A stretch of DNA of 64,000 nt from Porodaedalea pini (lineage: Eukaryota; Basidiomycota; Agaricomycetes; Hymenochaetales; Hymenochaetaceae). Below the pieces are notes generated by a model. That model was not told the origin of the DNA, ran no database searches, and worked only from the letters and a program-made list of their open reading frames with translations. Positions 1-64,000 of the stretch are shown here, in pieces. The translations under genes were made by a program, and so were the position numbers. Position 1 is the stretch's first letter. Each line of letters begins with the position of its first letter. The stretch lies in the NCBI GenBank assembly GCA_002794775.1, contig NBAY01000067.1, positions 62,001 through 126,000 of the forward strand, read 5' to 3'.

Positions 1-309
1 ATCCGCACTGGAATGGCAAGACCACACTCTGTAATTGTATAGAATCTGATAATCACAGCTTAGAAAGTCCCCCCTAATGATACAATGGTAGTCACATACC
101 TCAAACCCGATGGTGCAAGAATAAACGATCGATCCAACAGACGGATGCCTTATAATGGCTCTTCAAATGACAATGAGTGCTATTTCCTCACAAGTACACA
201 AAGCCATGCTTCTAAGGTGTGAAGGACTATGCTTTCTGTGTGGGTATATTAGCGCGCTCCAGGCGCTCCATACATATTTAAAGATACAGGGAGATAAGGT
301 ACTGTAGAT
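1..309. other. Left window edge, no gene seen
   Basis: No open frame, repeat or RNA signature was found here. It lies just 3' of the decayed minus-strand gene that follows, so part of it may be that gene's 3' untranslated region. Confidence 0.4.
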
Positions 310-1654
310 CTAAACACAACCAACTTTCTGGGCACGTTTTGCGCTTCTCTTCGTGTCACTCTTGGCCGAGCGGACACGTTTCCCAGTAAGTGGTTTGGTT
401 GACGTTGAAGCTTCATTGTCTTCATGATCGGATGAGGGGATGAGAATTTTCAGCTCATGCTTCAAGGATGCAGGCCGTTTAGCCACAGACCCAGTCTTGC
501 ACACAATCCTCTGAAGAGTAGGACTTGAAGCGTCATTAGCTGTTCCATCGTCGGAATCCGAGGTGATATCAATGACCGGGATCGAACGAGTAGAGGATGT
601 TGATTGCGCAGGGCGGTTGTACCTAAATGCTTCGAGGACCTTGCAGCCAAAAGATGCTGGAGAAACCGGTGAGGAGCTAGAATGGCTCCCAAGTGATGAG
701 GCAGGAGACATTGTTGGTGAGGCTTGCGAGGTCACATTATGGGGATGAGGCCTTGGCTGCTGCCTCACTGGGGTCGAAACTGGGGCACGTGAAGCAGATA
801 GAGACGTCTTGCTCTTTGTAGGTGATAACTTCTTTGGTGAGCCATGCGAAGGAGAATGCGGAAAGGGTTCCGCATCTCCATTGCCTACTCCTCTGTTTCG
901 TATGTGTTGAATCTCCTGTATGTGTCACATCGCCGTCGGACTACGAGTCTTAAAGCCATTTGGAAGCAAAGACTTCCAATTAACTTGGTTGTCGATGCGG
1001 ACGGACGCCCCCAACAAAGCAGGTGGGTTCAACCCCTGACACTCCCAAACGACCGCTGCCTTCTCTGCGTCACTGAGCTGAAGATTCTCCAGTGGTAGTT
1101 GCTTGGAGTAGTTTTCCTTACACTGTTAAGTAGTCATTAAAAGAGTTGTAATATGCACAATATGAACGACATACAACAAACAGCAGTTTTCCATAAGAGG
1201 ATATTGCCTTTCCCTCCCCCAATCCCAGCTGAATTTTGTGGTTGCCCCTACAACCCGGAACGGCACATTTCCCGGACATCTTGATAAAGGGCTCTTTGCA
1301 GTCGCTTGGCAAAGGCAGATAAGCTAAAAGTATCTCGAGTTTCCACTCATCAAAGCCTGCAGGCAGTTTCCCCATGGTCAGATAGTAGCGCATATCGAGA
1401 AAGTCAACAGGGAGATTCATGAAACTCTTGTTAAGGGACGTACATTTTAAATATCTGCGAGCAAGGCCCACAGTACAATGATGCTTTGGCCTCTTAGACC
1501 TGTGGAAGGCTTTCCGAAGCTTGGAATAGCTTTTGTTTTGATATATGAGAACGTATCAAAGTCATTCACAAGGAACTACTCACCGAGCACAAAGCCAAAG
1601 CAATAATTGCTTAGACAAGAGCTTAAATGCAAGCAAAATCTTGATCTCCTCCAT
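310..1654 (-). pseudogene. Unrecognised transposon-associated gene with basic Ser-rich C-terminus
   Basis: I do not recognise the family. The likely start is the ATG at 1654 (MEEIKILLAF). After an intron the frame runs through 1471-1118 and then 1117-310 after a further splice or frameshift near 1118. The middle part has a Cys pair (CAVPGC) followed by GKLLFVVCRSYCAYYN, a spacing loosely like a GRF-type zinc finger. The C-terminal 150 residues are Ser/Pro/Thr-rich, with an acidic patch (SDSDDG) and a basic, nuclear-localisation-like tail (KRVRSAKSDTKRSAKRAQK), ending at 310. A TGA at 925-927 interrupts the reading frame. It lies directly downstream of, and co-oriented with, the Spt5-like gene, the same place the third large gene takes in the 33-kb element. 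A nuclear role is inference only. Confidence 0.4.
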
Positions 1655-1868
1655 TGTACGGCTAGGGAATGATATAAATGTTTAGTACATCCATACAAAT
1701 ACTGCTATTGTCTCGTTCACGCTTCCGGCTCGATCACAGAACATATATAATTTAAGCAATAATAATAAGTCTACAGGGTATACCATTAGATATCACACTC
1801 TTGCACTCAAAACAATAGTAATGCTATGAATCTGGATTTTTATTTTTAGCAAACCACGTAGAGATTAA

Positions 1869-4690
1869 TCAAAGACTTGCACACCAACTCTGCATGGGTT
1901 TGACCAGTGTCACATTGCTTGCGAGCTCGTCCCAAAAATGAAGTTTGTCACCCGGAATCAAGACCGTAACCCTCTTCGGTCCACCTCTCACCCGCGGCAA
2001 TGCTATGACTCGAAGTAACCTGCCGATGTGTGTTATGTCGAAGGCCTTGATCTGAACAATAAGCTCACTTTTTTTGGTGGGTTGGCGAGCCTCCAAATCT
2101 GAGACAGAGACCAAGGAGGCGGAGATTCTGTGTCCGGTATCCACATTAACATTCACGGCACAACGCTCATGAGAAGCGGTGCAGTTGTTGTGGTCACCGA
2201 ACAAGTCGTTGGTAATGAGGACACCACATCTGTCTTTTGAGGAGACCTTAATGTGGATTTTGTAGTGGGATAGTATCGCCACAATAGCAGGCAAGAATAT
2301 CCACATTCCAGGTCCCGAAAAATCTATATCATGTAAGTGTTCGTGTAAAGAAGATAAGGTAAAATTTCACCAGAAACAGGCGGAGCAGGATTGTTGAATT
2401 TCTCATCGAAAGTCAGTGTCCACTCAGTGGAAACAGGTAAAGAAGGTGATGGCAGGGGAGTCAAAGCACGCAAGGGAGAACTGGTAGCTTTGAAGGGTTT
2501 GAACTTCTCACCATACTCAATCTTCTCTGCCGTTGACAGGCGATGGTGGTCATCAAGGCATGCTACGTCATCACTTTTTAAAGTACGGTGTAAGTTTTTA
2601 ACGCTATTGAGAAATGGAAATACATACATCGAAATGAGGTTCTTGAGCGGGAATTTCTCTACCGTGTTGTTGCTGCTGTAGGCGACCTCTGCTGTTCTCT
2701 TCGTCTCATCGACACTCTGCACGTAGCCGTGAAATCCTTTCGCAAACTTTGCACTGCCGTCCATGCCTCGAATGAAGACATATGCACCAAGATAAGGGTT
2801 CCTGTGTTGAGCTTCATACGTGTGAAGATCACGCTGTTTGCCCTCTATGTCGTCATCAACTGAGCATTCAACAACACCAGATATGGGCAAATCGAGCTAT
2901 GAAAATATCAATAAAAAAAAATACTCAATGTACATTAGTTGAAATCCTTACCACTTTTTTAATGCGGTTGAAGATGCAGATGCGCACCCTATCATTCTGA
3001 ACCACAAGAATAAACGCTCTATTGCCTTTACATGGCCCTTCCAATATCATTACACTGACTCCAAAAGAGAGCTTGGAGCGGTCGACTTTTCGGGTGGTGG
3101 CAGTATTACCTTGGTCAGTCGCAACCCAGCCGCTTCATATGCTGAGCTACATTTTTATTGAATATGAGAACAGAACGTCAGCAGCTTGATACTGAAGCAG
3201 GAAATATTGCGCACGTGTTCTTCATGTTCACTGACAAACAACGATAACATTTTTTTTTCGATCGCCATTATAATGCTGGAAGTTTCGATGCAAGGACCGG
3301 CTTTCACAATGACGTTATCCCCGAGATGGAGAAGTCGACGAACCACATTTTGTGGCACGGAGATATTCTGTATTGGAGGCTCCGACCCTTGAAGATCGCG
3401 GACTTTATGCCGAGAAACCAAGCAATGTAGTCCCGTGTCGTCAATCTCGCTATCGGATAGTCCTACGACCGCACTATCTATGCGACAGACCTGACCCAGT
3501 GTAGTTGAATTCTTGTCAATAGTCAAAATTAATCCAGCCATCCTCTGATACAGTCCTGAATGTACAATGGCCATATCTCCACATTGCAAGTAATACTCTA
3601 TATACTCCATGTCGCCCATATCCGTATGAGAAAAATGAAAAACTTGATGAGGAGATGGAGAGGCTGCTCAAACGGAATGAAGACCAGGAACCGTGATGAT
3701 GCGCAAGTGATCTATATAGTCTGACTTGCGAAACCGAAATTTGTAGTCCGAAAGTTGAGTAATTTTTTCCTGTGGAAACTCATCTGCCAAAAGTTTAGGA
3801 ATTGCTAGTCTGGGTGGCGTGCGTTTCGACGCATCGCTATTAAACGATATGCGTGGAACAACAGCCAACTTCATTGCGTCACCATTCAACACTTCCCGCA
3901 CTACGGCAAAGTCACCTCGATAAGTGCCTCAACACACAACCACCCAATTCCTGACTTCGAACTTCGCAGCATGCAGTCTGTTCAGACAATCGAAGACCAA
4001 ATTAACTTCTTCCCATGGGACGAAGGACAGTGAGTGTGCCGGGAGAGTGATACCACGTGCAAGGTAAGACTGGCAGACAGTTGGTGCATTTGGAGCCCAC
4101 ACGTATATTCAACTGGGGAGAATATTCACAGAGAAAGCTAAACAATTCTCTGGAAGCCAATCTTGAGCAACCGCAGCACAAGATTTTTCTTTACTGGGCT
4201 TGGATCTGCGATCAGATTCAATTACCATATATAAAATGAAATGTACCCACAGCAACACGTATCATAATCAGTTCGTGTTTTGAATCGTCTACGCCAGCTT
4301 CGGCAGGAAACTGACCGCATTTCACAAAGGACCGGATAGTTGGATCAGGACCGTCATCGATGTCGTATGTGGCAGGACCAGTGCGCGTGCGCTTCCTGTA
4401 CCTGTCCGCAATGGCCTCGAGATTATCATCGACGTCAGAGTCAAGCAAGTCAAGCGTAATGTGGGACGAGGAAGTGTAAGTTTTGACAGGCCGAATTTCA
4501 TCATCAAGGAAAGCTTGCCCTGTCCGCTTTCAATTCAATAAAAAAATTGGAAATCGTAAGAAAACCAATGACATACCTTCTTCGTCATCATCGAACATAT
4601 CATCCTCATCATCATCAAAGACCTGAGCCTCCGTGTCGAAAAACCTCTGCACCTCCACACGCAAATCTGCAGCAGTTCTATCATTATCAA
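1869..4690 (-). pseudogene. Spt5-like NGN/KOW transcription elongation factor paralogue, decayed (copy 1)
   Basis: Read right to left: an acidic N-terminus (FDDDEDDMFDDDEEG near 4580-4630), a basic RYRKRTRTGPATYDIDD block, then an NGN-like segment (FVPWEEVNLVFDCLN) running into a KOW motif, NWVVVC*GTYRGDFAVV. The stop there is TGA at 3929-3931, where copy 2 has Arg. Further KOW-like blocks follow at 3619-3155 (CGDMAIVHSGLYQRMAGLI) and 2890-2640 (YLGAYVFIRGMDG, KGFHGYVQSV), then a Pro-rich linker and a C-terminal block from FSGPGMWIFLP to the stop at 1869. NGN plus repeated KOW is the layout of Spt5, which with Spt4 clamps RNA polymerase II. This is not the host SPT5: it is short, diverged, broken, and next to a KDZ transposase it faces away from. 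Exon borders are approximate. Confidence 0.62.
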
Positions 4691-5248
4691 TTCAGATTCT
4701 TTTCTAAATTTTTATTTTCTCAGGGCTTAGAACAAACTTCACCTCAGCCATCTTGTCGTTGCCTGTTTGCAGTTTTCTCTTTCCTCTCTACACAATTTAG
4801 TCTAAATAATGTGCAGAAGAATCTATACACTATGAATCTAACTCTAACTACTACGCGAACGTGGCCAGGGAACTTTGAGAAATCTTTTTGAGTTGAATAG
4901 AAAAGAGAGAGGACACACGATCTGCTTGACGATCTCGTAAAAGGTCTTCAATGAGCCTTTTGTGGATTCTGAGCTGAACTGATGCAGTCTGTGGAGCAAA
5001 AACATCCTCACTGCGAAAAACAATAGTGATAGGTTTGATGCTTACTGCTGGTTGATAGGATGCAGCAAATGATCTGAGTCGTAGAATGGAGGCAAGTCAG
5101 TGGATGAGATGGCACGATGTAGAAGGCCGTACGCACCTTGTCTGATAACGACTAATCCCTACGAAATGCAGCAATGGGTGTGAAAGACAATAGGTGGCCA
5201 TGGCACAAGCAGAAATGAAGGGGGCAGCAGACAATAAGGTGTCAGCGA
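4691..5248. other. Gap between Spt5-like copy 1 and the foldback repeat
   Basis: Short open frames exist on both strands but none has recognisable content or convincing splice structure. Part may be the 5' region of the divergent Spt5-like gene. Confidence 0.3.
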
Positions 5249-5523
5249 GCGGCCACGATGATGGTGATGGTGGATGAGCTGAAAGGCGTGCCACGGTATT
5301 CGCCGAACGGTTTTGTTCGCATCAATTGTGGGAATTTCCTGCCTTGTAAGTTGTGGAAGCATTACATATAAGCTTGCGGAAGCTGATCTACTGTTTAACT
5401 TACGTTAAGCTTTCATACGCTTCAACAAGGCAGGATTTTCTCACAATCGACGCGAACAAAAGCATTCGGCGAATACTGTGGCACGCCTTTCAGCTCATCC
5501 ACCATCACCATCGTTGTGGCCGC
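5249..5523. repeat. Imperfect foldback (inverted) repeat, arms about 99 bp
   Basis: Arm 5249-5347 is the reverse complement of arm 5425-5523 with roughly a dozen differences and a 77-bp spacer. Shared landmarks are AACAAGGCAGG/CCTGCCTTGT at the inner ends and GTGGCCGC at the outer end. It lies between the divergent Spt5-like and KDZ genes. The His-rich peptides on both strands are by-products of the repeated CAC/CAT triplets. It could be a small foldback element; I saw no target duplication. Confidence 0.6.
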
Positions 5524-5655
5524 TTACCGATGTGGCCGCTCACCATCGTTCTGCAGCCTAGCTCCGCCGTTAAGCCCACAGCATCAATATACCAGTGATA
5601 GCGTTCTGGCCATCGACATTCCTTTGCCATCTTTTACTCTCTGCGTCTGGACCGG

Positions 5656-6643
5656 TGAAAGGTGACTGTACGGGTCTACAGGCAGACTCGGACCTGGTTG
5701 AGTTCGGCCACTGGGGGTTCACTCTAATGTGTCTGATGGGGGGATAGTGTCAGGAAGTGTGGGGAAGTGTAATAGAATACTCGGGGCTAGGTGTCGACTC
5801 AAGGACGCGAGTACAAAGGACGACCGGCAAAACGTGCCTAAATGCGGTCGGAGAACAAAGAGCAACTACGATCTTGACAACCCGGGCTCGGAAACTCGCC
5901 AGTGAAGACAGGAATCGATACTATTCGTCGAGACGATTCTGAATCTGAAAAGACCTCGAGACGCGATGCAGAATTGACGGAGATATAGCAGTTGCACTGG
6001 TTGCGGCTGGCAGAACGCACGGAACTCCCGGAACCAAAAGCTATTTTCGTAGCTCTACGACGCGGGCTCGGAATCGTGCAAGAAAAGACAGTGTTCGAAA
6101 GCAATTTTCGACGAGATTAAGAATCTGAAGAGAGCTCGGGAAACGGATAAGAACTGAGGGCGATATAGCGAAAGCAAGATTTGGCCGAAAACGGGACTCG
6201 AGACGGAACGGACGGAACGACACTGAACGGCAACGGAGATGAGAACTAAAGACTGGGACTGACTCAGGGGAACTAAACTTGTATTTTTGAGACATTTACA
6301 TGAGTGTTTAAATAACCAACAGAGGGTTGAGCCTCTGAGCAGCATACAAAGGACACAAAGACAGACCGGAGGCTCTAGCCAAACAACACCAAATAGCCGG
6401 AACTCGGAGCCGTAACTCGAGAACATGAGTAATTAAGCTTCGGGAGGCTCGGAACAATACCAGATGTGACCCAAAATGGACTTCAGTGGCTCACCGGTGC
6501 AGAACCAAGCTGTATGCGTCGAGTTAATCCTGCCAAACACTGAAAGTGTCCTGAAATGCATCGGGGATACTTGTAAGACTGCCTTGAGTCGAGTCGAACC
6601 TAATAGAGCCGATTCCGAGGCCAGCGGCATCGGGATCTCCACA
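5656..6643. mobile_element. Solo LTR, 988 bp, copy 1 (TSD CCGG)
   Basis: The 988-bp unit starts TGAAAGGTGAC and ends ATCTCCACA, so it has TG..CA termini. It is flanked by the direct 4-bp duplication CCGG at 5652-5655 and 6644-6647. A second copy of exactly the same length, differing at a small percentage of sites, lies at 19261-20248 with its own duplication. No gag or pol is attached, so this fits LTR-LTR recombination. A TTATTTAAA box and pyrimidine-rich tracts read better on the minus strand, which is probably the transcribed orientation. The unit is rich in CpG, unlike the old DNA around it. No coding role is claimed for the open frames inside it. Confidence 0.75.
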
Positions 6644-6647
6644 CCGG

Positions 6648-7279
6648 TTGATTTCATTGGTGAAAATGGTGAGCTTCGCCATTGAATTCTCCTTCTCTGT
6701 TCTTACTGACAAATCAGTCGAGGTCGTCTGATGACAATTAAGAGCAATTTATAACTATAATAGATGTATTCATGCTTTTCTTCTTTATTGTGTAGTGGAA
6801 TGTACAATTAGAACTACCTCTTGTAAGTTTATCATGAAACCGCGCCAGATTGTACGATAAGGGTCTGGGATGTAGAGCGTAGGGCTGTTTAAAGGCACAC
6901 AAAATGCATTTGCTTCATTGACCGTCGCCTTGTCAGGGTGGAACATGCATCGTCTCGGGCTCTGAAGATGGAAATGAATGAATGAAGAAACAAGAGACCG
7001 GCATCGAAATTGCGTCCCTTGATGACACGAATGAGATGCAGGAGAGCCTGACGTGCTCTTGTCCAGTTTAACAGCATAGTCGACTCTGACATGAAGGTTC
7101 ACGACAGTGAGTTTTTGACAATTGTTTAATATGATCTTGTATTGCTCTGATTTTCTTTGCCCAGAACATGCAATACACTATGAATGCATCATGCATGGTT
7201 GTCGAGCCTTCGAACTTTTTTTCATCTTCTGCATGGTCTGCAAGTGCAATTTCACGGCCGGTCTGCACAGAACAGAGGT
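6648..7279. other. Gap upstream of KDZ copy 1
   Basis: No supported gene. Short open frames lack recognisable motifs. The solo LTR inserted into this stretch; DNA on the two sides of the insertion (before 5652 and after 6647) joins without other rearrangement. Confidence 0.3.
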
Positions 7280-10200
7280 ACGTTACGGCTCTGGCAGCGA
7301 CTCGAGTAGCGACGTCTTCAGTAGCAATGACTCGAGTAGCTATCACTCATGCACAGATGATGAAGACATAGAAGACATAGAAGATATCAAAAGCAGAACA
7401 CATAGCTACAGTGATGGAACTGGGGAGCGTGTTATGGTGCGTAACCTATTTTCTACTCAATAGCTCAAAACTGAGTGTCTCGTCCGGAATGCTTCATTTC
7501 AGGAGGGTTCTAAGGAATCGGTGAAGGAGGATCCTTATTCTATGGTGCGTCCCAGCTCGTTCCCTTTCATATCGATCTAATGTGAACGTATAGCCTCAAT
7601 CTGCTGAAGCCTTTCTCGCCGAGTTCGCTCCTTTCCATGACAAAATACAGACAACTATCATCAACATGGAGTATGATGCTATGGTCTTGAGTCCATGTAG
7701 GTGCAAGATACAAGGAAAAATCCGCCAGTTTTGATGTTTCGACTGCGCTCGAGTCGAGGTGTTGTGCGAGGACTGCTTGAAAGAATGGCACTGCCTTCTT
7801 CCGTTCCATTGGACAGAAAGGTGGACTGGAGACTATTTCGAACGCATTGACTTAAGCTCCCTTGGCCATACGATACATCTGGGTCACAGGGGACAATGTT
7901 GCAATTCAGTTGCTGCGCCTATGACTCACGTTCTTACGGTAGCTGATGTTAATGGCATTCATAAATGTAATTTTGTATACTGTGGATGCGCAGGAAGGGA
8001 GCATGATGTCCTGCAATTAGTAAAACATGGGTTGTTTCCAGCTTCCACAAAGCTACCTCATGTCGCCTTTACGCAAAATGCGCTGCGCAACTTTCACATT
8101 CATACTACAGTGTCGAAGAAGTTGGCATATGATTACGTCGAGGCTCTTCGGAAGAAGACAAACAATTTCATTCCGTTCTCTGTGAGTACAACCATTGATT
8201 CAACCGAGATTTTTCATCAACTGTGTTTTAGGTACCGTCTGCGCAATTCATCCACATAGTGCACTACTGGTGACTGCTTACCGCGGAGCGCAGGAGCGGT
8301 CAACTTCACAGATTTAACGATGAGACGATCTGACGGCCTCCAGGCTCTTTTGCAATACCTTGCCTTGCATGTCCACTTCCAGGTTTTAATACTGATGAAA
8401 CTCTTGCCAATGAGTATGTGATTATACTAATCTGTTATACACGAGTTCACGTCTTTGCCTCCCTAGGTTTAAAAATTCAAAGTTTTTGTCCATTGACGCG
8501 AACTTCCATCTTATTGGTTTGAATAAAAAGAATAATCTACATGAAAAGGCAATGTGGGACGGCTGGGGGTATGTTAGGAAACAAGGAGACCTAGAGGCTC
8601 ACATTGGTGAATTTGGGGACATAAGAGAGGAGGTATTATTCTATTTATCATTAATAATGAAGCCAACTCTTATTTCATACAGAAAAGCAACTGCTCAAAT
8701 TTTGCAGCGATTCAGAACGCAAACAATACCTTGAAGCACTGTGGCCAGAATGCGAGCGGTCTAGTTGTGGTTTTATGCAGACACAGGCTCTGTGAACCGG
8801 AAGGCGCTGTGAATCTGCAGAAGGGCGAAAGGTATGCCCTTCATCTTTCCATCGAGTTTCAGAACTGAAATTGAGAGGTTACAGACACATTAACGTTGAC
8901 TATGTGCTCTCAGGTGCATTGAAGTGCACAGAGTCTATCCCACGAATCAACCTCTCGTACGATATCAACTGCCAATATTCTGTTAACATCATCAAGAGAT
9001 TTCAGAAGTGCTTCCCTCAGCAAATGAATATCATCCGTGACGTTGTTAAGTACTTTATTGGCATGTTTCACACTAACGGTCATAAACACTCCTGTCAGTA
9101 TGGATATTCTTTGCCTTTTGCATATGGAGTTGGTTGTACGGATGGCGAAGAAGTGGAGTGGTATTGGTTGGAAATGAATCAGGTGGCCGGCAGTACAAAA
9201 CAGATGGGACCTGGCCACTGTTGTGATACTCTAGATGACTTCAATGCAGCTTCCAACTGGATGAAGCTTCAGACTGTGTGTATGTGCTATCTGTGAAATG
9301 TCTTCTCTTTTCCCTTTTCTTTGTTTTGTGACTCATTGTCTTCGATCCTGCAGGCGTTACTCTTTATGAGAGACGGAAATTAGCTCTTGAAAAGGAGGAC
9401 GAGTTCAATCAAGCTTTTGGTGATTCGGATGCAAGAATGAGAGAGCTTTACTCTGATAAGTGCATCCATGACTGGGAGAGTATGGACACAAAACCTAGGA
9501 AGGATCAAAACGGTGAATGGACTAGCATTTATCAACTTGAGCTGTCCTGTGCGTGTCCAGCTGCACCTGCTCATCATAGTCAATTGACGCTTAGTCTACA
9601 GCTATTCTGTCATTGAAAAGTGTTTCAAAGACCAAGTGTGGGGCGATGCGGGGTGCACGCAAATCTGCCACGGATGTGGAGGACTTCATGTATGAAGCAA
9701 TATTGATTCAGGGATGGCAGTAAGTCAATCAAATATAATCTCTACCTATACTAATATTTAAACATGACTCGTACAGGCTTGATGTGAAATCAAAGTCACG
9801 GGAGAATATATCAACAGCTTCACTCGCTGCCTTGATGCAAGACATCAAGAATTGGGAGGTAAAAAGTTGAAGCTTCATGCCTAATGTTACGGTGTCCGGG
9901 GTGGACGCCGCTTGTGCAGATGTACAGGAAATTCAGCTCTTTCTTCCTTCATCCTTCTTGGATGACGAGCGATGAGTTCTTGGGCTTCAAGACTTAGCAA
10001 AAGTGGAGTACAATCTGCGCGAAGGCCAGGTGTTTGATGCTCTTTCTGAGCTCAAGGAAGCCATTTGCGGTTTGCAATACCTTACTAAGCTGAAGCAGAA
10101 ATATGGGCATGGAAAGCAAGCCAAGACGCGCACCTCGCAAACAAAATCTCACGAAGCAGAGAGAAAACACAAGTCAATAATGGAGTATCGAGTGGCTTGT

Positions 10201-10760
10201 CAGCATCTACTTGCACTAGGCATGGACGAAAATAATACAAAACTGCATCCTCTCTCAGAAGCAGATACATATCATCCTGTAGTTTCCGAACCTCATGAAC
10301 TTGGCTCTGGAACTAAAGTACTTGGGTGGATCTGGACTGTCAGAGGAGAAGAAGTGAGCATGGACACATTGCCCGAAACATTAGAAGGTAGCGTCGGTTT
10401 TGTAGTCAGTTTTGAATTTTCTGATTAGCTTCTAGAAAATCATGTACTGTGGTTCCGTGCTTGTGCTTTGAGGGATCGTTGGCAAGAAGAGCAGATTATT
10501 GTTGAAGAGGAGTGTAGGCAACTGGTAAAAGGCTTTGATGCATGGTCAGCATTGTGGCAATCAGCTTCACAAGAATTGCAACATGGTAAACGATATGGAT
10601 CTTCTGCATTCGCAGCACGCAAAAGCACTGTATACAGTGCAATGGCCAACAATGCTTGCTTGGTATTTGAGGATTTCAAGGTCGACAACAAACCAGCTGA
10701 GGGGTCTTCACCGAAGTGTCAAAAGCGCAAAAATGCAAGTGCGAAGTTGTTGGAGAAAAG
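7280..10760 (+). pseudogene. KDZ transposase with CxC2 cysteine cluster, decayed (copy 1)
   Basis: KDZ (Kyakuja-Dileera-Zisupton) transposases are DDE-type enzymes common in mushroom fungi. An acidic Ser-rich N-terminus (7290-7440) and two small introns (second one 7543-7592) lead to the CxC2 region: CRCKIQG, CFDCARVEVLCEDCLKEWH, then LGHRGQCC, VADVNGIHKCNFVYCGC and LFPASTKLPHVAFTQNALRNF (to about 8180). The core follows: SIDANFHLIGLNKKNN (8486), NVDYVLSGALK, INLSYDINCQYS (8941), GVGCTDGEEVEWYWLEMN (9129) and TKQMGPGHCCDTLDD. C-terminal KDZ-like parts lie at 9358-9570, 10003-10428 and 10440-10680 (FRACALRDRWQEEQIIVEEE). Damage includes a TGA at 7732-7734 at a CxC2 position that I expect to be Arg, plus lost frame around 8240-8480. 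It points away from Spt5-like copy 1. Confidence 0.8.
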
Positions 10761-11728
10761 AAGTAAGCTTCACATAGTATCAATTCAATATCTTGTGTTT
10801 ATTCTAAGTTTTCAGCTCGATATTCGACTTGAGGAGTTCAATCTGAATCGCAAGAATGGAATTGTATTAATGCAATAGACAAATAAGCGTGTAATTACAA
10901 TTATGAATACTATGAGAAGAACGGTTCAATAATCACATTGTGGGCTGCACAGAGACGGGAATTGTATTCGGTGTACTGAAGAACAGTTCATGTCTAAGAG
11001 GTAATGGGCCTATGGCCGTTATGTAAGGTGAACAATTGATGAATGGATAGACTCACAAAGGAGTTATCCGATGAACAGATAAGCTATTATGTTACCATAT
11101 ATGGTACATCTGTTGAGGACAGGGGCTGATATATGCTGTACGAATTGGGTGAATAGTTCGTTATGAAAATTAGATTGATATCAATCTTGATAGTTTCCTG
11201 ATAGAGTTGCATTAACTCTGAGTCCAACTCGATATACTGCATCTAGTCTTTCCAAGCTTACCGGCCAGACTACTTCAAACAGAGTCTAAGTGGCAGAACA
11301 CGACATTCATTTGCTCTATCCCGTCATTATGCCATCTCGCTCAATGAGCCTAGGCGGCTTCAAGCTGAAATTGCCCTGTAAGATATGCACTTTTGCTAGG
11401 CATTATTACTAGTACACGCCGCAGATTAACATAATGAAGATCTTTAATCCGAGCTTCCCCTTCTGGGATGGGAACAGCAGATCGAGTCTTAGTCCTAGTG
11501 CCAGGGGCGCTTTGGAGCGCCCCGGAATTGATGCAGGAAATGGATATACTCATTGAGCTAGGTAATGGTGAGGAAGCATGAGCGCTAGTAGGAAGGAAGA
11601 CTATAAAGAGAGAACAATAAATTGAACTCGGACTCAGAGACGCAAATCAAACCACAGACATCTTGGCCCCATTGCATCTTATACTATCACTCCTCACAGC
11701 TAAAACTGAACAGCCAAGTAACGACACA
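10761..11728. other. Gap after KDZ copy 1
   Basis: AT-rich DNA without a supported gene. An open frame to 10878 may be the last part or 3' region of the KDZ gene. I looked here for the right end of a second giant element and found no copy of the CACTTCAGG terminus. Confidence 0.35.
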
Positions 11729-12193
11729 ATGACAGGAAACATACGCGATGACAGTATGATGGAGAGCGCATCGCTCCCAGCAGCGGACCACAAGGAGTGG
11801 ATTGAGGTCACGAAATCGGACAAGGACTCCACCATAAGGCACATAACTGGTACATTTGTCATCGAGTCCTAGCCAATCCATACATCAGGGATTCATGCTC
11901 ATTTTTTGGATCATCTAACCTTGCAGGTAAGGAAAAATCGGCCATATTCGAGAACATCCGTTACTTCAAACTGAAAGAAGGGAGCACCTTCTATGCCAAA
12001 TGTACTACTTCCCTTCCTTTCTTGTGCATAGATTGAGCTTGAACTAATGTATCCTTCATTTGCGCGTGTCTTCTCATATTCAGTCGAGAAATCAGGTAAC
12101 AGTGAGCCTATTGCTTGGGGAGCAGGCACAACCTTGAGGGATGCTATCACGAAATGCAAAGACGGTCTCACAGAGTTCATCAGTAACAATTAG
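11729..12193 (+). CDS. Small three-exon host gene, paralogue 1 (101 aa)
   Basis: Predicted exons are 11729-11849, 11927-12001 and 12084-12193. The introns start GTACAT and GTACTA and end CAG; both are phase 1 and the total is 102 codons with the stop. The protein has no recognised domain. Its core is IFENIRYFKLKEGSTFYAKF, followed by a Gly/Thr segment (AWGAGTTLRDAITKC). The gene at 46213-46763 has the same three-exon, phase-1/phase-1 structure and a matching IFEDVRIFYRF segment, so the two are probably paralogues that the 33-kb element now separates. No signal peptide or membrane segment is visible. An alternative in-frame upstream start at 11663 is less likely because it lies in poorer context. 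The function is unknown. Confidence 0.55.
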
Positions 12194-12734
12194 AAGGATG
12201 AATCTCTAAAGTTGATCACCATTCAAGGCTCTTTTCCCAAAGTTTATTAGTGATTATGTGCATGTATTAGGTTGTAAGCATTGTGTAGACACAGTATTTT
12301 ATTGGAAGAGAGGGGATTTAAACAGCTGCACTCCAATTTGTGCGATCTGATCCAATGACAGGACTTGAGGGTGCATATGATATGTCCTTCCAATGTGAGC
12401 TTAACTTTAGAGCGGAGGACCGCCGAATACATTATACCACATCCAGCAGCATTGCGAAAATAGACCATCCATATCGGAAAGTCTGGAGACCTAAGTTCTG
12501 TATGCTTACCTAGAGTTAAAGAAAATATGGATACGGTCGAAGAGCCGGTTGCTATAAAATTACTGGTGTTCACGCCTCTATTTTCAGATGACTTATTTGG
12601 CGTCAGAATCAAACTTACAAATTTAAGATGGAAGGAGCGGATGCCTTTACTCCTTCGATTCTAATGAGCATAAATTTAGTTCAGCCCTTTTTTGCCACAT
12701 TGCACTCATCTTTCCTACTTTGAGGTGACAAGAT
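12194..12734. other. Gap up to the left end of the 33-kb element
   Basis: A minus-strand open frame of 121 codons (12612-12247) is present but shows no domain, and I cannot support splicing for it. Otherwise nothing was recognised. Confidence 0.3.
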
Positions 12735-12741
12735 CAGTCCT

Positions 12742-13610
12742 CACTTCAGGTACCCCCTCTAGGAGGTAACTCTTAGGTGGAATAGGCCCTATGGGTGATT
12801 CCACCTAAAGGGCCCTGTTCTCACAGTTGTCATCCCAGCATATGGGACATCCCTCAGCTGGGCTGCACCAGTTGAATCATACCTCATGATTTTGGGGCCA
12901 TCCCATCAGTGTCACAGAGTGTCTGGGGGACTTTTGGGGGGATTTACCATGGATTTTAGCCCTAATTATATACTCTTTAATGACTCTTTTAGGCTTATTC
13001 TGGCCTATTTTGGGATGCTTTCAGCACTGAAGCCATGTACTTGAGTATATATAAGATCAGCTTTCCTAGGATTAACCTGTGAGAGGTCAGATATTTTTTC
13101 CAATAGCAGAATTTACCTTCCAAAATGCCACTAACAGGTCTCAACTCTATAGTTGTATACAGCTATGAGTCTTTTGCTTTCAGCCATAGTAGTATATCAA
13201 AACACAGCCTCCTGAAACCAGTTCAGTAACTATAGTATTATGATACAGTATAGTGTTCAGTCATGTAGGCAATGATGGGCAATGATGACACATGAAGGAT
13301 CAGTAGAAGAAGTCTATATCTTGCTGATAACAACTTCATGGAGTACTGAGCCCTTGGGATTTGATGCATGGTTGGTATTATCATGAATGCTGAGACTAAA
13401 ATTGTTATGATTAGTTAGTAGGTTCATTGTATAACATAGTCACTATAGAAACTAGTTTTCAATACTTTACTGTTATTTGTCACTGGGATATCCCCAGCAT
13501 GATTTGTTTGGGACCTCCCAGCATAATTTATTATTAGACATCCTAACATAAATCATGTGGGACATCCCAGCATAAATAGTCTGGGAGGTCCCCAGAGCAA
13601 TTATGCTGGG
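12742..13610 (+). repeat. Left terminal inverted repeat (869 bp)
   Basis: Reads CACTTCAGGTACCCC at the outer end and matches the reverse complement of 45061-45929 over the whole length as far as I can follow by eye. No CG dinucleotide was seen in it. Confidence 0.9.
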
Positions 13611-13789
13611 AGGTCCCAGAGTAAATTATGCTGGGAGGTCCCAGAGTAAATTATGCTGGGAGGTCCCAGAGTAATTATGCTGGGACATCCCAGAGTAATT
13701 ATGCTGGAACATCCCAGAGTATTTATGCTGGGATATCCCAGCATAAAGTACTCTGGGATGTCCCAGCATAAATCACCTAGAATGTCTCA
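13483..13789. repeat. Subterminal palindrome array, left end
   Basis: About a dozen copies of the near-palindrome TGGGAnnTCCCA (middle TG, CA, GG, AT or CC) spaced roughly 25-28 bp apart, joined by AT-rich spacers such as GCATAAT and GAGTAAAT. The outer units are shared with the right end; the inner units differ in number and middle bases. Such subterminal repeats are typical transposase-binding sites in DNA transposons; binding here is inference. Confidence 0.85.
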
Positions 13790-14264
13790 GAGTAAAACTT
13801 TGGGTTAGCTCACCAGAAATCATAAGAACATTGTAAGACATTAAAATGAGACACAGATAGACAAGGATGAATTTATATGCAAGTCTTTTTTTAGTGAGAG
13901 TCTTGCAAAAGTATTTTACAAAAAAAAAAAAAATACAAAGTATACTATGACAAGTAGTAAATGATACATCAAATGAGACAACAAGAGAAGCTGATAGGAG
14001 GTGGTGGTGATAGTATAATAGAACTGAGGCTCCTAGACCAGACTAATTTACATTATATAATCACAAGCTATCTAGTCATATTGGACTCATTATTGTAGAC
14101 AAATAGCTAGAGAGAGTGATCTGACATTGGTATGAGAGACTGGCCAGAAGAGAATAATTTAAATGAACTGAACTATTTGATCTGTTCTTCCACAGATTGC
14201 AAAATATCACCCACTGACATGATGAAATAAGTTTGATCAACAAAGTATGAGAACTATTTACTAA
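13790..14264. other. AT-rich gap inside the left end
   Basis: No gene. Contains an A run at 13920-13933 and no CpG. Lies between the palindrome array and the 3' end of the KDZ gene, so it may be 3' untranslated DNA of that gene. Confidence 0.35.
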
Positions 14265-17200
14265 TTACAGCTCCACTGATCCATAATCTGCCACTCTAAT
14301 ACAAGATTTTTTTGATGGTGAATACTGCTCTGATGAGGAAATATCATGAGTATAGCCTTCAAGCTCTGACTCTGTAATCATAGCATGAGTATGCTCAGAC
14401 TCAATCTGTTCTGCAAGCTCAAAAAGCTCCTCTCTTTCAGCTCCATTGGCATCTGATTCAGATTTGGCATCTAGTGATTCGTTGTCATCCTCGATATCTT
14501 CTTGACCCTGACTGTTACTTAGCAAAAAAGAGTCACAAACAGCAGGAACTGTGAAATATGTAGATGCTGTCACTCTTGCCTTGTACTGTGCCATGTCCTC
14601 TGCAGATGGACCCCATCCATCACTGTAAAATATATCCAGGGGCGGAATGGCCCCTAACCTTCTTTGCCATTCAACGTAAACAGATAGAAGAAATTCACGT
14701 CTTTTATGAAGGGCAAATGTTAGACTGAATGAAGCTGCTAATCTCATTTCAGTAAATATTATTAGAAAAGAGGAATGAGCCTCACCAGATGAGTTCAATG
14801 CATGATCTGTACATGACCATACTTCATTAAACCAATCTTTGATAGTGAGTTTTTCTTTCTTTAGTCACTTGATTTCTTTGTGACACCACCTTATGTCTAA
14901 AAGTGCACGAATGCCACTCCAGACTTCATCTACTCCCATCCAATGAGGGATGTCAGGCTTGTTGATGTCGAACAATCCATCCTCATTCCAAATATCATTG
15001 TCAACATCAAGCTTAAAAAGGCCTTTGATTGAAATAGGTTTTGGACAGGCCGCATTCGGAGGAGTCTTGCTTCAAAGCTTCTCACACAGTTTATTGTAGG
15101 ACTTTGCAAGTTGGATGATACCGGGCTTGTGACATTTCAATTGTGATTTGATGAGTTCAGCTTTTTTGTGTTCTGTGTGTACGGGTTTAGTCAAAAATGG
15201 TAAGGTAAAGTAATTTGAGATGCTTACCACCAGATGCAGAATGCTGAGTGCGATATGGCCACTCCAAGTTTTGAAGCTCAAACTTGCGATTTCTTAGCTT
15301 CGCAATGAGACGAGCATGTAATGCACAAGCATTCACGCGGTCATTAATGAATTCACTATTCTTTAAGGATGAGAGTTTTTCCTTATCTGCCATTCCAAGT
15401 GCATTCGTCTTCATTTCCATTTCCTTGAACAGATGCGTACACGTAGACTCCAATATGGAAATGGAATTCCATGTTTCTTCAAAATCAATGCCTTCTTTGC
15501 TTTCTAGGCTCCGATGCAAAGCACGTATCTGTTGTAGGATTGTGGCAGAACGTGATTGCAAGTCAATGATGTCTTCGATCGCATTGTGGCCTGCTGACTT
15601 TGATTGGCCTGTACACAATTCAGCTATGTGTTCGTAAGTTGGACACTAAAAGACCTATGTGGTAGAGCTTGTGACTGTTGTTCAATCTGTGCCTCCCATT
15701 CCTTGTCAAGCTCCTCCTCCAAAATCCCACTTTCTTTCAGTCTTGACTTGGCATCTTCAAGGTGCCTATAACAATCTTGTGTCCATTTACAAAACCAGAA
15801 ACCGAGTTTGAAGAGATTATTGGTACTCAGATGTTGGACTTGCATGTCAATGATATGCAACCTTTGGTAAAACTGATCAATTGTTAGTTAGCATAAGTGC
15901 ATTATCATGGACAAGACTCACTCTGCTTATGCATAGTGATGGTATAAGGTGTTTAATAGAGCTCCAAAATTGCTCGCACCCTTCGCCGTCCATCAGACCA
16001 AAGCCATCGCGTTTTCTAGGATGACATGCCCATTGGTGCCCATATGCATGGAAGACAGAAATAGCAAAGACCATATGTGGCACATATTCTGAAAGAAAAC
16101 CCCATTTAACGATACTACAATGAAGTTGGCAACCTACATCATACAAAACCCTGACAATAGCATCAACAGGGAGATGTTGAAAAAGACATTTGAGCAAAGC
16201 AAGAGTGTAATACTGCTTCTCACCAGCCGACTGCATGTTTGTGAGCCAGAGGACGTGATCGTGTCGACAAAGAAGTGCCATAAGTCCAGTATCTAAGAAG
16301 AACCACGTGCTCACTTTCTGACGGCAGTCATCAGCAGCTTTGAAAGACGACTTGCATTCGTCCAATACCTCATCTGGGACCTTCAACTTGGGAGTCCCCA
16401 AAGTTCTGGAAGTATTTTGTTCTATTCCAGATCCATTTCAATTGTGCTTGGTGCGGTCTGGGCGAATCTGAGCAACTTCGCGCTCCATAGCCTTCAAATC
16501 ATTGTCCGGCAAGAAAACAGTCTTGGGATGTACATTAGGTGGACCTTGTTCAGTCTTCCTGCACTTTTGCTGGAAGCAAGTGTCAATGCAGACGGCAAGA
16601 TCAAAGCTGAGGATTTAATGATTAACCAACCTTAATGTACAAGTCAGATTCTACTCACTTTAAGGAGGGGTCGTGCTTCCAGTTAGGTCCTCCAAAACAC
16701 GCTGGACAGCACTCTTGGAGGTAAGGTGACAGCTGGCTTGGGTGAGGATTGGTTTGTATTTCATCAATGCTGGCGGCTAAAAAAATCCAAAAATTTACTC
16801 CTAAGTACTGTCCTTCGTGAAATTGAATACGGCACATTATTATCTACTGTTTTCTATATTCAGGGTCCCTTCACCTGCATCGTCCTGCTCATATAGATTC
16901 CCTACAGAGACAAAGTTAGCAATATAATCTACGTTCAGTCATAGAAGAGAACATACCTTCATTGTCTGAGTCAATCTCATCATCACAATGCCAAGAACGA
17001 AAAATTTCTTGGGCAAGGCGAGCTAGGCAGGGAATGTGATCTCTCCGCTTCAGAATCCTCACTGTATTCACTGTGTATCATCGAGTCCTTATCATCTACT
17101 GAGTTTATAACAACGTTGATGCATTGCTGTGTGGCATCATAGAGTGCACCAAACCAATGCAGACATTTACTGAACCGTTTACGAAGTGAATCCTACGAAA

Positions 17201-18062
17201 TGTATCAATCGCATGAAGCTGATAATATTAGTGGACACATACCGAAGACTTGAACAAATAACCATGGTTCTTCAGAAAGACTTCTAAGGTATTACAGAAC
17301 ACCGTCTGATTTGGAGAGATGCATGCAAATAATTCAAGACAGAAGTCCAAAACATTTAAGTCAACAGCCAATGTAGGAAAACACGGAGTGCAACCAAATA
17401 AACCCCTCTCAAGCAGCTGATGAGGTGCCATTCTGCACGGACACGCTTTGATATGAATCCTATCTAGTCCTAGTAAAAAAAAGTAGTTAGCGATCATTTC
17501 ATTTTCATACAACCCCGTTAAACGAACCTTTGAAAGAGATACAGAGAATATCAAGCTTCATTCAAGTGCCTTGACACACACATTCCGGAAAGGCCATTGG
17601 CATGATAGGATGCCAGAGGGACACAGATCAGTGGAGAATATCGAGATATTGGTCGATGAGGCACAGTATAACTTCCCCAAACCACCTCTGGTGCTGCCTG
17701 TGTCATTTTCAGCTGAATCTTGACATATGTATGTCCATATGCTAGCATGGAGAGTATATGGGGATGGACTCAGGATCATTGCTGATACTGAAATCATTCT
17801 CGAATGTATCAAAAACATTGTTTGGAGGCGGTGGATCTTGCTGGTCTGGATCCAGAGCGCTTTGAGATTGAAAGCCAGGGATGGGCAGCAGCATTCTATT
17901 TCCAGGTAATATTACGATAGGGACAGGTTGCAGTACTTTCGACTTGCGTGGGTTGAGTAATTCTGACAAGACCGGTCCTGGGGTAACACCTTGGGTGGGC
18001 GGGTCTTGAATCGACTGTCAAGCTTCTTGCTTTTGCTTGCTAGTGTGTCTTCTTCCCATCAT
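14265..18062 (-). pseudogene. KDZ transposase with CxC1 cysteine cluster (copy 2, element transposase)
   Basis: The start is the ATG at 18062 (MMGRRHTSKQKQEA). TGA at 18018-18020 breaks the frame after 14 codons. Blocks in order: Pro-rich linker (SQSALDPDQQDPPPPNN, about 17850); CxC1-type segment (HIKACPCRMAPHQLLERGLF, FPTLAVDLNVLDFCLELF, 17550-17230); PYLQECCPACFGGP (16720); DLAVCIDTCFQQKC (16590); and the core at 16401-15877 with FKAADDCRQK, DTGLMALLCRHDHVLWL, RVLYDVGCQLH, ISVFHAYGHQWAC and GFGLMDGEGCEQFW, where the catalytic acidic residues of KDZ enzymes are expected. A helical C-terminal part follows (15860-15187, GQSKSAGHNAIEDI) and an acidic tail ending GSVEL at 14265. A second TGA lies at 16438-16440. 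The gene faces away from the Spt5-like gene at 22.3 kb. The length and complete block order indicate this was the element's own transposase. Confidence 0.85.
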
Positions 18063-19256
18063 TCGTACAATGAGTTCAAGTTAAGATTGTGAGACAGATC
18101 AAGGGCAGAAATACAAGCCAAAAAAAGGCCTAGGGTCATAAAACATTACAAACAGATAGAGAACTTGTGGCCTGCTTGTCAAATAAGGTAGTAATTAGGC
18201 CACTAACTGAATGAAAATTATAAGGATGACATACTTGCATGCCCTGGCCTTTTCTGAGTCCCTCATTCATTCGTTGTTCCCTCCTCTTCTCTTCTCCAAG
18301 CAACTATGCATACCTGACAACTTCAACCTACCTACTTTTGCAGCACCTCCAATGTGTCCCTCTTCAATTCTCATATTTCTGAGGTGCATTCTCTCATTTC
18401 TCTTTGGCATTGTCTCGCAGAATGCTAATCTATCATACTTTCCTTATTTTCTTCAACTGCGTGCATAATTGCGTGGAGATAAATCTCACTGAACAATTAG
18501 CCCAATATGCTGGCGGAATCAAGCTGACACTTTTGGCGCAGGTGTCTGACCTCTTTCTACTTTTTATCTATGTCTACTGTACATGCTTGCTACCTGAAGA
18601 TGTCTCGACCAAACCAAAAGAAAGGAAGCAAGGTCTGAAGATGCTTGTGCAATACATGAAGTACATTGTATGCAGACAATTGTTGATTTGACCACAATGC
18701 ACCTGTGGAACCTATCCAACCTGCTCAGCGTCCCAAGCGCAACCTTGATTCCATGCTTGGAGCCCTTACTGGAGAAATCGGAGGTCAGCACAGCTGAGAC
18801 CATGGTGATGAAGAGGACGAGGAGGGTGAGATTCTTGAGGCGGCGCTGGGAAATCGTTGATGTCGAAGGAACACATGGTCAATATTGCCCAGTACAGAAA
18901 GAATCTCATCACCATGTGTGATCTCGACGAGGTGGAAGAGTACTTAACTGCAAAATTTCATCTCATGCTTTTCAGCTCTGCTGAGGCAAAGGAGACTGAT
19001 GTAAACTTGTTACAGACCTGTTTGAGCGTGCTCTCTTGCAGAATCTCTGTTCACCTGCTTTGTATAGGTGTTCGTCGCATATGAGCAGATGAGGCAGCTA
19101 GGGTATTAGAGGTGGGAGGATTGGAGGCAGGAGATGTTGATGTGTGCGGCAAATGGAGGTCATGGTGGTCAAAGGAGAGTTAGGAAGGTGTGCCGAAAGC
19201 GGCAGCGGAGTTGGATATGCAGTGATCAGGCGCTGTAGCGCTCGATTCGCGCTTAG
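18063..19256. other. Region between divergent KDZ and Spt5-like genes, with a decayed frame
   Basis: No intact gene. One plus-strand frame from the ATG at 18600 encodes plausible protein (basic start MSRPNQKKGSK, then PAQRPKRNLDSMLGALTGE and an acidic DEEDEEGEILEAAL). Five stops, all TGA, interrupt it before a TAA near 18944. A second frame at 18857-19084 (NIAQYRKNLITMCDLDEVEE) may be its continuation after a shift or intron. I do not recognise the family. Confidence 0.3.
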
Positions 19257-19260
19257 GCGC

Positions 19261-20248
19261 TGAAAGGTGACGGTACGGTCTACTGGCAGACTCGGACCTG
19301 GTTGAGTTCGGCCACTGGGGGTTCACTCTAACGTGTCTGATGGAGGGGATAGTGTCAGGAAGTGTGGGGAAGTATAATAGAATACTCGGGGCTAGGTGTC
19401 GACTCGAGGACGTGAGTACAAAGGACGACCGGCAAAACGTGCCTAAATGCGGTCGGAGAACAAAGAGCAACTACGATCTTGACAACCCGGGCTCGGAAAC
19501 TCGCCAGTGAAGACAGGAATCGATACTATTCGTCGAGACGATTCTGAATCTGAAAAGACCTCGAGACGCGATGCAGAATTGACGGAGATATAGCAGTTGC
19601 ACTGGTTGCGGCTGGCAGAACGCACGGAACTCCCGGAACCAAAAGCTATTTTCGTAGCTCTACGACGCGGGCTCGGAATCGTGCAAGAAAAGACAGTGTT
19701 CGAAAGCAATTTTCGACGAGATTAAGAATCTGAAGAGAGCTCGGGAAACGGATAAGAACTGAGGGCGATATAGCGAAAGCAAGATTTGGCCGAAAACGGG
19801 ACTCGAGACGGAACGGACGGAACGACACTGAACGGCAACGGAGATGAGAACTAAAGACTGGGACTGACTCAGGGGAACTAAACTTGTATTTTTGAGACAT
19901 TTACATGAGTGTTTAAATAACCAACAGAGGGTTGAGCCTCTGAGCGGCGTACAAAGGACACAAAGACAGACCGGAGGCTCTAGCCAAACAATACCAAACA
20001 GCCGGAACTCGGAGCCGGAACTCGAGAACATGAGCAATTAAGCTTCGGGAGGCTCGGAACAATACCAGATGTGATCCAAAATGGACTTTGGTGGCTCACC
20101 GGTGCAGAACCAAGCTGTATGCGTCGAGTTAATCCTGCCAAACACTGAAAGTGTCCTGAAATGCGTTGGGGATACTTGTAAGACTGTCCTGAGTCGAGTC
20201 GAACCTAATAGAGCCGATTCTGAGGCCAGCGGCGTCGGGATCTCCACA
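19261..20248. mobile_element. Solo LTR, 988 bp, copy 2 (TSD GCGC)
   Basis: The same 988-bp unit as at 5656-6643, with the same TGAAAGGTGAC start and CTCCACA end. It is flanked by the 4-bp duplication GCGC at 19257-19260 and 20249-20252. Separate duplications at the two copies show two independent insertions, not a segmental duplication. It inserted into the 33-kb element after that element was in place or while it was part of it. Confidence 0.75.
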
Positions 20249-20252
20249 GCGC

Positions 20253-21740
20253 CAGCCGTCCCAGCATACCACCCGCTTTATTTATTATTATATACAGATA
20301 CAAACCCCATAAACACAGTCAAGCACCTCGTTTCATCACTGACTATCTTACACTTCGCATTTCACACGCTCGAATGGTCACATTCGGCCATTTGAGCGTC
20401 AATATACCTTCGAATCTTTCATATGATGCAGTAGTAACCTCATAAATACGTTCAAATACTTTCATACACCCATTCGAACACTCATACCACTTCCTAGTCA
20501 CACTCGAATGCTTCGTTTCCTTTATATTCATTCCATATCCCACTATATGTGCGCTCGAGCACTCTTTCCACTTCGTATCCACTTGTTCGAACACTTATAG
20601 TGCAGCTGCATTACACGGTTGGGCTCAGGGAACGCATTGGGTTCCACCATGGGTCGCTCGAACGGTTCCCGGGCTGTCGATGTTGAATGTATCACGCTCG
20701 AACGACCGGATTCCGTCGTTCTCTGCGTTCTCCATGGGGCTCAAGCGTTATTTATCATCGTCTATCACTTCCAGGGGTGCATTCGTTGCCATCACGCCCC
20801 AGGAACATTCGAGGACGTTCGAATGGAGTTGTTGGAAGCACACATGATAAATTTCTCGGGTTTCATTGGTCTTTTTATTGATGTCGAACCATTATTCCCC
20901 TTCGAGTTTATGACTCATCATGTTCTCGAGTCATTCCATCCCTAACATACGACTATTCTGACTCGAATACGCACCGCACGCACTCCCTTACCTCCGTATG
21001 TACGTTCGATGTCAGTACCGAGCTCGTTTCGCCTAGAGTATAAATAGTGCACACCTTTTGTACTCATTCTGTAGAGGGAATACACCCCCAGTTCGCCGCA
21101 CAGTACACTTTTCGAGTCTCATAAGTCATTCCCGTCTTCAGTTCATCTCTGCTCTGCCTTAGGGAGCTTCGCCAACCACTCGAATAGCGCGTTCGGTTCA
21201 CCACATACGCTTGAAACCGAGATTCCAAAACTCCGAGCGCCCGACAAACCCAACAGGGTATTATACCTGCATACTTCCGTCCCCCCACACGTTCGCCGCC
21301 TACTAAGAAGTCACTCGATCGCATCGGGATACACTCGAACACCTTCGAGTGCGTTCGAACGCTCGACGAACACCATCCAGGGGTTCAAACCATCCGAACC
21401 AGACTGACACGGCCCCGCACCTTCCTCAACTTCAGACTTCAATCACTATAGTCATAGGGTCTGCGTCAAGAGCTCGATTCTGTCAGGATCGAGCGCTTTG
21501 GCAAAGTTTCTGAACCAGAAGAGCCATTGTCTCGAGCGTTCGGTCACTCCGTTTCTATTTGGTCATCCCTCCTTGACTATCGAGTCACCGCAGTCTCCCT
21601 TGGGAAGAATATAGATTCGCCCTCGAATCGACCGTACGGTCTATAAAAGAGTCTGCATCGCGATAGCGCGTGTACATAACCTTCTGCATTTAGATACTCT
21701 GTACTTACAGGCATCTCGTTCACACACGCTAATCACTGCT
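20253..21740. other. TCGA-rich block with TATA-like boxes
   Basis: About thirty TCGA tetranucleotides, many inside GCTCGAACG or TTCGAACAC contexts, occur here, several times the chance rate. TATA-like strings lie near 21040 (GAGTATAAATAG) and 21641 (CTATAAAAGAG). No supported gene. High CpG content contrasts with the CpG-free ends of the host element, so this may be a younger insertion or promoter-type DNA of unknown origin. Borders are not defined. Confidence 0.45.
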
Positions 21741-22320
21741 GATTAGCCTAGTGTCCAAATTTAGAGCACCTTCCCGACTCTCTCTCTTACTCCCATCATC
21801 ATTCGTTCACCATCACACACAGCGAACACGCACACCACCAGCTTGCCCAACCCAGCACCCAGCATGCTTGACAACCTCCCCATCACCTCCCCATCCATAG
21901 CCTGAGCTCAAGACTCAGGTGTACGTTGCTCTATATCGCCGACGACGACATTGGTCATCTTGTTGCTGTGCAATAGGTGAGCCCTCCCTTTCCCCTTTTG
22001 AACGTCCTGGCTGCTCACTTTCATTTTTGTTCTTGTAGCATCAGAGCATTTCAACACTGTGAAGTGTGTCTCTTGTCTACGGAACACCGTGTTTCGGTTG
22101 CAAAGGCAAGCTCGTTCCTTTATCTACATTTTCTCAAAAATTTTCCTCTTGTAAACTTTAGTTTAGTTGGTCTGTTTGGTACCCTGTGTAGTAGTAGTCA
22201 ACTCTTTTTGGCTCATGTTTTAAGTCTACCATAAAGTGCCAAAAGAGAAAACAGAAACAAACAAACAAAGAAAAAAAGAGTTAATTGATATTTTGTCAGG
22301 ATAAAAGTGAACTCGTCAAC
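21741..22320. other. Upstream region of Spt5-like copy 2
   Basis: A possible small exon near 22038-22110 contains a Cys pair (KCVSCLRNTVFRLQ) after an acceptor-like TTCTTGTAG, reminiscent of short cysteine clusters in fungal cargo genes, but it cannot be linked to a frame with confidence. Otherwise pyrimidine-rich 5' leader-like DNA. Confidence 0.25.
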
Positions 22321-24300
22321 TATGAGTACAAACTCTGCCAAGAAGGTGAGGAGAGGAGTGTGTACTTTGTAATATCAACTAAAGTGAGCTGCAGATGACC
22401 ACACAAGCAGAAGATGAACGTGTGCTCTGTTATCTAGACCTGGAGGCAGAAGACTTCAACAATGACGACACATTTTTGGATGCGGACAAAAGTATGTGAG
22501 TCTGAGATACAAAAGATGTTAGTTGATGTATTATATATGTAGAGTCTGGCTTCATCAATGAGGGCGAAGGGATGTTGAGTCATGAAGAGCACCCTTGGCC
22601 TGCACTATACAATATTACTCTACGAGATGATGTCAAAACTATAGTTCGTGGGATTAAGGAGCGGCATAAATCATATAACAAGGATTCAGTAGAGGAACAA
22701 ATGGAAAGAGAGAAGGAGTGTACGTCTGAGAAGGTGGGTGGTACATGGAGTAATCTGTACTTGATATGTGTCCGGGTGAGTGAATCCAGTTGAAAAGTTG
22801 CTGTACTTTGCTTATGCATGTATAGCTCGGCCATGAAACCAAAGAAGTGAAACTACTGGACGAAACCTTTCATGACATCGAGAGTTCTTGGGTAAACCAA
22901 GGACTTCCTCATCCTAATGAACAACCTTGCGCATTCTCTCTACCAGCATATCCTGGACGTATCTATGCGATTGCTCCAACACTTGGCGAAGTCAACTATG
23001 TGAAATCTTGGCTGAAGCATTGGAATCTCTCGACTGTAGTTTGTGTATGGGATGATGATGAAATCACAGCAGTATTCAGAATGTGCAATGGAGGCTCTGC
23101 TCATGAGACATATGAAGTTGGCGAATGGGTCATCATTCAGCGCGGCCTGTACAAGGGTGATATAGGCCACGTCAGAGAGTCGAGCACTCAAGATGATTGT
23201 ATCATGGTGGCAGTCGTACCTTGACTTGCAATCAACAAGAACTCATCCATTCGTCCTGAGCCAGCCCTTTTTTCCCCTGATAAGTTTAGCAGCAAAAGCT
23301 TGAAGAGAGTCGACTCGACGACTTACAAGTTCAGGCGTCGTAAGTACAAGAATGGACTATGCAAACTGACCTGCCCTAGTCTGCACTACGTTAGAAAAGC
23401 ATCTCCTTCTTTGCAGGACATTGGGCTATTCACTCATATGGAGGAATCTTTCAGTCATCTGGATCGTGGCGAACTGTTCCTTCAAAGTGGCAATAAAATC
23501 TGTAGCTTCTCGACTGGCTTAATTGGGACTGTAGGCGACATCTCCCAGTATGCTGTCTCATCAACACATACCATAGCTAGCCTCGGGAATATAACAGGCA
23601 GCATCTCTGGCAATATTTCGAACAATAGACGCTCGATTATGGAATATACCAGCATAGAGGAAAGAAAAAAGGTGAAGGGAAAGGGAAAGGAAACAGAAAT
23701 GGAAACGGAAACAAGGACAATCGGTTTTCTCTCAGTGGACTACATTCCTATTCTTAATGTAACAGACAATTCTGGCCGAGTTCAGTATTCTATGATCAAA
23801 TATGCCGTAACAGACATTCATAGAGTATTAGAACCAGGTATGAATGTTTGTGTTGTCATTGGCCCATTCTCTGGCAAAAGCAGGATGATACAGACTGTCT
23901 CACTGGATGAGAAAGAAGTCACATTGGTTACAGTCTCATACTCTATGGTGCGTATGTACGTTCTTCAAGGTGTATTTACTTAAACATTCTTTAGATTACT
24001 GTCAGAAAAAAATGGGTTCAAACCGCAAACACTGATATGACTCGTTCTGGACTTGAGAAATGCGTCGCGGAACTCCTCCAGAGCCGATGGTGCTTCATTA
24101 TGAGCGGTCAGTATAGTGGACAAAAGCATCAAGTCATATCAATTGAGAACAAGACTGCAACCCTGGTTTTCGTGTTTGAGGATGAGTTGAAGAATATTGT
24201 TGTTTCCGATGAGGTTTGTCTTTATCCTATCACCAAGAGCTCGCTCATTCATGTCTACAATAGTTTACTGAACACGTTGTCTTGCTGGAAGTGGGGATGA

Positions 24301-25633
24301 TAATATTCTGGTGTGAAAATGAATCCAATGGTACTTCCACTGAGTTGACCGGTCTATTTATCTAAACGGGTCCTTCCCAGGTGTTCAGTGAAGAGGGACA
24401 GAGATTGGTGTGATAGCTGTGTGTGGCTGTTGGAGATTGCAAGCTTGCCTTGCTGATGAATCTAGGCTGTGCTAGATAGGGTACCAAACTAATTGGTAGT
24501 AATGAATATAATAGAGTGACAGTTTTAACTGCTGAGTTCTTAACTGCTGAGTTCCTAACTGTAGTCTGACTAAGAACCCTGGTGGTTCTGTGCTTCTGAG
24601 ATCTAGAGGGGAAAAATGTATATTCATTTCTAGGGCAGCAAAACATGCCCTATTTATGCCCTTTGGCAGATACAAAGCTGTACTACACTACTAGAGACCT
24701 GATTCTACAAATGACTACATATGATGATACATGACACTCTCTGACTATCCCTTCTGACTCCTTGTGACTCATTTTGACTACTTCATCATGACTACATGGG
24801 ATCACGGCTGACTGATCTATTGTGACAGTATATGACTCATTGCTGATCATCATCATGCTCTGATGTGATTGCCACTGATTAAGCCATTGTGACCGTGTAT
24901 GACTCATTGCTGATCATCATGAACACTGCTTCCTCCATTTGGAGAGGCCAGCCTAGACCTTGGTCTTCCATCCTTTCTGACTTCCTTTCCCACACTAAAA
25001 TGGGTGAGGCTGTGCAACTTCCTGAAGCCATGACTACTGAATAAGATGTGTACCCTCTTTTCTTCTGCAACCGACTAATTGAATGCTTTTGATCGGGGAC
25101 CTTGCTAGGCTTTATATCCGATATCTGAGTACTGTGATAGTCAAATATCTTTGTGAAAAGGTCATTGCCTGGTACGCAATTCCCTAAATGTCTTCCTCTA
25201 TGATGTCGAGCTGTGCCAAAATACACTCCTACCTGCGCCTCTTGTTTAATCACTTGATGGCCTTTCTGAGACCTACCCAGTCTGATGGTTACTGCCAGAT
25301 GGAGCCAATTAAGTAATGATTGTCTTTTCCTCTTTTGGGTTAGACCATCTGACTGCATATTATTTCAGTATCCTGGTTGAGACGACTATTCGGGTGGAGG
25401 TAGACTGGGCTCCTATGATCAATGTGGCTCGGCTTGTCCAGAGGCCTATTCGGTATGATAATAATAATTATTTCTGGTTAGAGTTTCACATGGCTAATGA
25501 TTATTCAGGTGCGCTTGAGTGATTGTGCCTTGGGTGGGATTTGGGGGATATGTCCTTAGATGATTTGTTATGAGTATCATGTTACATGCTAGTTGATGAG
25601 CATAATGCAAGTGCATATGTGCAAGTTTTGGGT
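24301..25633. other. Unresolved insertion inside Spt5-like copy 2
   Basis: This DNA interrupts the Spt5-like gene together with gypsy A, and its other side is 31951 to about 32120. The minus strand begins TGTAGAATCAGGTCTC at 24709 and has an AT-rich box (GCATAAATAGGGC) and tandem pieces, resembling a degenerate LTR, but I found no partner or target duplication. A 160-codon minus-strand open frame (25358-24879) has no recognised motif. An imperfect tandem duplication around 24810-24920 shares TATGACTCATTGCTGATCAT. Confidence 0.35.
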
Positions 25634-25638
25634 GTGTT

Positions 25639-26051
25639 TGTTAGAACCTGAACTTTCACCTTTTCCTTTATTTTCCCTTTTACCATTTCCTTTATTATAT
25701 CCGTCCTTTTCATTATATTTACCCATCTTACACAATCATTCCCACACTGCCTTCATTTGTTCCATTCCCACTCGTTATGTAATGTTAGGTAATATAGTCT
25801 CACGGTCGTCGCTATATAAGGTCTCAGGAATCGCATGAACTCCTTGTTCTGCTTTTCCTCTTACCTCCGCGACGACCTAGGTGAGACTCGTCCCCCTTGT
25901 ATTAGTTTAGACTTGTATTAATCCTCTTACCTCCGCGACGACCTAGCCTGAGTAAGCGTGTCCCGAGTCTACGCTCGAGTATAGCACGTCCCAGACAACA
26001 GTCAGCCGAGGCCTGCCCAGTCCGAGTCGTCTCCCGGACTCCCGCCTAACA
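25639..26051 (+). repeat. 5' LTR of gypsy A
   Basis: 413 bp, TG..CA ends. It keeps C at 25934, 25936 and 25987, where the 3' LTR has T; all three are CpG sites. Confidence 0.95.
25813..25819 (+). promoter_or_regulatory. TATA box in the 5' LTR of gypsy A
   Basis: TATATAA at 25813-25819, about 175 bp into the LTR, the usual place for the core promoter that drives the genomic RNA. The same string is present in the 3' LTR. Confidence 0.6.
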
Positions 26052-26838
26052 TAAAAGCAGAACCGCCACCCAGGCTCATCCCCAGCGTACGTCGTCGCTG
26101 CCGACTCGCCTTCACTCGGTCTAGAGGAGCACTCCCCTCGACGGACTTGATGTGTAAATCCCCTGAACGACAACCCTCAACCCTGCCCGGGCGTTTTCGA
26201 ACGTTCGTGTATTAAGTAATCCGACTTTCCCCGACTCTTACCGCATTCGGGTGCCTACTCGACCTTGAAGGACCTGACGTCCTAATCGGGAAACCCTCTC
26301 CCACCCTGGCCCTCCGTCTTTCTCTTTGGTGGAGGAACCATCTGACCTGGACGTGGGTAACACACCGTGTACAGTCGTCGACGTCGTTGTCAATTGTGAT
26401 CTCGGTCGCCTCCTTCCGTTTGGTCATCAAACTCACCGACGAACCTGTCCTTCGTCAGCGTAACATACATCCGGACAACCAGCCCCTACCTGTTCCCCCC
26501 CCGACGTAGTCAAGATAGATCTCACCGAGGAGCAACAGCGGGCTTTCCCCTCTTCTTCACGCTACGACGCGGAACGCCAATCGTACGTAGCGGACGACAG
26601 AAACCACGTCACCCATAATCTCTGGTGGAGCGACACTAGGCACGCCTGGTACTCGACTGACCCGTCTTCCAGCGAGCGAACTCGTTGGGCGCCTCGACCT
26701 CCCCGTGCACCATCATCACCGACAGTCTCGACATCGTCGGTCGTCCTCCCAAGCGAACCAGGAGGCTATCGTACACCCCGTAGAGACTCGTCACCGCCGA
26801 CACCCCCTGAACGCCTGACACATACACCCGTACCAGCG

Positions 26839-27906
26839 ATGGCTGAAGGTTTCACTCAAAGGCAGCAACAAGAGATCGCAGCGATCGTAGCTGCCGCCTT
26901 CACCCGAGCAGCAACGAACGCCCCTGCAGCCCAAGCTCCAGCTCCCTCGATTGACGTCGCCCGGCCACGCGAATTCGCTGGCAGCGATGACTACCTCGAC
27001 TTCAAGCGCGAAGTCCTACTCTTTGTCTCGGCGAACCCCACGAGGTATCCCTCGTCATCGAGCAAAATCTATGTCGCCCTCTCTTACCTCAAGGGTGGCA
27101 ACGCGTCGACGTGGGCGCAAAACTACGTCCAGGAATTCACAACGAATGGCGTCATGAGCTTTACGGACGACTGGGCCAAGTTCCAGGAACGACTGGATGC
27201 CTCCTTCGATGATCCGAACAGGAAGGAGAAGGCGCTGAAGAAGTTCCGAGACAAGATCCAGAAGGACCTCTCCGCCGACCAGTTCTTCCAGGACCTCGAC
27301 GTGATCATCAAGGCAGCGGAGCTGAAGGACGAAGGCGTCATTTGTGACCGCTTGCAACGTGCGATGAACATCGAGGTGGTCCGCGGCGTGTTGAGGTCGA
27401 CGCCCGTGCCAACAACGTATGAGGCATGGAAAAAGAAGGCCATTGAGATCGATCGGGGCGAACAGCAGATTCGCGCCATCCAACGAGGTCGTACATTGCC
27501 GTTCACGCCCCGTCCGACGCCCCAACAAGGACCTCCTGCACACCAACAGGTAGCAGCCCCGCACGCCGATAAGCGTGACGTGACGGGCATCACTTTCGGA
27601 GGTGCCGGCCAACTGATGGACGTCTCGATGAATGAGGCGCAACGAAAGCGCGCGTGCTGGATTTGCGGCGGACTGGGGCACTTTAAGGACAAATGTCCGC
27701 AGGCGAAGCCGATCATCCAGCGTATGTTGGAACTGATGGCACCGGGCGAGCGCCGCCTCATCGCTGACGAGCTCGGCGCGATGAAGGAGTCGGCATTCAA
27801 GGAAGTCGTGGACACTCGAAGGTCGACGGTGGAGGACTATGTGGAGGAAGAAGACAATGACGAAGAGGTCGTCGACTCGCAGGGTTTTGCGAGTGGTCAG
27901 GCGTAG
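26839..27906 (+). CDS. gag: Gag protein of gypsy A (355 aa)
   Basis: Capsid-type structural protein that packages element RNA. An Ala-rich N-terminus is followed by a retrotransposon Gag core (DYLDFKREVLLFVSANP, STWAQNYVQEF, LDASFDDPNRKEKALKKF, TADQF-like SADQFFQDLD). A CCHC zinc knuckle of C-x2-C-x4-H-x4-C form begins at Cys273 (CWICGGLGHFKDKC), and the tail is acidic (EEEDNDEE). The start is the only ATG in the frame before the core, although the frame stays open without a stop back to about 26463. Near the end, GGGTTTT at 27882-27888 is in the correct phase for a -1 ribosomal slip into pol. No lesion was seen. Confidence 0.9.
   Translation: MAEGFTQRQQQEIAAIVAAAFTRAATNAPAAQAPAPSIDVARPREFAGSDDYLDFKREVLLFVSANPTRYPSSSSKIYVALSYLKGGNASTWAQNYVQEFTTNGVMSFTDDWAKFQERLDASFDDPNRKEKALKKFRDKIQKDLSADQFFQDLDVIIKAAELKDEGVICDRLQRAMNIEVVRGVLRSTPVPTTYEAWKKKAIEIDRGEQQIRAIQRGRTLPFTPRPTPQQGPPAHQQVAAPHADKRDVTGITFGGAGQLMDVSMNEAQRKRACWICGGLGHFKDKCPQAKPIIQRMLELMAPGERRLIADELGAMKESAFKEVVDTRRSTVEDYVEEEDNDEEVVDSQGFASGQA
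27882..27888 (+). promoter_or_regulatory. Probable -1 frameshift slippery heptamer, gypsy A
   Basis: G GGT TTT in gag phase fits the X XXY YYZ rule. The pol frame is open from here through 28038 and on, and gag ends 16 nt downstream at TAG 27904-27906. The same position in gypsy B reads GGATTTTGCG. Confidence 0.55.
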
Positions 27907-30900
27907 CCATCGGGGCGACTGACCGAGAAGAACAAGGGACTTCGAATCCGGATTCGCTAAAATATAACCAACCGTCTGTACAATACATAGATGCAAACGA
28001 CGTCGATGGTTTTCCCGATTACGAAGTCCCCACCGGTGTGAACAAAGATGAAGAGTACAAGCAACTGTTCGTGAGAGGAACTGGCGGACGCCAGCTGGAC
28101 CTTCTCCTGACCGTTGAGCATGAAATAGCGGGTGAGGCGAGAGAGGTAGATGCACATGCCCTTGTGGATTCGGGATGCACGGGATCCTGCATTGACGTCA
28201 GGTTCGTCGAGAGGTACGGGTTGGAAACGAAACGCTACATTCGACCCCTCGCGGTGCTCAACGCCGATGGCACGCACAATGAGGCTGGATTGATCGAGGA
28301 GTACGTTGACGTCGAGCTCATGATCGGCCGTCACCAGGAGAGGATTGTCCTCGCGGTAACGTCCCTAGCGTCGTCAAACATCTTCCTAGGATATGACTGG
28401 CTTCAACGTCACAATCCGGAGGTCGACTGGAAAACGGGTTTGATCAAATTCACCCGCTGTCCAGAAGAATGTGCGATCGAGAGAGAGCCGGTGGAGGACC
28501 TAGGCAAGGTGAAGAAGGTGGTGGAGCAGATGAGGAGGGTGAGTGAGATGCGAATGGACAAGGCGTCCTGGCCCGCATACCTCAACGACTACGCCGACGT
28601 TTTCAGCGAAAAAGGTTTCGAGAAGCTGCCGGAACACCGACCCTGGGACCATGTCATTGACTTGAAGCCTGACTTCAAACTGAGCGACTGTAAGATCTAC
28701 CCGCTCACGCCAACTGAGCAGCAGTCACTCAAGGACTTCCTTGATGAAAATCTGAAGTCGGGTCGCATTCGACGGTCGATATCGCCCATGGCATCGCCCT
28801 TCTTCTTCATTAAGAAGGCCGACAAATCGCTACGCCCGATCCAGGATTACCGTAAGCTCAATGACGGTACGATCAAGAACAAGTATCCCCTCCCTCTCAT
28901 TGACGAACTCGTTGACAAGGTCAAGAAAGCGAAATACATCACTAAGCTTGACCTTCGCTGGGGGTACTACAATATCCGGATCCGCGAGGGTGACGAATGG
29001 AAGGCAGCGTTTCGCATGAACATGGGCCTCTTCGAACCGACGGTCATGTTTTTTGGTCTTTGCAACGCGCCGGCCACATTCCAGGCCTTTGTCAACCACA
29101 TCTTTAAGGACCTAATCTATGCGAACTTGATCATCGTATACCTCGACGACATCCTGATCCTCTCGGAAACCATCGAGGAGCATATCGACACGTCGAGGCG
29201 CGTACTCCAGATCCTCCGAGAAAATGGCCTGTACCTGAAGCCGGAGAAGTGCAAGTTTGACGCCAAGGTCGTCAAATACCTCGGCCACATCATCGGCAAT
29301 GGCGAGATCAGGGCTGACCCGGCAAAGACAGAGGCGATTGCGAACTGGCCAGTCCCACGGAACCTCAAGGAGCTGCAACAGTTCCTCAGCATGGGAAACT
29401 GGCTGAGATGGTTTATTAAGGACTACAGCAAGGTGGTCCGACCGTTGACGTCGTTAACGGGCAAGAAGGACTGGGTATGGGAGACCGAACAGCAGGAAGT
29501 GTTCGAGGAGCTGAGACAACGTCTCTGCTCACCTCCAGTCCTAGCCATCGCCAATGACGAGGGCCCCTTCCGCGTAGAAGCGGACTCGTCGAACTTTGCA
29601 CTCGGTGGTGTGTTGTTGCAGAAGCAGGAAGGGAAGTGGAGGGTGATCGCCTACAGGTCAGAGGCACTTGAACCGGCAGAACGAAACTACGAGATCTACG
29701 ACAAGGAGATGCTCGCGATCGTTTCGGCGCTCAAGGAGTGGCGGCAATACCTCCTTGGCGCTCGCCACAAGATTGAAATCTGGTCCGACCACGCCAACCT
29801 CACCTACTTCAGGTCGGCACAGAAGCTGAGCTATCGCCAAGCTCGCTGGCGGACTGAACTTGAAGAATTCGACTTCCACCTCGAACACAAGTCGGGCAAG
29901 ACGATGGGCAAGGCAGACCTACTATCGCGCATGGCGGGCTACGATCAGGGGAAGGATGACAACGATGGGGTCGTGTTCATCAAGGATAAGTGGTTGAACC
30001 GTGGAGTGGTGCGGACATCGCGCAACAAGGTGATGGAATGAGTAGGTGAAGCGCAGAGGGCGCAGGACGAGTCGGAGAGGCCTACGGGTTTGGTGAAGGT
30101 CGCCGAGTTGTGGCGAATGAAAGGCAAGGTGTATGTTCCATCGACAATAAAGGAGGCCGTGTTGCAGGAGTGCCACGACTCAGTTCTGGCTGGTCATCCG
30201 GGAGCGTCGAAGACAGTAGAGCTCGTCCGTCGCGATTTCTGGTGGGCATCGATGTTCTCCGACGTCCGAGCATACGTCCGAGGATGCGACCGTTGTCAAT
30301 GGACGAAAGCCTTAAGAATGTCGAGGTCTAGACCGCTTCATCCAAATGCTGTCCCTGAAGGACCCTGGGAAATTGTTACGGTCGACCTAATCGGAGAGCT
30401 CCCGGACTCCAAGGGACGCAACGCGATCTGCGTCTTCATGGATAGGTTCTCGAAGCAGATGCACGCGATCCCGACGATGACGAGGCTGTCAGCAGAAGGC
30501 ATGGCCCAGCTGTACCGCGACCACGTCTTCCGCCTCCATGGCCTACCAAAGAAGATCATCCATGACCGAGGCACGCAGTTCGATGCGTCGATGATGAAGG
30601 AGCTGTACAAACTTCTGCACATTGAAGGCAACCCGTCGACAGCGTACCATCCACAGACGGATGGTCAAACGGAACGCGTTAACCAAGAGCTCGAACAGTA
30701 CCTTCGACTCTTCGTTAACCATCGGCAATCGGACTGGAAGGACTGGCTCCCCCTCGCAGAGTTCGCATACAACAACCGTGAACACTCAGCAACGAAGATG
30801 TCCCCCTTCTACGCGAACACAGGACGTCACCCCTTGAGCTTCGACACGACGCGAACCTCATCTGCTAACATGTCAGCGGAAGAATTCGCAAAGCACATCA

Positions 30901-31532
30901 AGGAGACTCATCGCGTTGCTAAGGACAACCTAGTCAAGGCAGCAGAGGACATGAAGCGATACCATGACCAGACAGCAGGAGCTTCGGTGGAGTACAAGGC
31001 TGGAGACAAGGTCTTCCTTGATGGGCGAAACATCAGTACGGACTCGCCGACAAAGAAACTCGCAGACAAATGGTACGGCCCCTTTGACGTAGTCGACAAG
31101 GTAGGAGCGAGCGCGTACAAGCTCAAACTCCTGAAGCGATGGAAAAAGGTCCACCCTGTCTTCAACGAAGCCCTGTTGAAACCCGCCGTCGAACCATCCT
31201 TTGAAAGCCAGAAGCAACCGCCGCCGCTGCCGCCAGACATCGTCGACAACGAGGAGGAGTACGAACTCGAGGAAGTCTTAGACTCACGTCTGCACCGAGG
31301 GAAACTACAGTACCTTGTCAAGTGGGTCAGCTACAATGAACCTACTTGGCAGCCTGAGACGGACTTCGGCGAGAACGCGAAGGAGGCGATCGCTGAGTTC
31401 TACCTCAAACATCCCGGTGCACCTCGGAAACTCGACATCCCTCGTCAACGACTCCGTCCGCTCTTCGTCGACACTGAACCTGACGACCGCGATCATGGTT
31501 GGTCGGGACGCCCAACCTTGAAGGGGGGGTAA
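27888..31532 (+). pseudogene. pol: Pol polyprotein of gypsy A, one in-frame TGA before integrase
   Basis: It has no ATG of its own and is probably made by a -1 shift from gag. Numbering from the GTG at 28038: protease active site DSGCTG at residue 44; reverse transcriptase with YLDD at residue 368 (29139-29150), FFFIKKADKSLRPIQDYRKL upstream; RNase H with RVEADSSNFALGGVL and YEIYDKEMLAIV. TGA at 30039-30041 then stops the frame, which stays open afterwards in the same phase to TAA 31530-31532. The second half has the integrase HHCC finger (CHDSVLAGHPG, GCDRCQWTK), the DDE core (TVDLIGELPD, HDRGTQFD, QTDGQTERVNQELEQYL) and a chromodomain (RGKLQYLVKWVSYNEPTW) that would target histone marks. 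Apart from this one stop it looks intact. Confidence 0.9.
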
Positions 31533-31945
31533 TGTTAGAACCTGAACTTTCACCTTTTCCTTTATTTTCCCTTTTACCATTTCCTTTATTATATCCGTCC
31601 TTTTCATTATATTTACCCATCTTACACAATCATTCCCACACTGCCTTCATTTGTTCCATTCCCACTCGTTATGTAATGTTAGGTAATATAGTCTCACGGT
31701 CGTCGCTATATAAGGTCTCAGGAATCGCATGAACTCCTTGTTCTGCTTTTCCTCTTACCTCCGCGACGACCTAGGTGAGACTCGTCCCCCTTGTATTAGT
31801 TTAGACTTGTATTAATCCTCTTACCTCTGTGACGACCTAGCCTGAGTAAGCGTGTCCCGAGTCTACGCTCGAGTATAGCATGTCCCAGACAACAGTCAGC
31901 CGAGGCCTGCCCAGTCCGAGTCGTCTCCCGGACTCCCGCCTAACA
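31533..31945 (+). repeat. 3' LTR of gypsy A
   Basis: 413 bp. It begins immediately after the pol stop codon. T at 31828, 31830 and 31881 where the 5' LTR has the C of a CpG. Confidence 0.95.
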
Positions 31946-33124
31946 GTGTTCATGATACTGTGCTGTTTGGCTAGATCCTACTGTGTAGAGTTATCACTAG
32001 TTATTTCCAAATGTATTCCTGGCCTGACAACGTGGATTGACTGCAGCCTGACTTTGTTCAGGCTGCAAAAAAAAAAGACTCTCGACTGACTGAGGACGAT
32101 GAATGCACCATCCATCCACAAGCCAGTAACAAACTACATTGATTCTGCAATCAATTTCAGCACCTTCGCATTTTCATCATCAACAACAAAAACTGGAAGG
32201 GCCGATTCAGCTATGTTCTCAGTACGAACCCGACTAAACCGACAGTAACTGTTTCTATTGATGGAACGTTGAACATGTCGTGAAGCGTGCCAGAACAAGT
32301 CATCAACCTGAAAGATCTTGTTGCAGTGTACATGTTCTTTTTCTCTGAGTACATTAGCTATTTGTTGATATGTTCTACTTAGTGGCGACAATGCTTATTG
32401 TTTGGATCTCGATCATCCATTGACTGAGAAGCAACAGGCAAGCTTGACCACTAAGTTCAAGTCCCTGAACGAAGGTGGCGCTCGTTTGCATGCATCGACT
32501 TCGACAGTCCGTACAGCGACTCCCCCTCCTGATCCAGCTCTACTCGAAGAGATGAGGAGCTTCGCAACTGACCTTGAGACCAAGGACCCACTGCCACCGC
32601 CTGTCGAGGAGCCACAGATCTGTCCACCACCTCTCGGACCCCTTACTGGTGTGTATTGTGGAATTACGATTAGGTCTTACTCATTTTCTTTTAGATTTTT
32701 CTGGACCCGGAATGTGGATTATCCATCCTGACGTGCAATCACTGTATTCTGATTACAAGATTCACTTTCACATTGGCCAATCGACACTTGACAACTGGAC
32801 AGTTCTTGGAAGTGTTGTGGACCATTTTCAGTGCAAGAATGATCTTGTGCATGGTCTTTGCTGCCTTCGCGCTATGCTTATGGACCATCAACAAATGATG
32901 AATTCGAGTCTCTGTGACACGTTCATGAAGGATATCAGGGTGCAAAAACCCAAAAAAAAAAAATTCCAGCACTCATCGTTCACGGGAACCCTGAGTTATG
33001 CAGGAAGATCGTTCTCATCAAGAAATTCTCGAAGGATAAAGCAAGTGTGGTCGTGGTGGACTCGGAGAAAAAGTTGTGGAATGAAAGTGTTTCGAACATG
33101 ACTCTGCTGGAGAAATTAGGGTAA

Positions 33125-33729
33125 ATTAGACCACCCGCATTGGACAACAAACCACGTAGCTAGTAATGTATCATAATTTGGCAGTTAATTTATTACTATG
33201 TACCGCTCCATGCCACAAATGTGTCCTATCTTCCATTCTACACATGTGCGCATATGTTATCGGTACGCATGTCAGTCCCCTAATATTTACTTTGTTTCTT
33301 AACTGACATGCTTTGTTCACAGACCAGCCTCATGACAACCGTGGCCTTCATTACTTCACTGCAAAACAGGAACATGCAGTATGAAAAGCAAACCATGCAA
33401 ATGAACAAAAGTGAGACATATGCATCAATTCAATATTGGATGTAAAGTATGCACCCCATAATTCAATAGCCGCAGGGTTGGAATTTCAAGGGTATTCCAA
33501 GTAAGCCACTTTTTTTCTCATAATATTTAAAGAATCTATTGCAATGCTCTATTTGCCATCTTGCCTTCTCATACCAAGCATCGTCTTCATGAGCATTCTC
33601 ATCAGTCATCTCTTCAACATGGTCGTTGGAACCTGCAGGTCTGCTCAACTTGGTGGTATGTATGTTTCATGTTTGAATAACATACACCTTCCTTACTTTA
33701 AGTTAGGAACTACTGAGCCAATACAGGCA
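33125..33729. other. Gap between Spt5-like copy 2 and the third cargo gene
   Basis: Contains splice-like signals and short frames that may be the first exons of the following gene (for example around 33540-33660), but I could not build a consistent frame. Nothing else seen. Confidence 0.3.
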
Positions 33730-36018
33730 CCACCCATGGAATTTGGCTAACAGAAGAAGAAAAAAGTGCCCGCAGAAAAGGTGAGGCAGAGTTTTTTCTT
33801 CTACACAATGTATTACTAATGTATTATGAAGGACGGCGGTTCTGGAGCTTCAACAAAACACAAGAAGGGAGCTGGGCAAAAGAGGAAGGGCAAGAAGCCA
33901 GATGTTAAGGAAGGAAGACAAATGTCTGAGGAAAGAGAAGAGAACCACATGGCCAGAATAGTAAGCCATTCAATGATATTTTGGCTTCATTATCTTAAAC
34001 AGTAACAGGTTTCACAGACTGTCAAACACGAGCCTGAACTGGCCATTCCTCATCATACATCTTCTGAGCATCAAGTTGAAGAGGCTGAATGCCAGCGTGT
34101 GCATACAGAGCATGAGGCTGAGTCCCAGTGTCAGCAGGCCAAGTGTGAAGCCAAGTCCCAGCATCTACAGGCTGAGCATGACGCAGAGTCCCAGCATCTG
34201 CAGGATGAGCCTGATGTGGCCGAGTCTCAGCTTCTCCAATTCCAGAGCAAGGAGGACCTGTCCAAAACTGCCCACCGTGTGTGCCACAGTTGTGAGGTTT
34301 CTGAGAACTATCTGCAAAACATCCTTAGTGACAAGGAGGCCAACCTTTGTAGCACTGCAATGGAGTGCAGAGATGCTTTACATAGGGTTACTGAGGCTTT
34401 TAATGCCTCACGTACACTCCAGACTCCCAAAGCAGAAGCTGCCCATCAAGCAGCAATTGATGTCTATTAGCACTTTTTCACGAGAGTGCAGGCAGCTGAA
34501 GTGGCTGTTCGCCAAGCCCAGGACAATTTGTGCGAGAGAGGAATCATTATTGAGCCCCTGGAAGATGAGCCTCATGTACATGAATCTCTTTATAATGTGT
34601 TGAAGAAACTAAACATGTTTGTAGTCTATGTACATTACTCATTTCCATGAATACCCTGTAGAGGTGGTGGACAATGAAAACACCAAGCCAATTGATAATG
34701 AGGTATAAAACTATTCTCAGTATTAATAACCTATCTTATGAGTCGTACACTCAGAATCAATCCATCAATGCACGGCGGAGTGCTCAAGATTTCAACAACG
34801 ACCCATTTAACACTGCTCAGAATAAAGCAGATAGTCTTGTGAGGTACAAGGCATTGCTTGCTTGTGAGCAATTCCTGCTGAAGGACAGCTCACTCAGTAG
34901 GCAGCCACGACCTCGGCCAAGGGTCCATGCTGTTGATATCCCAGCTAAGATATTGCAGATCGCTAGTAATGGTAGTACTACCAAGGTGACAGCTTTTCAA
35001 GGACCTCAATGAGTTGCTACTGGTCAAGCAGAGAGAACTCAGCATGGCTGTATCACGCCTGATCGTGTTCTTGACTCTGCTCCTCAGCATCTTCCTGCTG
35101 GGAGAGTTCAATGTAAGTAAATTTCTATCTCCTTGTTAAATGCTGTAATATACTAATCAAATTTGTGTAGCTCAATCCAGTGCTTTTGATGATGGAGCCA
35201 CTTCATTTGATCCTCCCAATATGCCAGATGATGCGGGCTCGTCTGATGAGTTTGATCCCAAAAAAGTCACAATGTCTTCCTCAGAGAGCGACTCAGATGC
35301 TGCCCAGCTAGCCCCTAAGAAGAAGGGCAAGGGTTGTGCTACACAACCTCCTACCAGGCAGCCCGACAATGTGACAGTGAAGCCTTTGAAGAAGTGTAAG
35401 CGGCCTGCTGTTGATAATAAAAGGCACAAACCCAGTCTGCTATCACATGGGGTCTTAGGTGAGGCCAATGCAATATGGCAATGTGCTCTGGAGGAACTCA
35501 AAGCACTTTGAGAAAGGGAAGGCAGCCATATCTCGACAATACTGGGATCTCTTGGTTTGACTGAGAAGTTAAGCCGTGGGCCAAACATGAAAAACAAGTT
35601 TATTCAATGGTATTCAGCGACATGTCATGAGTACAAGAAGGGTGAAGGTACAGTATATTGTTCTACCTATTTCTAGTATTTTTTTTTGCTTATAATATTC
35701 CCAGAGACTCTGCAGGCTTATGCAGCCATTCTGGAGGCCGCCTACAAGGATATTATGGCAAACCCACAGCAGAACATGAAGCAGAGTTTGAGAAAGCTCT
35801 TGCTTATGATAAATTAGAGAAAGAACATTTATATGGAATGATGAAGAATCTTGTAGCGCTCTGCCAGCCAGGCGTCAAGCAATTCCAAGCCTTTGTACAT
35901 TTATCTAATGTCTTGGCTTTTGCCACATTACTGATTGAATGTTTCAGGCCTCGAAGGAATTCAAGGAATTAGCAAATGTCTGGGTCACTATTTGAATAAG
36001 TGTCTCAGACAATGACCA

Positions 36019-36443
36019 TGTCATGGACGCTTTTTTAAATTATCTTATCTTATCATATCTTATCCATCCATCACTAATCACGCTTATTCCTGCTTACTCA
36101 TTATTCATTACGCTCCTTCTCGCACTATCCTTACTCGCTGACCGATCCTATGAGTTCATTATTCTATGAAGTTCCACGACGTTCTATCATCTATCCTTAT
36201 GTAGTAGTTAATTCCCTGGTCCGTGCGCAGCCGCTGAAGGGTATATAAGTAGGTAGTCCTCCTGTACTTATCCCCTAGTTTCGACCTAGTCAATTCTACC
36301 TGGCTACGTCCAGAAGCTGCTCCTTATCTCCACGCTGTGTCAGTTCCCCCTGGCTCACCGCTCTCTCTCTTGTCTCCCTCCTCCTCTGACTGAGTTCCGC
36401 GCGACCCGGCTACCATTTGCATACCCGTAGTCCGTCGCTGACA
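36019..36443 (+). repeat. 5' LTR of gypsy B
   Basis: 425 bp. Has A at 36332 where the 3' LTR keeps CpG, C at 36359 where the 3' LTR has T, and CA at 36420-36421 where the 3' LTR has TG. Confidence 0.95.
36242..36248 (+). promoter_or_regulatory. TATA box in the 5' LTR of gypsy B
   Basis: TATATAA at 36242-36248 within GGGTATATAAGTAGG, about 223 bp into the LTR; repeated in the 3' LTR near 42756. Confidence 0.6.
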
Positions 36444-37298
36444 CAAGGTCGAAACTTACCCCTACCGCCTTGCGCATTCTCAGTCACCGACGCCAAGCTG
36501 GCTCTGAACATTCGCATCTCCTACCGACAACAATCTCTCTACCGCGCTACCATCTACACCTTTACCTGTACCCCGCAACTCACTCTCACCATTGAACTCC
36601 TCCTACTATCTATCATCATCACTATCAACCCCCATCCTGTCCAACAACCTCAAAACCGACCACTACCTGTCCGTAACCCCGAACTCTAGACCAACATTCT
36701 CATCCGACGCGTCCGACGACTTGGACTGCGACCCCGACTACGATCGCTTCGACCCACACCTATTCTTAGATCGATCTCACGTGCATCGATCAGGCCGATA
36801 CGTCGTTAATTCCTTACCTTCATTATTAAACTCACTCGTTTCACAACCCGCCGTCCTCTTTCTATTCGATCAACCAGCACTCGTTTGAGAGGGGGTAACG
36901 TTGAGTCCGACCCACTCGAGAGTAGCTACCAGGCCTTGGGGGTGATCTTCGGAAAGGTCCCTTGGCGCCCGTTGGAGTCTTCACAGAGGAAGATCCGGGT
37001 TTGATCAGCAAGTGAAAGTCGACCACCGCATCCGGAGTTTTGTTACAGCACTCAATCAGATCCGCAGGCGTCCGCACCACCTGTCGGCTGGCAGTGTTGT
37101 TTCTGATTTGAGCTGGCTCCACACCCGTACGCTCAACTGCCTGGATCAGCGGCACAGCGGTGGAATACACCACCAGAAGACACTGCCGACGCTGTCCTCG
37201 CACAACTACCACCCCTGACCGACGATGACCTGGTACGCCTAGACGACGAGCTAGGAGTCCACCAACCAACCCACCCATCACCAACACCACCGCCTATC

Positions 37299-38384
37299 AT
37301 GGCAGAACCCCAAGCCCCAGCTGCGCCAGCAGCCGCAACTCCGACGATCTCAAACGACATGATGCAGGAGATCATCAACGTGCTACATGGCCTGGGATTA
37401 CTCGCAACCCCCACACCAGCAGCCGCAGCCGCACCTGTCCCTCCACCAACAAGCCGCAGTGGAGGAAGACATATCGCCAAACCCGAGGCATTCAACGGGC
37501 GAGACTACAAGAAGTTCAAACGTGCCATCACCCTTTACGTTGAAGCTAACGCAGAGGACTTCATGAACGACAAGGACTACTTCCTTTTCGTGTTGTCATT
37601 TATGACGGAAGGCTCGGCCGCACTCTGGGCACAGAACTTCCTGGAAAGCATCAAGATGGACGGCTATCTGATCTTTTCGCTCGTCAGTCGCCAGAAGTTT
37701 AACGAACAGCTGGAGAAAGCGTTCGGAGATCCGAACGAACGCATGAACGCCATGCAAAAATTGGATAGCTGGAAGCACACCCGAGACATCACAGCCGACC
37801 AATTCTTCCAGCAGTTCGACATCTATCGCCGTGCGGCAGGATACAATGATGACGCAAAGAATGACGACACCCTCATCCATAAACTGACGAAAGCCTTGGA
37901 TAGAGAGATCGTATACCGAATCGAAATGAGTGACACGGTCCCAACCACGTACAAGGGCTGGCAAGAAAAAGCCATTCGATTCGATAACGCTAGACGTCAG
38001 ATGAAGGCCATCGAACAAATGCGCGCTGCCCCGTCCAGACCTCAGGTACTCCCACCAAAACCTACCCAGACGTTCACACTGAGAACCCCCGAAAGACACG
38101 ATGCCACCGGAGTCACATACGGAGGCATGGGGAAGCCGATGGACGTCTCACTCAAAGAGCTGAGGAAAGCCGGACTCTGCTACTACTGCAAGGAATCTGG
38201 ACATCTACAGAGGAATTGCCCGATGCAGAAGAAGGTGATAAGGGCTGTGTTGATGGGGATGGAACCCCGAGAGAGAAAAGTCTGGGCAGACGAGACCGCG
38301 ACGCTCAAGGAGTCAGACTTTGCGGAAGAAGAAGAGGAGGCGCTCTTTGAGCAGGAGTTGGATTTTGCGGAACCCCAGCAGTGA
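37299..38384 (+). CDS. gag: Gag protein of gypsy B (361 aa)
   Basis: An Ala/Pro-rich N-terminus leads to a retrotransposon Gag core (FNGRDYKKFKRAITLYVEAN, AALWAQNFLESIK, FGDPNERMNAMQKLDSWK, TADQFFQQFDIY). A CCHC zinc knuckle starts at Cys294 (CYYCKESGHLQRNC). The tail is acidic (EEEEEALFEQELDF). The product would assemble the particle around element RNA. The frame is open upstream to about 37107 without an ATG, as in element A. It ends at TGA 38382-38384, with the pol frame in the -1 phase. No lesion found. Confidence 0.9.
   Translation: MAEPQAPAAPAAATPTISNDMMQEIINVLHGLGLLATPTPAAAAAPVPPPTSRSGGRHIAKPEAFNGRDYKKFKRAITLYVEANAEDFMNDKDYFLFVLSFMTEGSAALWAQNFLESIKMDGYLIFSLVSRQKFNEQLEKAFGDPNERMNAMQKLDSWKHTRDITADQFFQQFDIYRRAAGYNDDAKNDDTLIHKLTKALDREIVYRIEMSDTVPTTYKGWQEKAIRFDNARRQMKAIEQMRAAPSRPQVLPPKPTQTFTLRTPERHDATGVTYGGMGKPMDVSLKELRKAGLCYYCKESGHLQRNCPMQKKVIRAVLMGMEPRERKVWADETATLKESDFAEEEEEALFEQELDFAEPQQ
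38360..38366 (+). promoter_or_regulatory. Possible -1 frameshift site, gypsy B
   Basis: G GAT TTT in gag phase, followed by GCG, sits at the same distance from the gag end as GGGTTTT in element A. It departs from the X XXY YYZ rule at one base, so slippage would be less efficient or the site is mutated. Confidence 0.35.
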
Positions 38385-41300
38385 ACACGGCACTGACTGG
38401 GATAGGTTCAGTTTCGGTTTTTCAAACGGCCATTTTTGATAATTCTATGGACTCTGTAGATAATTTAGATAAAATACAAAAAAATGTAAAAAGCAATGTC
38501 ACTCGCAAAAATATTCCTTCTGTCCCTGTACCAGTAGCTAGTAGTATAGATATGCCTATATGTAACAACACGTCTGCCTCATCATCTCGTCCTACTCCTG
38601 TGTCAAAAAATCATGTAAAACCCTGTTCCGAATCTTTTAATTCCATTTCTTCCTTGGCTGAAACTGAACCGAAATCCGTGAAAAATGAAAACTCATCGAA
38701 ACAAGCTGAGAGGAAGTCCTGGAGAGATCGCCCTGTCCCCTTTACGGCCCCATGGGTAGTACGGCGTCTCAAAGAGGATAAACTCGAAAGTGCTTTAACG
38801 ACTCTCCGAGTGTGGATGAAACAGCAGAGGCATGCTGAAGCGAATGAAGAGACGGTGCGTCAAATCATTGCGCTAGAAGAACCAGATGCCGTGGCAGCTG
38901 TTAGGGACCTGAGGGGTCCGAAACGGTTCGTAAGAGGGTCTCGGGGGCAACAGCTCATGGTACCGATTCTCCTTCAAACAACCGACACCGGTAACCAGTT
39001 CAAGGTAGACGCCCTACTGGACAGTGGCTGCACTGGCTCATGTATCAACCGATCCTTCGTCGAAAAGCATCAGATCCGGACAAAAAAGACACCCATCCCA
39101 ATCCGAGTCTATAATGCTGACGGCACCCTCAACAAGGACGGCTCGATCACAGAGTTTGTGGAAATGCGCATGACGATTAAAGATCATTCGGAGCACATCC
39201 ACTTCGCGGTCACAGACCTAGGGAAAACAGATGTGTTCATCGGACATGAATGGTTAAAGCTGCACAATCCCAACATCGACTGGCAAAAATCAACGATTGA
39301 ATTTGATCGATGCCCCGATGTATGCGGCTATATCCGTAGTCTAGAGGACATTGATGCAGACCCCAACGAAAACCTTGATTTGGTGGAACTTGAAGACGGC
39401 GATCAGCTCTTCCTCTTCGATTGGGACAGGTACATTAAGTCCGATCCGAGAAAAGCGCTGAAGGTCAGACAACAGGTGCTCGAGGAAGTCCCAAACTATG
39501 TCAAAGAGTTCGCGGACGTCTTCAGTGAACAGGAATTCGATCAGTTACCAGAGAGACGCCCTTGGGATCATGCTATTGAACTCAAGCCGGGATCAAAGCT
39601 CTCTGACTGTAAAATCTACCCGCTCAGCCCATCCGAACAGGTGGCACTGGACGAATTCCTCACCGAAAACTTGAGAACTGGCCGTATTCGTAACTCTCAA
39701 TCTGAGATGGCATCCCCCTTCTTCTTCATAAAAAAGAAGGATGGCAAGCTTCGCCCCGTACAGGACTATCGCCGGCTCAACGAGATGACGGTTAAGAACA
39801 AATACCCGTTACCTCTAATCCAAGAGCTCATTGACAAAACGAAACAGGCGAAATTCTTCACGAAGCTTGACATACGTTGGGGTTACAATAACATTCGGAT
39901 TCGAGAGGGCGACGAGCATAAAGCCGCCTTCAGGACAAACCGCGGTCTATTCGAACCAACGGTCATGTTTTTCGGTCTCACAAACTCACCGGCAACCTTC
40001 CAAGGATTCATGAACGAGATCTTCCGAGAACTCGTCAATGATGGACACGTCATAGTCTACATGGACGACATCCTGATCTTCGCACGAACTCACGAACATC
40101 ATGACAAACTCGTCCAACAAGTCCTGGAAGTGTTGCGAGCAAACAAGTTGTTCTTAAAGCCAGAAAAGTGCAGCTTCGCTCAAGAGACCGTGAACTATCT
40201 TGGGCATATCCTCGGCAACGGACAGATTCGCATGGATCCAGCCAAAGTGGCGGGTGTAAAAGATTGGCCAGTGCCTAAGAACAAGAAAGAACTACAGTCT
40301 TTCCTTGGGTTCTGCAACTATTACCGCCGCTTCATCCTAGCATTCAGTCACTATGCGAAGCCCTTGACAGTGTTGACCGGAGATGTAGAGTGGAAGTGGG
40401 AGGTGGAGCAACAGGAGGCCTTTGAATGTCTGAAACAGAAGCTCTGTGAAGAACCTGTACTCACAGTGCCTACTGATGACGGTCAATTTCGGGTGGAGGC
40501 TGATTCGTCGCATTTCGCTAACGGCGCCATTCTGTCCCAATTCGTTGACGGAAAGTGGCATCCAATCGCATACCGATCGCAAGCGCTTAGCCAAGCAGAG
40601 CGCAATTATGAAATCTATGACAAAGAGATGTTCGCGATCATGTGCGCACTGGATGACTGGCGACAATATCTTCTAGGGGCAATGCAAACCTTCGAAATCT
40701 GGTCGGATCACCTCAACCTCCAGTATTTCCGAAAACCCCAGAAGATTAACCACCGACAAGCGAGATGGCTACAGGAGTTAGCGGACTACGACTTCAAACT
40801 ATTCCATAAACCAGGTGCCCTGATGACTAAGGCTGACCTCCTCTCGAGACGAGCGGATCATGAGAGGGGGGAGAACGACAATATCGACATTGTTTTGCTC
40901 AAGCCGGACTTATTTGTAAACGAAACACTGCTAGAAGCGCTGGATGCAGACTTCGTTAAACGAATTAAAAGGGTACGAAACAACAGGGACAGAGCAGTTG
41001 TGAAGGCGTTAGAGCGGAAGGAACGAGAGTGGGAGGAAGAAGAAGGGTTGTTGATGTGGAAGGGCAGGATCTACGTGCCGAAAGACCATAAACTCCGAGA
41101 AGACATCATTCGAAACCATCACGACAGCACGCTCGCAGGACACCCAGGACGCTACAAGACCCATGAGTTGATCACATGCAACTACTGGTGGCCGGGAATC
41201 CAACGAGATGTTCGAATGTATGTCGAGGGATGTGATGCGTGCCAACGTACGAAGGCACACAGAGCAAAACCGCACAATCCTCTGAACCCAAATGAGATCC

Positions 41301-42520
41301 CGAAAGGTCCTTGGGAAATCGTCACAGCAGACCTGATCGGCGAACTACCCGAGTCCAATGGGCATAACGCAATCTGTGTCTTCGTTGACAGGTTCAGTAA
41401 ACAGGTGCATGCGATCCCTACCTCAGTGAGCATAACGTCGGAAGGAATGGCGAGGCTCTACCGGGATCATGTCTTCAGGCTACACGGCATACCGCGCAAG
41501 TTTATTCATGACAGAGGATCACAGTTCGAGTCCAAATTCATGAACGAACTATACTGGTTACTGGGCATCGAGGGAAACCCGTCAACAGCATATCACCCAC
41601 AGACAGATGGTCAGACAGAACGGATAAACCAAGAGATTGAACAGTACCTTCGTCTCTTTGTTAACCACCATCAGTCGGACTGGGCGGAATGGCTTGCGCT
41701 AGCGGAATTCGCGTACAACGACAAAGAACAAACGTCGACAGGAGCGTCACCCTTTTTCGTCAACCATGGGAGACACCCATATAAGGGCACGAATCCTAGA
41801 CGCGAATCGACCAATGAGTCCGCTAAGCAGTTTGCCGACTGGATGGCCAAGATCAGGGAGGAAACCGAATCGGTGTTAAAGCATGCGGCCGAAACCATGA
41901 AGCGCTTCTATGACAGGACGAAGGGAGAATCCATCGAGTATAAACCTGGGGAAAAGGTCATGCTCGAAGGAACTCACTTAAAGACAGATCGTCCTATGAA
42001 GAAGCTGGGAGATAAACGTTATGGGCCTTTCATCGTCGAAAAGAAAATCGGCACGTCAGCATATAGACTTAAACTTCCACGTACATGGAAAAAAGTCTAT
42101 CCAGTTTTCAATGAAGTGCTCCTCTCCCCATACCACGAGCCGCAGTATATGTCGCAAAAGCAGGATCTTCCACCCCCGCCTGAAATCATTGACGATGTGC
42201 CAGAATATGAGGTCGAAAAGGTTGTCGACTCCAAACTTGTGTGAGGGAAGCTCAAATACCTCGTACATTGGAAAGGGTATCCGAACGAAGAACGCACCTG
42301 GGAGCCAATTGAGAATTTGACGAACTCTCAAGAGGCCATTGACGAATTTCATAAATCAACTCCCAGTGCTCCTCGCGCCCTCAACACCCTAGAGATGTCG
42401 CAGCTGAAGTTCCGACCCGTGTTTGAAATGACGGAGCCTGAGAGACAGAAAGGAGTGGCACAGTGGTGGGCCGGTAAGTTCCAGGGTAGGGAACAAGGGC
42501 GATCGGGACGCTCGCCTTGA
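38366..42520 (+). pseudogene. pol: Pol polyprotein of gypsy B, TGA inside the chromodomain
   Basis: The frame continues in the -1 phase from the end of gag; the open stretch from 38381 begins with GTG, not ATG. An AT-rich Ser/Asn-rich linker (about 38400-38690) precedes the protease (LLDSGCTGSC, 39017), reverse transcriptase (FFFIKKKDGKLRPVQDY; YMDD at 40061-40072), RNase H (RVEADSSHFANGAIL; YEIYDKEMFAIM) and integrase (HHDSTLAGHPG, GCDACQRTK; DLIGELPES, HDRGSQFES, QTDGQTERINQEIEQYL). TGA at 42242-42244 falls where element A has Arg in HRGKLQYLVKW; after it the chromodomain (GKLKYLVHWKGYPNEERTW) and tail stay open to TGA 42518-42520. The truncated product would lack only the chromodomain. The linker's base use differs clearly from the rest of pol. 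Confidence 0.9.
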
Positions 42521-42532
42521 AGGGGAGGGTCA

Positions 42533-42957
42533 TGTCATGGACGCTTTTTTAAATTATCTTATCTTATCATATCTTATCCATCCATCACTAATCACGCTTA
42601 TTCCTGCTTACTCATTATTCATTACGCTCCTTCTCGCACTATCCTTACTCGCTGACCGATCCTATGAGTTCATTATTCTATGAAGTTCCACGACGTTCTA
42701 TCATCTATCCTTATGTAGTAGTTAATTCCCTGGTCCGTGCGCAGCCGCTGAAGGGTATATAAGTAGGTAGTCCTCCTGTACTTATCCCCTAGTTTCGACC
42801 TAGTCAATTCTACCTGGCTACGTCCAGAAGCTGCTCCTTATCTCCGCGCTGTGTCAGTTCCCCCTGGCTCACTGCTCTCTCTCTTGTCTCCCTCCTCCTC
42901 TGACTGAGTTCCGCGCGACCCGGCTACCATTTGTGTACCCGTAGTCCGTCGCTGACA
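42533..42957 (+). repeat. 3' LTR of gypsy B
   Basis: 425 bp. G at 42846, T at 42873 and TG at 42934-42935 are the sites that differ from the 5' LTR. Confidence 0.95.
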
Positions 42958-44043
42958 GACCAAGCTTATGCAGTCAACCAGCTTATTGCAGGAACACTGC
43001 TTGTCGAGCAGGCCCTTAGAGATTACAAAGGCCACTTCAGAAGTTTGATAAGGGACATGGAAACAGCTATAAGGTATGCAATCTTATCACTGATGTATTT
43101 GCTTTTGTACTTACACTGAACTTGCCAATTCAAGGGCGACTCAATTAAAAGTGAAAGGCATCGTGTCAATGGATTGCCTGATACTCACCTGTTCCTTGAG
43201 CAAATCGAGGGACATTCGATGGAAGGTCTTCATTGAGTATTTCAAGCTTGACCTTGGTTTGTAACTGTTCTTCATGGAATTCAGATGTATCTAACTAGTT
43301 TTCAGAGCTTCTCTTCAAGCATCGTGGAGTTTCTATCAGAGTGCCTTTATTTCAGGTTCAAGAACCGATTCTGCCTTTCCTTTGGAAGCATAAGATAGGG
43401 ATTGTCACAATTCCCGATGACATTACCAAACTCGAACTATGAAAGAAGGACGAGAAGGATTTCAAGTGGCCGCTGCTGCGGCTTGATTTCAGGTTGTTCT
43501 GGGGGGGACTGAAGAAAGGTGGTCCACTCAAAAGCCTAACAGATCCTATTGTTGCAGAGCAAATGGCTTTGAGAGACAGCAAAGATTTTTCTGGACACGT
43601 TATGTGCTTTGTTGACTTACAAAAAGGTATATCTTGCCCATACTTATTAGTGTTCATTGTCTGAATGTTGTTTAGATCTATCTACGTCATCCGACGACCT
43701 GACGGATCTAGAGGATTGGCCAATTGTGCAGAATGTCTCAAAACAGCCTCTAGTTGCATTGTGACAATGTGAAGAATTCCTCAAGGAGCTCAATGCTTCT
43801 CATAAGGCATATGCTCCATCACCAACATCTATGCTTATCCAGTCACCTTCTCATTTAACTCACGTGAATGCCACTGCCGGCCCATCTTCTTTTCCAACCA
43901 CTCATCACCATGTAGCTCAACTGGCACCTGATGAGGGCTATAACAATGAAGATTTTGACGCACGCGTGCTGAAGAAGCCTAGATTAAGCACTGCTGATTT
44001 AGCCGAGTTGATTCCCTTTCCAGACTACCCAGACATAGACTGA

Positions 44044-44881
44044 CGCATTATCAATAGAGGAAGGCTAGCAATGGATCAATGGAGGGCTGGAGTAGAGCTT
44101 AGTAGTTAGATTTACAAGCTTTGTTGTACTTTAAATATCTATATGTGCAAATTCTTTTCCTCACACACTCAAGCACACCAACAGCACATACTCACATGTC
44201 TTGGACATCAATATTATTGTCTTCTCTGTCACTTACAATAATTTTATGCTCTTCTTCACTCTCACGAAGCTCTGTCAGAACTTCACAATGGCTAACTCCC
44301 AAGTTAGCCTTTTCACTGAGTAGTCTGTACTTTTACTGGTACTTGTTTGCTCATTTTATGTGCCAGTCTAATGCATATGAATTGATTGTTGTGAGTGTTT
44401 TCTCTCTAGTCTTTTTGTGAGCATAGCATACAGATCGGAAATATGATTCAACACAAGGCCAGATGCATTCCTGAGCTTTCTGGCACCTGCATTCAAAACT
44501 GATGCTGTTGCTTTGACTCAAAGTTTGATCATCTGTTAATAGGTACAGGCCAATACCAACTGCTGACACTGATAACTGTCAAGCTCTTGATTTCAACAAG
44601 TTGGTCATGGAATGGTAATAAGGCAAGCTACTAATAAGAATAGTACCAAGCTTCAAGGCTTCTAATTTTTTTGTCAAATTGTATGTATTTCTAATGTAAG
44701 GATGCTATAGTTCCACATTTCCATTCTGAACTATATCATCCTGTTCATGATTTCCTGTATGCTATTGCCTAAATCAGGTGGGTTGGTCTCCTCTTTTACA
44801 CATTTATTAAAGGAGCAAATGTCTTTTCTATATGATTTTATCTAGGGTAAAGGTACTCTAGATATCTCATGTAAATTGTAT
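44044..44881. other. AT-rich gap inside the right end
   Basis: No supported gene. A 99-codon open frame (44121-44420) is hydrophobic and Ser-rich but starts within AT-rich DNA and has no motif. From 44437 on no CG dinucleotide was seen. Confidence 0.35.
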
Positions 44882-45188
44882 TGGAACATCCCAACATAAA
44901 TCATGTGGGACATCCCAGTGTAATTTATTATGGGACCTCCCAGTGTATTTATACTGGGATGTCCCAGAGTAGGGCACACTGGGATGTCCCAGCATAAATA
45001 CTCTGGGATGTCCCAGCATAATTTACCCTGGGATGTCCTAGCACAATTACTCTGGGATGTCCCAGCATAATTGCTCTGGGGACCTCCCAGACTATTTATG
45101 CTGGGATGTCCCACATGATTTATGTTAGGATGTCTAATAATAAATTATGCTGGGAGGTCCCAAACAAATCATGCTGGGGATATCCCAG
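44882..45188. repeat. Subterminal palindrome array, right end
   Basis: About a dozen TGGGAnnTCCCA units with the same 25-28-bp spacing as at the left end. The outer half mirrors the left array exactly; the inner half has different middle bases and spacers (for example CCCAGTGTATTTATACTGGG). Confidence 0.85.
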
Positions 45189-45929
45189 TGACAAATAACA
45201 GTAAAGTATTGAAAACTAGTTTCTATAGTGACTATGTTATACAATGAACCTACTAACTAATCATAACAATTTTAGTCTCAGCATTCATGATAATACCAAC
45301 CATGCATCAAATCCCAAGGGCTCAGTACTCCATGAAGTTGTTATCAGCAAGATATAGACTTCTTCTACTGATCCTTCATGTGTCATCATTGCCCATCATT
45401 GCCTACATGACTGAACACTATACTGTATCATAATACTATAGTTACTGAACTGGTTTCAGGAGGCTGTGTTTTGATATACTACTATGGCTGAAAGCAAAAG
45501 ACTCATAGCTGTATACAACTATAGAGTTGAGACCTGTTAGTGGCATTTTGGAAGGTAAATTCTGCTATTGGAAAAAATATCTGACCTCTCACAGGTTAAT
45601 CCTAGGAAAGCTGATCTTATATATACTCAAGTACATGGCTTCAGTGCTGAAAGCATCCCAAAATAGGCCAGAATAAGCCTAAAAGAGTCATTAAAGAGTA
45701 TATAATTAGGGCTAAAATCCATGGTAAATCCCCCCAAAAGTCCCCCAGACACTCTGTGACACTGATGGGATGGCCCCAAAATCATGAGGTATGATTCAAC
45801 TGGTGCAGCCCAGCTGAGGGATGTCCCATATGCTGGGATGACAACTGTGAGAACAGGGCCCTTTAGGTGGAATCACCCATAGGGCCTATTCCACCTAAGA
45901 GTTACCTCCTAGAGGGGGTACCTGAAGTG
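45061..45929 (-). repeat. Right terminal inverted repeat (869 bp)
   Basis: Reverse complement of 12742-13610, ending GGGGGTACCTGAAGTG. The equal length of 869 bp implies no net insertion or deletion between the arms. Confidence 0.9.
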
Positions 45930-46212
45930 CAGTCCTGACTATGAGTACTATGTTATTACACCACTTCAATATCACTATCTACAGTAAAGCCACTTTGCTA
46001 GACAGTTATAGTTCGATGATCTGCATATTGTACTGTACTATAGTGTGTAAATTTGTGGCGAGTGGCCCCAAAGACATTCACCGAAACTTACCAATACTTT
46101 GGCTAGTAATAAAATAGCAAAATTAAAGATATTGCAAACACATAAAACCAGCAAACAATTCATGTGCGTTTCCAATCAGCAGAATCACGCGCTTCATAAT
46201 TGCAAATCGACA

Positions 46213-46763
46213 ATGTCAGAGAGTCGTAGTAAGAGAAGGCATATATCCACTACCCATCCAAGCCTTGTAATGACTGGCAAATGGGCAGAAATCACTGAGG
46301 ACTTCAAAAAGGACAAACAACTCGCCGAGCTCACCAAAAGTATGTTATAGCAGAAACTTTTAATATATTTATCGCTCATAATGTTCATATCTTCTCTCCG
46401 AATCATCCAGGCGTGGTAGACAATCCCATTTTCGAAGATGTCAGGATCTTCTACCGCTTCGCCACAAGCTCAAAAGCTAAAAACCCTGGCATATATCACA
46501 TTGAATGTACGTGCACTGAGATATACTTCCTCTGATCCATCCTTTTAGAATTTGCTTCTTATTATAATTGCTTCTTTCCATCTCATCGACCAGTCACGGA
46601 AGTAAAACAGACCCAGATCGCGGAAGGCCATTCATTGACTTTGACGGCAGCCACAATGGGTTGCCGACCCCGACTCGAGGAAAAGTACGGGAAAGAGGTC
46701 GTGGATGAATTGCTTTCGCATCTACAAATGAAGGACTCTCATCGCCCCCAACTGCAGTCCTAA
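46213..46763 (+). CDS. Small three-exon host gene, paralogue 2 (130 aa)
   Basis: Predicted exons are 46213-46339, 46411-46506 and 46594-46763. Donors are GTATGT and GTACGT, acceptors CAG; both introns are phase 1, with 131 codons including the stop. The N-terminus is basic (MSESRSKRRHISTTHPS). The middle NPIFEDVRIFYRFATSS resembles paralogue 1 at 11729-12193, and the third exons also align loosely (TQIAEGHSLTLTAATMG against the Gly/Thr part of paralogue 1). No domain, signal peptide or membrane segment is recognised. This copy lacks stops and its base use is normal, so it is likely functional. Its place just outside the element's right end makes it host DNA. Confidence 0.6.
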
Positions 46764-47635
46764 TCTGCTGGATGTGAGAATATAGATGCTCAATTCCGCC
46801 GGGCGAAAGAGGCAGCGCTGAAGAGCAAGGGGTGCAGTAAATGAAGAGTTGAAATACATAACAAAAAACGAACTGATTTCATGGACTCAAGCACGATGTA
46901 CAAAGGTACCGAGCCTTGTGTGTCTTTTTTGTTGAGAAAAAAGACCGTTTCCATATGCGACTTACTGTAGTTTAGAATGAGAACGCATTCTTGGCTCTGT
47001 CTACGGGAAGGTTGAGCTCCGTCTATAATCTTCAATGATACAATGCGGTTCCGTATAGACTCCGATCTATACATAGTCGTAGTCGAACCTACTCATAGCG
47101 TGCAGTCCAGAGACATCAGTAAGTCATCCCTCAAGGATGTGTGAGCTCTGAAAGGCCCACCAAAAACGCTTGGCTCACCGATCTCAAGACAATATTGCGT
47201 CAATATCGAGGCTTTGTTAAGTCTCGAACCAGCGAGCTGCAAGTTTAGCATCGCTCTGTAAACTTGAAAGAGTAGAAGTAGAGGAATTGTGAGAAGTGCC
47301 TACTTGATATGGTTGCTTGAACGTGTTTGTGTTTCTCACACTCCACGTGCGGTTCAATTTATAATTTCTGCTATCTACTCCTAACAGACTACCAACCGCG
47401 ACGGACACAAGACAAAACCCAAAAGACCGTACGTAGAGCATAAATGGGGTGCAATCGTAACAGTGGAAAATGAACATAACCAAGCTGGGGTTTAAGACTA
47501 AAGGTAATAGGATGGAGGTAAATCAGATAATAGAGGCATGCTGTCCGGTGGGCGACGGAATGAAAAGTACACAATTTTTAAGAGAAGAAGAAAGTTATTT
47601 GGACGAAACCATTCAGAGAAAGATAACGGTAGAGA
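46764..47635. other. Gap between paralogue 2 and the LINE 3' end
   Basis: Two minus-strand open frames (47074-46790, 47483-47217) have no recognised content. The LINE's 3' untranslated region must end somewhere here, but I found neither a poly-A/poly-T tract nor a target duplication to place it. Confidence 0.3.
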
Positions 47636-50600
47636 TCATTGACGAAAAAGGCCATTGCGGACTAATGCGAAATAAGGGCAGCAATTAAGAGAATGACGGA
47701 CATCATGTTTGGTGCACAACGGGTCCGGACAACGTGGGGTGAGGTTTCGATCATGCAAATCGAGCGCGTTCAGCATGAGGCTGGCAGCGCGTGAAAGAAC
47801 TGAACGGTGTATCATCTTCCTTGGAGAAAGCTTCAAGAATGGGTGTAAAGACCGGGTTGGGTGAAGGATAAACAAGGACAGCTCGAGAATAGAGCGGTGT
47901 CCACGCAGATTTACGATATTGGCTTTCCAATCTCGGAGAAGATCGAGATGTACTTGCGCCTTCAAATTGGGGAGTGATTCCGGTATGGTCTCGCGATGAG
48001 GGTTGGATGCCACGTCCTTTGCCAGCTTGTCGGCTTTAGAGTTACCCAGTACTCTGCGATGAGATGGGAGCCACTGGACTGTGATATGGGAGGCCTCGTG
48101 ATGGAGGGCTAGAAAGATTCCGCATAGGCGGCAGAAAGTGATGATGAAGTCTGCATGGCGAGCGTCTTCCGAGAAGATGAGCTGGACGCAATTAAGCGAG
48201 TCGGAGACGATATGAATGTGGACGGGTGTGAAGCATTTTGAAAGGAGAGATGATATACGACGCATGGCTGCAATGAGCGCTTCCTGCTCTTCAAACAATA
48301 TGTTTGATCGAGAGTGCACTGCTGAAGAAAAGACAGTGAGTTCCTGCTGATTGTGCATGATAACGAATCCATGACCGCCGTTGAGGTAACCGTCGGCATC
48401 AGGGATGATAGAACCGTCTGTAAAGATAAAGTATTGATAAGGAGGAGGGTGTAAATAAAAGGAATTAAAAGTGTGAATAGCCCGGGGACGTTGCGCCAGT
48501 GAAGGAATAGGAGTCATAATAAGACGCGAATGAATTGGAGTAAAAGAAGGGAAGGAAATTTCTTTAGGAATCTGAATGTTCGGAAGAAGTGAAGACGTTA
48601 AGTATTGTTTTGGGGTAGGAACGAGTTTGGAATGGGCGAAATATGACAAGAGAAAACGTTGGGAAAGTGATCGGATGAAGAGGGGAAGAGGTGGACAAGA
48701 TAGAAAGGATTCGGCTACAGACAGCTGAATGTTTGCGTGGAAGATGGAATGGAAAAAACGATTTTGTGTCTTCTGGAGAATAGAGGAAACAAATGGAGAT
48801 TCAGGAAAAAGAACGGCACCGTAAATGGTGACAGAGCGAATTAAGCCAAAATAAAGGAGGCGTGCATATTGAAAGTAAGCGCCGTTAGACCGGTTAAAGA
48901 GGAAGTGACGCTGATGGAGAGTAGAAAGGGCTTTGTTTGCCCAAGCATCGAAGTGAAGTTTGGGTGAGAGGTCGTACGAAAAAATGACCCCCAACCAGGT
49001 TAGGTGACGTGATGGACGAATAACGCAGTTGTTGGGCAAAGACAGGGATGCGGTAGATGACGAAGGGAGTCTTTTAAAAAGAACCAAAAAGTAAAATCGG
49101 CAACAGGGCGATAAGGGAGAATGTGGAGAAGTTCGCTGGCATCGGGATCGATAGATAAGCCAATGGATTGGAATTGAAGTGAAAGAAAGGAAAATTGGTT
49201 ACGAAGGCATACTAAGTTGGACTTTATGCTGAGTGAACAAGCGTAAAGGAGATGGTCATCCATATACGCGAGTAAAGGACGATGGGCACCAAAACGAGTG
49301 TTGTAAGCCGTGATAACGTCGGCTGCTGCAAATATAGAGATAAGAGGAGACAGCGGGGATCCTTGAGGGACTCCGCGGTTGGGTTTAATGAAAGGAGGGG
49401 AAAAGAAATTGTTAAAGTGAAACGAAATCGGGCGGTTTTGAAGCCAGGCCGAAAGAACATGAATAATGTTAGGGTGAACATTGGAATGAATGAGTTTGGA
49501 AAGAAGACGGCTTATGGGAGATGTTGTCGAAGAAGCCTTGAATGTCAACAGTAAGGACAGAAGTAATGAGGTATTGATGTCGTTGATAAACGGATCTCAG
49601 ATCGTCATGGCCGCTAGTAATAAAAGGCTGGTTAAGAATAGTAGAAAGTAATTCGTAACAGGCGGTAAGGGAAGAACGATGTTTTCGACACCCATGTTGA
49701 GCGTCGGGAAGGAGGTTATTAAGCTCGAAGAAGGGTTGGAGAATATTGAAAAGAACACGTTCAAAAAGTTTTCCTATGGTGTCCACCAGGGTAATAGGTC
49801 GGTATGCCCTAGGAACTGTAAAGTCAGATCGCTTGGGCTTAGGAATGAACGTGACGAGAGAAGTTTTGAAAGGAAGTGGAAAATGGCCAAACTTTAAACA
49901 CATGGAAAATAGGTCAACGAAAAATTGCCCCTGATGCTCGATTAAGAGCTCCAAATGCTTGTACGAGATGTGGCTATTGCCAGGGCTCGTTTCGCAATCA
50001 ATACCATGGAGTGCAGCATGTATGTCGCTCATTTCGATGGGATGAAAGTCCCGGAGGGCAGGAAGGGGTATGGCCTCCGGAGTGGACGTTAGTGGTGGGA
50101 AGAACGTCTCACGAAAGAGGGACGATTTATCAGTTTCAGTCGTGGTAAATAATCCATTCGACATTCGAAGTGCTCCAATGGGGGCGCGACGATGAGCCAT
50201 GCCCAGATGCTGATTATGCCAAACTGAGTGAGTGTCGGATTGTTGGAGACGAGCGCCATAGAAGGCGTTCTTGGCACGGGCGATTTCAGAGTCGAGATGA
50301 TGCTTCGAGTCAGGATGAGGGTTACGACAATGTGCACGGTATAGCTTGGAGCACTCTTCGGACCACCAATTGTTGGGACCAAAGTACGAGCGGGCTTTTG
50401 TTTCTGGAGAAAAGGGGTAGCAAAGTTGGAAATGGATGAATTAAGGGATGAAAGCAGGTCGTCCAGCACCTTAGGAGAATTAATCCCTGTTAATGAAAAG
50501 GGGAATAAGTTAGAGTCACAAAATGCTCCAATAAAAGCGGGCAAATCGTGAGAGTAAATAGAGCGAAGGGGATGCTGTGGGTTTGCAGCCAAAACGTTAA

Positions 50601-51320
50601 CGTTAAATGAGAATCGAATGGGGAGGTGATCGGAAGCCATAACAAGGGAAGGGTCTGAAACGGAAATGTGTTCGAGAAGAAAGGGAGCGAAATCATCAGA
50701 AGCGATGACGAGATCGATAATAGACTTGCACCGGAAGAATGATTGAAATAAGTATGTTGGTCTGGGGGTTACAAACAATTAAATCGTTCCCTTTGATCCA
50801 GTCAACGAGAGCGGAAGATTGTGAAAAGGAGGAGGAACGGTCAGGTAAAGACCAGAGGTCCGAGTGTCGATTAAAATCACCAGTAAAGATGTTAGAGGGA
50901 TATCAAGCGAAGGAAAAGGGTCCTCGAACTCATGAAGAGAGGGGAATTGTAAATGTTCCAAAGTAATAAGGGGGATAAATCACCCTGGGAAATTGAGATG
51001 ACAGTAATGTTCGGAGATGAAGAGGAAGGAACGTAAAGAGAGACGCGATGTACAATGCGAGGGTGTACCAAGGTACAACACCTGGGTTTGTTAGAAGAGG
51101 AAGGGCGGAAAGCAGTATAAGGAGCGAAATTTCGAATATTAAAAACTCACGAACCCGACGAAGAAGTTTTAGAAGGAATGATCGAATAGACAGTTGGGAT
51201 CTCCTGGAAACAAATGATGTCAGGAGCAGAATGAGTGGAAGAGAAGGCGCGTAAAAGGAAATCAAAGGTAGGTTCTGAATTTCGGATATTAAGGGAAAAA
51301 ACCGAAATTGTGTCAGTCAT
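47636..51320 (-). pseudogene. LINE ORF2: endonuclease, reverse transcriptase, RNase H; frameshifted
   Basis: Begins at ATG 51320 (MTDTISVFSLNIRN). The APE-type endonuclease is marked by SLNIRN, DIICFQEIP and, downstream, IDLVIAS and ASDHLPIRF (50700-50610). TGA at 51147-51149 interrupts it where the next codons continue sensibly. The reverse transcriptase lies in two frames: TSLVTFIPKPKRSDFTVPRA, RPITLVDTIGKLFERV and VDIQGFFDNISH (50200-49469), then GVPQGSPLSPLISIF and YMDDHLLYA (49440-49250). The RNase H (48430-48000) has FTDGS, EEQEAL, VSDSLN and SHRRVLGNSKADKLA. A C-terminal CCHC (CPDPLCTKHDVRHSLNCCP) ends the frame at 47636. Frame changes between these blocks show the copy is dead. Confidence 0.88.
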
Positions 51321-51325
51321 AAAGC

Positions 51326-53557
51326 CTAGAATGGAGAGCGAAAGTTTCGGCGAGCTGGACACTCCGAGGATCTGGCACTGTGATTGCCCTGGCAATTAAT
51401 GCACAGAGCGAAATGTTCGCATTGCAGGTTATTGGATGCCGTACATGGAGCGCATTTCGCGACATGGACGGCAGTGCGGTGAGGTTCGGAGCAGATTGCG
51501 CAGCGAGCGACTGATCGGCATTTGGCGGCGGGATGACCTAGACGGTGACAGTTGTCACACTGGTTAATAACGGGGCGCGCTTTCATTTCTTCAAGATCGT
51601 CGGATGACTCCAAACACTGGGACGGAGCGATTGTTATGGAGGAAGAAGTGGTCGAAGCATAAGCGTGCGTCGTCTTTGAGGACAACCGATACGTTGCAAT
51701 AGTCGCGTTGGTTTAGGCGCTCTATTGAAGACATGAATCGGGGCGGGAACATGAATTCATGGCCCTCGAACTGCGGTAGCGCAGAGATCTTCGTCGAGAT
51801 CCTTTTCCGAATAGATCAGATTGGTGTCCTTGTCGAAGACGGGGACACCGGGAATGACCATTTTGAATTGCGGCGATGGGGTGAATGCCTTGGCGCCGGA
51901 AATGTTGATAATACGGTTAAGTTGGGAAATGAGTGTGCTGTGCTGTGTATCAAAGTCTGAACGAATGTTAGTGAAAGCAATGAGAAGATTGCTATTGAAG
52001 TGTATTCGACATTCAGAATGACGAGGTGTTTGAAAAGCGGGTTGCCCTTCAGGCCCGCGCGGACCGCATTTTTAACGGATAGAGGGGACGGGCGAACGGC
52101 TAGGTCGCCCGGTAGTGAAAAGAAGATGCGACGGACGTTGCGCACGTGGTATTTACCGATCCGTTAGATCGGTTGATAGGAACTGTGGAGATTTCCCCTT
52201 GAGGGTTCTGCTCAGTGATTCGGACTACCTTGGTAGGGGTAGCCTTAGGCTTCTTTTGGGCTGCTTTGGCGTAGGACACGGTGGTGAAACCCTCCTTATC
52301 CGTGCCGACCGTTTCGACGGGTGGGTAATAAACCTTGGTTTGTGAGTCCCTAGGGGCGTTGTGTTCTGAATGGGCGTATCCATCGGGCGTGATGATTATC
52401 CCCTCTGTGGTCATGCGATAACCGGAGCCCGGAATGCGGGTTTTGGCAATGGCAGTGGCGTATTCAGTTTTACCGTTCTTGGGAGCCGGGATGCGCTGTT
52501 TAACAATTGGGGCTGGGGGGGGGAATCTGGGATCATGAGCAAAGCGGGCCCCAAGGGGTTCCGGAAGGATTTTCTTCTGTTTATTCAAATTAACGTTAGT
52601 AGGCATGGACGGGTGAGTCGTGGAAACAGGGGCATCTGAAAGTTGTTTTTTGATAGAGTTAGTTTTTTCCGATATGGACGATACAACGGCCGAAAGATGT
52701 TGGATGGAACGTGACATAGCGTGCATGGTGTCTGTGATTTCTTGATCCCGAATAGTTTGGCTGTTAGTGTAAATATTCTCGAACACATGTTTAAAGGAAG
52801 GAGAATGGATACGGAACATGGAATGGAAGGCCTCAAGGCTTTCGTTAGCTGAATTAGAAAGACTGGTTTCGTCGTCCAAACTGTTTGACTTGTTGATCCA
52901 GGATACCAGGTTGGATCCAATGTTAGCGAGGATAGACCCGGCGCGAACCGGATCGTCGAACCAGGGTTTGTCAGATGACCACGTCGGTTGGGAAATGAGC
53001 GTATTAATAGTGTTGATGGTTTCTTTGGTGAGACCGGCGAAGGACAAGTTGACCTTCTCGGCGATGGCCGGATCAGTCGTTTCATCGATATCGTCCATAA
53101 CGTTGTCGACCTGCGGGGCCTGACTAGGATGTTCATCCGGGATGTACAAGTCGTCGTCCATGGCGTCGTCGTCAATTCGAGCGGGGGGTGGAATGGCCAA
53201 ATGTTCTTCTTCTGAGTTCGAGCGCTTCAGAATGTTCTGCGATTCGATATCCGGGGTAGGGGGGAGATCCCCTTGTTTACGGAGTTTGGCGGCATGTTCG
53301 TCCGCCTCGACATCGGGAGACCATTTAGCACGATTCGCTTGTACTGTAGCGCATACGTTGTCATCGTGGTTGTAGGTCTTGTCGCGACCACAAGTGACGC
53401 ATAACTTGGCGGTCCCGCTAACACACTGGCGACTGTGGTAGGGGAGATCCTGTTTACACTCCTCACACTTGGTGGGGTCCTTGGGATTAACAAGGGAACG
53501 ATAAGACTTTGTCTTGTTAAGAGAAGCTTTCGCTCTGGTCAACATCTTGTTGTCCAT
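51326..53557 (-). pseudogene. LINE ORF1 Gag-like protein with zinc knuckles, frameshifted
   Basis: Starts at ATG 53557 (MDNKMLTRAKASLNK). An N-terminal Cys-rich region (CEECKQDLPYHSRQC, CVTCGRDKTYNHDDNVC) looks like a paired zinc ribbon. A long polar middle part follows (residues about 70-450). The frame shifts near 52140 and again near 52010, with conserved-looking sequence on each side (RPSPLSVKNAVRAGLKGNP; LLIAFTNIRSDFDTQHS). The C-terminus has three CCHC-type knuckles: CDNCHRLGHPAAKC, CAICSEPHRTAVHVAKC and CINCQGNHSARSSEC. The product would bind element RNA. TAG at 51328-51326 lies 5 nt before the ORF2 ATG. Confidence 0.85.
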
Positions 53558-54924
53558 AGCAAAGAGGAGAGACAGAAAAGCGACAGATCAATAGTTTTCC
53601 CACGGTCGATGATGATGGTAGGAAAGAAAGAAAGTGCGGTTCAAGGAGTCCCGCCCTCAGCTCCAAGCGCCTCCTCGGATTTGTCCATCAAACTGGAGCC
53701 TCGACAGACCTACAAGACGTTGTTAGGTTCGTATCGATCGCTTGTACCTGGTTACGATAGGGGTCAACTCCCGCCCGTTCCGCACCTGCTAGTAACAGTA
53801 AGTAACAGACAGCAAAGTCCTGTTCTCCCAAAACAATAAGCAGCCTCATTTCGTCGTGGGCTGGTGTGGGCTACTTGTCTTCTTTATCGACCTGTGAATG
53901 CTTCAGATGCCCCAGTATCACGAAAAAAGTCGGCTCGACATGGATCAACACGTCTCCTCGGTCAAACAAAGTCTGCCGACCTCGGCGTTCGTTGATCTCG
54001 TTCTACGGCTTCCCGTCTACCTTATCGCCTCAAAGCCTCGTATGGATAGGTCCGTAACGATGCATCTTGCTAGACCTCATATGCTTGTTCGCTGGCTAGT
54101 CTCGAGAGGTGGGACGCGCGAACAAATCGTCTTGGTGTCTCACATCAACGACCTGGGTTGCAACCTTTATGGGACCTGCCAAGTGAACGCCATGGACCAT
54201 CCACGCGACGAATAATGTGCAGATATTGTATTCGTGATAGCGAATTCGGGTTTTGAGCGGAGGTACGTACTCAAACGTTCTACAACTCCTCGTTCCTCGA
54301 GTGCTTCATAGCGAGGACTTTGCTAGACGGAAAACAAAATCACTGACGTAGGATATCCCTTTGCAGTCCCAAGATATAATGCTATAGTACATATCATTGA
54401 AGCCGTGGTAGAAACACCTTATCTACCGTGCTGAAGGCTCGTCACTATTTGATCACTCCTAACGTCGCAACACAGGAGACAAGAGTACTCTTGGAATCTT
54501 CCGCGCTTCCCCACAGCTTGACGCATACTAGCGCACGCGCGCGTTATCCCCGCTCCAATTTACCACCATATTGTACACGCCTGAAGCGTTGGCGCAAGAA
54601 GCGACTCGCCGCGGGAGAACGCCAAGTTCTGATATGATAGGGATTGTTCCAGGTGCAGCGTATAGCACGAGGGCCCAAGCCTCGGTTCGAGTGCTGGATC
54701 GAGCTCGAGGATATTGTCTAACTCCACGGCTGCGTGCTTCTCGTGGATGTAGCTGCACCGTTTACCATGTAATAACTAGGCATGGCGTGCTTCCTATCGC
54801 TTGGCTAACTGATAATCGAAATTCCGAAACGCCTTGCGATACTGGTATAAGAGGGCCTGCAGGATTCATTTCTGGTCTCTCAGCATCCTTTCTCCTAGCT
54901 CATCACATCCGGAACTGCAGGGAA
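53558..54924. other. Gap between the LINE and the next host gene
   Basis: Probably includes the LINE 5' untranslated region. One ATG-started plus-strand frame of 105 codons (53898-54215) encodes a peptide without recognised motifs (QSLPTSAFVDLVLRLPVYL); I give it low weight. 54240-54924 is likely the promoter region of the following gene. Confidence 0.3.
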
Positions 54925-55919
54925 ATGTTGACAGCTGTGTCCAAGTCTAGGCCTGCGCTCGTCTCCGCCCGCTCGTCCTTCAATGCGAGCTCGGGGTCGG
55001 GGAGGAGCGCGTCTACGTTCGCTGCGAGCGACATCTTTGACGCGCCGGGCCGCATGATCTTTGACGATGAGACCACCGGCAATTCGAGTCCTAGTACCGC
55101 ACGGCAATACCAGCCCTCGCACTTCCGTCCGCGCCCCTCGCAGACGAGTGACATATCTTCTAACCCTGTCGGACCATCCGGGCAACAGTCGGCACAGCAA
55201 TCACAATCCCACGCGTACCCAGCACATGCGCGCCAGATGTCGACGTTCTCTCATCAACGAACATCTGACGATGGGTCTAGCATCCTGTTCGACGGCCCCG
55301 CGCGTCCACGCCACCCGCCACGCGTCACCTCGCGACACGAGCATGCACGCGCTTCCTCCTCCGCTGCCTCTCATCCAATTTCCCCTGGGCCTCTGAACGC
55401 CTTCGAAGGTGTCGATATGCAGAAATACGTCCCACCGGCGCCGATGCCTGAACCTCTGCTGTTTGATGGACCTGCACGTCCCCGTCGCAAGGCGCCTGTG
55501 CAGCTCAGGAAGGCCTCGCAGGTATGTAGACTCATTATTTCTACCTTTCTGGCCTGTGAAATAGCTTAAGGGTGTGATCTGACTGAATCTGTCTTGCTCT
55601 GTTTCAGAATGGCGCTAATGCCCAGTCCCCCGCGGTTGTTGGTGCGCTCGCCGGCTTACTCGGACTCGGGGGTGCGTACGAGATCTACGAGGCTCAGCAG
55701 TCCTCTCAATCTACTCCTAGTGTACGTCCATGCTTCCTTTCATTCTTAGATGTCTCATTTGTAGGATTGTTTATCTGACGCTTTGTAACTGTTTAGAATA
55801 TCCTTCCTTTCTCACGCTCACGCGAGAGCCTTGCGAGCCGCGAACTGGAGGAAGAACCGGAGGAGGCTGAACCGACGCATGAAGTGATGCGCAATGAGGT
55901 TTTCCCGAACTCTTACTAG
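54925..55919 (+). CDS. Ser/Pro-rich protein with one membrane-like segment, unrecognised (277 aa)
   Basis: Predicted exons are 54925-55521, 55608-55721 and 55797-55919; all introns are phase 0 with GTATGT/GTACGT donors, 278 codons with the stop. I chose the ATG at 54925 because the residues after it (MLTAVSKSRPALVSARSSFN) are rich in Ser and Arg without acidic residues, as in mitochondrial presequences; the frame is open further upstream to 54571. Residues 20-200 are low-complexity Ser/Pro/Arg with repeats of the string LFDGPARPR (twice). Exon 2 encodes a Gly/Ala-rich hydrophobic stretch (VVGALAGLLGLGGAY) long enough for one membrane span. The C-terminus is acidic (ELEEEPEEAEP). A mitochondrial membrane protein is a guess from composition only. 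Confidence 0.6.
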
Positions 55920-56602
55920 ACCGTAAACGCATCGCTTCGATTTCGCCATTTATTTGCTCTTTCTCATCACTGTGGTGTCGACTCGCGACCATTGCCGCAA
56001 GAGTTTCGAGAACGTCTATATCCAACCTTTGGATTCACGATCCTTTCCTTTCCTTTCCCTCTCTCTTATACACTGAATGAACGAGCTCTTCAAACCTCTT
56101 CAAACCTATAGACTTAGACTTCCTCAAGGGAACAAGCGACGATCCGGGAGAGGCAAATATCTCGCTTCCCAAATTGCAGAACCCCAAATCCGCTGTAACA
56201 TCTTTGCTTTTTCTTTCTCCCTTTGCGCCCCCAAATGACATGTGTAGTTTGGTTTCTCTGTCCTGCTGAGTATGTGTACGTTGTATGTAGTTAACATAGA
56301 CGGTCAAATGTACGGGATTGAATGGCATAAAACAGTTTAAATGTGCGGCCGGCATTTGCATAACTTCGGAAATCTATCGGCACAATGCTAATCAGGCTGC
56401 TGTAGGCGAATAACGATTGTACAGCGTTTCTGCAAAGTCCCTATTTCTACTATACATCTTTATAAAGCATAATAAAATCTAGTCGCGATTGGTCCGTTCG
56501 CACTATAAAATAGGACTCGAGAGCTTCACATCCAAGCGCAATTTTCAGGATCGAGAAGATCCTCCTGCTAATGCCATCAATTCGAAACGTATTTAACGCG
56601 AC
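55920..56602. other. Intergenic region between converging genes
   Basis: Probably the 3' untranslated regions of two convergent genes. A CCTTTCC repeat lies at 56042-56055 and a direct repeat CTCTTCAAACCT at 56089-56107. A 108-codon minus-strand open frame has no recognised content. Confidence 0.35.
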
Positions 56603-56958
56603 TCAAACGGTCAGCAAGAACGCACCTCCGATACCTCCTCGCGCGGGTTCGACACGGCACTCGACGCGGTGGAGAGGAATGAAATTCCACGTTTGAGCCG
56701 GGGGCGCAGGCCCAGACCCCGCCATGACTTTCTTGATGTTATCGACGGCTATATTTTCCAGCATGGAAAAGGAAGAGATGAAGCATTTGGTGAGACGGGG
56801 GTCCGAGATGTGCGTGAAGCTGACCTCTGGCGGTCCGGAGACATTTCGCCAAGACTCACAGTCATTACTAGACTGTGAGGGTTGAGTTGATGAAGGCATG
56901 TCAGTGAGGAGATGCGACATACACATTTGGTAGACGTAATATTTGCGGCGGTGGACAT
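56603..56958 (-). CDS. Small two-exon hypothetical gene (101 aa)
   Basis: Exon 1 is 56958-56923 (12 codons, MSTAANITSTKC) and exon 2 is 56872-56603. The 50-nt intron has a GTATGT donor and a CTCACAG acceptor, both phase 0, which is typical for this genome. The product has no recognised domain. Conserved-looking parts are EVSFTHISDPRLTKCFISSF and TWNFIPLHRVECRVEPARGG. No signal peptide. An unspliced ATG at 56926 would give 107 residues in the same main frame, so the exact start is uncertain. The strong splice signals are the main support. Confidence 0.45.
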
Positions 56959-57633
56959 GCGAGCGATAGCCTCTGAGGCGTTCTGTGTCGAACTTTATGA
57001 GCTAGACAGACTCGGAAGGAAACATTAGGGCACTTGCCATGTTAAATAAAGGGCGGAGAGTGAGCGGTGCAGATGAGGGGCGAGGGTTTGTTGGCTGAAT
57101 CTTAGCTTGTACCATCACCGCTCTTTAAATGTTTGATACCGCTTGAGAAGGCACCCCGAAGGCCCACGCGCAGAGAATCCAGACCCGTTGATCACAGTAC
57201 AAAGGAGGCTCAGTTGCTAACTTCGAATACTTCGAAGTCGCTATAGTAGTCTGCATCCGAGGGCCTGCCGTAACAAAAGTCTCCGAGACCCTTGACTTAG
57301 ACGCTGCGTGGCAGTAGTTAAAGCGTCTCCATTCTTGCCTTCCTCAACGGAATGAGGGTGCGTTCGAGGTGGCGATGTTCCATCCATACGAAGGAACATT
57401 GCTGTACACGAAGCAGGATAGAGTGAGAGAAGTCTCGGAAAGGCTGCCGTATAGCCCGTCCTTGTTCTAAACATTGACTTCGCAATAAACAGGGTCGCAG
57501 CTGGCAGAGTGGACTTTTATTGTGCTATTGGCGGAGTTTGAATCTCGGCGCTTTCCGAGCGCGCCGCTAGCGAGTTCGGGTTTCCATCGTCAACCTTCAT
57601 GCAGCGTCCGAGTACTAGTGTGTCTCTGGAGAA
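56959..57633. other. Intergenic region between divergent genes
   Basis: Probably the shared promoter region of the small minus-strand gene and REV7. No repeat or RNA gene was recognised. A minus-strand open frame (57474-57241) is unsupported. Confidence 0.35.
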
Positions 57634-58810
57634 ATGGACGAAACCCGGGGAGAGGACCAAGGAAGAGAAAACATCGATGAGGTCGACGAATTGGAATCCT
57701 CTTCAGGCTTGTCTTCTGAAGACGACGACAATGTGCCCCAGCCTGAACCTCATTTAGGTCTGTCCTTTTCCGTCTCAAAGGCATTTCGAAAAAAATATAA
57801 AATAAATATCTGAAGTGACGATTGTAGCGATAGCTGAACTTCGTAATGTTCCAATTTTTTTTTAGTGTTGACTGACCTGACTCTATTTTTCAGTCGAAGT
57901 CGCTTTGCACACCATTCTATACGTTCGCCAAATCTATCCCATCGAGCTCTTTGAACGTCGCGTGAAGTTCGGCATCCCTGTGTTCCAATGCATAGACGCA
58001 TCAATAAACGAATACATTTCCGAGGCCATTCAAGCTGTCAGCGATGAGATTGCAGAGGTGAGTTTTCTTCGTTTTAGACGTTCTCGAAGCAAATGAGCCT
58101 TCGCCGCAGAACACCGTCGCAAGAGTCGTTATCAGTATCCATCAGTCGGAAATACCTCTGGAGAAGTTTATCTTCTCTTTCAATAGTATCAAAGGTTCCG
58201 ATGGCGAAGGTCCTGACGCCGATATAATCCCGCTGGATGTCGTACAACGACAAATGAGAGCGATGCTCGTCAAACTTAATGCTATTGATGCCCAGCTCCT
58301 GCCTGTTGATGCCTATGGTATATGATTCTCATTGATGTCGTAAGTGCAGCACCTAATCGTGCTTTGTAGATGATCTGTCGTTTTCTTTCGTTATGCGACT
58401 GCGAGAGGGTGGAGCATTTCGGATCTCAGAAGACGACGTTAGTCTCTGGACGAGAAGGATGCAGGCGTTGCAATCTGATCATTTTCTATTAGCTCAATTT
58501 TGATGCACCTGATGAAAGTTCTGACGAAAAACGAAGGCAAGAACGCTTGCCAGAAGCCTTTCTTATACGAGATCCAGCTCTGGTTCACATTATTAGAACG
58601 GGCCGTCTCTCCGTAGGTTTCGTTCTCCCGTTGATCGATTCGTCAAAATACTAAATATGCTCCACATCATAGGTCTCTCTTCATGTACAGGAGTCAGAAG
58701 CAAAAGGGCTACCTATAGCTTCAAAAGTCCCGAAGATAGACAACGAAGAGGAACCCGAGGACGGAAACAAGAATGAAGGCGACTCTGGTTCTCCAGAAGA
58801 TTCGCCGTGA
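57634..58810 (+). CDS. REV7: Rev7/Mad2B HORMA protein, DNA polymerase zeta subunit (273 aa)
   Basis: Predicted exons are 57634-57757, 57894-58057, 58110-58317, 58370-58437, 58493-58612 and 58673-58810. Phases agree throughout and give 274 codons with the stop. The HORMA domain begins in exon 2: VEVALHTILYVRQIYPIELF followed by ERRVKFGIPVFQC is the hallmark start of Rev7, and LEKFIFSFNSI and DLSFSFVMRLREGG match later strands. Rev7 is the accessory subunit that bridges Rev3 and Rev1 in error-prone translesion synthesis; the mobile C-terminal part closes over the partner peptide. An acidic N-terminal extension of about 40 residues (SSEDDDNVPQPEP) and an acidic tail make it longer than the roughly 210 residues usual for the family. 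No lesion. It converges on the hydrolase gene, 190 bp apart. Confidence 0.88.
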
Positions 58811-59000
58811 TACTCATTGACGGAACCGACACCCTACCGATACACTCATCAGAATGCCTTCTGAACTTATGCGGAAAGATGGAGGTATGCCTATCACCGG
58901 TCGCTTTTACATTATCTGTCTTCTTAAGAGGCATGCATCTCGGAAGATCATCAGAGGAAACACATAGCTTGACTATATTGCCTATACCCAAATTCCAACT

Positions 59001-60158
59001 CTATCCCATCCAATGCTTCTCGACGAACGCGATGCTATCCTTCATCCACTCTTCACTATCCATATGCAAGTCGCTTTCAAAGCCATGCTCCCCGGGCACC
59101 ACCACGAGCTTCAGCACCTCGCTCTCGTCCATTCCTTGCGCCATGCCATGTACAGCCCTATGCTCCTTCAGAAGCTCGAGAAATCTCTTGGTCCCGGTTA
59201 TCGGTACTGCGCTGTCGTCCGCTCCATGCAAGAAGAGTGTCGGAGGCAGTATGCGCCCATCAGCAATACGGTCCTCCGGATGTAATCTCCGTTTTCCCGG
59301 CGTCGGATCGCGGTCCGCGCCCAGCACCTCGAGGAAACGCCCGCGCTGACCGAGCGCGAACGCGAATTGTACACGTCGCGAATCTATCACGGTGGCATTT
59401 GATACCACTGCGCGCTTGGGCGCTTTCGCTATGGATGCGAGGAACTCGTCGATGAGGGAGTTGGGGAACTGCGGTGCGTCGAAGATTTGTTTGTGGTAGT
59501 CCGTTGTCCAATACGAAGAGCGGAGATCGAGCATTGGGTATGCAGAAATGGCGGCGCGGATCCTTGGGGTAGCGATATTTGAAGTCGGATTGAAGTGAGC
59601 GAGTGCGGTTTGGACAGCGAGATATCCACCTGCACTGTCGCCGTAAACGACAATCTTATCGAGGTCAATGCTGAGGTCCTTGCATGACTCCTGTCTCTGA
59701 ATGGCATTCTCGAGATCGCGACCCACCCATTTCCATAGGTCGTCCATGTCGTCGAGAATCTCCTCCCCGGTGGTCGCCTCCGGCAGGAGGCGATAGTCTG
59801 TGTTGACGATGATTGCATCGTGCTTCAAGGCAAGCTCGAGCGCCCACGCTGAGAGCCAAGGCACGAAATCTCTTTGGCCCGCGATCTGGAAATTCAGAGA
59901 TAGAGAAAGAAGTCAGATATTCATTGCTTTTCCGTTTAGTGTTGCCATAAGATCTACGCACCAACCACCCTCCATGAATGCGAATCATGATCGGCCGTTT
60001 CTCCTTCCGCTTGAGCTCGATGGGTCTGCATCCACGAGTTTCTTCGGGATTAAGACGTCCACGAGAATAGGAGTGTCTTCGACAAGTTTGTATGTGTGAG
60101 TCGAGATCTGGAACGGGGAGATTCTATCCTCGAGCGGGACTTTGCTTCCATCCGACAT
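59001..60158 (-). CDS. Alpha/beta hydrolase fold-3 (HSL/GDXG-type) esterase, probable 1-nt frameshift
   Basis: Exon 1 runs 60158-59962 and exon 2 59885-59001; the intron (GTGCGT..CCAG, 76 nt) joins HGGWL to IAGQRDF. The fold-3 signature is complete: HGGWL oxyanion motif, DYRLLPEA, nucleophile GDSAGG (about 59650), catalytic Asp in HGADDSAVP and His in PGEHGFES near the C-terminus. Such enzymes hydrolyse carboxylic esters; the substrate is unknown. Reading exon 1 from ATG 60158 (MSDGSKVPLEDRISPF, then DTPILVDVLIPKKLVDADP), the frame must shift by one near the G run at 60022-60024 to reach IELKRKEKRPIMIRIHGG. A one-base loss or a sequencing error would explain it. No signal peptide, so probably intracellular. 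Confidence 0.85.
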
Positions 60159-60746
60159 GGTTGGTGATTGAAAAATCAGACGTTGATTTCCACTTTTCTG
60201 CGAATCTTACTCGTCTGGCAACCAAGAAGAACTATATATGCTGCTGCGAAGTGAGCGTTAGTAATGAGTTAGTAATGAGCAACTCCGACGCGGTAAGTTC
60301 ACGTCGACCTTCAGTGCTGCCGAAATGCCACGTCGCTTCAAGGCGCCATTTTTGAGTCAGCTACATCAAACTTGGAGCGCTGTACATAGATTGGGGATAC
60401 CCATTCGTGAGTACATTTTTTAAATATGTAGGGAAACTGAACGGTGATGGAGAATGTTACATTGACCTGTGAACTAATAATACTCGGAATACTGGTACTA
60501 GTCCTAGCGCAGCCAACACACTTCCTGACCCTGTAAGTGTCCGAGCTAAAGACATGTTCTTCAAGCAGCACGAGCATCAGTGCTTGCTCTCATTCTTGCC
60601 TTGTTCCTTCATATTCGCCATGATATATTTCCGTAGCGCTCGACGAATTAACTGGTTTCCATCACTAGGCTCGTTATATTGATGTTGAGGAGCGGACTGT
60701 CTCGGAATCGGGCTCAAGGACCTTCACGTAAGGTTTATATAGACAA
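60159..60746. other. Upstream region of the hydrolase gene
   Basis: Presumed promoter and 5' untranslated region. No gene, repeat or TATA box that I can support. An 87-codon plus-strand open frame is considered chance. Confidence 0.35.
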
Positions 60747-60748
60747 TA

Positions 60749-61554
60749 CAGTCTTGGACCGGCCCTTGAACCAGTACATTTTGATTTCGGTTTTGTACAA
60801 CATCTACAAAATTTTATTTCAAAAAAAAAAATACTACATGAAAACAAATTATGTTAAGTCCATCTATGCCCAATTTTAAGTTAAACAAATGAAAGAAAGA
60901 ATATATATAAAGGATTTCTGTTTTGAGCCCAGAATGAGTTGTCACCGGTCCTTGCACCACAAGTTTCCCACGCTCAGTTCATTTGTGATTCGAGCTCCCC
61001 TTTGACATTTTCAAGGTGAATAAATTCTGACTCATATTCAATCTCACTTATAAGATTAATCTTAGGAATTTCAGACTATTGGCAGCCCTTTCTTGTGTTT
61101 TGTACACTCCAGTCAGGGACTTTCGGAGTCAAATAGATGGAAACTTGACGCGTTGAAGGTCACGTGACCAAGTCAGATCGTCCTCAGACTAGTCAATGAA
61201 ACTTGCTGAATTTTTTTACAGGTAAATACTCAGCCGATTTTCTTGAAATTTAGTACACACAGTGTTATTATAGCTACAAATTCACTATATTTTTCGCTTG
61301 AATATTGTGTGGTTATTTCTGTAAATATTGTGGCAAACAAATTTCAAAGTAGTGCAGATCATTACTTTCTCAGGACTGTTTGACTCATAACTTCACATAT
61401 TCTGCAGCAAAGCATACAGTTTTTTTTGAGACAGTGTTTTATGCTAATTAGAGTTCTATTGGTATAGTTTTCTGAGACAAAAAAGCTTTTGTTGTTGTGT
61501 TATAGGTAGGGTGATGCAAGGACCGGTGGTGGTGCAAGGACCGGTCCAAGACTG
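60749..61554. mobile_element. TA-flanked inverted-repeat element, 806 bp (Tc1/mariner-type, non-autonomous)
   Basis: The ends CAGTCTTGGACCGG and its reverse complement form about 25-bp inverted repeats with three or so mismatches. A TA dinucleotide lies outside each end (60747-60748; 61555-61556), the target duplication of Tc1/mariner elements. Extra copies of ACCGGTCCTTGCACCAC occur inside (60944-60960) and next to the right end (61515-61527). No transposase frame is present and the body is AT-rich, so it would depend on an enzyme made elsewhere. Confidence 0.65.
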
Positions 61555-62891
61555 TACAACAAGATGAAACAATCATGATGCATGCAGATCTTAATATACA
61601 AACGCAAACCCCTACTTTCGACACAGCCACATGCTGACTAAATTCGGACTTTCAATGTTTTTGATGCTTCTTTTTTCCTTCTTTAGTTGTCACCCACATG
61701 CTCCTGCTCCGGCCAGCTCCGAAATTTTTGATGGCTCAAAGCGGCAACATTGCAGATCATCACATGATGTCTGCACATGGGCACACATCCGTGAGCAGAC
61801 CGCTCTGTAGGCTCAATCAACTCATTTCCCATATGAAAAAAATTGTAAAAAATATGAAAAAAAAATCACAAAAATCAGGGAATTTTTTTTAATCAAATCA
61901 TGCTCTTCTCTCAAACATTTGATGGCTAAAAGTGGTAATTCCAAAGCAGCAGCATGCAAATCATCTACAATCAATTTTATACTTTGAGCTCAAATGACTC
62001 ATTCCTCATATGAAAAAGTTAGGAAAAATGCTGAAAAAAATAAGTCAATTAGAAAAATATTCTGCTATCTTCTCCATGTGTATTATAAAATTAATTTCAG
62101 TAGAAAATCAACCAATTGGAGTCCATTGAGAATTACTCTCACAATATGTAAATCACTGACCTGGCTCATGCCAGAGTATACATAGCACAACTCAGTATAA
62201 GTGCATATAAGCTTTGGATGAGTTGGGAAGTAAAGGGAATGTGAAAAGGGCATGAACTGAACATAATGTGTCAGACTCCAAAGGTCTGGAGGCTCCCACT
62301 GAGTCTCAGACTTAGACTCCTCATAATTGTAGTACAGCTACATGGTTGTGTTTCAGAGTTTGTGTCTTGGAATGTCAGACACTCAATACATCAGAGTCAA
62401 GTCATGATGTATAGGAAGTCAGCAACATGTTAGAAGTAGTGAGAATACTCTAGCAGGCCTACACCTATAGCCTTTTATGAATATAATATAAGGTGTCCTA
62501 ACATACTATCTATATTGCATAAAGAATATCCTTTCTATTTTAAATGAAGACATGAGAAGCAGGTATTATGCACTATGTCTCTCCATTGAAGGAGACTTAT
62601 TCTATCTTCAAGTTCTCAGCAACCAATATTGTACTTAGTGAGGTTTTGTTGTAAACAAAATGTCATACAATAAAATTTCAGATTGCTTTCAAGCATGTGT
62701 ATGTGAGATATATAGTTTTGCAATTGAAGAATCATGTGAACTAAGATGAAGAATTGTCCTAAGAGCTTAGACTGATGGCCAGCAAGGAACCTTGAATAGG
62801 TATAGCTTTTAGAGTGAGAAATTGCATTAATTAAATCTGAAGAAACAAAAAAACTCAGATTAAGCAATGCCTAAAAAACTCAGATTGATGG

Positions 62892-62931
62892 CCAGCGGAG
62901 TTCCCGGCGAAGCCGGGAACTCCAGGGCTGG
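62892..62931. repeat. Strong hairpin with 11-bp perfect stem
   Basis: GAGTTCCCGGC (62898-62908) pairs with GCCGGGAACTC (62912-62922) across a GAA loop. Outer CCAGC and GCTGG extend the stem. It is a GC-rich island in AT-rich DNA and could be the end of a small element or a structured RNA feature. Confidence 0.7.
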
Positions 62932-62981
62932 TCTTAATATTGAACTGACGAAGGCCCTTTTGCCCACAGCCACCATCAGAA

Positions 62982-63053
62982 ATGACTAATTCTGACTAAT
63001 TCTGACTAATTCTGACTAAAATTTGTCAGAATTAGTCACTATTAGTCACTATT
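62982..63053. repeat. Tandem GACTAATTCT repeats forming a perfect hairpin
   Basis: Four direct copies of TGACTAATTC on the plus strand turn into the reverse complement GAATTAGTCA. TGACTAATTCTGAC (63003-63016) and GTCAGAATTAGTCA (63025-63038) are exact inverted repeats with an 8-nt loop. Confidence 0.75.
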
Positions 63054-64000
63054 AATCAGCCTTCTCTCCGCCGCTTTTGCACCTGCACCCCCTCCCCAAA
63101 GCGGCAACTACAGCTGCAGATTACAAAACACCCTCAAAGTGGCATCTCACAAATCACTCAAACCGGCAACTCTGCAAATCGCTCAAACCGGCAACTCTGC
63201 AGATCACTCAAAGCAGCAGCATACACACAACACTTTGAGCTCAAACAACCCATTTCTCACTTGAACAAAATCGGAAAAATCATTAAAAAATTAAATCTAA
63301 TTAGAAATTTAATGTGCCATCTTCCCCATGAGTATTGGTGCATAAATTGCCACATCACATCAACTAATTTGAGCTTTCTTGATGATGAAAAAATAGTTTG
63401 CATATATAAGACAGCACAGGACCTTTATGTTATATTAGGACTCACTCCAATGGATGTCCCAAGGAAAAATAAGATGATACATAAAACTGAGAACATAGGA
63501 GCATAACTTGCAGCCAGACTGAAGATTGCAGTGAAGTACAATGTAAGATTGAAAGCAGTACTCTGAGTGAGTAAGTCAGAGCCTCCAGAGAAAAAGTCAG
63601 CAAGGGAAATCTTTGTTTAAGCATTGAACTCCTACATGATCCTCATCCTACAGCACTGAGCATCATTCCAGAAAACATTGAGGAAGAGAGATCTACAATA
63701 TGGCTGTCTATAACTGTAGAAGTTGCAAGTTAAGCAGAAATATGCAGGAACAAAAGAAGAGATTGTACATATTAGTAATAAGCTTACTACACCTGTCCTT
63801 ACACATGGGCAACTGACATAATGTGACAACTAATATTGTATTTAGTGGGGCTTTAGTGTAATTAGAATTTCACAATAAAATTCAAGTTTCTTCCAGACAG
63901 ACTAAGATAATACAGGTGGGTGTAAGTGAAGGCTAAGTCATGTGCACCAGTTTAGCTGGGAGTTGCTGCATAAAGCTTGCACGTGGCTCAGTCATCACTT

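Follow-up and report, generated by a model that had tools for sequence, protein, structure and literature searches.

The 33-kb segment described here is, with a high degree of confidence, a cut-and-paste transposon of the KDZ type, characterized by CACTTCAGGTACCCC ends, a 7-bp target-site duplication (TSD), long terminal inverted repeats (TIRs) with palindromic arrays and a divergent three-gene layout. In the window, by which we mean the whole 64,000-nucleotide stretch of Porodaedalea pini DNA analysed, the element without its TSDs occupies 12742–45929 (33,188 bp) and, as the first-pass annotation had stated, CAGTCCT is found directly outside both ends (12735–12741 and 45930–45936, + strand). 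Two arms of 869 bp with no visible difference had also been reported; their perfect identity holds, whereas the measured length is 870 bp (12742–13611, +; 45060–45929, −). The left arm contains no CpG and neither does the outer 730 bp of the right arm, and similarity between the arms extends inward at lower identity, to about 13796 and 44903. With up to two mismatches allowed, the window contains two occurrences of the tip and no more, compared with 0.04 expected in shuffled sequences. Each end also contains a subterminal array of 24-bp units with the palindrome TGGGANNTCCCA (13484–13773, +; 44889–45188, −); the 16 copies of this palindrome in the 64 kb are divided equally between the two arrays, with none outside them.

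The first-pass annotation had proposed a genome-wide search for the outer part of the TIR, and a search for the tip revealed inverted pairs with 7-bp duplications at other loci. In the genome, the 15-base tip is matched exactly at 43 positions and with one mismatch at two more; its reversed control pattern has two matches (up to one mismatch). Adjacent tips point inward in 13 pairs, of which ten have an exact 7-bp TSD, one (C107) has a TSD of 8 bp and two (C19 and C46) have none, and the duplicated sequences differ among the 11 pairs that have 7- or 8-bp duplications. Nineteen of the 45 tips lack an adjacent partner in inward orientation. Unlike sequence follows one of the 45, the C8 tip with one mismatch, which may be a chance match. 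The proposed check for empty sites located two unoccupied paralogous sites. The first (C67:53426–54077) is 74% identical, and a single alignment crosses the junction; it holds a single target-like 7-mer, ungapped, with only four of seven bases equal, and a 2-base gap lies three bases beyond this 7-mer. The flank search behind this site gave 13 matches, of which one spans the junction, two are the flanks themselves and ten are one-sided. The second site is the counterpart of the C3 copy, which is inserted within a gypsy-A-like element; it lies in the window at 29150–29190, where the target is present once with six of seven bases equal. Taken together, the tip search, the TSDs and the unoccupied sites support the earlier view that this is one mobile unit equipped with a KDZ transposase.

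That transposase, KDZ having reportedly been named by Iyer et al. in 2014, lies in the left part of the element: PF18758 matches 15877–16437 (−) with an E value of 6.5e-42, and the C3 gene model with an E value of 1.2e-63. The gene has several exons within approximate limits of 14265–17557 (−). In the window copy, the KDZ match at 15931–16605 contains one in-frame stop, and a CxC1-like N-terminal piece (17228–17557) falls below the curated cut-off. The CxC1 scores obtained are 24.8 bits against a cut-off of 26.9, and 20.2 bits in C5. The span of 33 kb is correct as a span, but half of it consists of later insertions, which have doubled the element. Gypsy A, gypsy B and the LTR piece noted in the first-pass annotation are all present inside the element; comparison with collinear copies identified two further insertions, so that the core is about 16.1 kb (about 16,070 bp) and not 18.9 kb. 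Gypsy A (25639–31945, +; 413-bp LTRs that differ at 3 of 413 sites; TSD GTGTT, by eye) is nested inside a later insertion at 24280–32023 that is missing from C107 and C3 and whose non-gypsy parts are 24280–25638 and 31946–32023. Gypsy B (about 36019–42957, +; LTRs of about 425 bp that differ at 4 of 427 sites; TSD GACCA, by eye) is inserted within gene 3. The remaining insertion (19238–21667; 2,430 bp), missing from C107, has an imperfect 7–8-bp duplication at its borders (by eye) and contains the LTR-like piece of 988 bp (19261–20248). In-frame stops and later insertions, the latter at no fewer than three places, mark the window copy as a broken, dead member of the family.

An Spt5-like gene and a further gene, gene 3, accompany the transposase in the element. 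The C107 model places the first part of the Spt5-like gene within approximate limits of 22390–24279 (+), with an open exon at 23225–23983; the insertion at 24280–32023 separates it from the second part (32024–33130, +). The two parts of gene 3 have approximate limits of 33850–36018 (+) and, beyond gypsy B, 42963–44050 (+), and the second part has an in-frame stop in the window copy. The layout is divergent, with the transposase in one direction and the Spt5-like gene and gene 3 in the opposite one. The Spt5-like gene is present at no fewer than 14 loci (54 of 122 candidates scored), and in 12 of these 14 the three genes occur together in a single arrangement, which is kept across several TIR subfamilies. 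At C106 the Spt5-like gene is present and the KDZ match absent, and at C7 it occurs without the transposase and without gene 3. All nine tip pairs that hold the three-gene module have a TSD. The extra genes, previously read as cargo, are a conserved module of the element family and not variable host cargo. A separate gene at about 18.1–19.2 kb is not claimed, on the grounds of conservation without a clear frame and a poor C3 model, and matches to AspBHI, Kelch, TOPLESS and CAF1C in window open reading frames (ORFs) were dropped as below cut-off.

When the C5 model of the Spt5-like protein, minus its doubtful first part, was compared with the PDB, all 12 matches at E ≤ 1 were Spt5 (best 5.6e-8), nine of them at E ≤ 0.001. 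The protein is 23% identical to the host Spt5 locus over 205 columns, with an E value of 4e-10 that was computed against that 3.2-kb locus alone. The Pfam Spt5-NGN model did not match the transposon copies of the gene, no recognised domain was found in gene 3, and two spliced models and a single exon (Spt5-like and gene 3) returned nothing at E ≤ 0.001 from a large protein database. An AlphaFold model of the Spt5-like exon, built from four sequences, was unusable (mean pLDDT 35.5). The gene predictor may skip a stop via a false intron, and the models do not prove intact genes; the C107 Spt5-like model bypasses a stop upstream of the main exon, and both it and the C5 model omit 17 consecutive conserved residues whose reading frame is open in each of the four copies examined.

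Judged from the distribution of sequence variants, the perfect identity of the window arms is best explained by gene conversion from the right arm to the left arm. Among 44 diagnostic sites, both window arms are far-type at 41 and transposase-side-type at two, so that the left arm now bears right-arm sequence, and the C139 copy has a single switch point, with 26 far-type sites and then 18. A very recent landing would also account for 870 bp of arm without a difference, but we regard it as improbable: the nested gypsies differ at 7 of 840 LTR sites, a rate at which 7.25 arm differences would be expected (P(0) of about 0.0007, on the assumption that the LTRs were identical at birth and that rates are equal), many CpGs are gone from the interior and the left arm holds far-side-type variants. 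Long perfect inverted repeats can also arise in assemblies, one insertion is represented twice (as C2 and C107) and the same probably applies to another two tip pairs, all of which would suit a segmental duplication or inversion in which two inverted copies of an ordinary, immobile repeat flank 33 kb by chance. This reading is hardly credible given 43 exact tips genome-wide, varied duplications at 11 of the 13 inward pairs, element interiors at C107 and C3 that are collinear with the window copy, and the existence of unoccupied sites; only misassembly on a wide scale could rescue it.

The outer 1 kb or so of the elements examined is almost without CpG, from the element edge inward, whereas the element bodies of C3 and C5 retain CpG. 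Only 2 of 30 end windows hold more than one CpG, in a count that omits windows partly overlapping an end, and these two most likely reflect a gypsy inserted in the C65 end. The window copy lost CpGs after landing, with CpG transitions making up 200 of its 448 derived changes compared with 33 of 325 in C107. These transitions would fit mere wear, in which long methylation of the ends has removed their CpGs without benefit to the element, an explanation to which we give slightly less than even weight. Consistent with wear, the centres of the relaxed palindrome GGGANNTCCC are mostly CA, TG or TA, which deamination of a CG centre would yield, and never CG; the relaxed counts are inflated, as a single site can match the pattern twice, and strict TGGGANNTCCCA counts are likewise without a CG centre. 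The arms of the window family and of C3 show elevated CpA (1.30–1.42; only 1.09–1.12 in C5), and the genome has three DNA methylase matches. However, C3 and C5 keep CpG overall (observed/expected 0.82 and 0.81), so the loss would have to be restricted to the ends, and the window gypsy LTRs still hold CpG. We consider it unlikely that the Spt5-like gene and gene 3 bring the transposon no benefit, as passengers captured once from the host. The lack of a recognised domain in gene 3 and the putative roles of both genes would allow this, but a single arrangement is retained in the 12 loci and several TIR subfamilies, and the exons of all three genes are under purifying selection between copies, which argues for a use of the genes for the transposon. 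Across five copies from one genome (C17 for the transposase only), with gapped and stop codons and pairs sharing fewer than 40 codons omitted, dN/dS is 0.07–0.17 for the KDZ exon (4 of 10 comparisons saturated and without value), 0.14–0.31 for two Spt5-like exons, saturated comparisons aside, and 0.06–0.46 for two gene 3 exons (three of six comparisons of one exon saturated); at the transposase C terminus it reaches 0.68–0.72 in two C17 comparisons (1 of 10 saturated).

By its sequence features the element most likely belongs to the Kyakuja branch of the KDZ superfamily, and we place it among the KDZ transposons as a new, Kyakuja-like variant. Kyakuja families of Agaricomycetes have 7-bp TSDs and 5′-CA..TG-3′ termini, and two Laccaria families are said to be without TIRs and to carry TET/JBP (PMC12730594). 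Our family shares with them a KDZ transposase with an extra conserved gene adjoining it, the 7-bp TSD (10 of 13 inward pairs) and the termini (CACTTC..GAAGTG, 43 exact tips). It differs from the Laccaria families in its TIRs (870 bp in the window; 1,046 bp at 96% in C5), a difference that is perhaps not defining, and in its Spt5-like gene in place of TET/JBP. No TET/JBP was found inside the elements, the one weak genome match (C6) being below cut-off and at no tip pair, and 'SPT5' is absent from the main text of PMC12730594. The first-pass annotation took giant KDZ elements with complete ends and a target site to be rarely described, but large ones with TIRs and TSDs are already published. KDZ1 of Cryptococcus neoformans is about 11 kb long with 241-bp TIRs and an 8-bp TSD, and its movement has been demonstrated (PMC12810828); both are large KDZ elements with TIRs and a TSD, KDZ1 has CxC1 where our element shows a CxC1-like piece below cut-off, and ours differs in its core of about 16 kb, 870-bp TIRs and 7-bp TSD. 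Zisupton, as cited in PMC12730594, has KDZ membership and TIRs in common with our element but an 8-bp TSD, a length seen here in only 1 of 13 pairs. Starships are likewise large elements of fungi that carry genes in addition to the transposase, but they have a tyrosine recombinase and variable cargo (PMC13066641), unlike the KDZ transposase and fixed gene set here. Tyrosine recombinase Pfam matches were absent from the ten window ORFs of at least 150 aa between the ends and from the C3, C5 and C107 gene models. CACTA/EnSpm elements (2–3-bp TSD, CACTA-type transposase) are ruled out by the 7-bp TSD and the KDZ domain.

The subterminal repeats of the plant elements Ac/Ds and En/Spm are arrays of short motifs to which the transposase binds, and these motifs include methylation sites that influence binding. 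The putative binding arrays inside the ends of our element resemble these but are nearly CpG-free. We propose that the transposase would bind the subterminal array, pair the two ends and then cut them, and that insertion would occur with a 7-bp stagger. The element may be helped to be expressed or to move by the Spt5-like protein and gene 3, which would probably sustain its transcription in methylated chromatin. Its CpG-free ends may either keep the binding sites beyond CpG methylation or be the record of the long action of this methylation. We suggest that the Spt5-like gene and the CpG-free ends could together represent an escape from silencing. A full two-part bypass, in which CpG-purged ends could not be blocked by methylation, the element's own Spt5 paralogue (with gene 3) would let RNA polymerase II through silenced chromatin and gene conversion would keep the ends alike, is a tentative extension that we hold to be possible but doubtful.

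KDZ elements are described as understudied, although together with Plavaka they account for roughly half of the DNA elements in one mushroom genome (PMC8290104). Here a family is defined within one genome by 13 pairs of ends, duplicated targets, unoccupied sites and a constant set of genes. A literature search that covered sources other than Iyer et al. 2014 found no report of an Spt5-like or KOW gene in a DNA transposon, for which TET/JBP is the known parallel, and no matching report of CpG-free ends in such transposons. With CpG-free ends joined to CpG-retaining bodies, the coexistence of transposons with methylation becomes directly testable.

The element in the window is a real KDZ transposon. 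CAGTCCT stands just outside both of its ends, at 12735-12741 and 45930-45936, as the first-pass annotation had read, and direct comparison shows terminal inverted repeats (arms) without difference over 870 bp, counted inward from 12742 and 45929, one base pair more than the 869 bp reported earlier. The interval proposed at that stage, 12735..45936, had the correct ends but took in the target site duplications (TSDs); the element proper (12742-45929) measures 33,188 bp. Its terminal 15 bases, the tip CACTTCAGGTACCCC, occur twice in the window, exactly at the two ends, against 0.04 occurrences expected in shuffled windows at up to two mismatches. The anticipated KDZ transposase is also present, as a KDZ domain match in a minus-strand gene.

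The window corresponds to C67:62001-126000 in a genome of 53.3 Mb, which its KDZ and CxC genes and its intron-rich genes suggest to be fungal and probably that of a mushroom-type basidiomycete. The same ends recur across this genome, so that the window element is not a lone locus. Twelve places match its first 200 bases, a degenerate pattern for a 30-base tip hits 11 sites (reversed control, 0), and the 15-base tip has 43 exact matches and two with one mismatch (control, two in all). These tip counts include duplicates of single insertions: the flanks of C2:14813 and C107:87125 (contig:position) have 2,875 bp in common at 99.86% and thus represent one insertion, and those of C43 and C96, like those of C4 and C82, are near-identical over 50 bases. 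Reading the flanks at all 45 tips yielded 13 adjacent inward pairs, spanning 1.3 to 38 kb, and 19 tips without such a partner. The TSD is exactly 7 bp in 10 of the 13 pairs, where the chance of a 7-bp duplication in one pair is about 6 × 10^-5; it is 8 bp at C107 and absent at C19 and C46. An 8-base sequence, CCAAAAAT, is common crosswise to the left flank of C19:38646 and the right flank of C46:112902, which could reflect an exchange between these two copies. There are also shorter elements with the same tips and TSDs and without a KDZ match (5.7 kb on C1, 5.3 kb on C15), which would be expected of a transposase that needs only the ends to act on.

A search with the joined flanks found no allelic empty site for the window element, but two unoccupied paralogous sites were recovered. 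One of the 13 joined-flank matches spans the junction, in a single alignment at 74% with C67:53426-54077, on the same contig; it holds one target-like 7-mer, ungapped and equal at four of seven bases, with a 2-base gap three bases further. This site represents a local paralogue that has diverged rather than an allele. The other concerns the C3 element, which sits inside a gypsy-A-like retrotransposon: gypsy A of the window (25639-31945) is the uninterrupted counterpart of that insertion site and carries the target once, with six of seven bases equal.

The C3 (16,247 bp) and C107 (22,792 bp including its own gypsy) elements match the window element end to end and in the same order. Because of this collinearity, two later insertions that had not been separated before could be recognized, at 19238-21667 and at 24280-32023, the latter with gypsy A inside. 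The core therefore totals 16,070 bp, less than the 18.9 kb calculated earlier by removing gypsy A, gypsy B (36019-42957) and a solo LTR. C3, C5 (16,649 bp), one C15 copy (16,269 bp) and C29 (15,821 bp) are of similar size. A 988-bp LTR-like piece within the first insertion (19261-20248) is related to one outside the element (5656-6643), with 71 mismatches over 991 ungapped positions; by eye, 4-bp duplications, CCGG and GCGC, accompany these pieces.

When the window is compared with C3, codon patterns reveal a transposase encoded on the minus strand and two genes encoded on the plus strand. In the transposase, the KDZ domain is matched and a CxC1-like piece scores below the curated cut-off. KOW motifs score above the cut-off in the second gene, whose predicted product is a Spt5-like protein only distantly similar to the host Spt5: all 12 PDB matches of the model at E ≤ 1 are Spt5 (nine at E ≤ 0.001; best, 5.6 × 10^-8; residues 87-415 covered), yet the Spt5-NGN model, which has one host match in the genome (C24:294683), finds none of the transposon copies at E ≤ 0.1, and identity to that host locus is 23% over 205 columns (E = 4 × 10^-10, for that locus alone). 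Gene 3 has no match in Pfam or PDB. At least 14 loci carry the Spt5-like gene (54 of 122 candidates scored), and at 12 of these 14 it is accompanied by the transposase and gene 3, in constant divergent order; the exceptions are C106, with gene 3 and no KDZ match, and C7, with neither. This three-gene module lies within nine of the 13 tip pairs, and each of these nine has a TSD. The genes are under selection: between copies, dN/dS is 0.07-0.17 for the KDZ exon and 0.19 to 0.72 for the transposase C terminus, 0.14-0.31 in two exons of the Spt5-like gene and 0.06-0.46 in two exons of gene 3. Comparisons that were saturated yielded no value. At synonymous sites, C5 and C3 diverge less in exons of the Spt5-like gene (0.79 in one, 1.22 in another) than in the KDZ exon, which is saturated, so that subfamilies may have exchanged this gene.

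Towards its inner side, each arm consists of an array of 24-bp units. The 64-kb window contains 16 copies of the palindrome TGGGANNTCCCA, eight in each array; the C5 array is built of a different, 25-bp unit. We typed eight window-family arms at 44 sites that split transposase-side (C107, C2) from far-side (C107, C65) arms. Both window arms are of far type at 41 sites and of transposase-side type at two; a C43 arm of unassigned side has 39 and three, and the transposase-side arm of C139 shows a single type switch. Right-arm sequence has therefore overwritten the left arm of the window element. Such overwriting also explains why the arms lack any difference although the LTRs of the gypsies inside the element differ at 7 of 840 sites, provided that rates are equal and that the LTRs started out identical.

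The ends are also CpG-poor. Twelve arms of 630-730 bp hold three CpG in total. At 30 of the 45 tips, the 3,000 bp just inside (100 bases per tip) hold four CpG (141 expected), compared with 55 (64 expected) in the 1,500 bp just outside (50 bases per tip). At most one CpG was seen in 28 of 30 windows of 350 bp within the ends and in 31 of 749 such windows elsewhere in the fetched sequence. Whole-element ratios of observed to expected CpG are 0.82 (C3) and 0.81 (C5), and gypsies and their LTRs are near 1; the gypsy-like flanks of C3 are also CpG-poor. Being common to the subfamilies seen, CpG-poor ends travel with the element. This scarcity reflects either avoidance of CpG in these regions or its exhaustion by long methylation there. 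The palindrome centres (CA, TG and TA, none CG) fit methylation wear, but a TA centre would give them too. The genome has three DNA methylase matches; for TET/JBP, no match exceeds the cut-off. CpG loss went further in the window copy, whose interior has ratios of 0.30-0.60. CpG transitions account for 200 of its 448 derived changes, whereas in C107 the figure is 33 of 325 (polarized by C3 over 8,734 columns).

Another CpG-poor zone in the window, 61801-62901 (GC 0.35-0.37, 0-1 CpG per 700 bp), is possibly the end of another element; no arrays like those of the transposon were found near it. At C28:23301-25500, about 2 kb nearly free of CpG (GC up to 0.49) may represent an end from an additional KDZ family whose tips differ; another KDZ gene (C28:19200) lies about 3.4 kb away. 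Also outside the transposon are a second, different KDZ gene (7735-9293, plus strand; CxC2 E = 3.3 × 10^-28, KDZ E = 1.1 × 10^-29), an inverted repeat in the left flank (5248-5524; 100-nt arms, 90% complementary, 77 nt apart), a reverse transcriptase piece of a further retroelement to the right (49000-49593, minus strand; RVT_1 E = 1.7 × 10^-9) and an ordinary alpha/beta hydrolase gene (59001-59909, minus strand; Abhydrolase_3 E = 5.7 × 10^-15).

The first-pass view that giant KDZ elements with complete ends are rarely described needs modification, because published work on KDZ1, Kyakuja and Marasmius oreades indicates that large KDZ elements with ends are already known. KDZ1 of Cryptococcus, mobile in culture, is given as about 11 kb with 241-bp TIRs and an 8-bp TSD (PMC12810828), compared with a 16,070-bp core, 870-bp TIRs and a 7-bp TSD here. 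According to Kojima 2025 (PMC12730594), Kyakuja has 7-bp TSDs, as in most of our pairs, and 5'-CA..TG-3' termini; two Laccaria families are stated to lack TIRs, unlike the window element, and the Zisupton TSD is 8 bp, a length found here only at C107. KDZ and Plavaka TIR motifs are reported to be characterized in a supplement to the Marasmius oreades paper (PMC8290104). In the parts of the literature searched, we found no published report of TIRs of about 1 kb with arrays, a Spt5-like module, CpG-free ends or end-to-end conversion.

The KDZ stretch of the window copy has one in-frame stop, whereas those of C3, C107 and C2 have none; two of its gene 3 stretches contain stops (none in C107), the insertion at 24280-32023 interrupts the Spt5-like gene, and gypsy B interrupts gene 3. 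We infer that this copy would be mobile only with transposase from another copy. In the most likely mechanism, the transposase would bind the subterminal array and move the element by cut-and-paste, cutting the target with a stagger of 7 bp, while expression would be helped by gene 3 and the Spt5-like protein.
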